A DNA stretch of 64,000 nt from Microbacterium sp. (lineage in GTDB: Bacteria; Actinomycetota; Actinomycetes; Actinomycetales; Microbacteriaceae), in the NCBI GenBank assembly GCA_017306415.1, contig JAFKIL010000003.1:496001-560000 (forward strand). The letters run 5' to 3'. How positions within the stretch are numbered: the first letter of the stretch is position 1; every line of letters starts with the position of its first letter. Below the pieces are notes generated by a model, which made no database searches, was not told the origin of the DNA, and worked only from the letters and a program-made list of their open reading frames with translations. Positions 1 through 64,000 of the stretch are shown here, piece by piece. Both the position numbers and the translations under genes were made by a program.

Positions 1-583
1 CCCGATTCCGCCTCGAGAGCGCGGCCAGGACGATGGGCACGATGGTGAGGAGGATGATGCCGAGCATGATCCACTCGATGTTGGCCGCCACCCATGGAAT
101 CGAACCCAGGAGAGCACCGGCGTAGCCGAGGACGGCAGCCCAGAGCACCGCGGAGACGGCATTCCACAACGCGAAGGCTCGATGCGCCATCGTCGTCATC
201 CCAGCGGCAGGCGCAACGTAGGTTCGCACGATGGGCACGAATCTGGCGAGTACGAGCGCAAGGCTCCCCCAGCGCGCGAAGAAGCGCTCGGTGTCTTCGA
301 GGTACTTCTCCTTGAGCACCTTGGCACCGGGACGGAAGAGCCGCCGACCGTATCGACGGCCCAGGAGGAATCCGAGTTCACCTCCCGCGAGGGCTGCGAT
401 CGCGGCGATCGCGGCGACGAGGACCCAGTTGACGCCGATCGCCGCAGCGATCACGGCGGCAGCGAAGACGAGACTGTCGCCGGGGAGGAAGGGGAAGAGG
501 AGGCCGTTCTCGACGAACACGAGGAGGGCGACGATGACGAGCGCGAACAGCCCGAAACCCGAGAGGGAGGTGAGGAACGCCAT
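1..583 (-). CDS. DedA family membrane protein (truncated by window edge)
   Basis: This is an integral membrane protein of the DedA/SNARE-associated (VTT) family, whose members are linked to lipid flipping and envelope homeostasis. The ATG is at 583 and the reading frame stays open to base 1, so about 194 residues are seen and the C-terminus is missing. Visible marks are an N-terminal hydrophobic segment, the re-entrant loop region with FLPGDSL, the charged GRRYGRR stretch, and the family motif ARFVPIVRTYVAPAAGM followed by two more hydrophobic helices. It is divergent from the S4 gene at 661. The family call is firm; the exact substrate is unknown. Confidence 0.88.
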   Translation of the reverse strand, partial: MAFLTSLSGFGLFALVIVALLVFVENGLLFPFLPGDSLVFAAAVIAAAIGVNWVLVAAIAAIAALAGGELGFLLGRRYGRRLFRPGAKVLKEKYLEDTERFFARWGSLALVLARFVPIVRTYVAPAAGMTTMAHRAFALWNAVSAVLWAAVLGYAGALLGSIPWVAANIEWIMLGIILLTIVPIVLAALSRRNR

Positions 584-660
584 GCGTCCACTGTCTGGCG
601 CAGCGTCTAAGGAGCGTCTCAGATGCCCGCGGTGGACCGGACGGCGCCTAGCATTCGGGT

Positions 661-888
661 ATGGCGAACGCTGATCCGATCGACGACGTCTCCATCGGGG
701 GCGAGGGCATCCGTCTCGGGCAGTTCCTCAAGTTCGCGGGATTGGTCGATTCCGGCGGGGATGTGAAGGCAGTGGTGGCCGACGGGCTCGTGACGGTGAA
801 CGGCGAGATCGATCGTCGACGTGGACGGCAGCTCACGACCGGCGATGTCGTCGGCTTCGAGGGCCGCCGGGTCCGCGTGCGCCCCTGA
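661..888 (+). CDS. Small S4-domain RNA-binding protein
   Basis: This 75-residue protein consists almost entirely of one S4 RNA-binding fold, of the YbcJ/RqcP-like stand-alone type. The core IRLGQFLKFAGLVDSGGDVK and the loop GLVTVNGEID..RRG carry the usual S4 spacing of a helix pair followed by a beta hairpin. It probably binds rRNA or tRNA-like structures in the cytoplasm. It is a single-gene unit between divergent dedA and the convergent S51 peptidase gene. The exact role of such stand-alone S4 proteins in actinobacteria is not settled. Confidence 0.85.
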   Translation: MANADPIDDVSIGGEGIRLGQFLKFAGLVDSGGDVKAVVADGLVTVNGEIDRRRGRQLTTGDVVGFEGRRVRVRP

Positions 889-915
889 AGAGGGTCGCGC
901 GAGCGGCCGCGGAGG

Positions 916-1602
916 CTAGCCGCCGAACAGGTGCCATGTCCCTTCGGAGACGACGTCCACCCGTCCGTCGACGATCCGCAGCGCCGTGTCGTCGTCGATC
1001 GCGTAGACCGGCACGGGGACGCCCGACGCCCACGCCTCGATGTTCGCGGCGGTGGTGTCGGGCATCTCCGGGTTGTCGAGGTGCGGGTACAGGGTGACGT
1101 CGACGAGCCCGAGCGCCGTGCCGGCATCCTGCCCCATGTCACTGTCGTCCGGCACGAAGGCGAGATCGAACTCCGCGTCGCAATTGACGGGGGTGACCGC
1201 GATGCTGCCCGCGCTCATCCCGACATAGACGGTGCGTTCGAGCATCGGCAGCAGCTGCGCGAGCCCGGACTCCCGCATCCAGTGGCACAGATAGAGGACA
1301 TCGCCGCCCCAGACGAGCAGCGCGTCCGCCTGCTGGACCGCCGGGACCCAGTTCTCCCTGCGGACGGTGGGCAGCGCGGTGAGCTCGAGGAGGGCCATCT
1401 CCTTCCAGCCGAGACCGACGAACGGATGCGGCGAGGCCCCCGAGACGGCCTGCCACGCGCCCGTCCCTCCGCCCGGGAACGGATGCATGCCGGTCGGGAT
1501 GATGAGCGCCGAGCACTCCGAGATCGGCTTGCCGAGCAGGTCGACGAGGGCCGCCTGGATGCTGGCGTTGGTGATGCCGCCGGACGTGAGCAGGAATTTC
1601 AT
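916..1602 (-). CDS. Peptidase family S51 (dipeptidase E / cyanophycinase-like)
   Basis: This 228-residue cytoplasmic serine peptidase of family S51 resembles PepE, which cleaves Asp-X dipeptides. The nucleophile elbow is seen in VGMSAGSIAV and the candidate catalytic histidine in LYPHLDN. The start is the ATG at 1602, preceded by GAGAGG at a good distance; an in-frame GTG-like extension to 1647 has no such support. It lies just downstream of the AraC-type regulator on the same strand (57 bases apart), so the two could be co-transcribed. Substrate specificity cannot be read from sequence. Confidence 0.85.
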   Translation of the reverse strand: MKFLLTSGGITNASIQAALVDLLGKPISECSALIIPTGMHPFPGGGTGAWQAVSGASPHPFVGLGWKEMALLELTALPTVRRENWVPAVQQADALLVWGGDVLYLCHWMRESGLAQLLPMLERTVYVGMSAGSIAVTPVNCDAEFDLAFVPDDSDMGQDAGTALGLVDVTLYPHLDNPEMPDTTAANIEAWASGVPVPVYAIDDDTALRIVDGRVDVVSEGTWHLFGG

Positions 1603-1659
1603 CGTGACCTCTCTCCCCTCCCCGAGGCTAGCCGCGGCGGTCGACATCCGCCCGTACCG

Positions 1660-2634
1660 TCACCGCGTTCGCGTCGACCGCAGGGTCACGGAGGGCTGCT
1701 CGGCGAACGCCGCGCGGTAGGCCGCGGCGAACCTGCCGAGGTGCGCGAAGCCCCAGCGCGCGGCCACCTCGGTGACGCTGCGCGTCCCCGGCTCGGCTGA
1801 CGCCAGCTCCTCGTGCACCCGTTCGAGCCGCAGGCTTCGCAGATAGGACATCGGCGTGGTGTCGAGCGCGCGGCGGAACCCCTCCTGCAGCGCCCGCGGA
1901 CTCATCGAGACCGCGGCCGCCAGTTCCGTCACCGTCCAAGGATGGTCGGGGCTGCTCCGCAGGAGATCGACCGCCTGCGCGACGGGCCGCACTCCCGCGA
2001 CCGGGGTGCGGCCCGCGAGCGCCGCGGAGTAGTTGTGCGGCTGGGCGAGAAGCAGGGCGTGGAGCAGGACCTGCTCGAGACGCTGCGCCGCCAGCGGATG
2101 GGCGAGGATGCCGTTGCTCTGGCCCGAGGCCTCGTCGATCATCCACAAGGCTTGCATCATCGTGCGGCCACCGGACGTCGTGAGGTCGACCTCCGCCGAG
2201 AACTCGAGCGGCCGCGTCAGCGCGATGCCGACCAGATTCTCGGTCTCGAGCTGGAGCTGATCGCGCGGGACCATGAGCGAGATCTGGGCGAACTCCTCCT
2301 CGCAATCGATCTCCACCGGGCGACCTGGCATGAAGATCCCCGCCTTGTCCTTCGTGCCCTGGACCAGAGGTCCCCGCGCCGCTCGCATCCTCGCTCGGCC
2401 ACGCACCGGGATGTCGATGTGGTAGTTCGTGGCCTCCGCCGTGTGGATTCGCACCGCTTCCCCGAATCGCATGAATCCGCAGGTGATACGGCCGACCGCC
2501 AGAGCGTTGAGCTGCATGTCGACGATTCCCGAGCGCGTGGCCGACGGGAAGTCGACGGGCAGGAACACGTCGCCGAGCGCGGCTCGCGCGTCGTCGACAT
2601 CCCGGCACGAGACGACGCGGGCCGCGCTGAACAT
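1660..2634 (-). CDS. AraC family transcriptional regulator
   Basis: This 324-residue regulator has an N-terminal AraC-binding (cupin_6-like) domain, roughly residues 20-190. A C-terminal HTH_18 domain follows (about 215-318), with two helix-turn-helix units: VTELAAAVSMSPRALQEGFR and the second around VTEVAARWGFAHLGRFAAAY. It probably responds to a small organic effector. I chose the ATG at 2634 because it gives a family-typical length. A GTG at 2739 would add 35 residues of low-complexity, arginine-rich sequence. It is divergent from the SGNH-like gene at 2770 and upstream of the S51 peptidase; its target is unknown. Confidence 0.87.
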   Translation of the reverse strand: MFSAARVVSCRDVDDARAALGDVFLPVDFPSATRSGIVDMQLNALAVGRITCGFMRFGEAVRIHTAEATNYHIDIPVRGRARMRAARGPLVQGTKDKAGIFMPGRPVEIDCEEEFAQISLMVPRDQLQLETENLVGIALTRPLEFSAEVDLTTSGGRTMMQALWMIDEASGQSNGILAHPLAAQRLEQVLLHALLLAQPHNYSAALAGRTPVAGVRPVAQAVDLLRSSPDHPWTVTELAAAVSMSPRALQEGFRRALDTTPMSYLRSLRLERVHEELASAEPGTRSVTEVAARWGFAHLGRFAAAYRAAFAEQPSVTLRSTRTR

Positions 2635-2769
2635 CTCGCCCGTGCGCGCATCCACCCGGCGATTGTAAGCACCGCCCGAGAGAGTGCGGCCGGGTCGCGC
2701 AGATCGGACGATGGTCGGCGTTCTGCGGATATCGGACACGTGGCTCGTTGCCTACCGTGAGGACCGTCG

Positions 2770-3495
2770 ATGAGCACAGGTGAGGAAGGGCGGGCGATGG
2801 ATCGCTATACGCGCCTCCTGGCGTCGTCGCACGTCCTGCTGAGGCCGGTGTTCCGAGCCTGGTTCCGCGCGCGGACGAAAGGCCTGCAGACGTGGTGCTA
2901 CCCGCACGGGGAGTCGGTGGTGGGCGTCCCCGGTCCCGAGCCCGCCCGGATCCTCCTCCTCGGCGACGGGCCCGCGGCGGGATACGGCGTGCTCACGCAG
3001 CAGCTGGGAGTCGCCGGTCACCTGGCCCGCCACCTCGCCGAGAGCATGGCGCGCGGTGTCGTTGTGACCGTCGAGGCGTGGCCGGCCGCGTCGGCCGAGT
3101 CCACGCTCGAACGCCTCCCCCACATCGATCTCGATGGCTACGACGGCATCGTCGTCATGCTCGCCACGTCCGACGCGCTCCGCCTGACGTCACGACGCTC
3201 CTGGTCTCGCAGCATGGCCGGCCTGCTTCGCACTCTGCCCGGCTCGGACACCCGCGCGGTGTTCGTCACTACCACCGCCAGTGTGCGCCTGGCCCGGACC
3301 CTCCCACCGTTCGCACGCCGCGTCGCCGGACGTCACGCGCAGGTGCTGGACGCGGAGACCCGGCGGATCTGCGCCGAGACGACCACGACGCTCATCCCTC
3401 TGGACGCCGTCAACGAACTGAGTCAGCGCACCTATGCGACGTGGGGTCGCCGGATCGCGGCGGTCGTCGTCGCCGATCTGCACCCGAACGGGTGA
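2770..3495 (+). CDS. SGNH/GDSL-hydrolase-like protein lacking the catalytic serine
   Basis: This 241-residue protein has the Rossmann-like order of the SGNH hydrolase fold. Block I is ILLLGDGPAAGYGV, where the family normally has GDS, so the nucleophilic serine is replaced by glycine (codon ggg near 2967). The end holds an ADLHPNG segment like the family's block V. An alternative ATG at 2797 with GAGGAAGG upstream would remove nine residues; both starts have usable ribosome sites. No signal peptide is obvious. It may be a non-catalytic or alternative-mechanism relative. It is divergent from the AraC gene. Confidence 0.65.
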   Translation: MSTGEEGRAMDRYTRLLASSHVLLRPVFRAWFRARTKGLQTWCYPHGESVVGVPGPEPARILLLGDGPAAGYGVLTQQLGVAGHLARHLAESMARGVVVTVEAWPAASAESTLERLPHIDLDGYDGIVVMLATSDALRLTSRRSWSRSMAGLLRTLPGSDTRAVFVTTTASVRLARTLPPFARRVAGRHAQVLDAETRRICAETTTTLIPLDAVNELSQRTYATWGRRIAAVVVADLHPNG

Positions 3496-3673
3496 GCGAG
3501 CGCGCCCTAGGTGGCGCAGGTGGCTCGGACGTCCGCGCACGAGAGCGAGCCCGAGTACGAGCGCACCTTCTCCTGCTCTGTCTCGCGAAGGACCTGTCGC
3601 CCGCGTGACGGAATGCCGCGACCGCGGATGCGCTTTCACCCCCCAGACGCAGAGGCAGAGAGAGGCCCGTCCT

Positions 3674-4408
3674 ATGTCCCACCCTTCGCCGCAGGAGACC
3701 GCCGTCCTGGACAACCCCGCCTGGCACGCCCTGACCGGACCGCACGCGTCGTTCGCGATCGGAGACGACCTCGTCCGCCGCTACCCCGAGGACGTGGCGC
3801 CGTTCGTGGCGGTGCGGTCGTGGGAGGACCCGCGGGTGTGGGACGCCCTCGCCGACCTCGTCGGCCCCGGCGCGGAGGTCGGTCTCTCCGGGCTCGAGGC
3901 GAGTCTGCCCGCGGGATGGACCGAGATCGGGGGCGGAGACGGGGTGCAGCTCATCGAGACGGAGGCGTTGCGCCCCGTGCCCGATGAGGAGGTCGTCGTG
4001 CTCGGCGCGGGCGACGCCGACGAGATGATGGCGATCGTGGAGCGGAATCAGCCGGGCCCGTTCCGTCCCCGCACGCACGAGCTCGGCCGCTACATCGGCA
4101 TCCGACGCAAGGGCCGGCTCGTCGCGATGGCCGGGGAGCGACTCCACCCGGACGGATGGACCGAGATCAGCGCCGTCTCGACAGACGTCGAATACCGCGG
4201 CCAGGGCCTGGCATCGCGACTCGTGCTCGATGTCGCCTTCCACATCCGCGAACGCGGCGACCGAGCACTGATGCACGCGGCGGCGACGAACGTCGGGGCG
4301 ATCGCCGTCTACGAGCGACTCGGGTTCGCGCTGCGGCGCCACACGCGGTTCGCGGCGGTGCGGACGCCGTCCCGCGTGGGCGAGGCCGGCCGCACCGTCA
4401 TCGCGTGA
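3674..4408 (+). CDS. GNAT family N-acetyltransferase
   Basis: This 244-residue cytoplasmic acetyltransferase has its GNAT domain in the C-terminal half. The acetyl-CoA-binding loop is YRGQGLASRLV (Q/RxxGxG/A type), followed by the helix and VGAIAVYERLGFAL, which is the classic end of the fold. The start is the ATG at 3674 (MSHPSPQE). The open frame runs further upstream but that part is arginine-rich and unlike coding sequence. The last 11 bases overlap the convergent flavin reductase gene. The acceptor substrate is unknown. Confidence 0.88.
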   Translation: MSHPSPQETAVLDNPAWHALTGPHASFAIGDDLVRRYPEDVAPFVAVRSWEDPRVWDALADLVGPGAEVGLSGLEASLPAGWTEIGGGDGVQLIETEALRPVPDEEVVVLGAGDADEMMAIVERNQPGPFRPRTHELGRYIGIRRKGRLVAMAGERLHPDGWTEISAVSTDVEYRGQGLASRLVLDVAFHIRERGDRALMHAAATNVGAIAVYERLGFALRRHTRFAAVRTPSRVGEAGRTVIA

Positions 4409-4901
4409 GCAGCCGATCGAGCACGGCGGACTCCTGCTCGATCCAGGACGCGAGGATCTCCGCCCGATCAGAGAACTCGCCGACGGGGAAGGCGATCCCG
4501 GAGGTCGGGACGCTGGCCCCGAGCTCGACGAGCAGAGGGCGGAGGGTCACCTCGACCGCGAGCGCGTGGGCGGGCGAGCCGATCGTGAACAGCGGTATCG
4601 CGGTGACGCCCGCCAGGCCGCGCGTCGGGTAGCGATCCAGGAACGCCTTGAGGAGACCCGTGTAGCTCGCCTTGTATGTCGGGCTGGCCACGACCAGGAT
4701 CTCCGTCGCCGCCACCCGATCGGTGAGGGCGTCGATCGTCGGCTCCGGCACGGTGAACAGCGCCGCACCGTGATCCGCCAGATCGATCGTGGCCTCCGCC
4801 TCCAGCCCCAGGCGTGCGGCCAGCTGCCGCACGAGCTCTTCGGCGACTGCGCGGGTGCGTGATGCGGCGCGGGGGTTCCCGACGAGGGCTGCGATCGTCA
4901 C
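4398..4901 (-). CDS. NADPH-dependent FMN reductase family protein
   Basis: This 167-residue flavodoxin-fold protein of the SsuE/FMN_red type reduces FMN or quinones using NAD(P)H. The N-terminal phosphate-binding strand-loop is IAALVGNPRAASRT and the second flavin loop is VVASPTYKASYTGLLKAFLD, the family hallmark. The start is a GTG at 4901. The upstream DUF4395 gene ends at 4913, 11 bases away, so the two are probably co-transcribed. The 3' end overlaps the GNAT gene by 11 bases. Confidence 0.88.
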   Translation of the reverse strand: MTIAALVGNPRAASRTRAVAEELVRQLAARLGLEAEATIDLADHGAALFTVPEPTIDALTDRVAATEILVVASPTYKASYTGLLKAFLDRYPTRGLAGVTAIPLFTIGSPAHALAVEVTLRPLLVELGASVPTSGIAFPVGEFSDRAEILASWIEQESAVLDRLLTR

Positions 4902-4912
4902 GCTCGGCTGCC

Positions 4913-5440
4913 TCAGGCGCCCAGCAGCCCGCCGCGGGGACGGATGAGCCCCGCACGGGCGAACAGGAGGTAGAGCTGGCAGCCGAGGCAGTACCCGAAC
5001 GCGGAGTTGAGGAACGCGGCGACGAACGCCGCGGCGCCCGCGATCGGCAGCGCCCACGGGACACCCGCCACGTGGAGCAGCACCCCGATCAGGACCACGA
5101 TGAACCCGACCACCTGCGCGAAGCGGGGCGGGCGCGGATCCTCCAGCTCGGCCGGCGGGCTGAGGCGAGGGCGGATCACCGCGCGGAACAGCACCGCCCA
5201 CGGCCAGGTCCGCGGCGACGTGAATCCCCACACGAACAGCAGATCGATGACGAGCAGGAGGAGGAGGAACGCCGGATCTGTCACGCGCTGCACGAGCGTG
5301 CTCTCGGGGGCGACGGCCGTCCCGATCAGCGAGAGGAACACCCCGACCAGCAGGAGCACGGCCGTGATGCCGGCCGCGACGCGCGGACCCCTCGGGTCGA
5401 TGCCCGCGGGGCGCGTCGATGTCTCTGGCGACGACACCAT
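4913..5440 (-). CDS. DUF4395 domain-containing membrane protein
   Basis: This 175-residue polytopic membrane protein has four hydrophobic stretches, near residues 20-42, 48-70, 105-127 and 130-155. It carries the DUF4395 signature around SAFGYCLGCQLYLLF, with two cysteines in a GYCLGC arrangement. The ATG at 5440 is preceded by AGGAAGGAG. It is the first gene of a two-gene unit with the flavin reductase. The family has no agreed function; the cysteine pair suggests redox or sulfur chemistry, which is inference only. Confidence 0.82.
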   Translation of the reverse strand: MVSSPETSTRPAGIDPRGPRVAAGITAVLLLVGVFLSLIGTAVAPESTLVQRVTDPAFLLLLLVIDLLFVWGFTSPRTWPWAVLFRAVIRPRLSPPAELEDPRPPRFAQVVGFIVVLIGVLLHVAGVPWALPIAGAAAFVAAFLNSAFGYCLGCQLYLLFARAGLIRPRGGLLGA

Positions 5441-5580
5441 CGGTCGCTCCTTCCTGTCGGGTGGCGTGGCGGCGCGACCCGACAGGGCCACGTCCACACG
5501 GCCGAGAGTAGAGCGGTCGCGGGGCGGCGGCATCCATCGGGGTAACAGTCCGTCATGCCCGGCCGCGCCGTCGGACGGCG

Positions 5581-6396
5581 TCAGTCGTCGAGCAGGAACG
5601 ACTGCAGGTCGGCGACGAGGCGGTCGGTCTCCTCGAACGTGAGCATGTGACCGGAGTGCTCGTAGACCTCGAAGCGGGCGCCGGGGACGCCGCGGGCCAG
5701 CTCCTCACCCGACGACGGCGGGTTCAGGCCGTCGTCCTTGCCGGAGATCACCAGCGTGGGCACGGCGATGCGGTGCAGATCGGGACGCAGATCGAACCCG
5801 GCGAGGGAACGCTCGACCGCCGCCTGCTCCGCCGGCGAGAGCACGACGGCCTCGGTCTGCTCGCCGATCCGCGCCATGATCTCGGCGCGGCGCTCCGGGG
5901 TGGTGTCGGGCGACCAGATCGCCCCGGACATGAAGGCGAGGAGCTCATCGGGCGAGGCGGCCGCGAGATCGAAGCCCATCCGCTTCGCGTAGGCGACCGA
6001 CGAGGAGGTCGTGCCGTGCGCCTTGCTGACGACGAGGACGAGTCGCGCGACGCGCGCGTGCTCGTCGATCGCCGCCTGCGCCGTCAGATACGACCCCATC
6101 GAGATGCCGACCATGGCCGCGGCGTCGTAGCCCAGTGCCGCGACGAGGGCGTTCAGCATCCGGCCCTGGTCGGCGAGCGTGAAGCCCTCGGGCCGGGCGG
6201 ATCTGCCGTGCCCGAGCGCATCGGGGGCGATCACGCGGAACCGGTCGGACAGCCGCTCGGCGAGGGGCGCGACGGTCACCGCGTCGCCGTAGAGTCCGTG
6301 CACCAGAACGAGCGGCGGATGCTCGGGAGACCCGAACGTCCGGTAGAAGACGTCGGCACCGTTGAGGTCGAGGGTGGCGGAGTCGCTCGCAGTCAT
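5581..6396 (-). CDS. Alpha/beta fold hydrolase
   Basis: This 271-residue hydrolase has a complete triad and oxyanion elements. HGLYGD sits after strand 3, the nucleophile elbow is VGISMGSYL, the acid is in ISGKDDGL and the histidine in EHSGHMLTF. Its layout resembles esterase/lactonase (BioH/3-oxoadipate enol-lactonase-like) enzymes. It is single-gene and not obviously tied to its neighbours. The substrate cannot be inferred. Confidence 0.85.
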   Translation of the reverse strand: MTASDSATLDLNGADVFYRTFGSPEHPPLVLVHGLYGDAVTVAPLAERLSDRFRVIAPDALGHGRSARPEGFTLADQGRMLNALVAALGYDAAAMVGISMGSYLTAQAAIDEHARVARLVLVVSKAHGTTSSSVAYAKRMGFDLAAASPDELLAFMSGAIWSPDTTPERRAEIMARIGEQTEAVVLSPAEQAAVERSLAGFDLRPDLHRIAVPTLVISGKDDGLNPPSSGEELARGVPGARFEVYEHSGHMLTFEETDRLVADLQSFLLDD

Positions 6397-6457
6397 GCCT
6401 CCACTCTCGCACCGCGGAGGACGACCGGGGCGGGGCGGCCGGGATCGCGCGGGGATG

Positions 6458-6868
6458 CTAGTTGATGATCTCGCCGCGCTCGTCGTCGAGGATCGCGGCG
6501 AGACGCGCGCGCCAGGCCGCCAGCTCCTCGGGCGGCAGTCGTGGCCAGTCGGCGATCTCGGCGACGACCCGCAGCGGCGCGCTGCTGCGGTACGAGCGCG
6601 TCGGGTTGCCGGGGAACTTCTTGTCGGTCACGTTGGGATCGTCCTCGTACTCCCCCGTCGGCTCGACCGCGTAGACTCGCGGATCCCCTTCACCGGCCGC
6701 CAGTTCCGCAGCGAGTCCCGCTCCGTTCACGAGCGCCGTGAAGTAGATGTGGTTCATCACCACCTCCGGCCGGTAGTTCGACCGGAACCCGGGCGTGAGG
6801 AGGTCGCCCTCCCGCAGGTCGGCCTTCGTGCCGTGGTAGAACGGACCCTCGTCCCGCGCGCTGCTCAC
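6458..6868 (-). CDS. arr: NAD(+)--rifampin ADP-ribosyltransferase
   Basis: This 136-residue enzyme transfers ADP-ribose from NAD+ to the C23 hydroxyl of rifamycins and so inactivates them. Family marks are FYHGTKADLREGD, MNHIYFTA, AAELAAGEG and EDDPNVTDKKFPGNPTRSYR. The catalytic set H19/Y49/D84 of mycobacterial Arr corresponds here to H12, Y42 and D77, and all are present. The start is a GTG at 6868. The length matches chromosomal Arr proteins. It is a single-gene unit with no mobile element next to it, which points to an intrinsic gene rather than an integron cassette. Confidence 0.93.
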   Translation of the reverse strand: MSSARDEGPFYHGTKADLREGDLLTPGFRSNYRPEVVMNHIYFTALVNGAGLAAELAAGEGDPRVYAVEPTGEYEDDPNVTDKKFPGNPTRSYRSSAPLRVVAEIADWPRLPPEELAAWRARLAAILDDERGEIIN

Positions 6869-6909
6869 CGCGACAGCCTAGACCGCGGCCGATCCCCGGC
6901 GGACCGCCG

Positions 6910-7806
<897 letters not shown>

Positions 7807-7937
7807 GTCGTCGAGGGTACGCACGCCCGCGCCGCGGCCGAACGGGGTTGCGCGCGGGACCGTGTGGCGATACATCACATCGCGCGCGATCGCGCCACCC
7901 CCTGACGGCGGCGCACCGGACTTGGTTCACTGTCGGC

Positions 7938-8612
7938 ATGGCCTCCCCGCGCATCACCACTGTCCTCTTCGACATCGACGGCACCCTGGTCGACTCGAAC
8001 TACCTCCACGTCGACGCCTGGGACCGAGCACTCGTCGCCGTGGACCACCCCGTCGACGTGTGGCGCATCCATCGCGGGATCGGCATGGACGCGAGCAGGA
8101 TGCTGTCGGAGCTGGTCGGCGACGACGACGCCCTGCAGGAGCGGGCGAAGGACGAGCACGCCCGGCTGTACGCGGACATGGCGGATCGCCTGCGTCCGAT
8201 CTCCGGCGCCCGCGACCTGCTGCGCGAGCTCTCCCGCCGGGGGCTCACGGTGGTGCTCGCGACATCCGCCCCGCAGGAGGAGCTGGACGCCCTCCTCGCC
8301 GTGCTCGACCTGGACGAGCCGGTCGACGCGGTCACGTCGGCCGAGGACGTCGACGACGCGAAGCCCGCCCCCGACGTCGTCGGCAGGGCGCTGGAGAAGG
8401 CCGGGGCCGCGGCATCCGAGGCGATCATGGTCGGCGATGCGGTGTGGGACATCGAGTCGGCGGGACGGGCGGGCGTCACCGCAGTCGCCGTGCTGACCGG
8501 AGGATCGAGCGCCGATCAGCTGCGGGACGCCGGGGCCGTCGCGGTCTACGACGACGTCGCATCGCTCCTCGCCCAGCTCGACGCGAGCCCTCTCGTCGCG
8601 AACGCCGACTGA
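7938..8612 (+). CDS. HAD family hydrolase (phosphoglycolate phosphatase/beta-phosphoglucomutase-like)
   Basis: This 224-residue haloacid-dehalogenase-superfamily phosphatase has motif I in LFDIDGTLVDS, motif II threonine/serine in LATSAPQ, the motif III lysine in DAKPAPD and motif IV GDAVWDIES. A helical cap lies between residues 20 and 85. The start is the ATG at 7938 (MASPRITT). It ends eight bases from the convergent LLM oxidoreductase. The physiological phosphate ester is unknown. Confidence 0.9.
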   Translation: MASPRITTVLFDIDGTLVDSNYLHVDAWDRALVAVDHPVDVWRIHRGIGMDASRMLSELVGDDDALQERAKDEHARLYADMADRLRPISGARDLLRELSRRGLTVVLATSAPQEELDALLAVLDLDEPVDAVTSAEDVDDAKPAPDVVGRALEKAGAAASEAIMVGDAVWDIESAGRAGVTAVAVLTGGSSADQLRDAGAVAVYDDVASLLAQLDASPLVANAD

Positions 8613-8619
8613 GCCGAGG

Positions 8620-9594
8620 TCAGGAGCCCAGCCGCGCGCGGATCCGCTCCAGCAGCGGCTCGGCGACCTCGGCGAGGAATCGCTCCTGCAGCTCGTCGCC
8701 CACCTGGACGAGGGCGATGTCGGTGAAGCCGGCCTCGAGGAACGGGTCGATGCTCGCGGCGAGGCGGTCGAGGTCGGGTCCGCACGCGATCGACGACGCC
8801 ACGTCCTCGGGACGCACGAACCGGCTCGCGGCCGAGAACCCGGCGGGCGTCGGCAGGTCGGCGTTCACCGACCACCCGCCGGCGAACCAGCGGAACTGCT
8901 CGTGCGCACGCTGCACCGCGGCGTCGAGATCGGGGTCCCAGGAGATCGGGATCTGGCCGATCTTCCGCGACGAGCCCGCATGCGCAGCATCCCACGCGGT
9001 GACGAGGTCCTGCTCCGGCTCGACGGCGATCATGTGGTCGGCCAGCTGCGCGAACAGCTCGATCGACTCCGAGCCGGAGACCGCGATGCCGATCGGCACG
9101 CCGCCGTCCGGTGCATCCCAGATCCGCGCGGAGTCCACGCGGAAGTACTCGCCCTCGTAGGTGACGAGCCCACCCGTGTGCAGCTCGCGGATGAGCTGCA
9201 CCGCCTCCACGAGCATGTTCTGCCGCACGTCCACCGACGGCCAGCCCTCCCCCACGACGTGCTCGTTGAGGTTCTCGCCGGAGCCGAGCCCCAGGGTGAA
9301 CCGGCCGTCGGACAGGAGCTGGATGGTCGCGGCCTTCTGCGCGACCACCGCGGGGTGGTACCGCATGGTCGGGCACGTCACATACGTCATCAGCTCCACC
9401 CGCTCGGTCGCCTGCGCGACCGCGCCGAGCACCGACCACACGTAGGGCGAGTGCCCCTGGGTCGTCAGCCACGGCGAGTAGTGGTCGCTCGCGACCTCGA
9501 AGTCGAACCCGGCCTCCTCGGCCGCCCGGGCGTACCCGACCAGCTCCCGCGGTCCGCTCTGCTCGCCCATCAGGGTGTATCCGATGCGGGTCAT
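8620..9594 (-). CDS. F420-dependent LLM-class oxidoreductase (F420-G6PDH-like family)
   Basis: This 324-residue TIM-barrel enzyme is of the luciferase-like class. The opening IGYTLMGEQSGPRELV and the segments SDHYSPW, LGLGSGENLNEHVVG and TYEGEYF are typical of the actinobacterial F420-dependent glucose-6-phosphate-dehydrogenase-like family (TIGR03557 type). The coenzyme is probably F420; the substrate is not certain. If the island downstream is an insertion, this gene would originally have been the next gene after the DUF72 gene now at 44665. Confidence 0.88.
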   Translation of the reverse strand: MTRIGYTLMGEQSGPRELVGYARAAEEAGFDFEVASDHYSPWLTTQGHSPYVWSVLGAVAQATERVELMTYVTCPTMRYHPAVVAQKAATIQLLSDGRFTLGLGSGENLNEHVVGEGWPSVDVRQNMLVEAVQLIRELHTGGLVTYEGEYFRVDSARIWDAPDGGVPIGIAVSGSESIELFAQLADHMIAVEPEQDLVTAWDAAHAGSSRKIGQIPISWDPDLDAAVQRAHEQFRWFAGGWSVNADLPTPAGFSAASRFVRPEDVASSIACGPDLDRLAASIDPFLEAGFTDIALVQVGDELQERFLAEVAEPLLERIRARLGS

Positions 9595-9722
9595 GGCTGT
9601 TCGCTCCTTCGACGGGGGGGGATGGGCGCGACGATCGTCGGGCGAGAACCGAACCTACGTCGGGGCCGCAGCCGGTGGCATCCCCTTGACACCGCTCGGC
9701 GAGGGCGGAAGGGTGCGCTTCG

Positions 9723-9769
9723 CTACAGCGGTCCGACCCGCTGACGGAGGCGCTGGGCGTCGCGGACGG
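9723..9769 (+). repeat. 47-bp direct repeat, left copy (candidate attL)
   Basis: This sequence is identical at 46 of 47 positions to 44665-44711, in the same orientation. It begins at the stop codon of the MFS gene and encodes, on the minus strand, the last 14 residues VRDAQRLRQRVGPL, the same C-terminus as the DUF72 protein at the other copy. Such a tail suits DUF72 proteins, so this copy looks like the orphan one. It marks the left edge of the proposed island. Confidence 0.75.
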
Positions 9770-10913
9770 TGAGAGCTGTCGTGAGGATCACTGCGAGGAC
9801 CACGAAGGACGCCGCGACCGCGAACGCTCCATGCGCGCCCGCACTCTCGACGACGGCCCCCGCGACGGCGGCGCCGGCGGCCGCGCCGATGAGTGCACCG
9901 GTCCCCACCCACCCGAAGGCCTCCGCGGACTCCGCGGGCCCGACGCCTGTCGACACGTTCGCGTAGGTCAGCGCGAAGACCGGCGCAACGCCCAGCCCCG
10001 CGAGGAACAACGCTGCGCCGATCCACCAGAAGTCCGCCACCGCTCCGGACAGCGCGAGCCCCACCGCCACCACGAGCAGGCTGCGCACCAAGGACCACCG
10101 TCGGACGGAGAGCACCCCGAAGACCAGACCTCCGATGAGACTGCTCACGGAATAGACGGCCAGGAGCGCGCCGGACAGCGGCGGCTCGGATGCGAAGGCC
10201 GCGACGACGGCGACTTCGACGGCGGCCGACCCGGCGACGAGGAGGAGCCCGACGAGTACCGCGGGCCAGACCGCCGGGTGGAGCAGGACCCGCCCCACCG
10301 CGCGACCGCCGCGGGGGATGGTGGCACGCCGGACCGGACCGCTGAGCGCGAACCACATCCCGCCGACGAGGGCGACCGCCGCCGTCAGCAGCACGGCGGC
10401 GGCCCCACCGGCCGCCGCGGCGGCGAAGGCCGCCGCGACGGGCGCGACGACGAAGATCACCTCCTGGAGCGACGCGTCCAACGCCAGAACGGATGCCACC
10501 CGCTCTGGTGCGACCAGCGTCGGATAGATCGTGCGCGCCGTCGGCTGCACGGGCGGCATGCTGGCTCCGGCCACGAGGGCGAGGAGGACGAAGGCGGCGA
10601 ACGGAGGCCGGGACACGAGTTCCGGCAGCACTGCGACGGCGGCGAGCGAGCAGGACGTCGTCACTGTCGTCACGATCAGCACCGCCCGGGGTCCCCATCG
10701 CCCCGCCGCTCGACCGCCGACGGGCCCGGCGGCGGCCTGGCCCACCGACAGGACGGCGACGACGACCCCCGCGTTCGCGTACGAGCCGGTCGACTGCTCG
10801 ACGTGGAGCAGGAGTGCGATCGTCACCATGCCGGCGGGGAGGCGGGCCACGAGCTGGGAGACCAGCAGCAGCGCCACCGACGGTGCACGGAGCACCGCGA
10901 GGTAGGGATTCAC
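9723..10913 (-). CDS. MFS transporter
   Basis: This 396-residue major facilitator has about 12 hydrophobic helices and resembles the drug/sugar efflux and uptake branch. The cytoplasmic loop between helices 2 and 3 reads GGRAAGRWGPRAVL, the family's motif A region. The start is taken as a GTG at 10913 (VNPYLAVL); no strong ribosome site is seen, so it may be translationally coupled to the dehydrogenase gene ending 40 bases upstream. Its last 14 residues come from a 47-bp sequence shared with the unrelated DUF72 gene, so the native C-terminus was probably replaced. It is likely to move a hydroxy- or sugar acid, by context only. Confidence 0.85.
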   Translation of the reverse strand: MNPYLAVLRAPSVALLLVSQLVARLPAGMVTIALLLHVEQSTGSYANAGVVVAVLSVGQAAAGPVGGRAAGRWGPRAVLIVTTVTTSCSLAAVAVLPELVSRPPFAAFVLLALVAGASMPPVQPTARTIYPTLVAPERVASVLALDASLQEVIFVVAPVAAAFAAAAAGGAAAVLLTAAVALVGGMWFALSGPVRRATIPRGGRAVGRVLLHPAVWPAVLVGLLLVAGSAAVEVAVVAAFASEPPLSGALLAVYSVSSLIGGLVFGVLSVRRWSLVRSLLVVAVGLALSGAVADFWWIGAALFLAGLGVAPVFALTYANVSTGVGPAESAEAFGWVGTGALIGAAAGAAVAGAVVESAGAHGAFAVAASFVVLAVILTTALTVRDAQRLRQRVGPL

Positions 10914-10953
10914 GCCGATCCGGTTCGGCGCCGGGGTCGCCGGGCGCCCACGC

Positions 10954-12024
10954 TCAATAGAACAGCTCCCGATCCATCTCGTTGCGCAGCGGTGCTCCGG
11001 CGAGGAACCGGTCGAGGTTGTCTTCGAAGAGGGCGAGGATGTGCTCCTCCTCGTGTGCATCCAACGCCGCGGTGTGCGGACTGATGAGGACCCGATCCAT
11101 CCCCCACAGCGGGCTGTCGGCCGGCAGCGGCTCCCGCTCGAACACATCCAGTGCCGCGAATCCCACCCTGCCGTCGGTCAGCGCGGCCGCCAGCGCATGC
11201 TCGTCGACGGTGGACCCGCGGCCGACGTTCACGAAGACGGCGCCGGGCCGCAGGCATCCGATCGCCTCGGCGTCGAAGACGCGGATCGTCTCGCTCGTCT
11301 CCGGGAGTGCGCAGACGACGGCGTCCACCTCGGGCAGGATCGCGCGCAGCTCGGCCGAAGACGCGATCCGGTCCCATCCGGCCCGCTCGCGCGGATGGCG
11401 TGCGATGCCGATCGTGCGCGAGCCGAACGCGCGCAGCGTCTCCGCGACGGCGGTGCCGACACCCCCCGTCCCGAGGATCAGCACCGACGCATCCCGCAGC
11501 TGGCGAACCGGTGCGCGTTCCGGCCAGCGGCGCTCGCGCTGGTCGGCGCGACGTCCGGGGAGATCCTTGAGCCCCGCGAGCAGACCCATCACCGCGAACT
11601 CTGCGAGAGCTCTCCCGTGCACGCCGGCGGACGTCGTCACGCGCACCCCGCGCAGCTCGCGCGGGGTCAGCCCGCTCGCCCGGACCTGCGCGCCCCCTCC
11701 CGCAGCCATCGTGTGCACCCACCGCGGGCCGGGGTTCGCGCGCAGCGTTCGCGCGAGCGCCGAGGGAGAGGTGTCGGGGACACCGAACAGGATGTCGGCG
11801 CCGTCCACGAGAGCGTCGAATCGTGCTTGATCGGCGGCGGTCCGCGCGAAGCCGGGCTCCCCCGCGTAGTCGCCGGGGAATCGGCTCGCGGGGAGGAGAT
11901 CCGGCGTGTAGGCCACCTCCACGTCCGCCCGTCGAGCGAGGCGGGCAACCAACTCCGACGGAAAGGGGACGGCCACGCCGATACGCGGGGGCGCGCCGCC
12001 CTCGGCGCGGACTTCTCTCGTCAC
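10954..12024 (-). CDS. D-2-hydroxyacid dehydrogenase
   Basis: This 356-residue NAD(P)-dependent 2-hydroxyacid dehydrogenase has its Rossmann loop in ILGTGGVGTAVAETL. The catalytic arginine is in VNVGRGSTVDE, the glutamate in LDVFEREPLP and the histidine in ISPHTAA, so it appears active. The start is a GTG at 12024. It is divergent from the galactonate operon and shares the 12025-12123 regulatory region with it. Together with the MFS protein downstream it may oxidise or reduce a sugar-derived hydroxy acid. Confidence 0.9.
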   Translation of the reverse strand: MTREVRAEGGAPPRIGVAVPFPSELVARLARRADVEVAYTPDLLPASRFPGDYAGEPGFARTAADQARFDALVDGADILFGVPDTSPSALARTLRANPGPRWVHTMAAGGGAQVRASGLTPRELRGVRVTTSAGVHGRALAEFAVMGLLAGLKDLPGRRADQRERRWPERAPVRQLRDASVLILGTGGVGTAVAETLRAFGSRTIGIARHPRERAGWDRIASSAELRAILPEVDAVVCALPETSETIRVFDAEAIGCLRPGAVFVNVGRGSTVDEHALAAALTDGRVGFAALDVFEREPLPADSPLWGMDRVLISPHTAALDAHEEEHILALFEDNLDRFLAGAPLRNEMDRELFY

Positions 12025-12058
12025 ACTTGCACCTAACTGATCTTGCGTGCGGACTTAC

Positions 12059-12090
12059 AATCAGTTTCAATCATATTGTTGTCACTATCG
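12059..12090 (+). promoter_or_regulatory. Phased ATCA operator array upstream of the galactonate operon
   Basis: Half-sites AATCA, AATCA and TGTCACT have their TC steps at 12061, 12071 and 12082, so spacing is 10 then 11 bp. The segment is AT-rich within a GC-rich region and lies between divergent genes. The same pattern recurs at five other island promoters. A DeoR-type regulator is the likely reader. Confidence 0.6.
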
Positions 12091-12123
12091 CGTCGCCAAC
12101 GCGCCCCCTCGAGAGGATCCCCC

Positions 12124-13035
12124 GTGGACTCGCCGACCCCCGCTCCCGTGACTCGTGAGACCGCCGTCGACGCGCTGCGCGAGTGCGGCATCGCCGACGG
12201 CGACGTCATCCTCGTGCACTCGGCGCTCCGGCCGTTCGGAGACGTCGACGGGGGCGCGACGACGATCGCTCATTCCCTGCAGGACGCCGTGGGTCCGGCG
12301 GGGACCGTTGTCGCACCGGCGTTCACCTTCCGGCACGAGGTGGATGCCGATCCCGTGATCGACCCGCTCGGCGACCGGTCGGAGATGGGCGCGATCAGCG
12401 AGGCCATCCGCGGGATGCCAGGCGCGCTGCGCAGCACCGCCTATCGCCACAGCTTCGCCGCCGCGGGAACACGCGCCGCCCAGGTCGTCGAGACCGACCC
12501 CGCCCTCCCCGTCTTCGACATGCTCTCCACGTTCGGGCGGCTGCTCGCCCTCGACACCAAGATCGTCCTCCTGGGCCTGACGTACACGTCGTGCACGAGC
12601 TTCCACTTCGGCGAGTACCTCGTGCAGATCCCGGACCGCCACGTGGTCGCGCGCGCCGTGCGCATCCGGGGCGCGGACGGGACGCTCACCCGGGCCACAC
12701 TCGCCGACTACCAGCCGCGCCCCACCGAGGACGGACGGGAGTACGAGCACGAACACGACTTCTCGCGTGCCGGGCTCCTGCTCGAGCGCGCCGGAGCGGT
12801 CCGGGTGGGCGCGATCGGGAATGCCGTCGTGCGCGTGTTCGCCATGCGTGATCTGGTGCACCTCCTGCTGGACCGCTACGGACTCGAACCGGACATCTTC
12901 TACGTCGACCCGCAGACGGGGATGACAGAGCTGCCCGACGGGGTCTCGGTGTCCACGGGTGACCTGCGAGACGGAGCAGGACGGCTGGTGGAGACGTTCT
13001 GGTCCTGCGTCGATCCGACCCGGATGCACACCTGA
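12124..13035 (+). CDS. AAC(3)-family N-acetyltransferase
   Basis: This 303-residue protein of the aminoglycoside N(3)-acetyltransferase/YokD family uses acetyl-CoA to acylate an amine. Family signs are VILVHSALRPFGDVDGG near the start, GTVVAPAFTF, and the LGLTYTSCTSFHFGEYLV segment with the conserved histidine and glutamate. The start is the GTG at 12124 with GAGAGG upstream. It is the first gene of the galactonate operon and overlaps the kinase by TGATG. In this setting it more likely acts on an amino sugar or a catabolic intermediate than on an antibiotic. Confidence 0.82.
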   Translation: MDSPTPAPVTRETAVDALRECGIADGDVILVHSALRPFGDVDGGATTIAHSLQDAVGPAGTVVAPAFTFRHEVDADPVIDPLGDRSEMGAISEAIRGMPGALRSTAYRHSFAAAGTRAAQVVETDPALPVFDMLSTFGRLLALDTKIVLLGLTYTSCTSFHFGEYLVQIPDRHVVARAVRIRGADGTLTRATLADYQPRPTEDGREYEHEHDFSRAGLLLERAGAVRVGAIGNAVVRVFAMRDLVHLLLDRYGLEPDIFYVDPQTGMTELPDGVSVSTGDLRDGAGRLVETFWSCVDPTRMHT

Positions 13036-14006
13036 TGCCGGCCTCCGTGCCCGACGTGCGGGAAAGACCGATCGGCCCTGACGTCATCACGGTCGGCGAG
13101 ACCCTCGTCCAGCTGACGCCGCCGCACGGCGCCCGGGTGGCGACGACGACGACCTTGCTCGTGAGCACCGCCGGCGCCGAATCCAACGTGGCATCCCACC
13201 TGGCCAGGCTGGGCCACCGCGTCGCCCACCTGAGCGCGGTCGGCGACGACGCGTGGGGCAGCCGTGTGGTCGCCGATCTGGCCGACGCCGGGGTCGACGT
13301 GTCCCGGATCTCCCACCTGCCCGGTGCGCCGACGGGCCTGTACACGAAAGCTCGCGAGCACGGGGTCACCCGCGTCAGCTACCACCGCACCGGCAGCGCG
13401 GCGAGCCGCATGGGTCCGGACGACGCGGACCGCCTCCTGCCGCTGCCGCGAATCGTCCACTTCTCGGGCGTGCTCGCCGCGCTCTCTCCCTCCAGCCGCG
13501 ACCTCGCCGGACGACTCCTGCGCTCTCGCCGTCTCGGAGCACGCATCTCGTTCGACGTGAATCATCGGGCCGCTCTGTGGACCGGCGACGGAGCCGCGGC
13601 AGCGCTCCTGGAACTCGCCCGCGGCAGCGACATCGTCTTCGTCGGGCGCGACGAGGCCGAACGCCTGTGGGGTTGCCGGACCGATTCCGACCTGCGGGCC
13701 CTCATTCCGGACCCGGAGCATCTGGTCATACGCGACGACGACCGCGAAGCCGTCGAGTGGCGCGGTCTCCAGCGCAGCGCGCTCGCACCTCGGCCGGTCG
13801 AGGTCATCGAGCCGGTGGGCGCCGGCGACGCCTTCGCCGCCGGATGGCTGAGTGCGCTGCTCGACGACCCGGAAGGCGCCGCCGGCGAACGGCTCCGACG
13901 CGGCCACGCGCTCGCGGCGCTGGTCCTGGAAAGCCTCACGGACCATCCCGCCGACCCGACCGCACTGGCGTCTCTGCGGCCCGGGCGGGGTCGAGCCGGG
14001 GAATGA
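13035..14006 (+). CDS. PfkB family sugar kinase (2-keto-3-deoxy-gluconate/galactonate kinase)
   Basis: This 323-residue ribokinase-family kinase probably phosphorylates 2-keto-3-deoxygalactonate (or gluconate) for the aldolase encoded next. The N-terminal substrate region is TVGETLVQLTPPHG and GAESNVASHLARLG; the C-terminal PfkB signature with the catalytic aspartate is EPVGAGDAFAAGWL. It starts at the ATG that overlaps the previous stop. E. coli uses the unrelated DgoK for this step; here a KdgK-like protein occupies the slot. Confidence 0.88.
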   Translation: MPASVPDVRERPIGPDVITVGETLVQLTPPHGARVATTTTLLVSTAGAESNVASHLARLGHRVAHLSAVGDDAWGSRVVADLADAGVDVSRISHLPGAPTGLYTKAREHGVTRVSYHRTGSAASRMGPDDADRLLPLPRIVHFSGVLAALSPSSRDLAGRLLRSRRLGARISFDVNHRAALWTGDGAAAALLELARGSDIVFVGRDEAERLWGCRTDSDLRALIPDPEHLVIRDDDREAVEWRGLQRSALAPRPVEVIEPVGAGDAFAAGWLSALLDDPEGAAGERLRRGHALAALVLESLTDHPADPTALASLRPGRGRAGE

Positions 14007-14617
14007 TGATGAGCCTGTTCGCGCACGCCGCGCAGCATTCTCCGATCCTCGCCATCCTGCGGGGCTTCGACGTCTCCGAGACCGTGCGCCTCTGCCACCT
14101 CGCGTGGGATGCGGGCGCCCGGCTCGTGGAGGTGCCGATCCAGGACAGGGCGGGTGAGGATGCACTCGCGGCCGCCGTCGACGCGGGTCACGAGCGCGGC
14201 CTGCCCGTCGGCGCGGGAACTGTCACCTCCCTGGACAGGCTCCGGCGCGCCCGGGCGCACGGTGCGGCGTTCACGGTCGCACCGGGATTCGACACCGAGG
14301 TCGCCAGGGCCTCGCAGGACGCCGGCATCCCGCACCTGCCGGGGGTCGCGACGGCGACCGAAGTGCAGCGCGCGCTCGCCCACGGGTTCACGTGGCTCAA
14401 GGCGTTCCCCGCCGCGGAGCTCGGGCCCGCATGGATAGCGGCGATGCACGGCCCCTTCCCGGAGGCCCGTTTCGTGGCGACGGGCGGGATAGCGAAGGCC
14501 AACGCCGCTCGATTCCTGGCGGCGGGGGCCGAACTTGTCGCGATCGGCACCGCGATCAGGACCTTCGACAGCACCTGGGGACTGGACGGGCTCGGCCCGG
14601 GAGACGGAGAACGATGA
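14003..14617 (+). CDS. 2-keto-3-deoxy-6-phosphogluconate/galactonate aldolase
   Basis: This 204-residue class I aldolase of the Eda/DgoA family splits the phosphorylated keto-deoxy acid into pyruvate and glyceraldehyde-3-phosphate. The Schiff-base lysine is K133 in TWLKAFPAAE and the acid/base glutamate is E43 in LVEVPI. The phosphate-binding ATGGIAKANA is at the end of the barrel. Three tandem ATGs (14003, 14006, 14009) are possible starts; the first overlaps the kinase stop. The last four bases overlap dgoD. Confidence 0.9.
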   Translation: MMMSLFAHAAQHSPILAILRGFDVSETVRLCHLAWDAGARLVEVPIQDRAGEDALAAAVDAGHERGLPVGAGTVTSLDRLRRARAHGAAFTVAPGFDTEVARASQDAGIPHLPGVATATEVQRALAHGFTWLKAFPAAELGPAWIAAMHGPFPEARFVATGGIAKANAARFLAAGAELVAIGTAIRTFDSTWGLDGLGPGDGER

Positions 14618-15765
14618 ACACGATCGCCCGAGTGGAGACGTTCCTGGTCCCCCCGCGGTGGCTGTTCGTCCGAATCGAGACGGATGACGGCGTCGTCGGC
14701 TGGGGTGAGGCTTCTCTCGAAGGGAGCGCCGAGGTCGTCCGCCGAGCGGTCGAGCAGCACGCGGAACTCCTCGTCGGCGCGGATGCCCGGCGGATCGAGG
14801 ACCTCCACGCGGTCATGACCAAGGGCACCTTCTACCGCGGCGGTCCGGTGTTCGCGAGCGCCGTCGCCGGCATCGACCAGGCGCTGTGGGACATCGCCGG
14901 GAAGTCCCTCGGCGCCCCCGTGCACCGTCTCCTCGGCGGCCACGTCCGCGACCGCATCCGCGTCTACGGATGGGTCGGCGGTGACGATCCGTCGGAGGTC
15001 GCCGACCACATCCAGGCGCGTGTGGAGTCCGGCCTCACCGCCGTGAAGATGAACGCGGGAGGACGGGCGACCCATCTCAGTTCGTCCGCCGAGCTGGACG
15101 CCGTCGTCTCCCGCGCGGCAGCCGCCCGCGACGTCCTCGGACCGCACCGGGATGTCGCTATCGACTTCCACGGCCGAATCTCCCTGCCCGACGCGCGCCG
15201 GCTCGCCGTCCTCCTCGAACCCCTCCGGCCGCTCTTCATCGAGGAACCGGTCGTACCGGAGAACTCGGCGCTCCTGCGCGCGGTGGTCGACGCGTCGTCG
15301 GTTCCCGTGGCGACCGGCGAGCGCCTCTACCACCGATCCGACTTCCTGCCGGCACTCGAGGCCGGCATCGCGGTCGCCCAGCCCGATCTCTCCCATGCGG
15401 GCGGAATCACCGAGGTGCGCAAGATCGCCGCAGTGGCCGACGTCTTCGGGGTCCAACTCGCCCCGCACTGCCCCCTCGGCCCCCTCGCCCTCGCCAGCTG
15501 TCTGCAGGTGGGATTCTCCACGCCCAACTACCTCATCCAGGAGCAGAGCGTGGGCATCCACTACAACGAGGGGGCGGACGTCCTGGACTATCTCGTCGAC
15601 GTCGAGCCGCTGCGGTTCGTCGGCGGACACGTCTCCCTCCTGACCGAACCCGGTCTCGGGATCGCGATCGACGAAGGCCGCGTGCGCGCCGCGGACCGTC
15701 GCGGAGACGACGCGTGGCGGACACCGGTGTGGCGTCACGCGGACGGCGCATTCGCCGAGTGGTGA
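14614..15765 (+). CDS. dgoD: D-galactonate dehydratase
   Basis: This 383-residue enolase-superfamily (mandelate racemase subgroup) enzyme converts D-galactonate to 2-keto-3-deoxygalactonate. It is colinear with E. coli DgoD: PPRW near the start, FYRGGP, AGIDQALWDI, IDFHGR, LFIEEPV, QPDLSHAGGITE, APHCPLGP, QEQSMGIHYN-like QEQSVGIHYN, and the last residues WRH..AEW. Metal ligands D184, E210 and E236 and the bases H186 and H285 are all present. It overlaps the aldolase gene by ATGA and ends the operon 12 bases before the convergent gene. Confidence 0.96.
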   Translation: MNTIARVETFLVPPRWLFVRIETDDGVVGWGEASLEGSAEVVRRAVEQHAELLVGADARRIEDLHAVMTKGTFYRGGPVFASAVAGIDQALWDIAGKSLGAPVHRLLGGHVRDRIRVYGWVGGDDPSEVADHIQARVESGLTAVKMNAGGRATHLSSSAELDAVVSRAAAARDVLGPHRDVAIDFHGRISLPDARRLAVLLEPLRPLFIEEPVVPENSALLRAVVDASSVPVATGERLYHRSDFLPALEAGIAVAQPDLSHAGGITEVRKIAAVADVFGVQLAPHCPLGPLALASCLQVGFSTPNYLIQEQSVGIHYNEGADVLDYLVDVEPLRFVGGHVSLLTEPGLGIAIDEGRVRAADRRGDDAWRTPVWRHADGAFAEW

Positions 15766-15777
15766 CCGGGGCTGCGA

Positions 15778-17790
15778 TCAGCGGATGCGGATCAGCACGG
15801 ACTCGAGGGGCGCCATCGTCGTCTCGACGAGGAGCCGGCCGCCTTCGAACACGAACTCCGGTGAGGTGCGGCCGCGGTCGCTGTGATCGGCCGCCACACG
15901 CGAGACCGCGCTCGCGGACGGAAGACGCAGCCGCAGCCGCGGGACCGGGTCGAGAGAGGCGTTGACGAGGTATAGGAGCAGCTCGTCGCTCGTTCGGTAC
16001 TCGTAGAGCGCCACATCCGCGCAGCCCTCGACCCGGACGACGTCCGCGCGCCAGGCGTCGAGGACGCCGTGCATCATCTCCTGGCGAAGCGTCGTGCGCA
16101 CCATCGGCACCAGTCCGGCGAGAGCGTCGATGCGTCCGAAGGGGACGATCATGACGCGGTCGTCGACGATCGCATGCCCCGTCCCGCGGTCCTCGTGGCC
16201 GGGCGCGCGGAGTGTCGTGAGGGCTCTCGACCGTCCGGGCACGTAGGTCACCTGCGCGATGTCGGCACCCATCAGGAGCACCGACGCGCGGGCCGCGGGT
16301 CTCCCGAGCAGCGGAGCATCTCGGACGGCCTCCTCGTACGTCACGGCCCCGGCATCCCCGGCGCTCCAGGCCAGCGTCTCCGCCCCTGCCAGGGAGCCCA
16401 GTCCCATGTCGATGAGCGTGTCCACTGCCTCGGCGTCGAGGAGAAGCCGGTTGGCGAGGAACAGCGCGCGCGTCCTCTCGACACCGATCGTGCGGAACAG
16501 CTGACCCGACACCGCTACCACAGCCCCTGCGATGTCGGAGTCGGTCGAGAACCGGAACGCGATGCCGTAGGCGCCCAGCAGGCCGGCGAAGAACCCCTCC
16601 CGCGGGTAGAGCTCGGTCATCTCCGCACCGCTCGACGTGTGCAGTGCCGCCGAGGAATCCTCATCCACGAGGACGACGACGCCCCCGCGAGTCTCCCGGA
16701 ATACGGGCGCCGTGCGCTCCAGGTAGTCCTTCGTCGCCGCTAGAGCATCCTGGTACCCCTCGGTCCAGACGATGCCGTTGCCATTGAGATCGAACAGGTC
16801 GAGGGTCATCCCGTCGAGCGCGAGGACCTGCGCGCTGAGCAGCTGGAACCGGAGGAATGCGGATGACTTCGCGAACCGCGAGTACGGGAAGTTCTCCAGC
16901 TCGGGATAGATCTCGGCCGTCGCGGGCAGGAGAGCCCTGTGCAGATCGGCGATCAGGTGGAACGCGGTCAGGTACTCCGCCGGACGTGTCTCGGAGTAGG
17001 CGGGCAGATGGATCCGCACAGCAGGGGGATGCTCGCCGGACAGGGCCCCCAGCAGTTCTGCCCAGTGCCGGCCCTCCGCGGCGTGGACCGCTGGCACGGA
17101 GGTCATCAGACCGAGCCGCGTGCCGGGCGATACCGCGTGGACCGCGCGCTCGATCGCCGCGGCCGTCTCCTCGAGCGCCTCGCGCGCGGTGTCGAGCCAG
17201 ATGCCGCGGAACTCGCTCACCTCGCCGGGCTGCAGCATCCCGCTGACGAACTCTTCGCGGGTGAGGGGTCGACCCGCACGCCGCGAGAACTCGGCGAGAT
17301 GCTCGTCGCAGAAGCAGCCGCCCCACCACAGCGGAGGATGGTTGTGATACCGGAAGTCGTCCTCGACCCACAGGAAGCGGGGTCGCGCGGACGCGTAGTA
17401 CTCGTACAGCTGGGCCAGGTAGGTACGCCACGCCTCGTCTCGCGGACAGACGACGAGGTCGGCGACGCGCCCGCGCGGATCGACCATGCGCCGGAACGAC
17501 TGTCCTTCGCGCAGCCGCTTCCCGTAGTCGCCGTGCATCACCGTGTGCCACGGATTCAGCGACATCGAGGCGTCCGCCCGCGCAGCCACCGTCGCCGTGC
17601 GTTCGGCGAGGTCGCGGAAGACGGCGCGCTCTCGAAGGTCCGTATGGCCCGTGTTGAGCTCCTCCACGTTGGCGAAGACCATCACATCGTCGATACGGGC
17701 CGCGCGCACGTATTCGGGCAGCTGCTCGAGCGAGTAGGCCTCGGTCCGGCCCGGGTCCACGGCGAACCGCAGCGAGTAGAGGTAGCTCAT
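15778..17790 (-). CDS. Putative glycoside hydrolase of unassigned family (TIM-barrel, GH42-like layout)
   Basis: This 670-residue protein has no signal peptide. The N-terminal two thirds look like a clan-A-type barrel. LWVEDDFRYHNH (residues 140-151, E143 a possible acid/base) and AEIYPELENFPYSR (292-305, E297 or E299 a possible nucleophile) are the most enzyme-like motifs. WWGGCFCDEHLAEF gives two cysteines that could bind metal. The C-terminal part resembles the beta-sandwich and trimerisation regions of GH42-type enzymes. It overlaps the upstream esterase gene by 4 bp and is last in a long sugar operon, so intracellular oligosaccharide cleavage is plausible. I cannot assign a CAZy family. 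Confidence 0.55.
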   Translation of the reverse strand: MSYLYSLRFAVDPGRTEAYSLEQLPEYVRAARIDDVMVFANVEELNTGHTDLRERAVFRDLAERTATVAARADASMSLNPWHTVMHGDYGKRLREGQSFRRMVDPRGRVADLVVCPRDEAWRTYLAQLYEYYASARPRFLWVEDDFRYHNHPPLWWGGCFCDEHLAEFSRRAGRPLTREEFVSGMLQPGEVSEFRGIWLDTAREALEETAAAIERAVHAVSPGTRLGLMTSVPAVHAAEGRHWAELLGALSGEHPPAVRIHLPAYSETRPAEYLTAFHLIADLHRALLPATAEIYPELENFPYSRFAKSSAFLRFQLLSAQVLALDGMTLDLFDLNGNGIVWTEGYQDALAATKDYLERTAPVFRETRGGVVVLVDEDSSAALHTSSGAEMTELYPREGFFAGLLGAYGIAFRFSTDSDIAGAVVAVSGQLFRTIGVERTRALFLANRLLLDAEAVDTLIDMGLGSLAGAETLAWSAGDAGAVTYEEAVRDAPLLGRPAARASVLLMGADIAQVTYVPGRSRALTTLRAPGHEDRGTGHAIVDDRVMIVPFGRIDALAGLVPMVRTTLRQEMMHGVLDAWRADVVRVEGCADVALYEYRTSDELLLYLVNASLDPVPRLRLRLPSASAVSRVAADHSDRGRTSPEFVFEGGRLLVETTMAPLESVLIRIR

Positions 17791-19223
17791 CGGATCGGGA
17801 CGGCGAAGAACGACAGGAACGGGAGGCGGGTGCAATCCGCCGGGATGACGCCGCCGTGATCCATCCGCCACATCCCGTGCGCGACCGCCCCGGGGCCGGG
17901 ATCGCGGTCGAGCTCGAGCGTCACTCGATCGCCGTCCACCCGCCACCCGACGACGCGGCACACCCCGTCCTCATCCTCCACGTCGAAGGGGCACCGCGAC
18001 GCCGGAAGCCCGTAGTCGTTGATCCAGTTGAGGATCGGCGCGAACTCGAGCTCCACCACGCGATCACCGCCACGGCGCACGTCCACCGGCTCGGGCGCCC
18101 GCCAGGCCCGGGCCCCGTCGAACAGCTCGGCGCCGACGGCGTCCGCCAGCCGCTCTCCGACGGCGAGGTTGGCCGCCGAGGAGAGATGGATGAAGTCGTA
18201 GAGCGGGAGATCGCCGGAGGGCACGACGTGGACGCCGGGGAAGGAATGCGCCGCGCGCCGCTGCTGCTCGCGCAGCATCCCCCATGCGCGGTCCTGAGCG
18301 GAGGGATCCTCGACCTCCATCGTGCAGCGGTTCAGCTGCACGGTGAAGAAGGGGAGGGCGGGGTCGCCCACGCGCTCCCGCAGCCGGGTCACGAAGATGC
18401 CGAAGCGTTCGGCGTAGTCGTCGACGGTGAGCTCGAAGCAATCCGCCTCGCCTTGGTACCAGAGCACGGCGCGCGGCGTCGCCCCGCTCGCCTCGATCAT
18501 GTCGACGGCATTGTTGCTCAGGGGCGCCAGATTCCCTCCTTCCACCCACCAGCGCAGGGGCGCACCGCCGAATGCGGCCACGACGAGGCCGACCGGAACG
18601 CCCGTCTCGCGCTGCAGGCGCTTCGCGAAGTGAAGCATCGGAGAGTGACCCGTGTTGTGGTTCTCGACGTGTCCGCGATGGACCGCTCCCCGCGGGTCGT
18701 TGAGCGGGTGCGCCGCGAGGCCCCACGTCCCGTCGGCGCGGTACTGATGGACGCCGATCCGGGGCTCGTCCTCGATCTGATCGCGGGCACGGCCCGCGGC
18801 GTTGCTCTGCCCCAGCACCAGATACACGTCGCCGACGCCGACATGGCGCACCACGTCTCCGCGCGTCAGCGTGTACCCGTCGCCCCCGTCCTGATGCAGC
18901 TGCGTCTCGATGCGGTAGGTCCCACCAGCGGGCACGCGCAGGTCGATCTCCCAGGTGAGGTCCGCCGCGCACGCTGTCCTGGACCAGGGAACCACCGCTC
19001 CCCCGTCGGACTCCGACACCACCCGCGCAGAGACGGCCACGCCGTCCGGCGACGTGGACGTGAAGGAGAAGGGCGGCTCGGGACTGATCCGGGCGGGCCG
19101 TGCCACTCCGGAGAGATGGATCGTGGCCGCGCCGTCGTCATCCCGCGAGAAGATCTGCCAGTCCGCCGCGCCCGCCGCGATGTGGACTCCGGGCACGGGG
19201 TCCGTGGGGTGAAGGTCGCTCAT
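17787..19223 (-). CDS. Sialate O-acetylesterase-like protein (SASA family)
   Basis: This 478-residue SGNH-fold esterase is predicted to remove O-acetyl groups from sugars. The nucleophile is in VLGQSNAAG (residues 136-144), with supporting WYQGEAD (255-261) and the D343-x-x-H346 pair in YDFIHLSS. Terminal beta-rich regions flank the core as in other SASA proteins. No signal peptide is seen, so it should act on imported substrate. It overlaps the glycosidase-like gene by 4 bp and follows the aldo/keto reductase by 29 bases. The presence of a deacetylase suggests that the imported glycan is acetylated. Confidence 0.87.
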   Translation of the reverse strand: MSDLHPTDPVPGVHIAAGAADWQIFSRDDDGAATIHLSGVARPARISPEPPFSFTSTSPDGVAVSARVVSESDGGAVVPWSRTACAADLTWEIDLRVPAGGTYRIETQLHQDGGDGYTLTRGDVVRHVGVGDVYLVLGQSNAAGRARDQIEDEPRIGVHQYRADGTWGLAAHPLNDPRGAVHRGHVENHNTGHSPMLHFAKRLQRETGVPVGLVVAAFGGAPLRWWVEGGNLAPLSNNAVDMIEASGATPRAVLWYQGEADCFELTVDDYAERFGIFVTRLRERVGDPALPFFTVQLNRCTMEVEDPSAQDRAWGMLREQQRRAAHSFPGVHVVPSGDLPLYDFIHLSSAANLAVGERLADAVGAELFDGARAWRAPEPVDVRRGGDRVVELEFAPILNWINDYGLPASRCPFDVEDEDGVCRVVGWRVDGDRVTLELDRDPGPGAVAHGMWRMDHGGVIPADCTRLPFLSFFAVPIR

Positions 19224-19252
19224 GTCGTTGCTCCTGGTGGTGCGGATCGCGG

Positions 19253-20182
19253 TCAGCGTAGTGCCTCGACGGCCGCGTCGATCTGATCGGCCCGGGTCGC
19301 GCCGATCAGCACGCTGGCGACGCCCGCCTGGGAGGCCGCCCAGCGCAGAGCGTGGGCTGCCATCGTCATCCCCTCCTTCTCGGCCTGTGCAGCGGCGGAG
19401 TCGAGTTCGCCCTGCGTGCCTTCGTCGATCTCGGCGACCCACTCCGGCTTGTCGGCCGCACGGCTCCCCTCGGGGGGCGCAGACCCGCGACGGTACTTAC
19501 CGGTGAGCAGGCCTCCCGCGAGCACCTGATAGGGCACGACCGACGTCCCGGCCGCAGCGCACGCGGGCAGGAGCGCGTCGAGCGCCGAACGATCGAGGAG
19601 GTTGAGGCGGGGCTGACATACCGCCGGCCGCGCGACGCCGAGCGCATCCGCGGCCGCGACCATCTCGGCGAACGCCGCCGCTCCGAGGTTGCTCACACCC
19701 CACGCGCGGATGCGGCCGGCGGCGAGCTCGCGACCGAGCGCCGCGACGATCTCCACGGCGGGTGTCAGCGGGTCTTCGCGGTGGAGGTAGTACACGTCCA
19801 CGTAGTCGGTGCCCAGTCGGCGCAGACTCCTATCCAGCTGGATGCGGATGGCCTCGGGAGAGGTGAACTCGTCCCACGGGTCCGCCCCGACGCGCATGCC
19901 GAGCTTCGTCGCGACGATGAAGCTGTCGCGCGCGCCGGCGATCGCGGCGCCAACGATCTCCTCGGCGACGCCCCCGGCGGATCCCGCCGTGCGCTGGTAG
20001 CCCTCGTACATGTTCGCGGTGTCGACGAAATCCACCCCACGATCGCGGGCATGAGCGACGAGGGCTACCGCGTCGGCGAATCCGACCGGCGAACCGAAGG
20101 TCATCGTCCCCAGGCAGACGCGGGAGACCTGGATGCCGCTCGCGCCGAGCGCGACCCGATCGGCACGGTCGTGCCCGCTCAC
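19253..20182 (-). CDS. Aldo/keto reductase
   Basis: This 309-residue NADPH-dependent reductase of the (beta/alpha)8 AKR superfamily has its catalytic residues in DTANMYEGY (Asp, Tyr), IVATKLGM (Lys) and YYLHRED (His). The cofactor-binding end reads SVLIGATRADQI. The GTG start at 20182 overlaps the stop of the DHDPS-family gene by GTGA, so it is translationally coupled. It probably reduces a sugar or keto acid in the same pathway. Confidence 0.88.
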   Translation of the reverse strand: MSGHDRADRVALGASGIQVSRVCLGTMTFGSPVGFADAVALVAHARDRGVDFVDTANMYEGYQRTAGSAGGVAEEIVGAAIAGARDSFIVATKLGMRVGADPWDEFTSPEAIRIQLDRSLRRLGTDYVDVYYLHREDPLTPAVEIVAALGRELAAGRIRAWGVSNLGAAAFAEMVAAADALGVARPAVCQPRLNLLDRSALDALLPACAAAGTSVVPYQVLAGGLLTGKYRRGSAPPEGSRAADKPEWVAEIDEGTQGELDSAAAQAEKEGMTMAAHALRWAASQAGVASVLIGATRADQIDAAVEALR

Positions 20183-21072
20183 GCCGCGGCCTCCGCCTCG
20201 TGGCCGAGGGCCTCGATCTCATCGAGCCGCGCGACCATCTCGCGCACCGTGGCGGCCGGGACCGCCGAGGCGCCCGACGGGACGCGGAAGCAGGCACGGG
20301 CGTACCCGCGCGCAGCCATGAGCGCCTCGAAGGCGGCGATGACATCGCCGCGCCACCCGAGGGCGAGGAACCGCTGCCACTCGGTCTGGAGAGCGAGGAC
20401 CTCGTCGGCCCGGCCCGCGCGCACGGCTGACCACACCCGCGCGTAGAAGCGGGGCACCAGGTTCGACCACGTGCCGATGCTGCCGTGCGCTCCCGTCAAC
20501 AGACCGGAGCCGAGGATCTCGTCGAGCCCGCTGTAGAAGACTCCCCCGCCGAATCCGTCGAGCAGACGCCGCAGGAGGAAGAGATTCCAGTCGCTCACCT
20601 TCGCACCGGCCACACCGGGAAGGGCGAGGACCTCGGCCAGCTCGTCGAAGCTCGCCGCGAATCCGGCGGGAGGCATGTGGTAGACGAAGACGGGCGCGCC
20701 GGCCTGCGTCAGCTCCCGGTAGTAGCGGACCGATCGCTCCCACGGCGCCCGGAGCGGCACGGAGGCGATCGCGTCCACCCCCGCCTCTGCGGCGTGGTCC
20801 GCCAGGCTCCGGGCGTCGGCCAGCGTGGACTGGCCCACGTGCACGATGACGCTCGCACCTGATGCCGCGGCCACCGGCACGGTCTCGGCCACGACTCGGC
20901 GACGCTCCGCCGCCGAGAGCTGCGCCGCATCGCCGGTACCGCCGCAGAGGTAGAGACCATGGGCGCCCGCCGCGAGGACGCGCTCCGCGTTCCGGACGAC
21001 GGCGTCGTGATCGACCCCGCCGTCGGATGCGATCGGGGTCACGAGCGGGACGATGATCCCGGTCAGGCTCAT
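20179..21072 (-). CDS. Dihydrodipicolinate synthase/N-acetylneuraminate lyase family protein
   Basis: This 297-residue class I aldolase-type barrel has the nucleotide-free entry motif CGGTGDAAQLS, the tyrosine in VFVYHMPPAGF and the Schiff-base lysine in GAKVSDWNLF. Members condense or cleave pyruvate-containing compounds (DapA, NanA, KDG aldolase). In a catabolic operon with an O-acetylesterase, cleavage of a 2-keto-3-deoxy sugar acid is the best guess. It overlaps both neighbours by 4 bp. Confidence 0.87.
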   Translation of the reverse strand: MSLTGIIVPLVTPIASDGGVDHDAVVRNAERVLAAGAHGLYLCGGTGDAAQLSAAERRRVVAETVPVAAASGASVIVHVGQSTLADARSLADHAAEAGVDAIASVPLRAPWERSVRYYRELTQAGAPVFVYHMPPAGFAASFDELAEVLALPGVAGAKVSDWNLFLLRRLLDGFGGGVFYSGLDEILGSGLLTGAHGSIGTWSNLVPRFYARVWSAVRAGRADEVLALQTEWQRFLALGWRGDVIAAFEALMAARGYARACFRVPSGASAVPAATVREMVARLDEIEALGHEAEAAA

Positions 21073-22322
21073 GCCGACTTCAGTTCTGCGATCGACTCCT
21101 TGATCGCATCGGTCATGATCGCGATCTCCTCGTCGGACACACCGCACCACCACGGCAGGGAGAACGAGTCGTCCCACCAGGTCTCCAGTACGGGGCAGTC
21201 GTGTTCGGCGGCGCCCAGCTTCGTGAACAAGGGATAGCGGTACAGCGGGTGGTACTGCACGATCGCCCGCACGCCGTGCTTCGCCGTGAGCAGATCGAGC
21301 AGGTCGTTGCGGTTGCGTCCGAACGCCGAGCCGTCGAAGTGCAGAACGTACTGGTGCACCACGTAACGGTGACCGGGCAGGATCTCGGGGAAACTGATCT
21401 CGGGCACATCGGCCAGGGCGGCGCGGATCTTCCGGTCCTGCTCGATGAGGATCTCGTTGTTGGGGATGATGCTGCGCAGCTGCACGGACCCGAGCGCGCA
21501 CTGGGCCTCGCCGATGCAGAAGTTCTGGGGCCACTGGCCCGGCCAGAACTCGTCGACGTTGCTCATCGCCGGGACCCAGTAGCGCTCGCGTGCACCGGTG
21601 AACGCCGTCAGCCCGTTGTGCCGGATGCCCGGCACGGCCTTCGCGATCTCGGGATCCTGCACGATGAACATCCCGCCTTCGCCGAGCGTGGTCATCGTCT
21701 TGGCGGCATGGAAGCTGAAGCACGCGAAGTCGCCGAAGGTGCCCACGTGCTGTCCGTCGATCGTGCAGTCCATCGCTTGGGCGCAGTCCTCGATCACCCT
21801 GATCCCGTGCTCGCGAGCGATCGGCATGATCGCCTTCATGTCGCACGGGATGCCGAGCAGATGGACGGCGACGACCGCTTTCGTGCGCGGCGAGATCTTG
21901 CGCCTCAGGTCCTCGGGGTCGATCGTCCAGGTCTTCGGGTCGATGTCGGCCCACACGATCGTCGCGCCCAGGTCGCCGAACGGGATCGCGGACGCGCAGT
22001 AGGTATAGGCCGGGACGATGACCTCGTCACCGGGTCCGATGTCCGAGAAGATCCCTGCGAGCTTGAGCGCATTCGTACAGTTCGAGACCCCGAAGGCATG
22101 GTCCGCGCCGATGAAGGCGGCGAAGTCCGCCTCGAACTGCTCGAGGTAGGGTCCCTGCGTCTGGCCCTCCGCGTTGCGCATCACGTCGACGACGGCGGCG
22201 ATCTCCTCCTCGGTGTAGGAGTGCTGACGCTGCGGGAAGATGATGCGGTAGCCGTCGACACGGCCCCGTCCGCTCGGATCGCTCAGCTTCTCCGTGGGCT
22301 GTTCGTCGGTCATGGTGGTCAT
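21069..22322 (-). CDS. DegT/DnrJ/EryC1/StrS family aminotransferase
   Basis: This 417-residue PLP-dependent sugar aminotransferase has the PLP lysine in FSFHAAKTMTTLGEGG, the phosphate and ring contacts in VSNCTNALKLAG and VIEDCAQAMDC, and the AYTYCASA loop. The start is the ATG at 22322, overlapping the propeller gene by 4 bp. This family usually makes amino sugars for surface glycans or antibiotics, so its presence inside a transporter-led catabolic operon is unusual. It may run in the deaminating direction. Confidence 0.9.
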   Translation of the reverse strand: MTTMTDEQPTEKLSDPSGRGRVDGYRIIFPQRQHSYTEEEIAAVVDVMRNAEGQTQGPYLEQFEADFAAFIGADHAFGVSNCTNALKLAGIFSDIGPGDEVIVPAYTYCASAIPFGDLGATIVWADIDPKTWTIDPEDLRRKISPRTKAVVAVHLLGIPCDMKAIMPIAREHGIRVIEDCAQAMDCTIDGQHVGTFGDFACFSFHAAKTMTTLGEGGMFIVQDPEIAKAVPGIRHNGLTAFTGARERYWVPAMSNVDEFWPGQWPQNFCIGEAQCALGSVQLRSIIPNNEILIEQDRKIRAALADVPEISFPEILPGHRYVVHQYVLHFDGSAFGRNRNDLLDLLTAKHGVRAIVQYHPLYRYPLFTKLGAAEHDCPVLETWWDDSFSLPWWCGVSDEEIAIMTDAIKESIAELKSA

Positions 22323-23557
22323 GCGTCTTCCTCCTTCGCGGTGTCGGGCGTGCGGCGTGGGATCGACGTGGTGTCGATCACCTCGCACATGATGTCTTCC
22401 TTGTTGGCGTCGTACGCGACGAGGAGGCGGTCCCCGTCGACGAGGCAGCAGGGGTACTGGTGCCCGTTGATCTTGAGCAGTCCCTTGCGGCGCATCTCGA
22501 CCGGCGAGTCGTTCACCATGTAGACGTCGTCGAACTGCACGCCGTCGTCGCTCAGCAGCAGCATGAGAGGACGTCGATCCAGCAGCGTGGGGATGGCGTT
22601 GTTGACGAGGTAGTAGCGCCCGTCGCTGAGCCGCCCGGCATACAGCCTGGACATCGAGTCCGGGATGTCGGAGAGCACGGGCGTGCTCCAGGTGCGGCCG
22701 CCGTCGTCGGAGTGGTTGACGTAGACGCGGCAGGACGCGCCCTCGTCCCGCCAGAAGACGACGATCCTCCCCGAATCGAGCTGGTACCAGGTGCTCTCCC
22801 CGTACGGGAACGAGGCGCCTTCCGGTTCGGGCACGCGGATGAACTCGGGCTGGGCGAGGAGGTCGTCCCCGGGCCAGAGCAGGATCGCGGGTCCCTGGCT
22901 GCGCGTGGTGCACACGCAGAGGAGGCGGCCCTCCTCCGTGAGCCGGGGCGCCTCGAAGATCCACTTGATGTCGGACCCGTACGAGAAGACCTTCTCGAAA
23001 TGGACGCCGTCGGCCGAGCCGTAGAGGTCGACGTAGGCCGTCTCCGGGTTGATCCGGCGCATGCCGACGGCGCTCTCGTCGTGCTCGGTCTCCTCTGTCA
23101 TCACGACGATGTAGAGCATGTCCTCGGTGGCGTGCATGGCCACGCAGTTGTGGGCCCACTCGCTCGCGCTCTCGTCGATGTCCACGACCACATCCGGGTC
23201 GCTCCACACCCGTCCGTCCGGGGAGGAGGCGATCAGCACCCGCTGTCCCGCGTCCTCCTCGTTGCGCAGGCCGTTCGACCACGCGAACCGGTAGAGGCCC
23301 TTGAATCGTGCGATCTGGTTGTGATGGTTGTAGGAGCCGTTCTCGCCATTGCCGTAGTAGACGATCGAGCGGCGCGCCGCAGGGATGTAGGGGATGATGG
23401 GCGGCTCCACGCCCTTCGTCCCGTGGTCGCTGTCGCTCATCAGGCACTCGAACTGCTGGAAGACCCGGCGCCAGTGGTACTCGGAGAGGATGCCGGCGAC
23501 TCGGGGCGAGAGGAGCTTCGCCTCCTCCCGGGTGCGGGTGGTGTATTCGGCTGCCAT
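22319..23557 (-). CDS. BNR/Asp-box beta-propeller protein (sialidase superfamily)
   Basis: This 412-residue protein is predicted to be a beta-propeller. An Asp-box (SDDGGRTWS) is clear and several S/D-x-DG-x-x-F/W variants occur, such as SSPDGRVWS and GSADGVHF. I see no FRIP motif of GH33 sialidases and no signal peptide, so classical sialidase activity is doubtful. The ATG at 23557 has GGAGTG upstream. It lies after the hairpin that follows the binding-protein gene. It may be an intracellular glycan hydrolase or lyase. Confidence 0.75.
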   Translation of the reverse strand: MAAEYTTRTREEAKLLSPRVAGILSEYHWRRVFQQFECLMSDSDHGTKGVEPPIIPYIPAARRSIVYYGNGENGSYNHHNQIARFKGLYRFAWSNGLRNEEDAGQRVLIASSPDGRVWSDPDVVVDIDESASEWAHNCVAMHATEDMLYIVVMTEETEHDESAVGMRRINPETAYVDLYGSADGVHFEKVFSYGSDIKWIFEAPRLTEEGRLLCVCTTRSQGPAILLWPGDDLLAQPEFIRVPEPEGASFPYGESTWYQLDSGRIVVFWRDEGASCRVYVNHSDDGGRTWSTPVLSDIPDSMSRLYAGRLSDGRYYLVNNAIPTLLDRRPLMLLLSDDGVQFDDVYMVNDSPVEMRRKGLLKINGHQYPCCLVDGDRLLVAYDANKEDIMCEVIDTTSIPRRTPDTAKEEDA

Positions 23558-23579
23558 CGCGATCACTCCGTTCGTCGGT

Positions 23580-23611
23580 CCGGCGCCGTGGGGACGTCCC
23601 CACGGCGCCGG
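23580..23611. terminator. Perfect 32-nt palindrome downstream of the binding-protein gene
   Basis: The 32 bases are fully self-complementary around a central ACGT and start 10 bases after the binding-protein stop codon, before the propeller gene's ribosome site. There is no T-run, so it is more likely an mRNA-stabilising or partial-attenuation hairpin than a complete terminator. Such structures commonly keep binding-protein mRNA in excess over downstream genes. Confidence 0.7.
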
Positions 23612-23621
23612 AGGGGATGGG

Positions 23622-25298
23622 CTACTTGCCCAGCTTCTTCGCGGCCTTCACCGCGGCGTTCACGATCTTCTGATATTCGTCGGCTCCCGCGGCCTTGTAC
23701 TCGGCCACGTACTTCGGCCAGCCCGAGTCGATGTCCATCTGCCCGCCGATGAAAGCGGCGAGGTAGCGGTTCGAGATCTCCTTGAGCTTGGTCTGGATCT
23801 CGGTCGCCTTGGGATCGAGCACGAGGAGGTTGTAGTAGTCGGGCAGCGTGACGACGACCTTGTCCGAGAAGCTCTTGATCGTCGTCAGAGCCCGCTCCAT
23901 GAGCTGCTTGTCCGTGTCGGACGCCCACAGGCTCGAGTGGTCGACCGGGTGGGTGACGGAGTCGAACCAGCTCTTGCTCTGGAACTGCGTCATGAACGAG
24001 GAGGCACTGAACAGGTAGTCGAACCAGACATACTGGCCGCGGCCGTCCGAGGTCCCGTAGGCCTTGTTGATCGCGTTCCATGCGCCCTCGATGTACTGCG
24101 GCTGCCCATCGGAGCCCGGGTTGTACGTCTTGCCCTTGATGCCCATGAAGATCGTGTCCTGCCCCTTCTGGCTGGCGAGGTACTCGAGCAGGTCCACGAC
24201 CCGCTCGGGGTGCTTCGTCGTGGCGGGGACCACCCAGAACGCTCCGATCGGCGCTGAGGTCTGGTAGATCTGCGGGTAGCCGGCGCTTCCCTGCAGCGAA
24301 ACACCCTGCGCGAGGTCCGTCACCTTCGCGCTGTCCGGATGGGCCTGCTGCCACGCCGTCTTCCAGAAGTCGCGGAACTGGCCCGGGTAGCCGAACTGGA
24401 AGTTGACCGATGCGATCTTCCCCAGGCCGAAGTCGGCGTACGCGTCGTCGAAGTCGCCCTTGACACCCACGCCGTTGTCCAGCGCGTTCGCCTTGTACAT
24501 CGCGGCGAGCTGCTTGACGACCTGCTCGCTCTCCGGCGACGTGGTGGTCAGCTTCCACGTGTCGTCTCCCGTGCGGATCAGGCCCGCCCACGTCTGGCTG
24601 GCCGGCGGGGCGATCGACGTGCCCTGCGGCAGCGCCATCGTCGCGTCGATCTCCGTCCAGTTCGTCAGCTTGTCGTTGCGCGGCCACCACCCGGCGATGC
24701 CGTTCGCGGCCGCCGCGTCGGTGAAGTTCACGAACTCGTCGATGGTCTTCGGCACGTTGCCGCCGTTGAAGCGATCGAGGATCGACTGGTTGTAGACCGG
24801 GACGCCCGCGAAGGAGGGATATGGCAGTGACGACACCGCGTAGATCCCGTACGCCGCGTTCGCGTCGCCCGTGTAGAGCTTGTTGTACGCCTGGTACTGC
24901 GGGTCGGCGAGCACCTTGGCGAGCACGGGATAGCGGGACTTGTCGGCGTCCACGACCTTGGCGATGTCGAGCAGTGCGCCGTCCTTGGCCCACTTCTGGA
25001 AACGATCCGCGTCCCAGGTCGGGAAGATGTCGGGCGAGGTGCCCGCCGCCAGCTCCGTCGCCATGCGGTCGTCGAATCCCTCGGATCCCGTGTCGTACTT
25101 GAGCGTGATGCCGACCGCCTTCTCGATGGCGGCCTTGATCGGGTCGTCCTTCAGACCCTTCGCGTCGTCGAGACTGTTCCCGAACTGAGCGAACGTGAGT
25201 GTGACTTTGCCGGTGTCGCTGCCCGCGCTGCAGGACGCGAGGCCGATGGCCACGATCCCCACGGTCGCAACGCCCACCCACCGCAGTGCTGTGTGCAT
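23622..25298 (-). CDS. Extracellular sugar-binding lipoprotein of ABC transporter (LplA-like)
   Basis: This 558-residue solute-binding protein is large, as in the Lpl/YtcQ oligosaccharide group. The signal peptide ends in the lipobox LASC with the lipidated cysteine at 23. The start is the ATG at 25298 with AAGGAG upstream; a longer in-frame start lacks a signal-peptide shape. It pairs with the two Lpl-type permeases encoded upstream. No ATPase gene is nearby, so a shared MsmK/UgpC-type ATPase must be encoded elsewhere. An operator array and probable promoter lie directly before it. Confidence 0.92.
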   Translation of the reverse strand: MHTALRWVGVATVGIVAIGLASCSAGSDTGKVTLTFAQFGNSLDDAKGLKDDPIKAAIEKAVGITLKYDTGSEGFDDRMATELAAGTSPDIFPTWDADRFQKWAKDGALLDIAKVVDADKSRYPVLAKVLADPQYQAYNKLYTGDANAAYGIYAVSSLPYPSFAGVPVYNQSILDRFNGGNVPKTIDEFVNFTDAAAANGIAGWWPRNDKLTNWTEIDATMALPQGTSIAPPASQTWAGLIRTGDDTWKLTTTSPESEQVVKQLAAMYKANALDNGVGVKGDFDDAYADFGLGKIASVNFQFGYPGQFRDFWKTAWQQAHPDSAKVTDLAQGVSLQGSAGYPQIYQTSAPIGAFWVVPATTKHPERVVDLLEYLASQKGQDTIFMGIKGKTYNPGSDGQPQYIEGAWNAINKAYGTSDGRGQYVWFDYLFSASSFMTQFQSKSWFDSVTHPVDHSSLWASDTDKQLMERALTTIKSFSDKVVVTLPDYYNLLVLDPKATEIQTKLKEISNRYLAAFIGGQMDIDSGWPKYVAEYKAAGADEYQKIVNAAVKAAKKLGK

Positions 25299-25384
25299 GG
25301 AGTGCTCCTTGTGCTGTGTCATGCCCGCCGGCGAACGCCGGATATCGGGTTTTTCTAGATCGAACATGATTGGAATAGCGGAAC

Positions 25385-25433
25385 TTCAATCATTTTCTAT
25401 CATATTCGATCAACTTCTGTCACTCTTTGATCG
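25385..25433 (-). promoter_or_regulatory. Five-copy phased ATCA operator array before the binding-protein gene
   Basis: TC steps occur at 25390, 25400, 25410, 25420 and 25431, each within an ATCA, GTCAC or GATCG context, so the half-sites repeat every 10-11 bp on one DNA face. The array is in the 121-bp gap between permease and binding-protein genes. It runs into the permease's own stop codon (25420-25422) and its last codons. It is the longest of the island arrays. Confidence 0.62.
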
Positions 25434-26361
25434 CTCCGAGCATCATGCCCTTCGAGAAGAAGCGCTGAAGGAAGGGATAGATGAGGAGGATGGGGAGCAT
25501 CGCGATGATGATCGTCGCCATCCGCAGGCCGATCGGCGGCAGAACGGGCAGCCCTGCCCCTGCGGCCTGCGTGCGGATCTGATTCATGAGAGACGGATCC
25601 ACGAGCGTCCGACGCAGGATCCACGCGAACGGCTGCAGATCGGGCTGATTCCCCACGAACATCATGTAGCTGTAGAAGTCGTTCCAGTGGTACACAGCGA
25701 TGAACAGGGCGATCGCTGCGAGCATCGGTTTCGCGGTGGGCAGGATCACCTGGAAGAAGATCCTGAACTCGCTCGCACCGTCGATCATGGCGGCTTCCTC
25801 CAGCTCCTTGGGGGCCGCGTAAGCGAAGTAGTTGCGCATGATGATGAAGTAGAAGACGCTCAGCACCGAGGGGAGCACCATCACCCAGAAGGTCTGGAGA
25901 AGCCCCAGGTCGCGGTAGAGCATGTACTCCGGGATGAGACCTCCCGAGAAGAGGAGGGTGAAGACGACGAGGGCGTTGATGACCGACATCCCTCTGATGT
26001 GCGTCTTCGACACCGCGTACGCCATCATCGACGTCACGAGCACCGAGAGCGCTGTTCCCAGCACCGTCTTCGCGACCGAGATGAACAGCGCGTTCGCGAA
26101 CGCGTCAGTGGAGAAGACCGCGACGTAGTAATGGAAGTCGATCGTGCGCGGGAACCACAGCATGACCTGGTTCTGGATGAACTCGCTGTAGGGCGTGATG
26201 GACGCGAGGAAGACGTACCACATCGGGTAGAAGCACACGAGCGCGAAGGCGACCGTGAACAGCACCACGAACACGTCGAACAGGTTGAAGCGGATGAGCC
26301 GTCGCCGCCGTACCCGCACCGGTGTGCCGTCGGCATGGACGAGGGTGCGTGTACGTGCCAT
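25420..26361 (-). CDS. Carbohydrate ABC transporter permease (LplC/MalG type)
   Basis: This 313-residue inner-membrane permease has six hydrophobic segments. The cytoplasmic EAA loop that docks the ATPase is seen as EEAAMIDGASEFRIFFQVIL. The start is the ATG at 26361, whose first base overlaps the stop of the partner permease. The 3' end carries part of the operator array for the following binding-protein gene. It acts with the LplB-type permease in sugar import. Confidence 0.93.
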   Translation of the reverse strand: MARTRTLVHADGTPVRVRRRRLIRFNLFDVFVVLFTVAFALVCFYPMWYVFLASITPYSEFIQNQVMLWFPRTIDFHYYVAVFSTDAFANALFISVAKTVLGTALSVLVTSMMAYAVSKTHIRGMSVINALVVFTLLFSGGLIPEYMLYRDLGLLQTFWVMVLPSVLSVFYFIIMRNYFAYAAPKELEEAAMIDGASEFRIFFQVILPTAKPMLAAIALFIAVYHWNDFYSYMMFVGNQPDLQPFAWILRRTLVDPSLMNQIRTQAAGAGLPVLPPIGLRMATIIIAMLPILLIYPFLQRFFSKGMMLGAIKE

Positions 26362-27371
26362 CAGAAGATCCCCATGACGTCCAGGCGCTTCACGATGCGG
26401 TTCGCGAAGACGATGATGATGAGACCGGCGACGTTGAACAGCAGGTTGACCGCGGTCGAGAGCTCGAAGTTTCCGCCGCCGCCCAGGCTCGTGCGGTAGA
26501 TGTACGTCGAGAGCACGTCGCCCGTGCTGTAGACGAAGCTGGAGTAGAGGTTGTACACCTGGTCGAAGTTCGACTGGAAGAGCGTGGCCAGCTGCAGGAT
26601 CAGGAGCACGACGATGCTGGGCATGATGCGGGGCAGCGTGATATGCCACATCATCTGCACGCGGTTGGCTCCGTCGATCGCCGCGCTCTCATAGAGGGCC
26701 GGATTCGCGCTCGCAATCGCGGCGAGGTAGATGATCGAGCTGTACCCGGCCGTCTTGATGATGTTCGAGACGACCAGGATCGGCTGGAAGAGCTCAGGCG
26801 ACCTGAGGAAGTCGATCTCTTTGAGCCCGGCGCCCGCGAGGATCGAGTTGATGACCCCTCCGTCGCTGGACAAGGACAGGAACGCGCCGATGAGACCCGC
26901 GAACACCACCCAGGACAGGAAGTACGGGAGGTAGACGAGCGTCTGGACGCTCGATTTGAGCCACTTCAGTCGCAACTCGTTGATCAGGAGAGCGAGGAGG
27001 ATGTTGAAGGTGAACCCGAACAGGATGTTCCAGAAGTTGATCGCGATCGTGTTCCCGAGCGCGTTCCAGAAGATCGGGTCCGCCGCCATCTGCTGGAAAT
27101 GCTCGAGCCCGACCCACGGGCTCCCCCACACTCCCTTCGCCACGCTGAAGTCTTTGAACGCGAGCTGCAGTCCGTACATCGGGCCATAGCTGAAGACGAG
27201 GAGGAAGATCAATCCGGGCAGAACGAGCAGGTAGGTGAACCAGTGCTTGCGCACGTATCGGTACGAACGCCTCAGCCGTCCTGGTCCCGCCGTCGTGCCC
27301 GTCTCGACCTCGGCCTCGGCCAGCGCGACGAGTGTGTTCGGCGGGGCGCTCGGATCTCCGAAGATGGTCAT
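26361..27371 (-). CDS. Carbohydrate ABC transporter permease (LplB/MalF type)
   Basis: This 336-residue permease has a long cytoplasmic N-terminus, about six membrane helices (first at YLLVLPGLIFLLVFSYGP) and the docking loop ESAAIDGANRVQMMWHITLP. The start is the ATG at 27371 with GAGGTGAGA before it; a TTG further upstream is less likely. It is the first gene of the long minus-strand unit and is divergent from the propeller gene at 27544. Confidence 0.93.
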   Translation of the reverse strand: MTIFGDPSAPPNTLVALAEAEVETGTTAGPGRLRRSYRYVRKHWFTYLLVLPGLIFLLVFSYGPMYGLQLAFKDFSVAKGVWGSPWVGLEHFQQMAADPIFWNALGNTIAINFWNILFGFTFNILLALLINELRLKWLKSSVQTLVYLPYFLSWVVFAGLIGAFLSLSSDGGVINSILAGAGLKEIDFLRSPELFQPILVVSNIIKTAGYSSIIYLAAIASANPALYESAAIDGANRVQMMWHITLPRIMPSIVVLLILQLATLFQSNFDQVYNLYSSFVYSTGDVLSTYIYRTSLGGGGNFELSTAVNLLFNVAGLIIIVFANRIVKRLDVMGIF

Positions 27372-27404
27372 TCTCACCTCGGCTCCCTGGGTGCCGGATA
27401 CACC

Positions 27405-27466
27405 CGATCTGATGATTAGTGACAACTTACCCCAACTTTGATCGACTTATTGTCACTTTCGATCAC
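27405..27466. promoter_or_regulatory. Divergent promoter region with phased ATCA/GTCAC half-sites
   Basis: On the plus strand, GATCG, TGTCACT and GATCAC have TC steps at 27442, 27453 and 27463 (11 and 10 bp). Facing the other way, GTTGTCACTAATCA occupies about 27413-27426. The layout suggests one operator for each of the two divergent units (permeases on minus, propeller protein on plus). Confidence 0.58.
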
Positions 27467-27543
27467 TCGTCCGCATAGACTTCCTCCGTCGCGAAGAGGC
27501 ACCGACAGACGGGTCTCATTGAGCGGTCGAACAAGGAGGATCC

Positions 27544-29328
27544 ATGCGGCACACATCACGTTCTGGACACGTCGACGCGCGCAGGGTCCAGGTCTACGTG
27601 CCCGCGGTGCGTCCCGGCTTCACGGCGTGGGTCACCGCCTTCGACTACGGCGACGGGAGCGTCGGCGTCTCCTTCAAGGAGACGATCCAGGCTGAGAACC
27701 CCCACTATGAGAAGCCGACGCTCGAGATGGGCGAGGCGGCCGGCACCCCCGTCTCGTACGGAGCGATCGATTTCGCCAGCCCCCATCTCGTGCATGAGCG
27801 CGTCTACCTGCGCACGCGGGACGGAGAGACGTACGAGGAGACGGGACGATCGCCCCTCGATCAGGGAGCGTTCACCAATCTGGGCTTCCCCGATGGGCGG
27901 ATCGTCGGTCTGGAGGTGCGCAGGGCGAACGCGGCGCGCACCGGATGGGCGGATGAGATCGATGTGCGCGAGAGCAGCGACGGCGGCACGACGTGGACGA
28001 GCCGTCCGCCCATCCTCCGAGGGACGAGCCCTTACCTCTGGCGGACGCGCCGACTCTCCGACGGCACCCACATCATCCTGGCGTCGTTCTACGGAACCCC
28101 GTGGGGTGCCGACCAGGAGCGGCCGACGCGCAACACGATGTTCCCCGGGGAGACCTATCTCGGCAAGATCCAGACCTTCTTCCTCACGACCCGGGACGGC
28201 CGCGAGTTCAGCGAGCCCCATTACGTCCTCCCCGGCGTCGGCGCGCATGAATACGACGTCGTCGAACGCGGCGACGGCTCTCTGCTGTTCGTGGCCGGTG
28301 ACGTGCAGGCGACCCCCGTCGCCCGGCAGCTCGTTCGCCACACACCGGACGGGTACGTGAACGGATCCCTCCTGTCGATCGAGCGGGGTGCCCCGCCCGA
28401 CCCGGAGTCCGACCCGCAGGGGGGCTTCGTCCCCGAGACCATCGTCCGCACGCGGTCCGGCGTCCTGGTCGGAGCCCGTCGCAACAAGCCCTACTCGGTC
28501 TCCAACGACGACGGGATGAACTGGACGCCCGTCGACGGCCTTCCGCCGAGCCTGTATCAGCCCTACATGCTCGTCCTTCCCAACGGGAGTGTCGCGAACT
28601 TCGGCCACGCGGGGGGCGACTCGCCGTTCGGTCACGAGGACATGACGATCGGCGTGGACCTCTTCGACATCGAGGACGCGCTGCCGCCTGCTCCCGCGCT
28701 GACTCTTCGCCGCCGTATGGCCGACGACCGGAGCCAGTATCTGAACGCCTTCGAGGCTCGCCTGGTGCGCGGATCCGAACCCGTGGCCGATGCCGAGGTC
28801 GTTTTCCGGTTCGTCGAGGTGTGGAACGACGACGGGAGCTTCACGACCGTCCCCCAGAAGGATGCGCCGCTCCAGCTGACCGCGCGCACGGACGAGGACG
28901 GCGTCGCACGCGTCGCGGTCCCGCAGTTCGACGGGCGCGGCGACATCAACCTCTACTACAACGTCGATGCGGTTCATCTCCCCGAGGACGGCCCAGCTGT
29001 GATCGGGCCGACGATGGTGACGATCGCGCTCACTCCCCGCCGGGGCGACGATCAGCCCCACGACGCGTACCTCATGGAGGGCACCCTCTACGTCGCCGAG
29101 CGGCTGGAACGCGCGTACCCCGGCATCACCGAGCTCCTGCGTGCGCTCGCCGGGACCTCCGACGACGTCGTGCCCGTGGACGAGCTGCCGCCGGGGGTGC
29201 TCGACGACCTCGCTGCAGCCGGCGTCATCGAGCAGTCGTCCGGCGTATGGCGGTGGCTCGCGAGCGTGCATGCTCGGAGGCCGCTCGCCGACGTCAAGTC
29301 GATGCCGCACGACGATCAGTACGCATGA
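27544..29328 (+). CDS. Three-part BNR propeller protein, paralogue 1
   Basis: This 594-residue protein has no signal peptide. Residues about 15-380 form a propeller with Asp-boxes SSDGGTTWT (144-152) and SNDDGMNW (320-327). Residues about 390-500 look like an Ig-like domain (TARTDEDGVARVAVP). The last 80 residues are helical, with ELPPGVLDDLAAAGVIE. It is clearly paralogous to the protein at 37799-39580. Blocks kept in both include PGETY.GKIQ.FFLTTRDGR, GDVQATPV.RQLVR, KPYSVSND and GLPPSLYQPY. The ribosome site AAGGAGGA precedes the ATG. It is probably a glycan-active enzyme of undescribed specificity. Confidence 0.72.
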   Translation: MRHTSRSGHVDARRVQVYVPAVRPGFTAWVTAFDYGDGSVGVSFKETIQAENPHYEKPTLEMGEAAGTPVSYGAIDFASPHLVHERVYLRTRDGETYEETGRSPLDQGAFTNLGFPDGRIVGLEVRRANAARTGWADEIDVRESSDGGTTWTSRPPILRGTSPYLWRTRRLSDGTHIILASFYGTPWGADQERPTRNTMFPGETYLGKIQTFFLTTRDGREFSEPHYVLPGVGAHEYDVVERGDGSLLFVAGDVQATPVARQLVRHTPDGYVNGSLLSIERGAPPDPESDPQGGFVPETIVRTRSGVLVGARRNKPYSVSNDDGMNWTPVDGLPPSLYQPYMLVLPNGSVANFGHAGGDSPFGHEDMTIGVDLFDIEDALPPAPALTLRRRMADDRSQYLNAFEARLVRGSEPVADAEVVFRFVEVWNDDGSFTTVPQKDAPLQLTARTDEDGVARVAVPQFDGRGDINLYYNVDAVHLPEDGPAVIGPTMVTIALTPRRGDDQPHDAYLMEGTLYVAERLERAYPGITELLRALAGTSDDVVPVDELPPGVLDDLAAAGVIEQSSGVWRWLASVHARRPLADVKSMPHDDQYA

Positions 29329-30509
29329 CGGACAGGATGGAGCAGGAAGTGACACTCGAGGTCGGGATCATCGGATTCGGGAACAGGGCCAGGCTCGGGC
29401 AGCTGGTCGACGCGCACCCCGGCGCGAGGGTCGTGGCGGTGTGCGACCGCGATCCGGATGCGCTCGCACGTGCGGCGACGATCCATCCGGGCGCGCTGAT
29501 GACCCCCGACCTCGAGACGCTGCTCGCATCGGGGGTGGATGCCGTCATGGTCCTCACGCCCGACGACACGCACGAAGCCGTCGCCGTCGCAGCGCTCGAA
29601 CGCGGGATCGCGGTGTTCTGCGAGAAGCCGCTCGCGATCACCGCCGCGGGGAGCGACCGTATCCTCCGCGCGGCCGTCTCGTCGGGCGCGCGCCTGTACG
29701 TCGGACACAACATGCGCCACCTGCCGATGGTGCGCACGGTGCGGTCACTGATCGCAGACGGGGCCATCGGCGAGGTCAAGGCGATCTGGTGCCGGCACTT
29801 CGTCGGCCATGGCGCCGACTTCTATTTCAAGGACTGGCACGCCGACCGCGCACGCACGACGGGGCTCCTCCTGCAGAAGGGAGCGCACGACATCGACGTC
29901 ATCCACTGGCTGGCGGGCGCGTCGACCCGGCGGGTGACCGCGATGGGCGCGCTCACCCTGTTCGGCTCGGGGGAGCGCTCGGGCCGCGACGATCAGAGGG
30001 CGACGGAGGTCGCCGAGCCCGAACTCTGGCCGCCGCAGGCGCACTCGCGACTTCATCCGACCATCGACGTGGAAGACCTCTCCATGGCGCTCTTCGAGTT
30101 GGAGAACGGCGTCCTGGCGAGCTACGAGCAGTGCCACTACACACCCGACTACTGGCGGAGCTATACCGTGATCGGCACCCACGGACGGCTGGAGAACGTC
30201 GGAGACATGGACGACGGCGAGATCCACGTGTGGAACCGGCGCCATGCCGGTTTCGCCGCCCCGGACGAGATCCACGGCTTCACCGGGGGCGTGTCCGACC
30301 ACGGCGGCGCGGACGAGGCCCTCGTCGACGAGTTCATCCGCTACGCGCGTGACGGCGGCCCCACGCAGACGTCCCCGATCGCCGCCAGGGACGCGGTCGC
30401 CGCGGGCGAGGCGGCGACGATCTCCCTGCGCGCGGGCGGTGTTCCTCAGGACGTCCCGCCGGCGCCGGCCACGTTGAGGGCCGCCCTCGAGGGGAATCGA
30501 GAGCGATGA
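29325..30509 (+). CDS. Gfo/Idh/MocA family oxidoreductase
   Basis: This 394-residue NAD(P)-dependent sugar dehydrogenase has a Rossmann N-terminus (VGIIGFGNRARLG), the family's EKP motif in FCEKPLAI, and the catalytic-region histidine in KGAHDIDVIHWL. The C-terminal alpha/beta domain forms the sugar site. It overlaps the propeller gene by ATGA. Enzymes of this family can make 3-keto sugars for glycosidases that work by oxidation and elimination; pairing with a propeller protein makes that worth considering. Its stop lies inside the inverted repeat before deoR. Confidence 0.9.
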   Translation: MTDRMEQEVTLEVGIIGFGNRARLGQLVDAHPGARVVAVCDRDPDALARAATIHPGALMTPDLETLLASGVDAVMVLTPDDTHEAVAVAALERGIAVFCEKPLAITAAGSDRILRAAVSSGARLYVGHNMRHLPMVRTVRSLIADGAIGEVKAIWCRHFVGHGADFYFKDWHADRARTTGLLLQKGAHDIDVIHWLAGASTRRVTAMGALTLFGSGERSGRDDQRATEVAEPELWPPQAHSRLHPTIDVEDLSMALFELENGVLASYEQCHYTPDYWRSYTVIGTHGRLENVGDMDDGEIHVWNRRHAGFAAPDEIHGFTGGVSDHGGADEALVDEFIRYARDGGPTQTSPIAARDAVAAGEAATISLRAGGVPQDVPPAPATLRAALEGNRER

Positions 30510-30548
30510 GCGATTGCGACATTTGTGGCGGGAATCGCTCACATCGTC
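30508..30548. promoter_or_regulatory. Inverted repeat GAGCGATT/AATCGCTC upstream of the DeoR gene
   Basis: Perfect 8-bp arms lie at 30508-30515 and 30533-30540, separated by 17 bp, so their centres are 25 bp apart. The right arm continues into ATCG and GTCAC elements like those in the island arrays. It is placed between the Gfo/Idh stop codon and the deoR start, suggesting autoregulation. Confidence 0.5.
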
Positions 30549-30618
30549 ACGAAACTGGCCTATCCTGACGAGCGGTGCCGCGCGGCCTCGCCCGGCGCCA
30601 TCGATGGAAGGACCCGGC

Positions 30619-31407
30619 GTGAATCGACCACTTCGCCTCGCCTCGCTTCTCGAGATCCTCGCCGAGCGCGGCCAGATCCAGGTCGACGAGATCGTCGACG
30701 AGCTGAACGTCTCTCCCGCGACCGCGCGCCGAGACCTGGACACGCTGGCCGACCAGCAACTCCTCGCCCGCACCCGCGGGGGCGCCCTCTCGCTCGAGGT
30801 CGCGTACGACCTGCCCATCCGCTACAAGAGCGAGCAGAACACGGAGCAGAAGCAGGCGATCGCGCAGGCGGCGAGTGCGCTCGTGTCGAAGGATCAGGTG
30901 GTCGGCCTCTGCGGAGGGACCACCAGCACGGCGATCGCATCCGTGCTCGGTGCACGCGCAGATCTCAACGAGCCCGGCGGCGGCACGAACCTGACGATCG
31001 TCACGAACGCCGTCAACATCGCCTCCCAGCTCGCGATGCGTCCCCAGATCAAGACCGTCCTGACGGGGGGCGTGCTCAACCCGCGTTCCTTCGAACTGGT
31101 GGGACCGTTCAGCGAGGCGACGTTGCAGGATCTGACGATCGACATCGCCTTCATCGGAGCCAACGGCATCGACCCGGAGGTGGGCCCCACCGTCCACGAC
31201 GAGCTCGAGGCGAAGGTCAACTCGTTCATGGCGCGCCGCGCGTCGCGGGCGGTCATCGTCGCCGACTCGAGCAAGATCGGCAAGCGCGCCTTCGCATCGA
31301 TGAACCTCTCGCGGGCATACACCACGTTGATCACCGACCACGGCATCACACCCGAGCAGCAGCGACGCTTCGCGGAGAGCGGACTCGACGTCGTCATCGC
31401 CCGCTGA
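30619..31407 (+). CDS. DeoR/GlpR family transcriptional regulator
   Basis: This 262-residue repressor-type regulator has an N-terminal winged helix (residues 5-60: VDEIVDELNVSPATARRDLD and TRGGAL) and a C-terminal phosphosugar-sensing domain with LCGGTTSTAIA. The start is the GTG at 30619 with GGAAGGA before it; an ATG 15 bases upstream is possible. It is the only DNA-binding regulator in the island and adjoins the Aga-type operon, as agaR does in other bacteria. It is the best candidate to bind the phased ATCA arrays, with a phosphorylated sugar as inducer. Confidence 0.92.
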   Translation: MNRPLRLASLLEILAERGQIQVDEIVDELNVSPATARRDLDTLADQQLLARTRGGALSLEVAYDLPIRYKSEQNTEQKQAIAQAASALVSKDQVVGLCGGTTSTAIASVLGARADLNEPGGGTNLTIVTNAVNIASQLAMRPQIKTVLTGGVLNPRSFELVGPFSEATLQDLTIDIAFIGANGIDPEVGPTVHDELEAKVNSFMARRASRAVIVADSSKIGKRAFASMNLSRAYTTLITDHGITPEQQRRFAESGLDVVIAR

Positions 31408-31410
31408 CCG

Positions 31411-31434
31411 CGAGGCCTCGGCCGAGGGCGAGGC
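31411..31434 (+). terminator. Weak hairpin after the DeoR gene
   Basis: GCCTCG (31415-31420) can pair with CGAGGC (31429-31434), and the inner CCTCGGCCGAGG is itself a palindrome. No T-run follows. It may terminate the propeller-Gfo-deoR transcript before the next operator region. Confidence 0.3.
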
Positions 31435-31534
31435 CCACCCACCCGCTCCCTCGCGGAGACGGGTGGATCGTGATGCGGGGACGCGCTTCCGTGCGCCCGG
31501 CTCGTCTCACGACATATGACCGTTAGTGAGCGAT

Positions 31535-31602
31535 GAATGCGATCTTTAGCACTCATTTGATTGGACTGCGGTGCTTTCAATCATTTATGATCATCTCATT
31601 CG
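31535..31602. promoter_or_regulatory. Operator region upstream of the Aga-type operon
   Basis: The AT-rich segment contains AATCATTTATGATCATCTCATTCG-like half-sites with TC steps at 31581, 31591 and about 31600. It also has inverted copies near 31548-31563 (AATCA on the minus strand). It lies in the 242-bp gap between deoR and the SIS gene, which has no coding sequence. Confidence 0.55.
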
Positions 31603-31649
31603 CATCGGCGTCCTCCGCGACGCCGCAGAGAAGGCAATGAGGGAACGAC

Positions 31650-32564
31650 ATGACCGACACCGCGACGGACGAGAGTGCTCGAGGCGGCCATATGGAGGCC
31701 GAACTCGCCAGCCAGCCCGACTGCTGGCAGCGCGTGAGCGAGCTGGACGGCCTCGCCGCCGCACTGCGCCGACCGGGTGAGCGGGTCGCGGTGGTGGGCT
31801 GCGGGACGTCGTGGTTCGTCGCACAGACGATCGCGGCCCTCCGCGAGGGTGCGGGCCTCGGTCCGACCGACGCGTACTCCGCGTCGGAGGCGACCCTGAC
31901 AGAGCGCGGGTACGATGCGGTGGTCGTCATCAGCCGGTCGGGAACCACGACGGAGATCGTGACTCTGCTCTCGACGGTGCCGTCCGGAGTTCGATCCGTG
32001 GCCATCGTCGCCGATGACCGTTCGCCTGTCGCGCGTCTGGCCGACGAGGTGGTCGCTCTCCCGTTCGCCGACGAGCGATCCGTCGTTCAGACGAGGTTCG
32101 CCACGACGGCCATCGCACTCGGCCGCGTCGCGGCCGGCGAGGATCTCACGAACGCGATCGCGGACGCGCGCCGCGTGCTGTCCCTCCCGCTTCCGGCCAT
32201 CCTGACGGACGCGGAACAGCTCACGTGCCTGGGCTCGGGCTGGACGGTGGGCATCGCGCATGAGGCCGCCCTGAAGATGCGCGAGGCATCCCAGTCCTGG
32301 ACGGAGTCCTACCCGGGCATGGAGTACCGACACGGTCCCATGAGCATCGCGGCGCCCGGTCGAACCGTCTGGGTGTTCGGCGACGGCCCGCGAGGCCTCG
32401 CCGAAGAGGTGGCCGGGACAGGAGCCTCCTACTTCGCGGGAGACGCGGACCCGCTCGCCGAGCTGGTCCGCGCGCATCGCGTCTCGCTGGCTCGCGCCCG
32501 ATCGGGCGGACTCGACGCCGATGCTCCCCGCAACCTGACGCGATCGGTCATCCTGTCCTCATGA
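31650..32564 (+). CDS. SIS domain protein (AgaS-like amino-sugar phosphate isomerase/deaminase)
   Basis: This 304-residue protein has two SIS domains resembling the isomerase half of GlmS and AgaS. The phosphosugar loops are VVGCGTSWFVAQ, SRSGTTTEIV and LGSGWTVGIAHEAALKMRE, with the catalytic glutamate in WTESYPGMEYRHGP. In the Aga pathway this step converts galactosamine-6-phosphate to tagatose-6-phosphate and ammonia. The ATG has GAGGGAAC upstream. It is first of five overlapping genes ending with NagA, which supports the AgaS reading over a glucosamine role. Confidence 0.85.
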   Translation: MTDTATDESARGGHMEAELASQPDCWQRVSELDGLAAALRRPGERVAVVGCGTSWFVAQTIAALREGAGLGPTDAYSASEATLTERGYDAVVVISRSGTTTEIVTLLSTVPSGVRSVAIVADDRSPVARLADEVVALPFADERSVVQTRFATTAIALGRVAAGEDLTNAIADARRVLSLPLPAILTDAEQLTCLGSGWTVGIAHEAALKMREASQSWTESYPGMEYRHGPMSIAAPGRTVWVFGDGPRGLAEEVAGTGASYFAGDADPLAELVRAHRVSLARARSGGLDADAPRNLTRSVILSS

Positions 32565-33532
32565 GCCACGACCCGGCGGTCGCTCCTGCCCCCGGCACGG
32601 GCAGCGGGCGTTCCGTGCTCGCCGTCGACGTCGGCGGAACGCAGATCAAGGTCGCCGTGCTCGACGAGTCGGGCCGCCTCGGCCCGATCGCGCGCCACGC
32701 CACTCCCCGCGATCCGCGCGATCCTGCTGGCGTCGTGGTGGCCGCGATCGCGTCGGCAGCGGCGGATCTGAGCGCACGAGGAGCCCGCTTCAGCGCGGTC
32801 GGTCTCGCCGTCCCCGGCATCGTGGACGACCGTGGAGTGGGGGTCCACTCCACGAACCTGGGGTGGCGGGACTTCCCGTTCACGGAACGTGCGGCCGCCG
32901 CACTGGGGCTGCCCGTGGCGGTCGTCCACGACGTGCGCGCCGCCGGACTCGCCGAGCACCGCCTCGGTGCCGCGCGGGGTGCCGCCGACGCCGCGATCGT
33001 GACGCTCGGCACCGGAATCGCCGCCGCGCTGATCATCGACGGTCGTCCGTACACCGGTCGCGGGTACGCCGGCGAACTCGGTCACTCGATCGTCGACCCC
33101 TCCGGTCCCTCGTGCCGCTGCGGTCAGACCGGATGCCTCGAGGCGATCGCCTCCGCGCGGGCCATCGTCGAGCGCTACCGGGCGGCCGGGGGGCCGGGGG
33201 TCGACGCCGCTGAGGTCGTCGCGCGCGCTCAGGCCGGCGATCCGCTGGCACGCCGGGTGTGGCAGAGCGCGATCGATGCGCTCGCGTACGGACTGGCACA
33301 GGTCACCGCGCTCCTCGCTCCCGAGGTGGTGGTGCTCGGCGGGGGGCTTTCCGAATCGGGCGATGCGCTCCTCCTTCCCCTCCGCGAGTCCCTGCGTCGA
33401 CGGCGTCGTCACGGCGTCATCCCACGGCTCGAGCGTGCGGCGCTCGGTCAGGATGCCGGAACCTGGGGGGCGGCGATCGCGGCACGCGATCTGCTCGACG
33501 GTCGCGACGACGTGGCCAGGGGGACGGCATGA
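32561..33532 (+). CDS. ROK family sugar kinase (probable N-acetylhexosamine kinase)
   Basis: This 323-residue ROK-family kinase has the ATP-binding N-terminus AVDVGGTQIKVAVLD, the GTGIAAAL phosphate loop, the zinc-binding HSIVDPSG..CRCGQTGCLE motif and GELGH. It probably phosphorylates GalNAc or GlcNAc at O6 after ABC import, since the island has no PTS genes. It overlaps the SIS gene and the next kinase by 4 bp each. Confidence 0.9.
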   Translation: MSHDPAVAPAPGTGSGRSVLAVDVGGTQIKVAVLDESGRLGPIARHATPRDPRDPAGVVVAAIASAAADLSARGARFSAVGLAVPGIVDDRGVGVHSTNLGWRDFPFTERAAAALGLPVAVVHDVRAAGLAEHRLGAARGAADAAIVTLGTGIAAALIIDGRPYTGRGYAGELGHSIVDPSGPSCRCGQTGCLEAIASARAIVERYRAAGGPGVDAAEVVARAQAGDPLARRVWQSAIDALAYGLAQVTALLAPEVVVLGGGLSESGDALLLPLRESLRRRRRHGVIPRLERAALGQDAGTWGAAIAARDLLDGRDDVARGTA

Positions 33533-34449
33533 TCGCCGCCGTGACCCTGAACCCCGCGGTCGACGTCACCGTGGAGATCGAGCGCCTGCACCCCGGAGAG
33601 ACCCACCGGACCGCGACGGCGGTGCGACGCGCCGGAGGCAAGGGCGTCAACGTGGCGCGAGTGCTGCACGCTCAGGGCCTCCCGGCCATCGCGATCGCCG
33701 CCGTAGGAGGCGCCCCGGGGAAAGAGTTCGCCGACGAGATCCGGGCGGCGGGAGTGCCCCACGTGCTCATCAGCGCGGATGCCCCCACTCGCATCACGCG
33801 GACCCTCTACGAGCGTGCTGACGGTCGCGCCACCGTCTTCGCCGAGGCCGGGCGCCATCCAGGTTCCGCGGCTCTCGAGAAGCTGGTCGACCTCGTCGAC
33901 GACCTGTCGGACGTGACGTGCCTCGTCGTGGCGGGCAGCCTTCCCGCCGGGATGCCGCCGACCGCTGTGGAGACGTTCGTGGAGCACGCCCGACGCCGGA
34001 TGCTGCCCGTTCTCGTCGACGCGGCGGACGCGATGGTAGGCGCAGCCCGTGCAGGCGCGACCCTTGTCAAGGGCAATGCGGAGGAGGTGGCCCGGGCGAC
34101 GGGCGAAGCCTCCCCCCGGGCAGGCGCCAGGGCCCTGCGTGCCGCGGGCGCCGAGCGCGTCGTCGTGACCTGCGGACGCGAGGGCATGCTTCTGCTCGAT
34201 GACGACGGCCTCCGCACCGCCGTGCCGGACCGCGAGATCCGCGGCAACGCCACCGGAGCCGGCGACGCGGTCAGCGCGTCGCTGGCGGCCCACCTCGCCG
34301 TCGGGGCTCCGGTCGAGGAGTGGCTGCCTCGCGCGCTCGGGTGGGCCGCGGCCGCCGTGCGCGCTCCGCTCGCCGGCGACCTCGACCTCGGAGACCCGAT
34401 GCCCTCGGCCTCCGAGGCGCTGAGAGGAGCGTCACCATGCCCCTCGTGA
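33529..34449 (+). CDS. PfkB family hexose-phosphate kinase (tagatose-6-phosphate/fructose-1-phosphate kinase-like)
   Basis: This 306-residue kinase of the LacC/FruK branch has the start VTLNPAVDVTVEI, the GGKGVNVARVL substrate motif and GNATGAGDAVSASLA with the catalytic aspartate. In this operon it should make tagatose-1,6-bisphosphate for the class II aldolase encoded immediately downstream (13-bp overlap). Fructose-1-phosphate is the alternative substrate. Confidence 0.88.
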   Translation: MIAAVTLNPAVDVTVEIERLHPGETHRTATAVRRAGGKGVNVARVLHAQGLPAIAIAAVGGAPGKEFADEIRAAGVPHVLISADAPTRITRTLYERADGRATVFAEAGRHPGSAALEKLVDLVDDLSDVTCLVVAGSLPAGMPPTAVETFVEHARRRMLPVLVDAADAMVGAARAGATLVKGNAEEVARATGEASPRAGARALRAAGAERVVVTCGREGMLLLDDDGLRTAVPDREIRGNATGAGDAVSASLAAHLAVGAPVEEWLPRALGWAAAAVRAPLAGDLDLGDPMPSASEALRGASPCPS

Positions 34450-35288
34450 CCACCGGCGAACTGCTCCTCGAGGCCTATGCGGCGTCACGCGCCGTCGGTG
34501 CGTTCAACGTCCTGCATCTGGAGACCGCCGAGGCGCTGGCCGCGGGCGCGGAATCGAGCGGGCTGCCACTGATCCTCCAGATCTCTCAGAACTGCGTCGA
34601 GTTCCATGGCGACCTGCGACCGATCACCGACGCGACTCTCGCGATCGCGCGGAACAGCACGGCGCGGCTGGCCGTGCACCTCGACCACGCCGAGTCGGAG
34701 GAGCTCGTCGATCGCGCACTGGAGGCGGGGATGTCCAGTGTCATGTTCGACGCCTCACGCCTTCCGTATGCGCAGAACGTGGCGCGAACGGCGGCGGTCG
34801 CGGCGCGCGTGCACCGGCACGGCGCCACCATCGAGGCGGAACTGGGCGAGGTGGGCGGGAAGGACGGCGTCCACGCGCCAGGCGTCCGCACCGACCCGGA
34901 GGAGGCGGCCCGGTTCGTCGCCGGCACCGGAATCGACGCGCTGGCGGTCGCGGTGGGCAGCTCGCATGCGATGACGCGCAGGGATGCCCAGCTGGACCAC
35001 GCGCTCATCCGCCGGCTCGACGAACGTCTCGACCTGCCGCTCGTCCTGCATGGATCCTCCGGCGCGTCCGACGAGGAGATCGCGGCGGCGATCGCAGAGG
35101 GCATCACCAAGGTCAACGTGTCGACGCACCTGAACGCCGCGTTCACCGTCGCGGTCCGCGAGCGGCTCGCCGTCGATCCCGCCGTCGTCGACTCGCGCCG
35201 CTATCTCGGTGCCGGCCGGACGGCGCTGTCGGCGGAGGCCGCGCGCCTGCAGCTGCTCTTCGCGGGGGCCGAGCCCAGCCGTGTCTGA
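34437..35288 (+). CDS. Class II ketose-bisphosphate aldolase (tagatose-bisphosphate aldolase-like)
   Basis: This 283-residue zinc aldolase is of the KbaY/GatY/Fba type. Metal and catalytic positions are D83 and H84 in AVHLDHAES, E135 in IEAELGEVGG, H177 in VGSSHAMT and H205 in LVLHGSSG. It probably splits tagatose-1,6-bisphosphate into DHAP and glyceraldehyde-3-phosphate. GAGAGGAG precedes the ATG at 34437. It overlaps NagA by eight bases. Confidence 0.9.
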   Translation: MPLVTTGELLLEAYAASRAVGAFNVLHLETAEALAAGAESSGLPLILQISQNCVEFHGDLRPITDATLAIARNSTARLAVHLDHAESEELVDRALEAGMSSVMFDASRLPYAQNVARTAAVAARVHRHGATIEAELGEVGGKDGVHAPGVRTDPEEAARFVAGTGIDALAVAVGSSHAMTRRDAQLDHALIRRLDERLDLPLVLHGSSGASDEEIAAAIAEGITKVNVSTHLNAAFTVAVRERLAVDPAVVDSRRYLGAGRTALSAEAARLQLLFAGAEPSRV

Positions 35289-36405
35289 CGAGTCGACCCT
35301 CATCCACGACGCGCGTCTGGTCGACGCGGGGAAGACGTGGGAGGGGGCGTGGCTGCTCGTCGAGCGCGGCCGGATCCGTGACCGCGGCCAGGGGCGGGAT
35401 CTGCCACCGGCGGACCGCCGGCACGACGCGCGGGGGGCGTCGATCGTGCCGGGCTTCGTCGATATCCATTGCCACGGCGGTGGCGGTCACTCCGCCGAGG
35501 GCGCGGCGGACGACGTGCGCGCGATGGCCCGCTTCCATCGCGGCCACGGGACGACCGCTCTCGTGGTCTCTCTCGCGACGGCCCCCCTCCCCCGCCTGCG
35601 GGAGCGGATCGAACGCATCACCGAGGTCGTCGGCACGGAGGGCGTGCTGGGAATCCACCTCGAGGGTCCCTTCCTGTCCACGGCCCATCGAGGAGCGCAC
35701 TCCGCGGCATTGCTGCTTCCGCCCACCCCGCGGGTGATCGCGGAGCTGCTGGGCGCCGCTCACGGCAGCATCAGGCAGATCACTCTCGCCCCGGAGAACG
35801 CCTCGGACGAGGTGCTCGACCTCCTCCTCGAGGAGGGGGTTCGCGTGGCGGTGGGACACACCGACGCGGACTTCGCGCAGGCTTCTCATGCGTTCTCGCG
35901 CGGGGCGAGCATCCTCACTCATGCTTTCAACGGAATGCCGGGCATCCACCACCGCGCCCCCGGTCCGGTCGTCGCGGCATGCGACTCGGCCGACGTGGTG
36001 CTCGAGCTCATCGCGGACGGGGTCCACGTCCACCCCGCTGTGATCGCCCTACTGTTCCGACTGGCGCCCGGCCGGATCGCGCTGGTCACTGACGCGATCG
36101 CCGCGGCCGGCGCGCCGGACGGCGATTATCCTCTCGGCGACGACGTGGCGCGGGTCTGCGCCGGTGTGGCTCGTGTGGGCGATTCCCTCGCCGGATCAAC
36201 GCTCACGATGGACAGAGCCGTCCGGGTCTGCGTCGCAGCGGGCGTACCGGTCGCCGAGGCGATACGCGCCGCGACGCGCACACCGGCGGACGCGATCGGC
36301 GCACGCGACCGCGGCGGGCTGAGACCGGGCGACGTCGCCGACCTCGTCGAGCTCGACGATCGACTCGAGGTGCGGCGGGTGTGGATCGACGGCGTCCCGC
36401 AGTGA
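35281..36405 (+). CDS. nagA: N-acetylhexosamine-6-phosphate deacetylase (NagA/AgaA)
   Basis: This 374-residue amidohydrolase removes acetate from GlcNAc-6-P or GalNAc-6-P. Metal and substrate motifs are DIHCHGGGGHS, HLEGPFLS, VGHTDA, LTHAFNGM, ADGVHVHP and the catalytic aspartate in LVTDAIAAAG. The GTG start at 35281 lies within the end of the aldolase gene. Although symbol nagA fits the family, position next to AgaS- and tagatose-type genes suggests a GalNAc-6-phosphate role (AgaA). It ends the operon and faces a convergent gene 29 bases away. Confidence 0.93.
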   Translation: MSDESTLIHDARLVDAGKTWEGAWLLVERGRIRDRGQGRDLPPADRRHDARGASIVPGFVDIHCHGGGGHSAEGAADDVRAMARFHRGHGTTALVVSLATAPLPRLRERIERITEVVGTEGVLGIHLEGPFLSTAHRGAHSAALLLPPTPRVIAELLGAAHGSIRQITLAPENASDEVLDLLLEEGVRVAVGHTDADFAQASHAFSRGASILTHAFNGMPGIHHRAPGPVVAACDSADVVLELIADGVHVHPAVIALLFRLAPGRIALVTDAIAAAGAPDGDYPLGDDVARVCAGVARVGDSLAGSTLTMDRAVRVCVAAGVPVAEAIRAATRTPADAIGARDRGGLRPGDVADLVELDDRLEVRRVWIDGVPQ

Positions 36406-36434
36406 GGGGCCTCACCCTCGCGCAGGACAGCTGC

Positions 36435-36938
36435 TCACGCGTTCCTGTGGGCCACGAACACACCCCGGATCGCTAGGACGAGCGCCGTGGCCCACGCCAC
36501 GACGGCTGCGACGACGCAGATGAAGAACAGGTACTGGCTCGCGACCTCGCTCACCGCGCCACCCGTCCACACACCCAGCACGCTCGTGGGCATGCGGGGA
36601 GCTCCGGCGTCGGTCACCGTCAGCGCTCCCGCCAGCAGCGCCGCCCAGGTGACGAGGCTGGCGACCGTGTAGCCCCGCTCTCCCCGGCGGCGCGAGTACG
36701 CACCGCGATCACGCAGCGACACGATCACGGGAATGCCCAGGGCGATCGCCATCGGAGGGCCGATCAGCAGCAGTCCTGGTCCGGAGAGCCACCCGGAGGG
36801 CGCCCCGAGCCAGAGTCGCCCGACGAAGAAGATCCACGGCATCAGGAAGGGGACCAGCAGCTGCGCCAGGTAGACCCCGCGGTCCAGGCTCCCGCGCTCC
36901 GCGTCGCCCATGGCCCTCCCCCGATCGACTTCGATCAT
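36435..36938 (-). CDS. Small membrane protein of unknown function
   Basis: This 167-residue protein has four hydrophobic segments, near residues 24-45, 52-72, 92-110 and 135-160. I do not recognise a family. It overlaps the aldolase-like gene by ATGA, which supports the start at 36938. An ATG at 36911 has a stronger GGGGGAGGG ribosome site and would remove nine residues. It is last in the FGGY-kinase unit, so it could be a transporter accessory or membrane sensor; this is inference. Confidence 0.7.
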   Translation of the reverse strand: MIEVDRGRAMGDAERGSLDRGVYLAQLLVPFLMPWIFFVGRLWLGAPSGWLSGPGLLLIGPPMAIALGIPVIVSLRDRGAYSRRRGERGYTVASLVTWAALLAGALTVTDAGAPRMPTSVLGVWTGGAVSEVASQYLFFICVVAAVVAWATALVLAIRGVFVAHRNA

Positions 36939-37771
36939 GCCACCGCCGGCGCGCCGATCAGGGCACGGGCGTCGGCCGCCGACGCCTCGCCATGCGTGAT
37001 CGCCATCAGGGCCCTCGTCATCCCCCGCGGATCCTCATGCTGGAGGATGTTGCGACCGTACACGAGCCCCGCCACGCCGGTGCGCATGAGGGCGGCCGTG
37101 CGCTCGAGCACGGCCTCCGTGTCCGCGACGCCTCCCCCGCGGACCAGGAGGGGGCGCCCACCCGCGGCCTCGACCGCGCGGACGTAGTCTTCGGCGCGGT
37201 CGCTCGGATCCGCCTTGACCAGGTCGGCGCCGAGCTCGACCGCCTGACGGACGAGCGTGACGATCTTCTCGATGTCTCCGTCGACTCCGTATCCGCGATC
37301 ATCGGGCTTCATCGCGAGCGGTTCCACCATCAGCGGCATCCCGGTGCGATCGGCCCACGCGCGCAACGCGACCACATTGCGTACGGACTGCTCGAAGAGC
37401 TCCGGATGCCCCGGCAGGCTGAGCAGATTGACGACGATGCACGCCGCATCCAACGCGATCGCCCGGTCGAAGACCGACTCGATCACGGCGCTGAAGAGGT
37501 GGTCCGGACGGTCCGGACCGTAGAAGTTGCCGACGTCGGCGCGCATGACCAGTGCCGGCCGCGGACCTGAACGGTACTGCATCACCTCCGCCTGGCCCGG
37601 GGAGAGCTGGATCGCGTCGGGCGCCGCGTCGATGAGGGTGTCCACCGTCGCCCGGATGTCCTCGATGCCATGGAGGAAGCTCGCCTCGCCGAACGTGCCG
37701 TGGTCGATCGCGACATCGAGGCAGCGTCCGTCTGCGGCGAAGAGGCGCGACATGCGTGCGCGTGAGTTCAT
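36935..37771 (-). CDS. Class I DhnA/LsrF-type aldolase family protein
   Basis: This 278-residue barrel is of the DeoC/LacD/DhnA superfamily, closest in layout to LsrF and class I fructose-bisphosphate aldolases. The Schiff-base lysine is probably in GADLVKADPSD, with AIDHGTFG near the start, MVEPLAM in the middle and VRGGGVADTEAVL as the phosphate loop. It probably cleaves the phosphorylated product of the FGGY kinase and isomerase in the same unit. It overlaps the membrane-protein gene by 4 bp. Confidence 0.85.
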   Translation of the reverse strand: MNSRARMSRLFAADGRCLDVAIDHGTFGEASFLHGIEDIRATVDTLIDAAPDAIQLSPGQAEVMQYRSGPRPALVMRADVGNFYGPDRPDHLFSAVIESVFDRAIALDAACIVVNLLSLPGHPELFEQSVRNVVALRAWADRTGMPLMVEPLAMKPDDRGYGVDGDIEKIVTLVRQAVELGADLVKADPSDRAEDYVRAVEAAGGRPLLVRGGGVADTEAVLERTAALMRTGVAGLVYGRNILQHEDPRGMTRALMAITHGEASAADARALIGAPAVA

Positions 37772-37798
37772 GTGTGATGTTCCGTTCTGATGGAGCCG

Positions 37799-39580
37799 TC
37801 AGACGAACCACTCGCCGGACTGCTGCGGCTGGACGTCGACGAGGGGCTGAGGAGCGTGGACGCTGGGGAGCCACGCGAACGCGTCGCCGTCCGGTCGGAG
37901 GACGCCGGCTGCGAGGAGGTCGGCGATCACCTGCGGCGGCAGCGCGTCTGCCGCGATGTGCGCGGGATCGTGCTCCGCGAGCAGACGCAGGCGGCCGGGG
38001 AGATCCGGATGGCGGTCCAGGTAGTCGGGCGCCAGATGCAGGATTCCGTGCGCGAGATAGGCGATGTGAGGATGGGCGTCCCGGCGCCGAGGGGTGAGGG
38101 CGAGCACGCACATCGTCGCGCTGCGCGCCGGCGAGGAGGAGGGGCTCGCGGCGGACACCGCGTCGACGTTGTACGCGAAGTGGATGTCGCCAATGCGATC
38201 GAACGCGACGGCGTCGGCCACGGCAACGCCGTCGACGTCCGTGCGCACCTCGATCGTGATGGTCGACTCGGCCTGCGTGCGCGTGTCCACGGTCCCGTCG
38301 GCGTTCCAGACCGGCACGAACCGGAACGTGATCGGAACCCCCGGGATCGGCTCCTCTCCCCGATGCAGCCACGCGGTGAAGCTGTTCAGGTAGGTGTCGC
38401 CGGACGGATCCGTTCGACGCGTGAGCGTCAGCTCTGCGGTGGGCGGGAGGGAGTCCCCGATACGGAATCGATCCACGCCGATCACCATGTCCTCCTCGCC
38501 GAAGGGAGAGTCCGACCCGACGTGACCGAAGTTCGCGAGGCGCCCATCCGGGAGCGTCATGAGATAGGGCTGGTACAGGCTCGGCGGGAGCCCTTCGACG
38601 GGATGCCAGTTCTCACCCCGATCGTTGGAGACGGAGTAGGGCTTGCCCCGACGCGACCCGACGAGAAGCCCGTCCCCCGTGGCGACGACCGACTCGGGCA
38701 CCCAGCCGCCCTGCGGATCCCGCCGAGGATCCGCGGGTGCGCCGAGTCCGATGGGAAGGACGGCACGCGGGTAGAAGCGCTCCCCGTCGCGACGGACGAG
38801 CTGTCGCCCGACCGGTGTGGCCTGGACGTCGCCGGCGATGAAGAGGAGTGTCTCGTCGTCGAGTTCGACCACGTCGAACTCGTGCGCCCCGGTCCCGGCC
38901 AGCACGTAGTGCGGGCCGTCGAAGGTGCGGCCGTCGCGGGTCGTGAGGAAGAACGGCTGGATCTTGCCGATGTAGGTCTCTCCGGGGAGCATGGTGTTGC
39001 GCGTGGCGCGTTCTCGGCCGAGACCCCAGGGGGTGCCGTAGAGCGACGCCAGGATCACATACGTGCCATCGCGCAGCCGGCGGATGCGCCAGAGGTAGGG
39101 TGCCTCGCCCTCCAGCAGCCGGGCCACCGGGGCCCACGACGTCCCGCCGTCCACGCTCTCACGCACGTCGATGAAGTCGCACCACCCCGTGCGGTCCGCG
39201 TTGATCCGGGGGACATCGAGACCGATGATGCGCCCGTCCGGGAACCCGATGTTCGCGAAAGAGCCCTCCTCGAGATCGCACCGACCGGTCTCGTACCACG
39301 AGTCGCCCGAGTCGTCGGACGCGAGATACACGCGGTACGAGGTCTGCTCCCCGCTTCCGCACTCGACGGAGCCATAGGAGACGGGCGCCCCGACCGCTTC
39401 AGCCATCTCGAGCCGCGGCGGGATGAAGCGGGGATTGGGCTCGCCCTTGGTCTCTTTGAAGGACAGGCCGACCCGGCCGTCGCCGTAGTCGAAGCCCGTC
39501 GCCCAGGCGACGAAGCCCGGCCGTCGTTCCGGAACGTACACCTCGGATCGCTCTGCGTCGATCGCCCGCACTCCGCTCAT
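37799..39580 (-). CDS. Three-part BNR propeller protein, paralogue 2
   Basis: This 593-residue paralogue of the 27544-29328 protein has the same order: a propeller with Asp-boxes SVDGGTSWA and SNDRGENW, an Ig-like region, and a C-terminal helical segment (ALPPQVIADLLAAGVL). Roughly half the residues match by eye, with near-identical blocks such as GAHEFDVVE, GDVQATPVGRQLVR and GKPYSVSND. No signal peptide is seen. It overlaps the class III aminotransferase gene by 4 bp. The divergence between copies suggests related but different substrates. Confidence 0.72.
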   Translation of the reverse strand: MSGVRAIDAERSEVYVPERRPGFVAWATGFDYGDGRVGLSFKETKGEPNPRFIPPRLEMAEAVGAPVSYGSVECGSGEQTSYRVYLASDDSGDSWYETGRCDLEEGSFANIGFPDGRIIGLDVPRINADRTGWCDFIDVRESVDGGTSWAPVARLLEGEAPYLWRIRRLRDGTYVILASLYGTPWGLGRERATRNTMLPGETYIGKIQPFFLTTRDGRTFDGPHYVLAGTGAHEFDVVELDDETLLFIAGDVQATPVGRQLVRRDGERFYPRAVLPIGLGAPADPRRDPQGGWVPESVVATGDGLLVGSRRGKPYSVSNDRGENWHPVEGLPPSLYQPYLMTLPDGRLANFGHVGSDSPFGEEDMVIGVDRFRIGDSLPPTAELTLTRRTDPSGDTYLNSFTAWLHRGEEPIPGVPITFRFVPVWNADGTVDTRTQAESTITIEVRTDVDGVAVADAVAFDRIGDIHFAYNVDAVSAASPSSSPARSATMCVLALTPRRRDAHPHIAYLAHGILHLAPDYLDRHPDLPGRLRLLAEHDPAHIAADALPPQVIADLLAAGVLRPDGDAFAWLPSVHAPQPLVDVQPQQSGEWFV

Positions 39581-41106
39581 CGAGTCTCCTCCATTCCGAC
39601 CAGGACCTTCTCCATCCGCTCGAGGACCGCCTCGACGGTCGCCGCCGTCGAGATCATCGGCAGCTTCGTGAGCGCCGCGGGCGGTGCGCTCGGCTTGTAC
39701 GCCTGGACGCTGATGTCCACGCCGTGCTCACGATCGAGCTCTCGACAGAAGCGGGATGCATCCGTCGCGTCGAAGAACTCGATCGCGGCCATGTGCTGGT
39801 CTCCGGACACCGCTCGCAGGAGTCGGGAGTGACGCGACACGAGCGCGCCGAGAAGCTCGTGGTAAAGCGCGCCGGTCGCGTCGATGTGGTCCGTGTTCGC
39901 CCGCACGAAGGCCATCGTGATGAGGTAGGCGAGACTCGCCAGCTCCTCCTGGCCGTTGGTGACCAGCGCGCCGAACTGCGCGAGCGAGTCCATCCGCTCG
40001 CTCAGCAGGATCCGACTGGCCGGGTACTCGCCGCCGGGGAACCCCTTCCCGATCGCCACGAGATCCGGATGCAGTCCGTATCTGCGGAACAGGAAGAGCT
40101 CGCCGTACCACGCGCCGCTCTGGATCTCATCGCAGAAGACAGGTACATCCGCCTCGTGGCAGATCCGGTAGGCGTCGCGAAGATAGTCGGGGTCCAGTCG
40201 CAGCCCGCCATAGTTCATCATGACGATCTCGTGGCAGAAGCCTGCGACGGCTCCGCCGTCCCGAGTCGCCTCGGCGAACGTCGCACGGAAGTCCGCGATG
40301 TCATTGGGGCGCACCGCGAGGACGCGATAGAGCCCGGCTGCGCCCGCGCGTTCGGTCATGCCGGGCCAGAGCCCGCGGAGCGACTGCGCGAGCGTCGTGG
40401 TCCCGTGGTAGTTGCCCGTGATGCCGCCATCGCGATCGCCCATGACCAGGAAGACCGGGATCCGGTCGGGACCGGCCGCAGGCGCCCCGCCGTCCGCGGG
40501 CCAGAAGCGCGCGAGCATCATCTTCAGGGCCGCCTCGGCGGCGAGCGATCCCGTCTCCAGGTTGATGACGCGGGACAGCCGCGGCGTGGTCCCTGGCTCG
40601 GGAAGGTCGGGATCCGGTGCGGCCGCATTGACCAGCTCGCGCTCGAGCAGTCGGGTCACATGCCCCCGGGTGTTGTTGTGCGTGGCGTTGGGGATGCCGA
40701 GACGGCGCGCCGCGTCGATGAGGCGATAGCCCGGGAATGCGTGCCCGAGGCTGAGCTGGTAGTGCTCGCTCTTGCCCGCGATGTGGATCCGGCCGTCCTG
40801 TCCGATCCGACACACCCCGAGGCCGCCGAGCGGCGCCCCCGCGTCGTTCTGAGCGCGCGCGAAGGCCTCGGTCGCCGCGCCCGCGACGTCGTCGTCCCAC
40901 GGCGGCACGAGCTGATCGCCCGCCCGCCTGGCCAGTTCGTCGCTGCGGGCCGCGAAGGACGGCGGGAAGAACTCGACCGGCTCGGAGGCGACGTCGTCCA
41001 GCGCCGCCGCGTGCTCACCGGTCAGGGCCGAGGAGACGCGGATGACCGCGTCGATGTAGGCGTCGCCGAGCATGTCCCGCAGGGATCTGCTGATGTTCTC
41101 GATCAT
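39577..41106 (-). CDS. Class III PLP-dependent aminotransferase
   Basis: This 509-residue fold-type I aminotransferase of class III has the PLP aspartate and glutamine in VFCDEIQSGAWYGE, the PLP lysine in LVAIGKGFPGGEYP, and a threonine-rich GTTTLAQSL segment near the phosphate. It is longer than typical (about 430) because of an N-terminal extension of around 100 residues. GGAGGG precedes the ATG. It lies between an isomerase and a propeller gene, so amino transfer to or from a sugar-derived carbonyl is likely. The RidA gene at the other end of the unit fits enamine or imine handling. Confidence 0.85.
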   Translation of the reverse strand: MIENISRSLRDMLGDAYIDAVIRVSSALTGEHAAALDDVASEPVEFFPPSFAARSDELARRAGDQLVPPWDDDVAGAATEAFARAQNDAGAPLGGLGVCRIGQDGRIHIAGKSEHYQLSLGHAFPGYRLIDAARRLGIPNATHNNTRGHVTRLLERELVNAAAPDPDLPEPGTTPRLSRVINLETGSLAAEAALKMMLARFWPADGGAPAAGPDRIPVFLVMGDRDGGITGNYHGTTTLAQSLRGLWPGMTERAGAAGLYRVLAVRPNDIADFRATFAEATRDGGAVAGFCHEIVMMNYGGLRLDPDYLRDAYRICHEADVPVFCDEIQSGAWYGELFLFRRYGLHPDLVAIGKGFPGGEYPASRILLSERMDSLAQFGALVTNGQEELASLAYLITMAFVRANTDHIDATGALYHELLGALVSRHSRLLRAVSGDQHMAAIEFFDATDASRFCRELDREHGVDISVQAYKPSAPPAALTKLPMISTAATVEAVLERMEKVLVGMEETR

Positions 41107-41122
41107 TTCGCGCCCTCCGGCC

Positions 41123-42511
41123 TCAGACCCTCACGTGTTCGATGCCGTTCATCGAGCACCACAGCTCGAGACGCGCGCCGGTGTCGCCGAGCGCGAGCGC
41201 CTGATGATGCGCGCCACCGGCCGACATCCAGTCGCGCGCCATGCGCGCTGCTCCGCTGTCCGGCTGAAAGAAGAAGTAGGGCATGTCGCAGCCGGGGAGC
41301 GCGACCTGCTCGAGGATCCGCCCCGAGGCCGACACGAGGCGGTACTCGTCACCGCCGACGTGCACCAGCGACGCCAGGACCGCCCGCTCGGCGCGCGGAG
41401 CGAAGACCGTTGTCGGCGGGTCGCCGAGGCCGCCTTCGGTGAGGACGCGGTGGATGATCCGAGGCCGACCCTCGGCCAGACGCCAGTTCGCCTCGCCGGC
41501 GTGGGCGCACAGGACGGCGTCGCGCTCGTGGTCGAGCATGTACATCTCGGTGAACCCTGCGGCGGAGAACAGGCGTTGGAAGACGGTCACGAGGGTCGCC
41601 GCCTGGACGTCCCCCTCGGCCGCGTATCCGTAACCGTCGGCCATGAGGTGCGACGCCGCGAGGAGAGGGAGCTGCCGGAAGCGCCCATCGGCTCCGAAGT
41701 CCTCGTAGTGCGCCGTGTAGCCCGCGAAGTCGTTGTCCTCGAGCCACCTGGCGATGCCGAGGTACAGGCGCACGGCGTAGGCATGCGCGTCTTCCGACAG
41801 GGCCGGATCGATGTCGAAGCGCGCGCGGTCGTCCGCGACGCGCGCACGCACGGCATCGTCGCCGACGGCGGCGACCCTCCGCTGGATCTCGCCGACAGGT
41901 TGGTGGACCACCTGTGGACCGAGTCGACGGAGCAGCACCATCTCGTCGGTGACGATGTCCCCCATGCCGGTCAGCGCGCCGACGGCACCGATCCTCATGC
42001 GGTGCGCGTCGGCCGTCGCCGCGCACGCGGCCGCGAAGTCTGCGAGGAACGCCGCGAGGGCACCATCGCTGCGGCGCCCGGCGAAGAGCGCGGGTCGCAC
42101 ACCGCCGCGCAGGAGAGTGTTGACGACATCCTGCGCGCCGTGGATGCCCTGATTGACGGTGAGGCCCCGCTCGTCGACATCCGTGCGGACGGTCTCGTCG
42201 GGCTGGACGAGGGCGAGGGCGAACGGAAGGGGCGAGTCGAGCGCCGCCCGCAGCACGTGCTGACCAGGCGCGTACGACAGCATCAGGATCAGGATGCCGT
42301 CGACGCCGTCGACATGGAATCCCGCCACGATGTGCTCGATCGACGCGCGGTCGATCGCGGCCCCGGGGAAGACGAAGTCTGCGATTCCGACGTGTTCGGC
42401 CAGGAGTCGCCGCACGAACTCCTCCTGCTCCTCCTGGATGCCGGGGAACAGCGGCTTGTACGCGTCCAGCAGCAGTCCCAGCACGCCGATGCGCGGCGGT
42501 GCGATCGTCAT
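41123..42511 (-). CDS. L-arabinose/L-fucose isomerase family protein
   Basis: This 462-residue manganese-type aldose-ketose isomerase has candidate metal ligands E299 in GYAAEGDVQAA, D327 in MLDHERD, H337 in LCAHAGEAN and H435/H436 in GGAHHQAL, matching the AraA pattern in order and spacing. It probably converts an imported aldose to a ketose for the FGGY kinase, whose gene overlaps by 4 bp. AraA is about 500 residues, so this is a shorter relative; the sugar is unknown. Confidence 0.85.
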   Translation of the reverse strand: MTIAPPRIGVLGLLLDAYKPLFPGIQEEQEEFVRRLLAEHVGIADFVFPGAAIDRASIEHIVAGFHVDGVDGILILMLSYAPGQHVLRAALDSPLPFALALVQPDETVRTDVDERGLTVNQGIHGAQDVVNTLLRGGVRPALFAGRRSDGALAAFLADFAAACAATADAHRMRIGAVGALTGMGDIVTDEMVLLRRLGPQVVHQPVGEIQRRVAAVGDDAVRARVADDRARFDIDPALSEDAHAYAVRLYLGIARWLEDNDFAGYTAHYEDFGADGRFRQLPLLAASHLMADGYGYAAEGDVQAATLVTVFQRLFSAAGFTEMYMLDHERDAVLCAHAGEANWRLAEGRPRIIHRVLTEGGLGDPPTTVFAPRAERAVLASLVHVGGDEYRLVSASGRILEQVALPGCDMPYFFFQPDSGAARMARDWMSAGGAHHQALALGDTGARLELWCSMNGIEHVRV

Positions 42512-44028
42512 CGTGAACGTCCTTCCGGGGTGGGGTCGAGTGGGAGGGGGTCTGGCCACGCAGCGGCGAGCGCCGCGCCGACGCGCGCGGATCTGCGCAT
42601 CCCCCGGTCGTAGGTCTCGCGCAGCGACGGGTCGGGGTGCAGGCGGGGGGAGCCCGACAGGTCGAGTCCCTGCCCCCGGTGGCGCAGACCGCTCCCCCAG
42701 AGGGCCAGGAGGGCAGCCCCTGCCGAGCTCGCCTCGGACTGGGTGAGCGGCGTCAACGGGATCCCGCAGACATCGGCGGTGATCCGCTGCCAGACGCCGC
42801 TGCGGGCCCCGCCCCCGGAGGTGCGCAGGTCCTCCGGTCGACAGCCGGCGTCAGCGAGCCGGCCGAGCATCGTGTGAAGCTCGAACGCGGTCGCCTCCAT
42901 CACGCCGCGCACGAGGTGTCCAGGGCCGGTGTCCATCCCGACACCGAGGAAGCCGCCCGGGGCGTCGCCCGCGGGATCGGCCGCCGACGCGAGGTGGGCG
43001 AGGGCAAGCACCCCACCCGCTCCGGGGGCCACGACCTCCGCGAGCGCATCGAGGTCGGCGTAGTCGTGTCGCTCCCGGCCGAGGAGGTCCCGCAGCCATC
43101 GCAGCACCACCGCCCCGGTGGGGAGGAACTCGATCGCGAGGAGACGCTGGGGCACCACGTGCCGGTAGAACGTCGTGCGGTGCCCGTCGGGATGGGGCTC
43201 CGGCACGACGTCCAGAGTCGCGGTGACGGTCAGTGCCGTACCGAACGTGACGTTGGCGACACCGGGGCCGGTCACGCCTGCAGCCAGGGCGGCCGCGGTC
43301 TGATCCATCGCGCCCGCGATCACGACGGTACCGTCGGCGAGCCCGGTGACACGGCACCATGAAGGGAGGACCGCACCGACGGTCGTCCCGGATTCGACGA
43401 GGTCGGGGAGTTGCTCACGTGCGATGCCTGCGGCACGCAGCGCGGCGTCCCAATAGTCGTCGGCGCCGACATCGAACCACCCGGTGGATGTCTGGAGCGA
43501 GGGTGTCGTGACGGTGCGACCCGTGAGCGCGCTCACCACGAAGTCTTCGAGGAGGAGGAACCGCACGGCGCCGTGATAGCGCGCAGGATCCGTCCGCCTC
43601 AGCATCGCCACCTTGGCGACCGGCACCGCGCCGGTGAGACGCGCGACGCCCGTGGTCCGGTAGACGCGCTCGGACCCGAGATGCTCCTCGAGGCGCGCCG
43701 CGTCGGAGCCGGCACGACTGTCGAGCCACACGATGGCGTTCCCGAGCGGCGTGCCGTCGGCATCGACGGCGATAAGGGTCTCTCCTTGCGTCGTGCAGCA
43801 GACGGCGCGGATCCGCTCAGCGGAGCCGACCTCGCCGACCAGTGCCCCGAGAACGCCCCGGACAGCATCCAGATACACCTCGGGGGCGACTTCGATCCGT
43901 CCGTCCGCCGCATCCAGGGCGTATTCGATCGAGCGCACGGCGAGCGGAGCCTCCAGCGAGGTGCCCCAGAGGCAGGCTTTGATCGTCGTCGTCCCGATGT
44001 CGATCGTGATCACCAGGTCCTGCTCCAT
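42508..44028 (-). CDS. FGGY family carbohydrate kinase
   Basis: This 506-residue sugar kinase of the hexokinase/actin fold has the phosphate-1 loop IDIGTTTIKACLW, the catalytic aspartate in AGAMDQTAAALAAG and the adenosine loop TSGGGARSGVWQ. It resembles xylulo-, ribulo- and gluconokinases and the AI-2 kinase branch. GAGGAGGTGAC precedes the ATG. It is the first gene of the minus-strand unit, directly behind the phased operator, and is followed by an isomerase in the order kinase-isomerase, as in araBA. Confidence 0.92.
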   Translation of the reverse strand: MEQDLVITIDIGTTTIKACLWGTSLEAPLAVRSIEYALDAADGRIEVAPEVYLDAVRGVLGALVGEVGSAERIRAVCCTTQGETLIAVDADGTPLGNAIVWLDSRAGSDAARLEEHLGSERVYRTTGVARLTGAVPVAKVAMLRRTDPARYHGAVRFLLLEDFVVSALTGRTVTTPSLQTSTGWFDVGADDYWDAALRAAGIAREQLPDLVESGTTVGAVLPSWCRVTGLADGTVVIAGAMDQTAAALAAGVTGPGVANVTFGTALTVTATLDVVPEPHPDGHRTTFYRHVVPQRLLAIEFLPTGAVVLRWLRDLLGRERHDYADLDALAEVVAPGAGGVLALAHLASAADPAGDAPGGFLGVGMDTGPGHLVRGVMEATAFELHTMLGRLADAGCRPEDLRTSGGGARSGVWQRITADVCGIPLTPLTQSEASSAGAALLALWGSGLRHRGQGLDLSGSPRLHPDPSLRETYDRGMRRSARVGAALAAAWPDPLPLDPTPEGRSR

Positions 44029-44045
44029 GTCACCTCCTCTGGGAT

Positions 44046-44083
44046 GTGATCAATACTGCCACAAGAATGATTGTTAATGATCG
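44046..44083 (-). promoter_or_regulatory. Phased ATCA operator upstream of the FGGY-kinase unit
   Basis: Read on the minus strand, GATCATTAAC, AATCATTC and TTGATCAC place TC steps 10 bp apart (plus-strand GA at 44079 and 44069) and again about 21 bp further (44048). It is close to the kinase start at 44028 and also upstream of the divergent RidA gene. Confidence 0.55.
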
Positions 44084-44155
44084 CAGTAGCGGCCTCTGGC
44101 ATAATTCAGTCAATAAACTGCACGGACGCACCGTCAGACGAGAGCAGGGAGCGCC

Positions 44156-44575
44156 ATGGGAGACAGGGAAGTGGTCACACCGGAGGCTCCGGCTCCCGGC
44201 GGAAGCTACTCGCAGGGCGTCATCGCCGGCGACTTCATCTTCACGGCTGGGTTCGGCCCCGGGGATCCCGGCACGGGGGAGGTCCGCGGGTCAACGGTGT
44301 ACGAGCAGACGAGGTTCGCACTGGAGAACGTCGCGGCCGTCCTCGCATCAGCGGGCGCGTCCCTCGGCGATGTCGTGAAGGTCACGTCCCATCTGAGCGA
44401 CCTCGCCGACTTCGAGGAGTACGATCGCGCCTTCGCCTCCGCGTTCTCGAAGCCCTTTCCGGCGCGCACGACGGTCGGCTCCCGCCTGGCGGGCATCCTC
44501 GTGGAGATCGACGTGGTGGCCCGGGTGCCGAATCCGTGCGCGCACGGCGGCTCGAGCGGACGCCGCACGGCGTGA
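44156..44575 (+). CDS. RidA family (YjgF/YER057c/UK114) deaminase
   Basis: This 139-residue protein is a trimeric enamine/imine deaminase. Family residues are visible in SYSQGVIAGDFIFTAG, VVKVTSHLSDLADF, the substrate-binding arginine in PARTTVGS and the glutamate in VEIDVVA. It is divergent from the FGGY unit and likely shares its operator. It would detoxify reactive 2-aminoacrylate-like or imine products of the two PLP aminotransferases in the island. It is the last gene before the right repeat. Confidence 0.9.
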   Translation: MGDREVVTPEAPAPGGSYSQGVIAGDFIFTAGFGPGDPGTGEVRGSTVYEQTRFALENVAAVLASAGASLGDVVKVTSHLSDLADFEEYDRAFASAFSKPFPARTTVGSRLAGILVEIDVVARVPNPCAHGGSSGRRTA

Positions 44576-44664
44576 CGACGATGTCGCCCCGGCGGTGGAG
44601 TCGGCGCGACTCACGAAGCTCGTGGAGACACGGCTCTGACGCTCACCGCGGGCAGGAGCCGACC

Positions 44665-44711
44665 CTACAGCGGTCCGACCCGCTGACGGAGACGCTGGGC
44701 GTCGCGGACGG
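44665..44711 (+). repeat. 47-bp direct repeat, right copy (candidate attR/attB end)
   Basis: This copy has one mismatch to 9723-9769, same orientation. It contains the stop codon and last 14 codons of the DUF72 gene on the minus strand. Since the encoded tail continues a normal DUF72 ending (NDGDGNAVRDAQRLR), this is likely the original chromosomal site. Confidence 0.75.
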
Positions 44712-45426
44712 CGTTGCCGTCGCCGTCGTTGTTGAAGTAGCACAGCACCGCCCGGCCGCTGCCCTGCCATTCCCGGATGCGGCGAGCCCACCAGTCCAGG
44801 TCCTGATCGCTGTAGCTCCCGACGTAGAGCCGCTCGGGATCGGGTCCGTGGAGTCGCACGTAGACGACGTCCGACGTCGCCCGCAGCTCGCACGGCAGCC
44901 CGGCCCCGCTCATCACGCAGTAGCTCGCGCCGAACCGCGCGAGCAGCGCGAACACGTCGTCATGCACCCACGACGGATGCCGCAGCTCCACCGCGACGCG
45001 CACACCGGCCGGGATCGCCCGCAGTGCGCCGGCGAGGCGTTCGTCGTCCCGTTCCAGATCCGGCGGCAGTTGCATCAGCAGCATCCCCCTCCGCTCGCCG
45101 AGCGCGGACATGCCCTCCGAGATCCTCGTCGTCCAGGCCTCCGGGTCCCTGAGCTTGCGGGCGTGGGTGAGGCCGCGCGGCGCCTTCACCGTCATGAGGA
45201 AGTCCGGCGGCACCTGCTGGGTCCAGTGCACGAACGCCGTCGCCCGCGGCCAGTGGTAGAAGCTCGCGTTCAGCTCGACCGTGTCGAACACCGTCGAGTA
45301 CACGCCGAGCCGGCCGCTCGACGGCACCGGCGGGTCGTACAGCACCCAGCGCCAGTGGTCGTAGCTCCAGCCGGACGTCCCCACCCGCACCTCGCCGACG
45401 TCGAGTCGGAGTCCGTTGACCTGCAC
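44665..45426 (-). CDS. DUF72 domain-containing protein
   Basis: This 253-residue TIM-barrel-like protein belongs to DUF72. Hallmarks are VRVGTSGWSYDHWRWVLYDP at the start, VELNASFYHWP, FLMTVKAPRGLTH, VAVELRHPSW and the ending CYFNNDGDGNAVRDAQRL. Function in the family is unproven. The start is taken as the GTG at 45426. Its 3' end carries the right copy of the 47-bp repeat, so it is the candidate target gene of the island. Confidence 0.9.
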   Translation of the reverse strand: MQVNGLRLDVGEVRVGTSGWSYDHWRWVLYDPPVPSSGRLGVYSTVFDTVELNASFYHWPRATAFVHWTQQVPPDFLMTVKAPRGLTHARKLRDPEAWTTRISEGMSALGERRGMLLMQLPPDLERDDERLAGALRAIPAGVRVAVELRHPSWVHDDVFALLARFGASYCVMSGAGLPCELRATSDVVYVRLHGPDPERLYVGSYSDQDLDWWARRIREWQGSGRAVLCYFNNDGDGNAVRDAQRLRQRVGPL

Positions 45427-45585
45427 CCCCGCATGCTGATCGACGCGTCCGGCGGTGTCAACGGGCTGGACACGCGCGGGTGCACGGAGTCCGACCGGGC
45501 GCGCCGCAGCCGCAGGGTAGAGGTGCCGACGCTGCAGGACAACCCCTTCGCCCACTCCTGCTGCCGGACGCATGATCGAAGGGTG

Positions 45586-45915
45586 ATGAGCCTGCACTAC
45601 ACGAGCGGCACCGTGCTGATGGCCGATGACGTCTGCGAGGCCCTCCTCCGCTACGCCCAGGCCCTCGCGTCCAGCCAGGGGTCGGATGTCGTCACGGTCC
45701 CGATCATCGATCCCGAGCGGGAGGACGCGATGGCGGAATTCCTCCTGGGCCCGGCCAGTCAGCTCTTCGCGACTCCGGAACCGGACGGGCCTACGACGTC
45801 CTCGCACCCCGACGTGGTCGCGGAACTCTACCGTCGGACCCGGGCGACGCTCCCCACCGCGCTCCCGGAGGACTCGAATCCGGTCGCGGTGGACTGGGAC
45901 CTCGAGCTCGGCTGA
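45586..45915 (+). CDS. Small hypothetical protein
   Basis: This 109-residue acidic soluble protein opens with MSLHYTSGTVLMADDVCEALLRYAQALA. I do not recognise a domain. GAAGGG precedes the start; a GTG one codon earlier is equally possible. It is followed by another small gene 59 bases later. Codon use is typical of the genome. Confidence 0.65.
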   Translation: MSLHYTSGTVLMADDVCEALLRYAQALASSQGSDVVTVPIIDPEREDAMAEFLLGPASQLFATPEPDGPTTSSHPDVVAELYRRTRATLPTALPEDSNPVAVDWDLELG

Positions 45916-45974
45916 TCACAACGACGCGCGGCACCTCATCCGAGGCACCGGCGGCAGGAAGAGAGGAAGCGGCC

Positions 45975-46163
45975 ATGACCGAGCACGACCTCGAGAAGAA
46001 CGACACCGCCGTCACGAGCGGGACGACGGAGGACGACACCGCCTCGGGAGGCGCCCCCGAGGAACCGGACCGCGACCCGCGCACCCACCCGATGGACCGC
46101 GACGAGGGCGACGACACGACCGACGAGAACGGCCGGCCGGTGGACAATCCCAGCGGAGGCTGA
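45975..46163 (+). CDS. Small acidic disordered protein
   Basis: This 62-residue protein is almost wholly Asp, Glu, Thr, Gly and Pro, with no predicted fold. GAGAGGAAGC precedes the ATG, and such short acidic proteins with endings like ENGRPVDNPSGG are frequent in Microbacteriaceae. No function is known. Confidence 0.6.
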   Translation: MTEHDLEKNDTAVTSGTTEDDTASGGAPEEPDRDPRTHPMDRDEGDDTTDENGRPVDNPSGG

Positions 46164-46216
46164 CTCCGACCGGAACGCTCGAGGTCAGCCTCCCGAGGAG
46201 CACCGTCGCATCGCGC

Positions 46217-46987
46217 TCAGCGGGCGGTGTAGCCCCCGTCGACCGGCAGCGTGACCCCGGTGATCCACGACGCCTCGTCCGACGCGAGGAACAGCACCGC
46301 ACGTGCGACATCGACCGGACGGCCGAGGCGGCGCAGGGACTGGTGTGCGGTCATCATCTCCTCATACGCGGGGAGCCCACCCGGATACTCGGCGGCGATG
46401 CCCTCGACCAGCGGCGTGAGCACCGTCGACGGGTTCACGGCGTTCACGCGGATGCCGTAGCGGCCGTAGGACGCGGCATCCTGCTTCGTCTGCATGTTCA
46501 CGGCGCCCTTGGCCACGTGGTACGGCGTGAACTCGTCGTTGCCGATGATGCCGTAGATCGACGAGAAGTTGACGATCGCGCCACCCCCCGCGGCGAGGAA
46601 GTGCGGCACCGCCGCCTTCGTGCCGAAGAAGACGCCCTTGACGTCGACCGCGAAGACGGCATCCCACTCCGCCTCGCTGACCTCGTGTGTCGGCTTGTCC
46701 GCGCCGATGATGCCTGCGCAGTTGACCAGGATGTCGAGGCCGCCGAACTCCGCCGCCGCCGCATCCACCGCCGCCCGCACGTCCGCCTCGTTCGTGACGT
46801 TCGTGCGGCGGAAGGTCGCCACGCCTCCCGCTCGGCGGATGCCGTCGGCCGCCGCGGCACCGGGGCCGTCCTGCGCGTCCAGGAGCGCCACGGCGGCGCC
46901 CTCCGCGGCGAACAGCTCGGCCGTCGCACGGCCCATCCCGGACGCGGCGCCGGTGATCACGGCGCGCTTGTCGTCCAGTCTTCCCAT
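46217..46987 (-). CDS. SDR family oxidoreductase (alcohol dehydrogenase-like)
   Basis: This 256-residue classical short-chain dehydrogenase has the cofactor loop TGAASGMGRA, the VNCAGIIG motif and the active-site pair in PYHVAKGAV. GAGGAGAGAACC precedes the ATG at 46987. It lies 62 bases downstream of the Baeyer-Villiger monooxygenase on the same strand. In that setting it could oxidise a cyclic alcohol to the ketone substrate of the monooxygenase, as ChnA does in cyclohexanol degradation. Confidence 0.88.
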   Translation of the reverse strand: MGRLDDKRAVITGAASGMGRATAELFAAEGAAVALLDAQDGPGAAAADGIRRAGGVATFRRTNVTNEADVRAAVDAAAAEFGGLDILVNCAGIIGADKPTHEVSEAEWDAVFAVDVKGVFFGTKAAVPHFLAAGGGAIVNFSSIYGIIGNDEFTPYHVAKGAVNMQTKQDAASYGRYGIRVNAVNPSTVLTPLVEGIAAEYPGGLPAYEEMMTAHQSLRRLGRPVDVARAVLFLASDEASWITGVTLPVDGGYTAR

Positions 46988-47049
46988 GGTTCTCTCCTCA
47001 CTCGCGGGTGTGCCGGGGCGCGCCAGGCGCCCCGGCACACGCAGGCCGC

Positions 47050-48687
47050 TCAGGCCTGGACGGTCGCCGGCTGGCGGTACAGCAGCGCGGCGTAGCCCGA
47101 CTCCTCCAGGTCACGGCAGTGCTGCTGGTAGACCTGGCCGCCGCCCATGTAGACCTGGAACTCCTCCGGCTTGCCGGGGATGTTCTCGCCGAGGAACCAG
47201 GCCTTCGCCTTCTTGCCCTCCGTGTACATGACCGTCAGCCGGCCGGTGCGCTCCGTCTCGGCACGCCACCACTCCTCCGACTCCGGCGTCGCCTCGAAGT
47301 AGGGGATGTCGTTCTCCTCCGCCCACTTCAGCGCGCGCTGGAGCCACTGCGCGCCCAGCTGGATCGGCACGATGAGATTCGAGTACGGCGTCTGCGGCCC
47401 GAGCGACATGAAGAAGTTCGGGAACCCGTTGGCGTTGATGCCCAGGTTCGACTTGAGCCCCTCCGCCGCCCACTTCTCGCGCAGCGTGCGACCGCCACGT
47501 CCCACGATGTCGATGTTCGTGAGCGTGCCGGTCATGGCGTCGAAGCCGGTCGCGAAGATGATCACGTCGAGCTCGTGCTCGGTGTCACCCACGACGATGC
47601 CCTTCTCGCTGATCCGCGTGATCGGGGTCGTCGCGGTGTCGATGAGGTGGACGTGCTCGTGGTTGAACGCGTTGTAGTAGCCGTGCCCCGTCGGCACCCG
47701 CTTGCCGTTGAAGGAATACGTGCGCGGCGACAGCAGCTCGGCCTTCTCCGGATCCTTCACGATCTCGTGGATCTTCGACCGGATGAACTCCGACGCCAGC
47801 TCGCTGGCCTCGTGGTTCGTGGCGAGATCGGTGAAGCACTCGTTCGCGAAGTGGAATCCGCCCTCGTTCCACTTCCCCTCGAAGATGCGGCGGCGCTCCT
47901 CCTCCGACACCTCGAGCGCGCTGTGCTCCGCGGGCTCCATCGCGACGCCGAACGGGTGGTTGGCGGCCTTCTCGTAAACGGCGTCGTAGTTGGCGCGCAA
48001 CCAGGCCATGTCCTCCTCGGCGACCTTGTCGTTGTTGGTCTCGACGACGAAGTTCGGCGTGCGCTGGAAGACGAAGAACTCCCCCACCTCGGACGCGATC
48101 ACCGGGACGATCTGGATCCCGGACGCGCCCAGGCCGATGAGGCCCACGCGCTTGCCGGCGAGGTCGACGCCCGCGCGCGGCCACTGTGCGGTGTGGTACT
48201 TCTCACCGCGGAAGGTCTCGATGCCGGGGATGTCGGGGTACACGGCCTGCGACAGCACGCCCATCCCGCTCACGAGGTACTTGGTGGTGAGGTGCGTGCC
48301 GTCCGCCAGGTTCACGGTCCACGTGTTCGCCGCCTCGTCGTAGACGGCGGAGTCGACGCGGGCGTTGAGCCGGATGTCCTTGCGCAGGTCGAGCCGGTCG
48401 GCGACGAAGTTCAGGTACGACAGCACCTCGTCGCCGGAGGGGTAGCGCTCGGTCCAGGTCCACTCGTCGCGGACCTCCTTCGAGAACGAGAAGGAGTAGT
48501 ACGAGTACTCGCTGTCGGTGCGCACGCCGGGGTACCGGTTCACCCACCACGTGCCGCCGATGCCGTCCTCGCCGTCGACGACGAGGGTGCGCAGGCCGAT
48601 CTCGCGCAGGTGGTGGAGCATCGCGAGTCCGGAGAATCCGGCTCCGATGACGATGGCGTCGTAGTCTCTGGTGCTCTGGTCGGTCAT
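47050..48687 (-). CDS. Type I Baeyer-Villiger monooxygenase
   Basis: This 545-residue FAD- and NADPH-dependent monooxygenase has two Rossmann motifs (VIGAGFSGLAML and LIGLGASGIQIV) flanking the type I fingerprint FRGEKYHTAQWP. It inserts oxygen next to a ketone to give an ester or lactone. Length and motifs fit the cyclohexanone/cyclopentanone monooxygenase group. The ATG at 48687 begins MTDQSTRDYDAIVIG. It lies 22 bases downstream of the esterase gene, which would open the lactone. Confidence 0.93.
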   Translation of the reverse strand: MTDQSTRDYDAIVIGAGFSGLAMLHHLREIGLRTLVVDGEDGIGGTWWVNRYPGVRTDSEYSYYSFSFSKEVRDEWTWTERYPSGDEVLSYLNFVADRLDLRKDIRLNARVDSAVYDEAANTWTVNLADGTHLTTKYLVSGMGVLSQAVYPDIPGIETFRGEKYHTAQWPRAGVDLAGKRVGLIGLGASGIQIVPVIASEVGEFFVFQRTPNFVVETNNDKVAEEDMAWLRANYDAVYEKAANHPFGVAMEPAEHSALEVSEEERRRIFEGKWNEGGFHFANECFTDLATNHEASELASEFIRSKIHEIVKDPEKAELLSPRTYSFNGKRVPTGHGYYNAFNHEHVHLIDTATTPITRISEKGIVVGDTEHELDVIIFATGFDAMTGTLTNIDIVGRGGRTLREKWAAEGLKSNLGINANGFPNFFMSLGPQTPYSNLIVPIQLGAQWLQRALKWAEENDIPYFEATPESEEWWRAETERTGRLTVMYTEGKKAKAWFLGENIPGKPEEFQVYMGGGQVYQQHCRDLEESGYAALLYRQPATVQA

Positions 48688-48709
48688 GTCGGATGTCCTT
48701 TCGTGGGTT

Positions 48710-49633
48710 TCAGGCAGCGCCCGCACCGGCGCGGCCTTCGTGGTACCAGTCGGCGATGCGCCGGATGGAGTCGTCCGCGGGCCCGTGGTTGCCCGCCTGC
48801 AGCGGCCACACGTGCTGTTCGCCGGGCACCACGTCGAACGTGACGTCGACGCCGGCCGCCCGAGCGCGCTCCTCGAGCCGCACCGCGTCGTGGAAGAGCG
48901 ACTCGATCGCGGACGACGTGATGTACAGCCGCGGGAAGCCGGTGAAGTCGGCGTACAGCGGGTTGACGAGCGGATCGGTGGGATCCGCACCGCCGGCCAG
49001 GTAGCGGTCGATGTTCCCCTGCAGACCCTCCCGGGCGATGAGGAAGTCCGTCGCGTCGTTGGTCTCGATCGTCTCGCCGGAGTTCTCCATGTCGAGCCAC
49101 GGCGAGATCGTGACGACCTGACCCGGCACGGGGGCTCCCGTGCGCAGGCGGCGCAGGACGGTCGCGATCGCGATGCTCGCGCCCGCGCTGTCGCCGACCG
49201 GCGTGATGTCGGCGGGGCGGTAGCCGTCCGCCAGCAGCGCGTCGATCACGGCGTCGGCGTCGTCGAGCTGCGCGGGATACGGATCCTCGGGCGCTCGGCG
49301 GAAGTCCGCCACGAAGGCGTGGGTGCCGGCGGCCTTCGCGAGGTGCCCCGCGAGCTTCCGGTGGCTGGCGGACGAGCCGAGGGCGAAACCGCCGCCGTGG
49401 AGCACGAGCAGCATCTGCCGGGGGTCGGCGCCGATCGGGGAGACGAGGATGCCGGGGACGCCGCCGACCTCCGTGGTGCGGTAGGTCACGTCCTCCGGCT
49501 CGGCCGTCGCGCGCTGCCAGTCCTCGAAGATCCAGCGCAGCACCGGCAGGGACAGGTCGGGCGCCGCCGTGAACTCGACGGTCCACTCGGCGTAGATCCG
49601 TCCCAGGAGATCTGCGGGAACGGTTGCGGGCAT
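48710..49633 (-). CDS. Alpha/beta hydrolase, HSL-type esterase/lactone hydrolase
   Basis: This 307-residue hormone-sensitive-lipase-family esterase has the oxyanion motif LHGGGFALGS, the nucleophile in PVGDSAGASIA and the histidine in GEQHVWPL. The ATG at 49633 has GAGGAGGAATCC before it. Relatives next to Baeyer-Villiger genes (ChnC, monoterpene lactone hydrolase) cleave epsilon-lactones, which is the likely role here. It is first in the operon, reading away from the transporter genes. Confidence 0.9.
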   Translation of the reverse strand: MPATVPADLLGRIYAEWTVEFTAAPDLSLPVLRWIFEDWQRATAEPEDVTYRTTEVGGVPGILVSPIGADPRQMLLVLHGGGFALGSSASHRKLAGHLAKAAGTHAFVADFRRAPEDPYPAQLDDADAVIDALLADGYRPADITPVGDSAGASIAIATVLRRLRTGAPVPGQVVTISPWLDMENSGETIETNDATDFLIAREGLQGNIDRYLAGGADPTDPLVNPLYADFTGFPRLYITSSAIESLFHDAVRLEERARAAGVDVTFDVVPGEQHVWPLQAGNHGPADDSIRRIADWYHEGRAGAGAA

Positions 49634-49722
49634 GGATTCCTCCTCAGCGAAGACCCGGGTGGGGCGCCGCATCCGCGCGGCGTGCATCCAGAATCACGCC
49701 GCCCGCGCCGTGCACCACGGGC

Positions 49723-49760
49723 TGTCGCAAAATGACGCACCGCCGTCTCAGCCTGAGCCG
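49723..49760. promoter_or_regulatory. Tandem candidate operator sites in the monooxygenase/transporter divergent promoter
   Basis: TGTCGCA-N3-TGACGCA (49723-49739) and CGTCTCA-N3-TGAGCCG (49744-49760) have centres 21 bp apart, two helical turns. Each matches 11 of 14 positions of the perfect site TGTCTCA-N3-TGAGACA at 57311. They lie in the 216-bp noncoding region between divergent operons. Confidence 0.5.
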
Positions 49761-49849
49761 GATGAGGTCCGTCCGCGAGCCACAGACTGCTGGTCATACC
49801 ACCGCCGGTGCGTGCTCATGGCCGGCTCTCGATGAGGAGGAAACAGCAC

Positions 49850-51013
49850 ATGCGACTCACACAGCCCCGCCGCCTCGCAGCGGCAGCCGCCACGGCGGCA
49901 GCGGTACTCCTGCTGTCCACCGCCTGTTCGACCGGATCGCTCTCCGGCGGCGGGTCGGGCGGCGGCAGCACCGGCGGCACGAGCGACGGCAAGGTGACCG
50001 TCGGCACCGTCGGCACCGAGAGCGATATCCAGGACATCTCGAAGTTCTGCGGCACGAAGCCGATCACCGTCGCGCTCGCCGACGGCTTCGGCGGGAACTC
50101 GTGGCGCAAGATCACCCGGGCGATCTTCGAAGACGAGGCCGCCAAGTGCAAGAACATCAAGAAGATCCTCTACACGGATGCGCAGGGCGACACCCAGAAG
50201 GCGATCAGCGACATCAACTCGCTCGTCGCACAGGGCGTCAACGTCATCGTCACGTTCGTCGACGGCGGTGAGGCCCTCCTCCCGACGATCAAGAAGGCCA
50301 CCGCCGCCGGCGTCAAGGTGGTGCCCTTCGTCGGATCGCCCGGCGGAACGCCCGGCACCGACTACGTCGACTTCGTGTCGGAGGACATCAAGACGTACGG
50401 GAAGAACCTGGCCGACTGGACCATCGCCAAGATGGGCGGCAAGGGCAACCTCGTGATGCTCGGCGGCATCGCCGGCAACTCCTACTCGCAGGCCGTCTAC
50501 GACGGCGTGATGGAGTCGGTCAAGGCGAACCCGGGGATCAAGCTCCTCAACGAGGACGGCCCGGTGTCCACCGACTGGGAGCCCGGCAAGACGCAGCAGG
50601 TGGTCGCCGGCCTCATTACGAAGTACGGCACGATCAACGGCATCGTCGCCGACTACGGCGGCGGCTCGGTCGGCGGCATCCGCGCCTTCGAGGCGGCCGG
50701 CAAGCCCTTCCCGGTCTGGTCGGCGAACGACTCGAACGAGTTCGCGTGCCTCTGGTACCAGTACAAGGACAAGCAGCCCACCTACCAGATCGCGACCGAG
50801 TCGTCGCGCAACTGGGTGGTCAAGGTCGCGCTCCACAAGGGCCTCGCCGCCTACAACGGCCTGGCCAACGACGAGCCGTCCACGTACAACCTCCAGATCA
50901 TCGAGGACTCCACCGACGCGAGCAAGATGCCCAAGTGCGAGAAGGATCTGCCCGCCGACGCGATCCTCTCGTCGGGCCTGACCGTCGACCAGCTGAAGAA
51001 GCTGTTCCAGTGA
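49850..51013 (+). CDS. Sugar-type ABC transporter substrate-binding lipoprotein (RbsB-like)
   Basis: This 387-residue periplasmic-binding-protein type I (Peripla_BP_4) lipoprotein has its signal peptide ending in the lipobox STAC (Cys26), followed by a Gly/Ser linker. The core has ITVALADGFGGNSWRK, a QKAISDINSLVAQGV segment and IVADYGGGSVGG. GAGGAGGAAAC precedes the ATG at 49850. Similar binding proteins bind sugars but also AI-2, polyols and other small molecules, so the ligand need not be a sugar in this alicyclic-catabolism context. Confidence 0.92.
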   Translation: MRLTQPRRLAAAAATAAAVLLLSTACSTGSLSGGGSGGGSTGGTSDGKVTVGTVGTESDIQDISKFCGTKPITVALADGFGGNSWRKITRAIFEDEAAKCKNIKKILYTDAQGDTQKAISDINSLVAQGVNVIVTFVDGGEALLPTIKKATAAGVKVVPFVGSPGGTPGTDYVDFVSEDIKTYGKNLADWTIAKMGGKGNLVMLGGIAGNSYSQAVYDGVMESVKANPGIKLLNEDGPVSTDWEPGKTQQVVAGLITKYGTINGIVADYGGGSVGGIRAFEAAGKPFPVWSANDSNEFACLWYQYKDKQPTYQIATESSRNWVVKVALHKGLAAYNGLANDEPSTYNLQIIEDSTDASKMPKCEKDLPADAILSSGLTVDQLKKLFQ

Positions 51014-51071
51014 TCACGGGACCCGGCGGCGGGGACGCCGCCGGGTCCTCCCCGACCGAGGAGGAATCGAA

Positions 51072-51791
51072 ATGAATCGACTGGACGGCAAAGTGGCCCT
51101 GGTCACCGGAGCGGGACGCGGCATCGGGCGCGCGGTCGCGGAGGCGCTGCACGCGGAGGGCGCCACGACCATCGCGACCAGCAGGGCGGAGGCGGACGCG
51201 ACGTTCGGGCCGATCGACTACCTGTCGCTCGACGTCGCGAGCGAGGCCGGCTGGAAGGACGTGATCGCCCGCGTGCTGGACCGGCACGGCCACATCGACG
51301 TGCTCGTCAACAACGCCGGCATCATCGCCTACGAGCCGCTGCACGAGCTCACCGTCGAGGACTGGCAGGCGGTCGTGGCGACCAACCAGACCGGCGTGTG
51401 GCTGGGCATGCGCGAGGTGGTGCCGCACATGATCGCGCAAGGCGGCGGTTCCATCATCAACGTCTCCTCCATCTGGGGGACGGCCGCCGTGAGCGGCGCC
51501 CACGCGTACCACGCGACCAAGGGCGCCGTACGGAACATGTCGAAGAACGCCGCGATCACCTACGCGAGCCAGAACGTGCGCGTGAACTCGCTCCATCCGG
51601 GCTTCATCGAGACGCCCCTCACCGACGCCCAGGCGCCCGAGGTCAACGCGTACGTCGTGTCGCAGACCCCGATGGGCCGCGCCGGGCGACCGCAGGAGAT
51701 CGCCGCCGGCGTCGTCTTCCTCGCCAGCGACGAGGCGAGCTTCGTGACCGGCTCCGAGCTCGTCATCGACGGCGGCTACCTCGCCCAGTGA
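51072..51791 (+). CDS. SDR family oxidoreductase
   Basis: This 239-residue classical SDR has TGAGRGIGRAV, the VNNAGII motif and AYHATKGAV with the active-site tyrosine and lysine. The ending SELVIDGGYLAQ is typical. GAGGAGGAATC precedes the ATG. It sits between the binding-protein and ABC-ATPase genes of a transport operon, so it probably acts on the imported compound, for instance on a secondary alcohol. Confidence 0.9.
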   Translation: MNRLDGKVALVTGAGRGIGRAVAEALHAEGATTIATSRAEADATFGPIDYLSLDVASEAGWKDVIARVLDRHGHIDVLVNNAGIIAYEPLHELTVEDWQAVVATNQTGVWLGMREVVPHMIAQGGGSIINVSSIWGTAAVSGAHAYHATKGAVRNMSKNAAITYASQNVRVNSLHPGFIETPLTDAQAPEVNAYVVSQTPMGRAGRPQEIAAGVVFLASDEASFVTGSELVIDGGYLAQ

Positions 51792-51830
51792 TCGCCCCGT
51801 GACCCGATCCGAACCAGGAGACCCGACCTC

Positions 51831-54401
51831 ATGACCGACCTCGACGTGGGCGCGTCCACCGCCGCCTTCGCATCCGCCCCGCCGGCCGAGAACCTTCTCG
51901 TCCTGAGCGGCATCACGAAGACGTTCCCCGGCGTGCGCGCGCTCACGGACGTCGACCTCGAGGTCCGCTCCGGCGAGATCCACGCCCTCGTGGGCGAGAA
52001 CGGCGCCGGCAAGTCGACGCTGATGGCGGTCGCCTCCGGTGCGCTCGCGCCCGATGCGGGGGTGGTGCGCATCGGCGGCGACGAGCTCGCGTCCGCGGAT
52101 CCGGAACGGGCCAGGGCCATGGGGCTCGCGATCGTGCGCCAGGACCCCGCGCTCCTCCCCGACCTCACGGTCGCCGAGAACATGGCCGTCGGCGTCGGCT
52201 ACCGCCGCGTCGGCGGTCTGGGGCGAGCCGCCCGCTGGGCGCACGATCAGCTCGAGCCGTGGCAGATGGGCATCGACGCCCGCTCGCGGGTCGCGGACCT
52301 CTCGGTCGAGCAGCGCTTCATCGTCGAGATCGCCAAGGCGCTCGCACTGAGCCCGCGCGTCCTCATCCTGGACGAGCCGACCGAGCACCTCAGCCTCGAG
52401 GAGGTGCAGAAGCTGTTCCGGCGGGTCCGCGAGGTCGTCGCGACCGGGACGGCGGTCGTCTACATCTCGCACCGCATCCCCGAGGTGAAGCAGATCTCGG
52501 ACCGGATCACGGTCCTGCGCGACGGCAAGGTCCGCGGCACCTTCCTCGCCGACGACGTGGATGAGGCGCAGATCATCGAACACGCCATCGGCCGCAAGCT
52601 CGAAGCCGTGTTCCCCGAGAAGGGCAGCGTCGCCGGCTCGATCGGCGAGACCGAGCGCCTCGAGGTGCGCGGCCTGCACAGCGAGGACTTCGCCGACGTC
52701 TCCTTCGCGGTCCGCGCCGGTGAGATCGTCGGCCTCGCCGGGGTCCAGGGCAACGGGCAGAGCGCGCTCATCCGCGCCCTCGCCGGGCAGAGCCCCGCCG
52801 CCGGAACAGTGATCGTCGATGGTGCGCCGGTACGCCGGGGCAGCACCGCCGCAGCGCGCGCCGGGATCGTGTACGTGCCGGCGGACCGCCACCGCGAGGG
52901 CGTGTTCCTGCCGCTCTCCGTCGCCGAGAACATCTCCGCCGCCACGCTCCCGGACGCCTCGGCCGGCGGCTTCGTACGGGAGAGCCGCGTGCTCTCCCGC
53001 GCCCGCGACCTGATCGAGCGGCTGTCCATCAAGACGCCGAGCCCCCGCACTCCCGTCCAGTCGCTCTCCGGGGGCAACCAGCAGAAGGTCGTGCTGGCGC
53101 GCACGATGCTCGCACGCCCGCGCGTCCTCCTCGCCGAGGAGCCGACGCAGGGCGTCGACGCCGGTGCCCGCGTCGACATCTACCGCATCCTCCGCGACGC
53201 CGCCGATCAGGGCGCGGCGGTCGTCGTGCTCTCCTCCGACGGGGTCGAGCTCGAGGGCCTGTGCGACCGGGTGCTCATCATGTCGCGGGGCAAGGTCGTC
53301 CGCGAGCTCGACGGGACGGACGTCACGGAGGCGGAGATCGGCCGCGCCGCGCTCACCTCCACCACGATGCGCGAACGCGAGGAGCGCGGCCGGCGTCACG
53401 CGTGGCGCGACTGGCTCCGCGGCGACCACGCGCCGGCGGTCGCCCTGGCCACCGTCTTCCTCGCCCTGGGGCTCGTGGTGTCGGCGGCCAACCCCGCCTA
53501 CCTCTCCGCCTTCAACATCAACAACCTGCTGTTCATGGTCGCGTCCCTCCTCTTCGTCGGTGCGGCGCAGCAGGTCGTGGTGCTCGGCGCCGGATTCGAC
53601 CTGTCGATCGGTCCCGCGATGGGCTTCCTCGTCGTGATCGCCTCGTTCTGGATCGTCGACGGCGGCAACCTCTACGTGGGGCTCGGCCTCATGCTGCTGG
53701 GCGCGCTCGGGATCGGGGCGATCAACGGACTGCTCGTGACGCGTTTCGGGGTGAGTCCGGTCGTCGCGACCCTCGCCATGTTCATGGCGCTGCAGGGGCT
53801 CTACCTCCTGCTGCGCAGCACGCCCGGCGGGGTGATCTTCCCGGGCGTCGCCGACATGATCCAGGCGCGCGTCGGCATCGTCCCCGTCGTCACGATCGTC
53901 GCGGTGGTCGTGCTCGTCGTCCTCGAAGTCGCCCTTCGCCGCACCCGCTGGGGCGTGGAGCTCCGGGCCGTGGGCTCGCAGTCCGCGGCATCCGAGCGCC
54001 TCGGCATCCGCGTCGGCTGGGTGCGCTTCCTGTCGTACGTGCTCGCGTCGCTCCTCGTGCTCCCCGCCGCGATCGTGCTCATGGCGCAGATCGGCATCGG
54101 CGACGGCCGCCCGTCCGTGTCGTACACGCTGTCGTCCGTCACCGTCGTGGTGCTCGCCGGCACGAGCATCTTCGGTGGACGGGGATCGTTCATCGCCGTG
54201 CTCGCCGCCGCGTTCCTCGTGCAGCAGATCCTCAACGTGTCCCCCTTCCTCGGCCTCTCGCAGGCCTGGTCCTACTGGCTGCCGGGCATCGTCACCCTGG
54301 GAGCTGCGAGCCTGTACGCCGTCATGCGCGGCACGGGCCGCAGCCGCCCGCGCCGACGCCCGGCCCCGATCGCCGCCGCAGCACCCGGAGGTGCCTCATG
54401 A
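51831..54401 (+). CDS. Fused Rbs-type ABC transporter ATPase and permease
   Basis: This 856-residue protein joins RbsA- and RbsC-like parts. NBD1 has Walker A GENGAGKST (55-63), an atypical signature DLSVEQRF and Walker B LILDEPTEHLS. NBD2 has a degenerate Walker A GVQGNGQSA, a normal LSGGNQQKV signature and LLAEEPTQGVD. From about residue 535 there are eight to ten membrane helices with the BPD_transp_2 loop GAGFDLSIGPAMG. The reading frame is continuous with no sign of frameshift. It overlaps the second permease gene by ATGA. Confidence 0.92.
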   Translation: MTDLDVGASTAAFASAPPAENLLVLSGITKTFPGVRALTDVDLEVRSGEIHALVGENGAGKSTLMAVASGALAPDAGVVRIGGDELASADPERARAMGLAIVRQDPALLPDLTVAENMAVGVGYRRVGGLGRAARWAHDQLEPWQMGIDARSRVADLSVEQRFIVEIAKALALSPRVLILDEPTEHLSLEEVQKLFRRVREVVATGTAVVYISHRIPEVKQISDRITVLRDGKVRGTFLADDVDEAQIIEHAIGRKLEAVFPEKGSVAGSIGETERLEVRGLHSEDFADVSFAVRAGEIVGLAGVQGNGQSALIRALAGQSPAAGTVIVDGAPVRRGSTAAARAGIVYVPADRHREGVFLPLSVAENISAATLPDASAGGFVRESRVLSRARDLIERLSIKTPSPRTPVQSLSGGNQQKVVLARTMLARPRVLLAEEPTQGVDAGARVDIYRILRDAADQGAAVVVLSSDGVELEGLCDRVLIMSRGKVVRELDGTDVTEAEIGRAALTSTTMREREERGRRHAWRDWLRGDHAPAVALATVFLALGLVVSAANPAYLSAFNINNLLFMVASLLFVGAAQQVVVLGAGFDLSIGPAMGFLVVIASFWIVDGGNLYVGLGLMLLGALGIGAINGLLVTRFGVSPVVATLAMFMALQGLYLLLRSTPGGVIFPGVADMIQARVGIVPVVTIVAVVVLVVLEVALRRTRWGVELRAVGSQSAASERLGIRVGWVRFLSYVLASLLVLPAAIVLMAQIGIGDGRPSVSYTLSSVTVVVLAGTSIFGGRGSFIAVLAAAFLVQQILNVSPFLGLSQAWSYWLPGIVTLGAASLYAVMRGTGRSRPRRRPAPIAAAAPGGAS

Positions 54402-55456
54402 CCGATGACCCGACGACCCGCACGGCCGCCCCCGTCACCTCGACCACGTCGCTGCCGGTGCTGCCGACCGGCCGCACCGCGGAGGCGCTCTGGCGCCGGA
54501 CGCTGTCCGGCAGCTGGGTGCCCATCACCGTGGCGACGGTCGCGCTGTTCCTGCTGAGCCCGATCGTGGCACCGGGGAGCCTCGCCCCGGCGCCGCTCCT
54601 GTCGATGCTCCCGTTCGCCTCCGTGCTCGCGATCGCGGCCGCCGGGCAGACCCTCGTCGTCCAGCAGCGCGGACTCGACCTCTCCGTCCCCGGCATGATC
54701 GCGCTCGCCGCCGTCCTCGCCACCGCGCTCCCCCAGCAGTACGGGTGGGACGTGTGGCCGGCGGTGGTGGTGGCGGTCGTGCTCCCCGGCGTCTTCGGTC
54801 TCGTCAGCGGCGGCATCGTCGTGGGGCTCCGGATCATGCCGCTCGTCGCGACGCTCGGGATGAACGCGATCCTCCTGGGGACGGTGTTCGCGATCGCGAA
54901 CGGGACACCCTCGGGGGCGGCGGATCAGCTGAACCAGTTCGCGCTCAACCGCACCCTCGGCATCCCGAACACCCTGCTCATCGCGCTCGTGGTAATCGCG
55001 ATCGCCGCCGTCGTCACGCATCGCTCGATCATCGGCCGTCGGCTGACGGCCGTGGGGGTCAGCGAGCCGGCCGCCGCGGTCGTCGGCATCCGGTTCCGGA
55101 TGTACCAGATCCTCGCGTACGGCTTCGCCGGCCTCTTCTACGGGGCAGCGGGCGTGCTGCTGGCGGGCTACACGAAGACGCCGCCGCTCTTCCTCGGCGA
55201 CCAGTACCTGCTGCCCACGGTCGCCGCCGTGGTGCTCGGCGGCGCGGCGCTCACCGGTGGGATCTCGTCGATCGCGGCCACCGCGGTGGCGGCGCTGTTC
55301 CTGACCCAGCTCGGGCAGCTCCTGCGCTCGGTCGGATGGCCCGACGCGCTGCAGCTCATCGCTCAGGCGGTGGTGCTGATCGCCGTGGTGCTCCTCCGGG
55401 AGTACGTCCCGGCGCTCCTGCGCCGTCGCGCGGTCCGGAAGCTGCGGGCGGCCTGA
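54398..55456 (+). CDS. Rbs-type ABC transporter permease
   Basis: This 352-residue BPD_transp_2 permease has eight or more hydrophobic helices and the family loop QQRGLDLSVPGMIALAA, with VVLGGAALTGG near the end. It should pair with the permease half of the fused protein upstream. The ATG overlaps the previous stop by 4 bp. Its end is one base from the convergent regulator gene. Confidence 0.92.
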   Translation: MTDDPTTRTAAPVTSTTSLPVLPTGRTAEALWRRTLSGSWVPITVATVALFLLSPIVAPGSLAPAPLLSMLPFASVLAIAAAGQTLVVQQRGLDLSVPGMIALAAVLATALPQQYGWDVWPAVVVAVVLPGVFGLVSGGIVVGLRIMPLVATLGMNAILLGTVFAIANGTPSGAADQLNQFALNRTLGIPNTLLIALVVIAIAAVVTHRSIIGRRLTAVGVSEPAAAVVGIRFRMYQILAYGFAGLFYGAAGVLLAGYTKTPPLFLGDQYLLPTVAAVVLGGAALTGGISSIAATAVAALFLTQLGQLLRSVGWPDALQLIAQAVVLIAVVLLREYVPALLRRRAVRKLRAA

Positions 55457-55457
55457 C

Positions 55458-57176
55458 TCACGCGGTGAGGCGGTACGCCTTCATCTTGCGGTACACGGTC
55501 GCGCGCGACAGGCCGAGGATCTCGGCGGCCTTCGACCGGTTGCCGTCCGCCTCGGCGAGTGCGCGGCGGATGGCGTCGAGCTCCGCCCGCTCGATCATCG
55601 AGAGCGTGCGGGATCCCTGCATGTCGTCCGGCAGGTCGCCCGGCAGCACCGGTCCGCGTTTGCCGGCGATCGACATCTGCTCCACCACCCCGCGCAGCTC
55701 CTTGAGGTTGCGCGGCCAGCTGTAGCCGCGCAGCAGGGACGACGTCTCCTCGCGCAGCTGCAGCCCCGCGCCCGGCGCGAGCTGCTCCGCGAACAGGAGC
55801 CACAGGAGGGGGAGGTCCACGGTGCGCTCCCGGAGGGGCGGCACCCAGGCCATCGGGAGGCCGAGCTGCCCCGCGAGAGCGCGTGCGACCTCCTCCTTCT
55901 CTGTCGACATCGTCAGCATCACGGCGCCGCGGCCGCCGCGCTGCTCGAGCAGCAGCCGCAGTGCGTCCAGCGCGCTCTGGTCGAGGGTCTCCACGCCGCG
56001 CATCACGACCGGCGCCGAGGCATCCAGCCGCTCCGCGAGCCGCTGCAGCCACCGCCGGTTCCCGACGACGTGCCGCTCGGCGGCGTCCGCGATCGCGGCG
56101 GCGGACGACCCGCCGGGCCGGTAGGGCAGGCCGAGCGCGAGCGACGTCTTCCCGACGCCGACCTCGCCCGCGATCAGCAGGGGCCGGCGCAGCTCCCGGT
56201 GGCGGGCGATGTCGCGAGCGACGGCGAGCCACTCCGGGCTGCGCCCCACGAGCTGATGACGGGCGGGGCCGAGCGAGACGCTCGTGGCCGTGCGCTCGCG
56301 ACCGAGGACGACCACGACGCCGGCGTCGTCGCCGAGCCGCGTGGCCTGCACCTCGACAGTGCCGTTGGAGACCTCGAGGGAGAAGCGGCCGCCGGATCGG
56401 CGCTCCGCGACGCCCTGCTCGATGAGCCCGACGTCCGCGGACGACAGGCGCCCGGCGCTCCGGCTCTGCATGACGAGACCCTGCGGGCCGAACGCGAGCA
56501 CGGGACTGCCCTGCGAGCGCGATGCGCGGAGGAACTCCTCGAACAGACGACGGGCCGCCGGACGCTCGACCTCGAGCAGGTGCTGCTCGAGCTGCGTCGC
56601 GACGGACTTCACGATCGGCCGGAGCAGGCCGCTGCGCTCGGACACCTCGCTGGAGATCGTGATGACGGCGAGCATCTTCCCGGTCACCGGATGCCGCACC
56701 GGAGAACCGGTGCACAGCGCCGCGGAGTAGAACTCGGCGAAGTGCTCGCTGCCCGAGATCTGCAGGCTCTTCCCAGTCGCGGCGACCGTGCCCACGCCGT
56801 TCGTGCCGACGACGTCCTCGGCCAGCATCGCGCCGCGTACGGTGCCCAGCCGATCGAGGTGCGCCACCGCGGTGCGGTCGTGCGACCAGCGCTGCAGGAT
56901 CGTGCCGCGGGCATCCGCGAGCAGGAGTCCCAGTCCCGTGCCGTCCAGGTCGTCGGACACGCGTGCGAGCGGCGCCTGGAACATGTCGAGGATGTGGGCG
57001 TCAAGGAGCTCTTCGGCGACCTGGGGGACGTCGCGGATGTTGGCGGGCACGCCGAGGGCATCCTTCGACCGCTGCCAGGACTTCAGCAGCTCGACGTTCA
57101 CCCCCGCGGCCGTCTCGGCACGGAACAGGAACTCGTCCTTGGCCTTCGTCACCAGCTCATCACCGCTCAGTGGCAT
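55458..57176 (-). CDS. GAF-AAA-Fis transcriptional regulator (AcoR-like, sigma-54-independent type)
   Basis: This 572-residue regulator has an N-terminal GAF region (about 75-200, with EDVVGTNGVGT), a central AAA+-derived domain (about 310-500) and a C-terminal Fis-type HTH (RRALAEADGNRSKAAEILGL, SRATVYRKMKAY). Walker A GEVGVGKTS is present, but no GAFTGA loop is seen and Walker B is degenerate (VVMRGVETLD). It therefore should not activate sigma-54 polymerase. Relatives govern alcohol, ketone and alkane oxidation genes. A perfect inverted repeat lies upstream at 57311. Confidence 0.9.
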   Translation of the reverse strand: MPLSGDELVTKAKDEFLFRAETAAGVNVELLKSWQRSKDALGVPANIRDVPQVAEELLDAHILDMFQAPLARVSDDLDGTGLGLLLADARGTILQRWSHDRTAVAHLDRLGTVRGAMLAEDVVGTNGVGTVAATGKSLQISGSEHFAEFYSAALCTGSPVRHPVTGKMLAVITISSEVSERSGLLRPIVKSVATQLEQHLLEVERPAARRLFEEFLRASRSQGSPVLAFGPQGLVMQSRSAGRLSSADVGLIEQGVAERRSGGRFSLEVSNGTVEVQATRLGDDAGVVVVLGRERTATSVSLGPARHQLVGRSPEWLAVARDIARHRELRRPLLIAGEVGVGKTSLALGLPYRPGGSSAAAIADAAERHVVGNRRWLQRLAERLDASAPVVMRGVETLDQSALDALRLLLEQRGGRGAVMLTMSTEKEEVARALAGQLGLPMAWVPPLRERTVDLPLLWLLFAEQLAPGAGLQLREETSSLLRGYSWPRNLKELRGVVEQMSIAGKRGPVLPGDLPDDMQGSRTLSMIERAELDAIRRALAEADGNRSKAAEILGLSRATVYRKMKAYRLTA

Positions 57177-57289
57177 AGCGCTCTCCGCTTCTCGGGCCCC
57201 GACGGCGGGGGAAGCGTGCCTCTCGCCATCGAGTTCGTGCGTCGTGACGGGCTCAGGCGCACGGTCCTCTGAGAGTACTCCGAGTCCGG

Positions 57290-57302
57290 TATTACGGTAA
57301 TA
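57290..57302. promoter_or_regulatory. Inverted repeat TATTACGGTAATA upstream of the GAF/Fis regulator gene
   Basis: Perfect 6-bp arms surround a central G. A related CCGTGTTACGG lies at 58105-58115, between the GntR-type gene and the aldehyde dehydrogenase gene. Both share TTACGG. Position and symmetry suit a GntR/FCD operator, but only two copies are seen. Confidence 0.35.
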
Positions 57303-57310
57303 GTGCGATG

Positions 57311-57327
57311 TGTCTCATTCTGAGACA
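57311..57327. promoter_or_regulatory. Perfect inverted repeat TGTCTCA-N3-TGAGACA
   Basis: The 7-bp arms are perfect. The site lies upstream of the GAF/Fis regulator gene (start 57176) and overlaps the stop codon of the GntR-type gene (57315-57317). TGT-N11-ACA symmetry is typical of Fis-type HTH dimers. Similar sites occur at 49723 and 49744, and a half-site TGTCTCA at 58058-58064 upstream of the aldehyde dehydrogenase operon. Confidence 0.55.
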
Positions 57328-58043
57328 GTACGTCCCGAGCCGGCCGCGCCGACCGGGAGCGCCTCCCCCGACGCACGCCAGTCGTGATAGGCCGTGACGG
57401 CGAGCTCGCCCGCCAACCGGATGTGGTGCTCGCACGCGTCGCGCGCGGCGCGCGGATCGCGGCGCACCGCCGCCGCATCCACGATGCGGCGGAGCTCGGC
57501 CATCGAGATCTCTATGCGGGCCTCGTCGACGAACGCGAGGCGGCGGAAGAGGCCGATCCGCGTGTGCACGCCCTGCAGCTGACCGGCGAGCATCTCATTG
57601 CCGGTGCCCTCGAGCAGCAGACGGTAGAACTCCTCCTTCGACTGCTCACGGCTCGCGAGCGTGCCGTGCAGGTAGGCGGTCTCCATGACGTCGAGCTGCG
57701 CCCGGAGCGCGGCGGCCTGAGCATCGCTGGCACGCCGGGCGAACAGCTCGCCGGCGAGGCCCTCGAGCGCCGTGCGCACCTCGTACAGCGACTCGATGTC
57801 GTGTTGCTCGAGGACCGTCACGATCGGCCCGCGATTGGGGATCAGCGTGATCAGGTACTCCGTCTCGAGCTGCCGCAGCGCCTCCCGGATCACCGTGCGC
57901 GACACGCCATAGCTCGCGCACAGCGCGTTCTCCAGGAGTCGCTGCCCCGGGGCGAGAGTGCCCTCCAGGATGTCCTCGCGCAGCAGCCGCACGACCTCCT
58001 GCCGCAGCGGCGCCGCGTGGCGCTCGATCCTCGTGGCGACCAT
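57315..58043 (-). CDS. GntR family (FCD domain) transcriptional regulator
   Basis: This 242-residue regulator has an N-terminal winged helix (LRQEVVRLLREDILEGTL, then VSRTVIREALRQLE) and a C-terminal FCD ligand domain with IESLYEVRTALEG and the metal-binding-type CEHHIRLAGE. FCD regulators usually respond to carboxylic acids. It is divergent from the aldehyde dehydrogenase operon, which is its most likely target, with an organic acid product as effector. Confidence 0.9.
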   Translation of the reverse strand: MVATRIERHAAPLRQEVVRLLREDILEGTLAPGQRLLENALCASYGVSRTVIREALRQLETEYLITLIPNRGPIVTVLEQHDIESLYEVRTALEGLAGELFARRASDAQAAALRAQLDVMETAYLHGTLASREQSKEEFYRLLLEGTGNEMLAGQLQGVHTRIGLFRRLAFVDEARIEISMAELRRIVDAAAVRRDPRAARDACEHHIRLAGELAVTAYHDWRASGEALPVGAAGSGRTVSE

Positions 58044-58156
58044 GGCGCACTCCGCACTGTCTCAATTCGATGCACCCCCCGCGAGTGCGACCGAACGCAT
58101 CGTACCGTGTTACGGGATGAGCCCCGGCGCCCGCTTCGGGGACCGAGGAGGATCCC

Positions 58157-59650
58157 GTGACCGCTGTCGCACCGCCCGCATCGCACGCCCGGACCCGGGC
58201 GCACGACGTCCGCACCGGCCTGTTCATCGGCGGACGATGGGAGTCCACCGACACGACCTTCGCCGTCCTGGATCCGGCCACCGGGGCCGAGATCGCGGAG
58301 GTCGCGAACGGGGGTGCGGCCGACGCCGTGCGTGCTCTGGATGCCGCGGCCGCCGCGCAGGACGCGTGGCGCCACGTGCCGCCGCGCACCCGGGCCGACC
58401 TCTTCCACCGCGCGCACCGCATGCTCGTCGAGCGTGCGGAGGACATCGCCGAGGTGATGACGCTCGAGAGCGGCAAGCCCCTCTCCGAGGCGCGCGCCGA
58501 GGTGGAGCTCTCCCTGGGGTTCTTCCTCTGGTACGCGGAGCAGATCGCGCACCTCCACGGCACCTACGCCGAGGGATCGCGCGGCGGATACCGGATCATC
58601 ACCACGCACCAGCCGGTCGGCCCGAGCCTCCTGATCACCCCGTGGAACTTCCCGCTGCTGATGATCGCGCGGAAGGCCGGCGCAGCGCTGGCGGCCGGAT
58701 GCACCGTCATCGTGAAGTCCGCGAAGGAGACGCCGCTCACGTGTGCGCTGTTCGTCGAGATCCTGCAGGAGGCCGGCTTCCCCGACGGCGTGGTGAACCT
58801 CGTGCACACCACGAACTCCCCTGCGATCTCGTCCGCCGTGATGAGCGACCCGCGCCTGCGCAAGGTCAGCTTCACCGGGTCGACCGCCGTGGGCAGCGCG
58901 CTGCTCGCCCAGTCGGCTCCGGGAGTGGTCAACGCCTCGATGGAGCTCGGTGGCGACGGCCCGTTCCTCGTGCTGGACGACGCGGATCTCGACCTCGCGG
59001 CCGAGCAGGCGGTCATCTGCAAGTTCCGCAACGCCGGCCAGGCGTGCGTCGCCGCGAACCGCATCATCGTCCACGAGTCCGTGGCGGATGCCTTCACCGA
59101 ACGCTTCCTCGCCGCCACCGCGCGGCTCACCGTCGGCAACGGGTTCGACGCGGGGACCGACATCGGGCCGATCATCTCGGCCGCCCAGCGAGAGCTCGTC
59201 GGCCATCTCGTCGAGGAGCTGCGCGGCGCCGACGCCGAGCTGCTGCTGGGCGGCGAGCCGGTTCCCGGCGACGGCTACTTCTTCGAGCCGACGGTGTTCC
59301 GCGTCGACGACACGACCGCGGACGTGACCCGGAAGGAGCTGTTCGCACCGATCGCGACCATCTACCGGGCGTCGAGCACGGAGGACGCCCTCCGCTTCGC
59401 CAACGACACGCGGTACGGGCTCGCCTCCTACGTGTTCACGAAGGACGTCTCGCGGGCGATCGCGGTCGCCGAGCGCCTGGAGTTCGGGATGGTGGGCATC
59501 AACCGCGGCATCATGGCGGACCCCGCGGCATCCTTCGGCGGAGTGAAGAGCTCCGGCCTCGGTCGCGAGGGCGGTCACGACGGCATCAGGGAGTTCCTCG
59601 AGCCGCAGTACCTCGCGCTGACCGTCGACGAAGCGGCGGCGCTGCGATGA
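58157..59650 (+). CDS. NAD(P)-dependent aldehyde dehydrogenase (succinate-semialdehyde dehydrogenase-like)
   Basis: This 497-residue aldehyde dehydrogenase has the catalytic cysteine in FRNAGQACVAANR, the glutamate in MELGGDGPFLVL, the cofactor lysine in VIVKSAKETP and FTGSTAVGSALL. It groups by motif with GabD/semialdehyde dehydrogenases. GAGGAGGATCC precedes the GTG start. It would oxidise an omega-aldehyde acid to a dicarboxylate after the Fe-type alcohol dehydrogenase step. It overlaps the next gene by ATGA. Confidence 0.92.
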   Translation: MTAVAPPASHARTRAHDVRTGLFIGGRWESTDTTFAVLDPATGAEIAEVANGGAADAVRALDAAAAAQDAWRHVPPRTRADLFHRAHRMLVERAEDIAEVMTLESGKPLSEARAEVELSLGFFLWYAEQIAHLHGTYAEGSRGGYRIITTHQPVGPSLLITPWNFPLLMIARKAGAALAAGCTVIVKSAKETPLTCALFVEILQEAGFPDGVVNLVHTTNSPAISSAVMSDPRLRKVSFTGSTAVGSALLAQSAPGVVNASMELGGDGPFLVLDDADLDLAAEQAVICKFRNAGQACVAANRIIVHESVADAFTERFLAATARLTVGNGFDAGTDIGPIISAAQRELVGHLVEELRGADAELLLGGEPVPGDGYFFEPTVFRVDDTTADVTRKELFAPIATIYRASSTEDALRFANDTRYGLASYVFTKDVSRAIAVAERLEFGMVGINRGIMADPAASFGGVKSSGLGREGGHDGIREFLEPQYLALTVDEAAALR

Positions 59651-60900
59651 GCCCGGCGACGGCCGTGCGGTCGGTCAACGATCTGGGCCTGGGCCTCCTC
59701 CGGCAGCCGCGCCAGGTGCTCTTCGGGCCGGGTCAGCGCCGGCAGCTGCCCGAGGTCGTCGCCGCGATCGGGCGCACGGTGCTCGTCGTCACCGACGAGC
59801 GGATGGCGACGACCGCCGAGTTCGGCGAGCTCGTCGCGGGCCTCCGCGACCGCGGCCTCGCGGTGGCGGTCTACGACCGCACCGAGGCGGAGCTGCCGCG
59901 GGAGAACGTCGTCGAGCTCGTCGACCGCTTCGCCGGCGAGAGCGTCGACGTGCTCGTCGGGATCGGCGGCGGGTCGTGCATGGACCTCGCCAAGGTCGCG
60001 TCGGTCGTCCTCGCCAACGGCGGCGACGTGCGCGACTACTACGGCGAGTTCCTCGTACCCGGCCCGGGACTCCCGGTGGTGACCGTCCCGACCACCGGCG
60101 GCACCGGCGCCGAGGTGACCTGCATCTCGGTCGTGTTCGACGCCGAGCGCGAGATGAAGGTGGGTGTCGCGAGCCCCTACCTGGAGGCGCACACCACCGT
60201 CATCGACCCCGAGTTCACTCTGAGCGCACCCCCGGGGCTCACGGCGGCGACCGGGGCGGACGCGCTGTCGCACCTCGTCGAGGCCTTCACCGGCCGGGCG
60301 AAGAACCCTGCGCCTGCGGAGATCGCCGGCAAGCTCTACGTGGGCAAGAACGTCCTGGCCGACGTGTACGCGCGCACGGGCATCGCGCTGATCGGTTCGG
60401 CACTGCCCCGACTGGCCACGGCGCCGCACGACCTGCAGGCTCGCAGCGACACGATGTTCGCCGCCTACTGCGCCGGCATGGCGATCAACACGGCCGGCAC
60501 CGCCGGCGCGCACGCGATCCAGTCGCCGATCGGCAACCTGACGCACACGCCGCACGGCATCGGCGTCGGGGCGCTGCTGCCGTACATCATGCGCTACAAC
60601 CTGCCCGCGCGCGTCCCCGAGTTCGCCGAGATCGGGCGCCTCCTCGGCGTCGCCGACCCGGCGCAGGACGAACTCGCGCAGGCACGCGCCGGGATCGACG
60701 GCGTCGACGCGATCCTCGCCGCCATCGGCATCCCCGCCGACTTGACGGCGCTCGGCCTGCGCGCGGACCAGCTCGACGACGTGGCCGACCACGCCGTCCT
60801 CGCGACCCGCCTGACCGACAACAATCCGCGCGTGCTCGATCGTGAGGGGATCCTCGAGATCCTGCGGCGCGGCCTCGCCGGCGACCGCGGCTGGTGGTGA
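59647..60900 (+). CDS. Iron-containing alcohol dehydrogenase
   Basis: This 417-residue group III alcohol dehydrogenase has the NAD loop GIGGGSCMDLAK, the PTTGGTGAEVT motif and metal ligands within GADALSHLVEAF and the THTPHGIG histidines. Substrates in this family include 4- and 6-hydroxy acids and diols, so oxidation of an omega-hydroxy acid to the semialdehyde is plausible. It overlaps both neighbours by 4 bp. Confidence 0.92.
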   Translation: MSPATAVRSVNDLGLGLLRQPRQVLFGPGQRRQLPEVVAAIGRTVLVVTDERMATTAEFGELVAGLRDRGLAVAVYDRTEAELPRENVVELVDRFAGESVDVLVGIGGGSCMDLAKVASVVLANGGDVRDYYGEFLVPGPGLPVVTVPTTGGTGAEVTCISVVFDAEREMKVGVASPYLEAHTTVIDPEFTLSAPPGLTAATGADALSHLVEAFTGRAKNPAPAEIAGKLYVGKNVLADVYARTGIALIGSALPRLATAPHDLQARSDTMFAAYCAGMAINTAGTAGAHAIQSPIGNLTHTPHGIGVGALLPYIMRYNLPARVPEFAEIGRLLGVADPAQDELAQARAGIDGVDAILAAIGIPADLTALGLRADQLDDVADHAVLATRLTDNNPRVLDREGILEILRRGLAGDRGWW

Positions 60901-61862
60901 CGGGGGTGCCGGCGCACGGCGCGATCGGCATCGTGGGCGCCGGTTCGATCGGCGTCGCGTTCGCCGTGGTGTTCGCCCGCGCCGGGTTCGCGGTCCGGGT
61001 GTGGGATGCGCTGCCCGACGCCGCGCCTCGTGCCCGCGATGAGCTCGCGCACCGCCTCGACATCCTCGGGCTGTCCGCCGACGTCGCGGACCGCGTCAGC
61101 TTCGAGGACGACCTCGCCGTCGCTCTGCGTGACGTCGTCCTCGTGCAGGAGTGCGCCCCGGAGCGCATCGCGCTGAAACGCGAGCTCTTCGCGCGGATCG
61201 CAGCCGCGGCGCCCCCCACGGCGGTGCTCGCCAGCTCGAGCTCCGCGCTGCTGCCCACCGCCATCGCGGAGGAGCTCGACGACGCCCATGCCGCACGCCT
61301 CATCGTCGCGCACCCCGGCAACCCGCCGTACCTCCTGCCGGTGATCGAGCTCGTCGCCGGCGCCCGCACCGCGCCGTCCACCGTCGGCGAGGCGGCCGCG
61401 CTCTACGGCGCCGCCGGCCTCCGCCCGGTCCGCGTGAACCGCGAGATCGACGGCTTCGTGTTCAACCGCCTCCAGGGGGCGGTGCTGCGCGAGGCGTACT
61501 GTCTGGTCCGCGACGGCGTCGCGAGCGTCGAGGACGTCGACGAGGTGGTCCGCAGCGGTCTCGGGCGGCGCTGGAGCATCATCGGACCGTTCGAGACGGT
61601 CGATCTGAACACGCGCGGCGGCATCGCCTCGCACGCCGAGAAGATGGGTCCGGCCTACGCCGCGATGGGCGCCGAGCGCGGCCAGCACGACCCCTGGACG
61701 CCGGACCTCGTCGCCGCCGTCGTCGCGCAGCGTCGCGACATCCTCCCCGAGGAGGACTGGGCGGCGCGCGTGCGCTGGCGGGACGCGCAGCTGGCGCGAC
61801 TGGCGCCGATCTGGGACGCGATCTGCGAGGGATCGCCCGACACCGAGGAGGGGCACCGATGA
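60897..61862 (+). CDS. 3-hydroxyacyl-CoA dehydrogenase family protein (carnitine/gulonate dehydrogenase-like)
   Basis: This 321-residue NAD-dependent 3-hydroxy acid dehydrogenase has GIVGAGSIGVAFA at the N-terminus, SSSSALLP, the catalytic histidine in IVAHPGNPPYLLPV and the helical C-terminal domain. The HPxNP motif and length resemble L-gulonate 3-dehydrogenase and carnitine dehydrogenase rather than the long FadB type. The GTG start overlaps the alcohol dehydrogenase stop. It probably handles a 3-hydroxy acid formed later in the pathway. Confidence 0.87.
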   Translation: MTGVPAHGAIGIVGAGSIGVAFAVVFARAGFAVRVWDALPDAAPRARDELAHRLDILGLSADVADRVSFEDDLAVALRDVVLVQECAPERIALKRELFARIAAAAPPTAVLASSSSALLPTAIAEELDDAHAARLIVAHPGNPPYLLPVIELVAGARTAPSTVGEAAALYGAAGLRPVRVNREIDGFVFNRLQGAVLREAYCLVRDGVASVEDVDEVVRSGLGRRWSIIGPFETVDLNTRGGIASHAEKMGPAYAAMGAERGQHDPWTPDLVAAVVAQRRDILPEEDWAARVRWRDAQLARLAPIWDAICEGSPDTEEGHR

Positions 61863-62206
61863 CCGAGCTGTTCGACAGGAGCGAGGATCCGAAGTTCGCC
61901 AGGGTCTACCGCCGCGCGACCCCCGACCTGCTGGAGAAGTTCGACGCGTTCGATGGCGCCGTGTTCGCCGCCGAGGGGCGCGAGATCCCGCTCAAGTACC
62001 GGGAGCTCATGGCCGTCTCCGTCGCGATCACCACGCAGTGCGGCTACTGCATCGACTTCCACGCGAACGCGGCCGTCACGGCCGGTGCCACCGAGGCGGA
62101 GCTCGCCGAGGCGGCGTGGGTGGCCACCGCCATCCGTGCCGGGGGCGGCTACGCGCACGGCCGCCTGGCGTTCCGCCTCGCCGGCATCGACCCGCACGGG
62201 CACTGA
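61859..62206 (+). CDS. Carboxymuconolactone decarboxylase/AhpD family protein
   Basis: This 115-residue helical protein of the CMD/AhpD superfamily has the redox motif in TQCGYCIDFHAN: a CxxC followed by a histidine three residues on, which is the AhpD-type disulfide site. It is more likely a peroxidase-like or disulfide protein than a true decarboxylase. It is last in the dehydrogenase operon, with an ATGA overlap. Confidence 0.9.
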   Translation: MTELFDRSEDPKFARVYRRATPDLLEKFDAFDGAVFAAEGREIPLKYRELMAVSVAITTQCGYCIDFHANAAVTAGATEAELAEAAWVATAIRAGGGYAHGRLAFRLAGIDPHGH

Positions 62207-62248
62207 CCGCTCGCGGCACCAGGACCCACGGTCGGAGGGATGCCGCGC

Positions 62249-64000
62249 CTACCCCTCGTCCGCCACGCGGTAAGCCAGCTCCACGGCCTCGTGGATCGCG
62301 GCGTCGATGTTCCGGGGCGAGAGCGCGTCGCCGATGACGATCGGCGCGTCGGCCGCCCCGGCCGGGATGACGGCCGTGCGCGGCTCGATGGCGACGACCG
62401 CGTCCAGGCCCTCGAGCACGCGCGGCACGGCGGAGCGGAACCCGTCCCTCAGTACGACGCCGGTGCCGTCGTACGAGGTCACGCGGTGCCGGACGTGCGG
62501 GACGACACCCCCGTGCGCGTCGAGCCGTTCCAGGAGCAGCCCGCGGTCGTAGCCGGCACCGACGTGCGGGAACACCGTCTCGAAGGGCGTCACGAGGTGG
62601 AGCTCGCGAACCGCGGGGAGGAGGCCCAGGACGACGCCGGACGCATAGGCGGTGCCATCCGCGTCGACGACGGCGATCCGGTCTCCCAGGCGCTCCGGAT
62701 GCGCCAGCGCGTCGAGCGGGTCGACCACCTCGTGCGCGGCAGGGCCGGCCCACGCCCCAGCGCCCGCGAGTTCTCCGACGGCGCCGGACCGCGCACCGGT
62801 CGCGATCACCACGCGGTCGGCGGGAATGCTCTGCAGCTCCTCGGCCGACGTCTCCACGCCGGTCCGCACGTCGACCCCGCGGGCCCGCAGGTCGCGCAGG
62901 AGATCCGCCAGCAGCAGCCCGGCGCTCTCCCGCCCGGGCACCCTCGCCGCATGCCTCAGCTGCCCGCCGAGCTCCGGCGCCCGTTCCCGGAGGCGCACCC
63001 GGTGCCCGTCGCGCGCGAGCTCGATCGCCGCCCGCATGCCGGCCGGACCGCCGCCGAGCACCAGCCAGTCCGACGGCGACGCCGCCTCCGCCCGCGGGCC
63101 GCGCTCCCGCTCCCGCCCGGCGACCGGGTTGACCGTGCAGGTGACGGGCAGTCCGCGGCTCCCTCGGCCGAGGCATCCCTGGTTCAGGCGGATGCAGTGC
63201 TGGATCTCGTCGGCGCGCCCCTCGGCGAGCTTGCGGGCGAGGTCGGGGTCGGCGAGCTGCGCGCGCGTGAGCGCGACCATGTCGGCGATGCCCGAGTCCA
63301 CGACCTCCGCGGCCTGCTCGACCGATGTCGCCGCGCCGACGCCGAAGACGGGGACGTCGGGGTTCGCCGCCTTCACCGCGGCGACCTCCTCGCGCAGCCA
63401 GGCGACCGGCATGGCCGACGACGGGAACACGTAGTGCACGTTGTGGTACCCGCCGGCGGCGAGGTCGAGGAAATCGATCCGCGCCTCCGCGCGCAGGGCG
63501 GCGATGATCGCCCGGCAGTCCGCGGCATCGAGGCCGTCGGGATGGAACTCGTTCGCGACGATGCGGATGCCGACGGTGAAGTCGTCGCCGACCCGTGACC
63601 GCACGGCGCGGAGCACCTCGCGGGGGAACCGCGTCCGGCCATCGACGTCGCCGCCGAACTCGTCCGTCCGCGCGTTGTAGAGCGGGGAGAGGAACTGGTG
63701 CAGCAGGTACCCGTGCGCCATGTGGATCTCGACGCCGTCGAATCCCCCGTCGCGCGCGAGTGCCGCGCTGCGCGCCCATCCGTCGACGAGCTCCGCGATG
63801 TCGCGCCGGCTCGCGGCGCGCGTGGCGTGGCCGGTGGAGGGCGAGAGAAGTCGCGACGGCGCGGAGACGGCGCGCGGCCCGTCCGGACCGTCGGGCTGAG
63901 CCTGCGCGCCGTGGTGGTTGAGCTGCACGAGGATCCGCGCACCCTCGCGGTGGACCGCGGCGGTCATGCGCCGGTTCGCCGCCACCGACTCCGGTCGGAA
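62249..64000 (-). CDS. FadH/Old-yellow-enzyme-like NADH:flavin oxidoreductase (truncated by window edge)
   Basis: The visible 583 residues hold the C-terminal two thirds of the FMN barrel (HMAHGYLLHQFLSPLYNART with the catalytic tyrosine, then GIRIVANEF) followed by an FAD/NAD domain (WLVLGGGPAGMRAA). The reading frame is open to 64000, so roughly the first 90-100 residues lie outside. The 4Fe-4S segment reads CIRLNQGC...TCTVNP, where FadH has CIGCNQAC, so the second cluster cysteine is leucine. It may reduce an unsaturated ketone or acyl-CoA feeding the monooxygenase pathway. The 42-base gap to the CMD gene shows nothing. Confidence 0.9.
   Translation of the reverse strand, partial: FRPESVAANRRMTAAVHREGARILVQLNHHGAQAQPDGPDGPRAVSAPSRLLSPSTGHATRAASRRDIAELVDGWARSAALARDGGFDGVEIHMAHGYLLHQFLSPLYNARTDEFGGDVDGRTRFPREVLRAVRSRVGDDFTVGIRIVANEFHPDGLDAADCRAIIAALRAEARIDFLDLAAGGYHNVHYVFPSSAMPVAWLREEVAAVKAANPDVPVFGVGAATSVEQAAEVVDSGIADMVALTRAQLADPDLARKLAEGRADEIQHCIRLNQGCLGRGSRGLPVTCTVNPVAGRERERGPRAEAASPSDWLVLGGGPAGMRAAIELARDGHRVRLRERAPELGGQLRHAARVPGRESAGLLLADLLRDLRARGVDVRTGVETSAEELQSIPADRVVIATGARSGAVGELAGAGAWAGPAAHEVVDPLDALAHPERLGDRIAVVDADGTAYASGVVLGLLPAVRELHLVTPFETVFPHVGAGYDRGLLLERLDAHGGVVPHVRHRVTSYDGTGVVLRDGFRSAVPRVLEGLDAVVAIEPRTAVIPAGAADAPIVIGDALSPRNIDAAIHEAVELAYRVADEG

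Follow-up and report, generated by a model that had tools for sequence, protein, structure and literature searches.

How a large block of genes came to lie, in a strain of Microbacterium, between two copies of the end of a single gene is the question raised by this locus, on which open-access papers yielded no report. In the window (the whole stretch of 64,000 nucleotides that was analysed) the two copies are in direct orientation, match at 46 of 47 positions and both end exactly at a stop codon (Table 1). The right copy ends a DUF72 gene and the left copy ends, in frame, the ORF of an unrelated MFS transporter; the two ORFs thus share the C-terminal end VRDAQRLRQRVGPL, which is supplied by the 47-bp copies. 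All of this agrees with the preliminary description of the locus. The sole difference between the copies is a CGC codon in the MFS gene versus CGT in the DUF72 gene, both encoding arginine. Beyond the 47 bp the flanks are unrelated, with 9/50 and 14/50 bases identical on the two sides, and the intergenic DNA adjoining either repeat gave only matches of 14-20 bp (E 0.025 or worse) to the collected loci.

When up to 3 mismatches were allowed, the 47-bp sequence was found exactly twice in the whole 3.76-Mb genome, while its reversed control was not found at all. A 24-bp core of the repeat, searched with the same tolerance, gave 2 matches in the window and none in 100 shuffles, and random 47-mers of the window (200 draws) had a best match elsewhere of 27.8/47 on average and 32 at most. 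The genome count, the shuffles and the random 47-mers rule out a chance match as the origin of the pair. A many-copy genomic repeat, one of two findings which the preliminary description had named as speaking against its reading, is likewise ruled out by the presence of two genomic copies only.

The tail is native to DUF72, as had been proposed before, since the orthologues of this gene mostly end in a similar motif, AVR(D/N)A..L(R/K). DUF72 orthologues were recognised in at least 59 of 365 other genomes of the genus; this is a lower bound because the search, in which two candidates were scored per genome, missed the home DUF72 as well as the home AraA-like gene. Over 33 nt of the tail, identity between the relatives and the window is no more than 15-24/33 (mean 61%; 36 of 38 DUF72 loci, L138 and L143 having given no tail). 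The two copies in the window are 98% identical, so the orphan copy stems from the same or a very close lineage. The DUF72 gene itself looks resident because its neighbour on the other side, at 45433-45915, has relatives within about 7 kb of DUF72 in 7 of the 38 loci, on the same (5') side as in the window in 6 of them.

It is the MFS gene that carries an unusual end. A scan of genome contigs revealed 31 loci with relatives 39-48% identical to it and none closer than 48%. Of 60 loci of MFS relatives, 51 carry the tail VR..PDLR..SP.PDT and the other 9 gave no tail match; the MFS protein of the block lacks this tail.

The composition of the DNA changes at the same places. GC3 was 0.880 in the 30 genes of the block compared with 0.927 in 29 genes outside, and the best two-breakpoint segmentation of GC3, which was blind to the repeats, delimited the genes from 9723 to 44575. 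The left flank, with a mean GC3 of 0.909, is intermediate between the block and the right flank (0.940). When full synonymous codon use was segmented instead, the outcome was less decisive: 9723-45915 came out best, with 916-45915 scoring nearly as much. Taken together, the unique repeat, the tail native to DUF72, the odd tail of the MFS protein and the GC3 edges make it very probable that the block is foreign and was inserted behind DUF72.

At a threshold of E 1e-3, 27 of the 30 block genes had Pfam matches and 3 had none. Sugar catabolism and transport are the main content, so that the earlier statement that everything between the repeats serves glycan catabolism holds for most of the block, leaving aside the MFS gene, an Antibiotic_NAT-family gene, a RidA-like gene and the 3 genes without a match. 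The DgoD-like gene was recognised by a partial DNA match to an annotated dgoD, and the BNR match at 37799-39580 lies below the curated cut-off. From its family match and its gene company we take the amidohydrolase to be NagA-like, and the Ribonuc_L-PSP gene at the right end is RidA-like. A promoter motif had been described as confined to the block; this is true of its strict form, TTCAATCAT, with all 3 sites inside, but not of a looser form, whose 18 sites fall both inside and outside.

Table 1. Features of the locus, in positions of the window
Feature	Position	Strand	Basis or remark
LLM-type oxidoreductase gene, first gene left of the block	8620..9594	-	Pfam Bac_luciferase
Left (orphan) copy of the DUF72 3' end	9723..9769	-	Last 15 codons, including the stop, of the MFS ORF
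MFS transporter gene ending in the DUF72 tail	9723..10913	-	Pfam MFS_1; best relatives 48% identical
Block very probably inserted, 30 predicted genes, about 34.9 kb	9723..44664	.	GC3 and segmentation
Antibiotic_NAT-family gene, PfkB kinase, KDPG-type aldolase, DgoD-like enolase-superfamily gene	12148..15765	+	Pfam
670-aa protein without Pfam match, SASA esterase, aldo/keto reductase, DHDPS-family lyase, DegT aminotransferase, BNR protein, solute-binding protein, two permeases	15778..27371	-	Pfam
576-aa protein without Pfam match, GFO/IDH/MocA oxidoreductase, DeoR regulator, SIS, ROK, PfkB, class II aldolase, amidohydrolase	27598..36405	+	Pfam
167-aa protein without Pfam match, DeoC/LacD aldolase, BNR-type protein, class III aminotransferase, AraA-like isomerase, FGGY kinase	36435..44028	-	Pfam
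RidA-like gene, right end of the block	44156..44575	+	Pfam Ribonuc_L-PSP
Right copy, native DUF72 3' end	44665..44711	-	DUF72 orthologues end in a similar motif
DUF72 gene, intact (probably resident)	44665..45426	-	Pfam DUF72 3e-67, profile 1-216 of 217

The explanation which we tentatively prefer is that the block arrived by one-sided recombination, with a homologous crossover in or beyond DUF72 and an illegitimate joint at the far end. The donor would have been a close relative already carrying DUF72 followed by the block, although no genome with this order and without the left copy was found. One end of the incoming DNA would undergo the homologous crossover in or beyond DUF72; the other, lying within the end of the MFS gene, would be joined illegitimately to the resident DUF72 tail, possibly at the short shared sequence CGTCCGC(G). 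In this process the MFS gene would lose its own C-terminus and gain the DUF72 tail together with its stop codon in frame. DUF72 would stay intact, and the last 47 bp of the resident gene would remain as an orphan in front of its old downstream neighbour, the LLM gene. A microhomology of 7-8 bp at the joint is plausible, since among 44 distinct MFS relatives 13 have CGTCCGC at the equivalent codons and 11 have GTCCGCG; when the proteins are aligned by eye without a gap, the VR codons of the block MFS gene are off by one residue, the best relatives being only 48% identical.

A comparable process, homology-facilitated illegitimate recombination, has been proposed for the arrays of T6SS immunity genes in Vibrio cholerae (PMC5361080, cited in part). 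These share with the one-sided recombination proposed at DUF72 an incoming DNA that is anchored by homology at one side and joined illegitimately at the opposite side, with part of the old gene pushed downstream, but here the left-over is only 47 bp long and ends a different gene in frame. The absence of a recognised mobility gene from the block counts for one-sided recombination, and so does the Ku gene of the genome, which makes end joining available. Several observations count against it. Besides the lack of a genome with the order expected of the donor, the intermediate GC3 of the left flank and the codon-use segmentation, one is the rarity of homology-facilitated illegitimate recombination, measured in E. 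coli at 3e-10 per recipient (PMC3240628, cited in part). Another is that the identity of the copies stops exactly at the stop codon, for which one-sided recombination offers only chance, or a donor whose neighbouring DNA changed right there.

Among 36 DUF72 loci of relatives a duplicated DUF72 end was found in one other, in genome G161 (locus L146). L138 and L143 dropped out of this survey, which for 20 loci included as much as 20 kb of additional downstream sequence, and the apparent second copies in L080 and L145 were not counted as they overlap the tail itself on the opposite strand. In G161 a complete DUF72 gene is followed by a shortened fragment of the end of a neighbouring gene, by unrelated DNA, and by a 5'-truncated DUF72 beside the full neighbour end. 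The neighbour, judged from its motifs to be presumably of the ClpB type, is found in 8 other loci and is the one kept by the truncated DUF72. Each copy of the repeat is about 402 bp long (353 identities, 46 mismatches, 6 gaps) and reaches well into DUF72, comprising about 280 bp of the gene plus downstream DNA. The DUF72 allele of the repeat differs from that of the copy upstream, so the locus is a parallel in layout and not the same event. With about 402 bp in G161 against 47 bp here, the position of the joint is not fixed, as would fit one-sided recombination whose far joint is imprecise. One might go further and regard the DUF72 3' end as a docking point used repeatedly by Microbacterium strains, which would take up cargo-only DNA anchored on DUF72, without an encoded integrase, and leave tails of varying length; we consider this rather unlikely.

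If the block was inserted, relatives might be expected to show DUF72 directly adjacent to the LLM gene with a single repeat. Full-length LLM orthologues (at least 71% identity) occur in 108 of the 365 other genomes, but this predicted empty site was seen in none of the 34 relatives with both genes: in 18 of them the genes are on the same contig, always at least 161 kb apart, and in 16 on different contigs. The second finding named beforehand as speaking against the preliminary reading, a lack of DUF72-LLM adjacency in relatives, is thus formally given. The test is weak because the surroundings of DUF72 and LLM differ across the genus. Genes of the left flank of the window stand beside DUF72 in 3 of 38 loci (73, 85 and 64% identical), which counts for the proposed insertion behind DUF72, but only two of them are 3' of DUF72 and one of these two is inverted with respect to the window. 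The DUF72 tail does stand in front of the LLM gene in the window, and LLM would on this basis be the old neighbour.

Site-specific integration at the DUF72 3' end, with the integrase later lost or acting in trans and a CIME with attL and attR remaining, is possible and a close rival of one-sided recombination, if a somewhat less probable one. A duplication running from inside a gene to its stop codon, with the gene whole and the orphan copy at the far end, is the classical layout of such events, and the stop-codon edge favours this reading. The hallmark of ICEs, IMEs and AICEs that the block displays is direct repeats at both ends, one of them completing the 3' end of the target gene; an integrase, and a relaxase, TraB or transfer genes, are the hallmarks it does not display. 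The AICEs of Streptomyces have direct repeats of 2-94 nt, protein-gene targets in 14 of 51 cases and sizes of 11.9-36.2 kb, and some are defective (PMC9513070, cited in part). They resemble the block in their repeats at both ends, in the use of protein genes by some and in size, but they were found via traB and, according to the same part of that source, mostly keep an integrase, neither of which is recognised in the block. Described CIMEs share with it the absence of recognised integration and transfer genes and the att-like repeats at a gene 3' end (PMC5704250, cited in part), but the repeats of the block are only candidate att sites, judged from sequence, and no partner element is seen at the DUF72 site. 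Islands at ssrA of Dehalococcoides also carry catabolic cargo, with a gene on one side and a short copy of that gene's 3' end on the other, and 15 of them lack an integration module (PMC3146451, cited in part); they differ in their tmRNA target, their 20-bp repeat and their sister islands with a serine recombinase, none of which was seen at DUF72.

The preliminary description had taken the layout as the mark of site-specific insertion while stating that no integrase is present. The second statement stands as far as recognition goes: the Pfam matches, which 27 of the 30 block genes have, include no integrase, relaxase, TraB or other transfer gene, and no gap between the predicted genes exceeds 242 bp. 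The first was not supported. Of the 7 tyrosine and 4 serine recombinase matches found genome-wide, none falls on the 799-kb contig that holds the window, and no integrase-like ORF was found around DUF72 in any of 38 loci. The latter scan used six integrases of the home genome; in a control, five of them recovered each other and the sixth recovered itself alone, which means that distant families could be missed. The empty site, absent from all 34 relatives, and the different length and edges of the duplicated DUF72 end in G161 also argue against site-specific integration. The repeat core does contain a 6-bp inverted repeat with a 6-bp spacer, as an integrase site might, but inverted repeats of such size are common, being present in 13.6% of the 47-mers sampled from the window and at 11 of 59 gene ends, and it was rejected as a sign of an integrase because it is not significant against either sample. 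A tRNA attachment site was likewise rejected, since the window has no tRNA or tmRNA gene.

An origin from a plasmid or phage was also rejected, as searches of plasmids, phages and viral contigs gave only short or weak matches. The 24-bp core has no exact match in the viral contigs. The 47 bp matched 26 phage records weakly, none covering 80%, and 114 plasmid records, 7 of them covering at least 80% (best 82% identity, E 0.06), and positions 9600-33600 of the window matched 4 plasmid records in short stretches of conserved genes. These results bear both on site-specific integration and on a Campbell-type event, in which a circle with the block and a 3' piece of DUF72 would have been integrated by RecA over the 47 bp or a longer homology. 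Such an event would give the same direct-repeat layout without an integrase. However, 47 bp is a short homology for RecA, the MFS gene and the DUF72 tail would have to have been fused on the circle beforehand, and no plasmid record contains the core or more than short pieces of 9600-33600. There is a precedent in E. coli, where linear DNA was reported to circularise and then to integrate by RecA-dependent single crossing-over (PMC3240628, cited in part), but at DUF72 we regard this as unlikely.

A further route, in which a linear fragment was taken up where the DUF72 end had suffered a staggered break, with 47-nt overhangs filled in and Ku-dependent end joining producing a target duplication, is improbable. 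The genome encodes Ku, so that end joining is available to the host, and both junctions are clean, but this route would need an illegitimate joint at each end and does not account for one edge falling exactly at the stop codon. That there was no insertion at all, the cluster being an old resident and the tail having been copied to the MFS gene by gene conversion or local rearrangement, would agree with the empty site being unseen in relatives but is very improbable, as the GC3 edges coincide with the repeats, no close relative of the solute-binding protein turned up in 22 other genomes of the genus (best E 1.5e-8, in a search of 38 genomes including the home genome), and three block proteins compared with the 365 genomes, two candidates being scored per genome, gave one match of 30% among those listed at E 1e-40. 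With two candidates per genome and home genes missed, that comparison tests the absence of the block elsewhere only in part.

Whichever route was taken, the block represents a cleanly bounded, large catabolic island without a recognised mobility gene, whose boundary gave a transporter a borrowed end. As a gene acquisition it is real, but of an ordinary kind. If the left-over lengths at DUF72 vary among close strains, integrase-free uptake would have an ordinary protein gene as its recurrent anchor; if the 47-bp edge is fixed among them, it would be an additional protein-gene attachment site for actinobacteria.

The repeats of the preliminary description are present as it stated: two 47-bp direct copies in the same orientation with one difference. 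They form the 3' ends of two minus-strand genes (MFS on the left, DUF72 on the right), and both products terminate in VRDAQRLRQRVGPL. The sequence is not scattered through the genome, since a search of all 3.76 Mb with up to three mismatches returned exactly these two copies and none in the reversed control. A chance origin of the match is excluded. Beyond the 47 bp the flanks of the two copies are unrelated.

Orthologues of DUF72 (56-72% identical, two as partial matches) occur in at least 59 of 365 other genomes of the genus. Because their C-termini carry a similar motif, mostly AVR(D/N)A..L(R/K), DUF72 is the native owner of the tail. The best relatives of the MFS protein reach no more than 48% identity, and a VR..PDLR..SP.PDT tail, present in 51 of 60 such loci (44 distinct DNA segments, some genomes being counted twice), is missing from the MFS protein of the window. 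The MFS gene of the window thus terminates, in frame, in a DUF72 tail. Across 33 nt of the DUF72 end, relatives (36 of 38 loci) match the window at only 15-24 positions (mean 61%) and one another at 64% on average, so the two copies, identical at 46 of 47 positions, stem from one lineage or from very near relatives.

Composition favours a foreign block. A simple gene finder, for which the window itself served as training set, called 59 genes. Mean GC3 was 0.880 in the 30 at 9723-44575, against 0.927 for the other 29 (Mann-Whitney p 4e-7); the left flank averaged 0.909 and the right flank 0.940. A two-breakpoint GC3 segmentation, blind to the repeats, placed the best edges at 9723 and 44575; shifting the right edge to 45915 cost only 1.2 log units, shifting the left to 10954 cost 5. 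The edges are fixed only roughly: when full synonymous codon use was segmented instead, 9723-45915 came out best, and 45975-62206 and 916-45915 scored within 3 units of it. The importer and neighbouring genes (21069-27371) have a G+C content of 0.61-0.66, below most of the block, which may therefore be a mosaic in its own right.

Pfam matches were obtained for 27 of the 30 block genes, mainly sugar-use enzymes, transport and regulation. The view that everything between the repeats is glycan catabolism is too strong, as the block also includes an MFS gene, an Antibiotic_NAT-family gene and a RidA-like gene, besides the three genes that had no match. The dehydratase, kinase and aldolase resemble a De Ley-Doudoroff galactonate route. 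No integrase, relaxase or transposase was among the Pfam matches of the block genes, and the widest gap between predicted genes is 242 bp. The 670-aa protein has one relative (30%) among the matches listed from 365 genus genomes, two candidates being scored per genome. The promoter motif had been described as confined to the block. This holds for the strict form: TTCAATCAT followed by a TCA occurs at 12066, 25385 and 31576, in three block promoter regions, and in that form nowhere else in the window, while a looser form has 18 sites, some of them outside the block. The motif is perhaps a shared operator.

Features of the block, its repeats and related loci
Feature	Location	Remarks
Block	9723..44664	30 predicted genes
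Left repeat	9723-9769	3' end of MFS gene (9723..10913)
Right repeat	44665-44711	3' end of DUF72 gene (44665..45426)
Dehydratase, kinase, aldolase	block	Pfam
SIS, ROK, PfkB, class II aldolase, amidohydrolase	block	Pfam
SASA esterase, BNR proteins, isomerase, FGGY kinase, ABC importer	block	Pfam
670-aa protein	15778-17790	no Pfam match at E 1e-3
576-aa protein	27598-29328	no Pfam match at E 1e-3
167-aa protein	36435-36938	no Pfam match at E 1e-3
DUF72-end copies	G161:C1:1271500-1291400 (L146), locus 9760-9806 and 8286-8332	minus strand
GNAT	G100	73% identical, 1.7 kb from DUF72
SDR	G341	85% identical, adjoins DUF72, inverted relative to the window
HAD	G255	64% identical, adjoins DUF72 on the 5' side

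An empty site had been predicted in which DUF72 is followed directly by the LLM-type oxidoreductase gene that borders the block on the left. It was seen in none of 34 relatives possessing both genes, though the flanks are generally not syntenic: the two lay at least 161 kb apart on the same contig in 18 and on separate contigs in 16. In 20 LLM neighbourhoods the sole other left-flank gene with a relative of at least 45% identity was an oxidoreductase (51-55%, in four). Of 38 stretches of up to 20 kb around DUF72, three had a left-flank gene of the window (GNAT, SDR or HAD) near that gene, which lends modest support to the idea that the left flank and DUF72 were formerly neighbours. In the same 38, block genes had one relative of at least 45%, an aldolase at 50%. 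A 43-48% relative of gene 45433-45915 occurred in seven, in six of them on the 5' side of DUF72, where it also lies in the window; genes further right had no relative of at least 45% there. The left flank also carries an Arr-type rifampin ADP-ribosyltransferase gene (6458-6868; Pfam Arr-ms); among the matches listed from 12 other genomes searched, five genomes have a relative at 74-78% identity.

A second copy of each genome's own DUF72 end was sought in the flanks of 36 of the 38 DUF72 loci and found in one genome only, G161 (46/47, same orientation, 1.47 kb downstream). Its repeat is longer, each copy measuring about 402 bp (353 identities, 46 mismatches and 6 gaps in their alignment), and takes in some 280 bp of DUF72 together with the hairpin region that follows. 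The copies are separated by a shortened end of the neighbour gene and then by unrelated DNA; the second DUF72 copy is 5'-truncated and adjoins the full end of that neighbour. The neighbour, ClpB-type by its motifs, is found downstream of DUF72 in nine of 38 loci. At this gene G161 carries a partial duplication that is independent of the one in the window. The order of complete DUF72, other DNA, left-over DUF72 tail and neighbour is that of the window, but the joint lies elsewhere. With a fixed attachment site the joint would be the same.

It is very probable that the block was inserted behind DUF72. As to how, we tentatively and slightly prefer one-sided recombination, that is, homology-facilitated illegitimate recombination, a process treated in PMC3240628 and PMC5361080. 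It would require no mobility gene and agrees with the G161 parallel; Ku is encoded in the genome, and CGTCCGC, which 13 of 44 MFS relatives have at the corresponding codons, is a plausible microhomology candidate. Such recombination leaves the edge at the stop codon unexplained, however, and PMC3240628 reports it as rare where measured. The site-specific insertion at the DUF72 3' end originally proposed is a close rival, only slightly less likely. It would account for identity halting exactly at the stop codon, and Streptomyces elements with such repeats sit in protein genes in 14 of 51 cases, according to PMC9513070. Complete loss of the integrase must then be assumed, for which PMC5704250 (cis-mobilizable elements, CIMEs) and PMC3146451 (15 Dehalococcoides islands lacking the module) offer precedents. 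Against it, no recombinase match was found on the 799-kb contig of the window, a scan of the 38 DUF72 loci with six integrases of this genome (in a control, five of them detect one another and the sixth only itself) gave no integrase-like ORF, and near-identical cores were not found in viral contigs, phages or plasmids. Whatever its route of entry, the block is a real island, of a kind already known and clearly delimited by its repeats.
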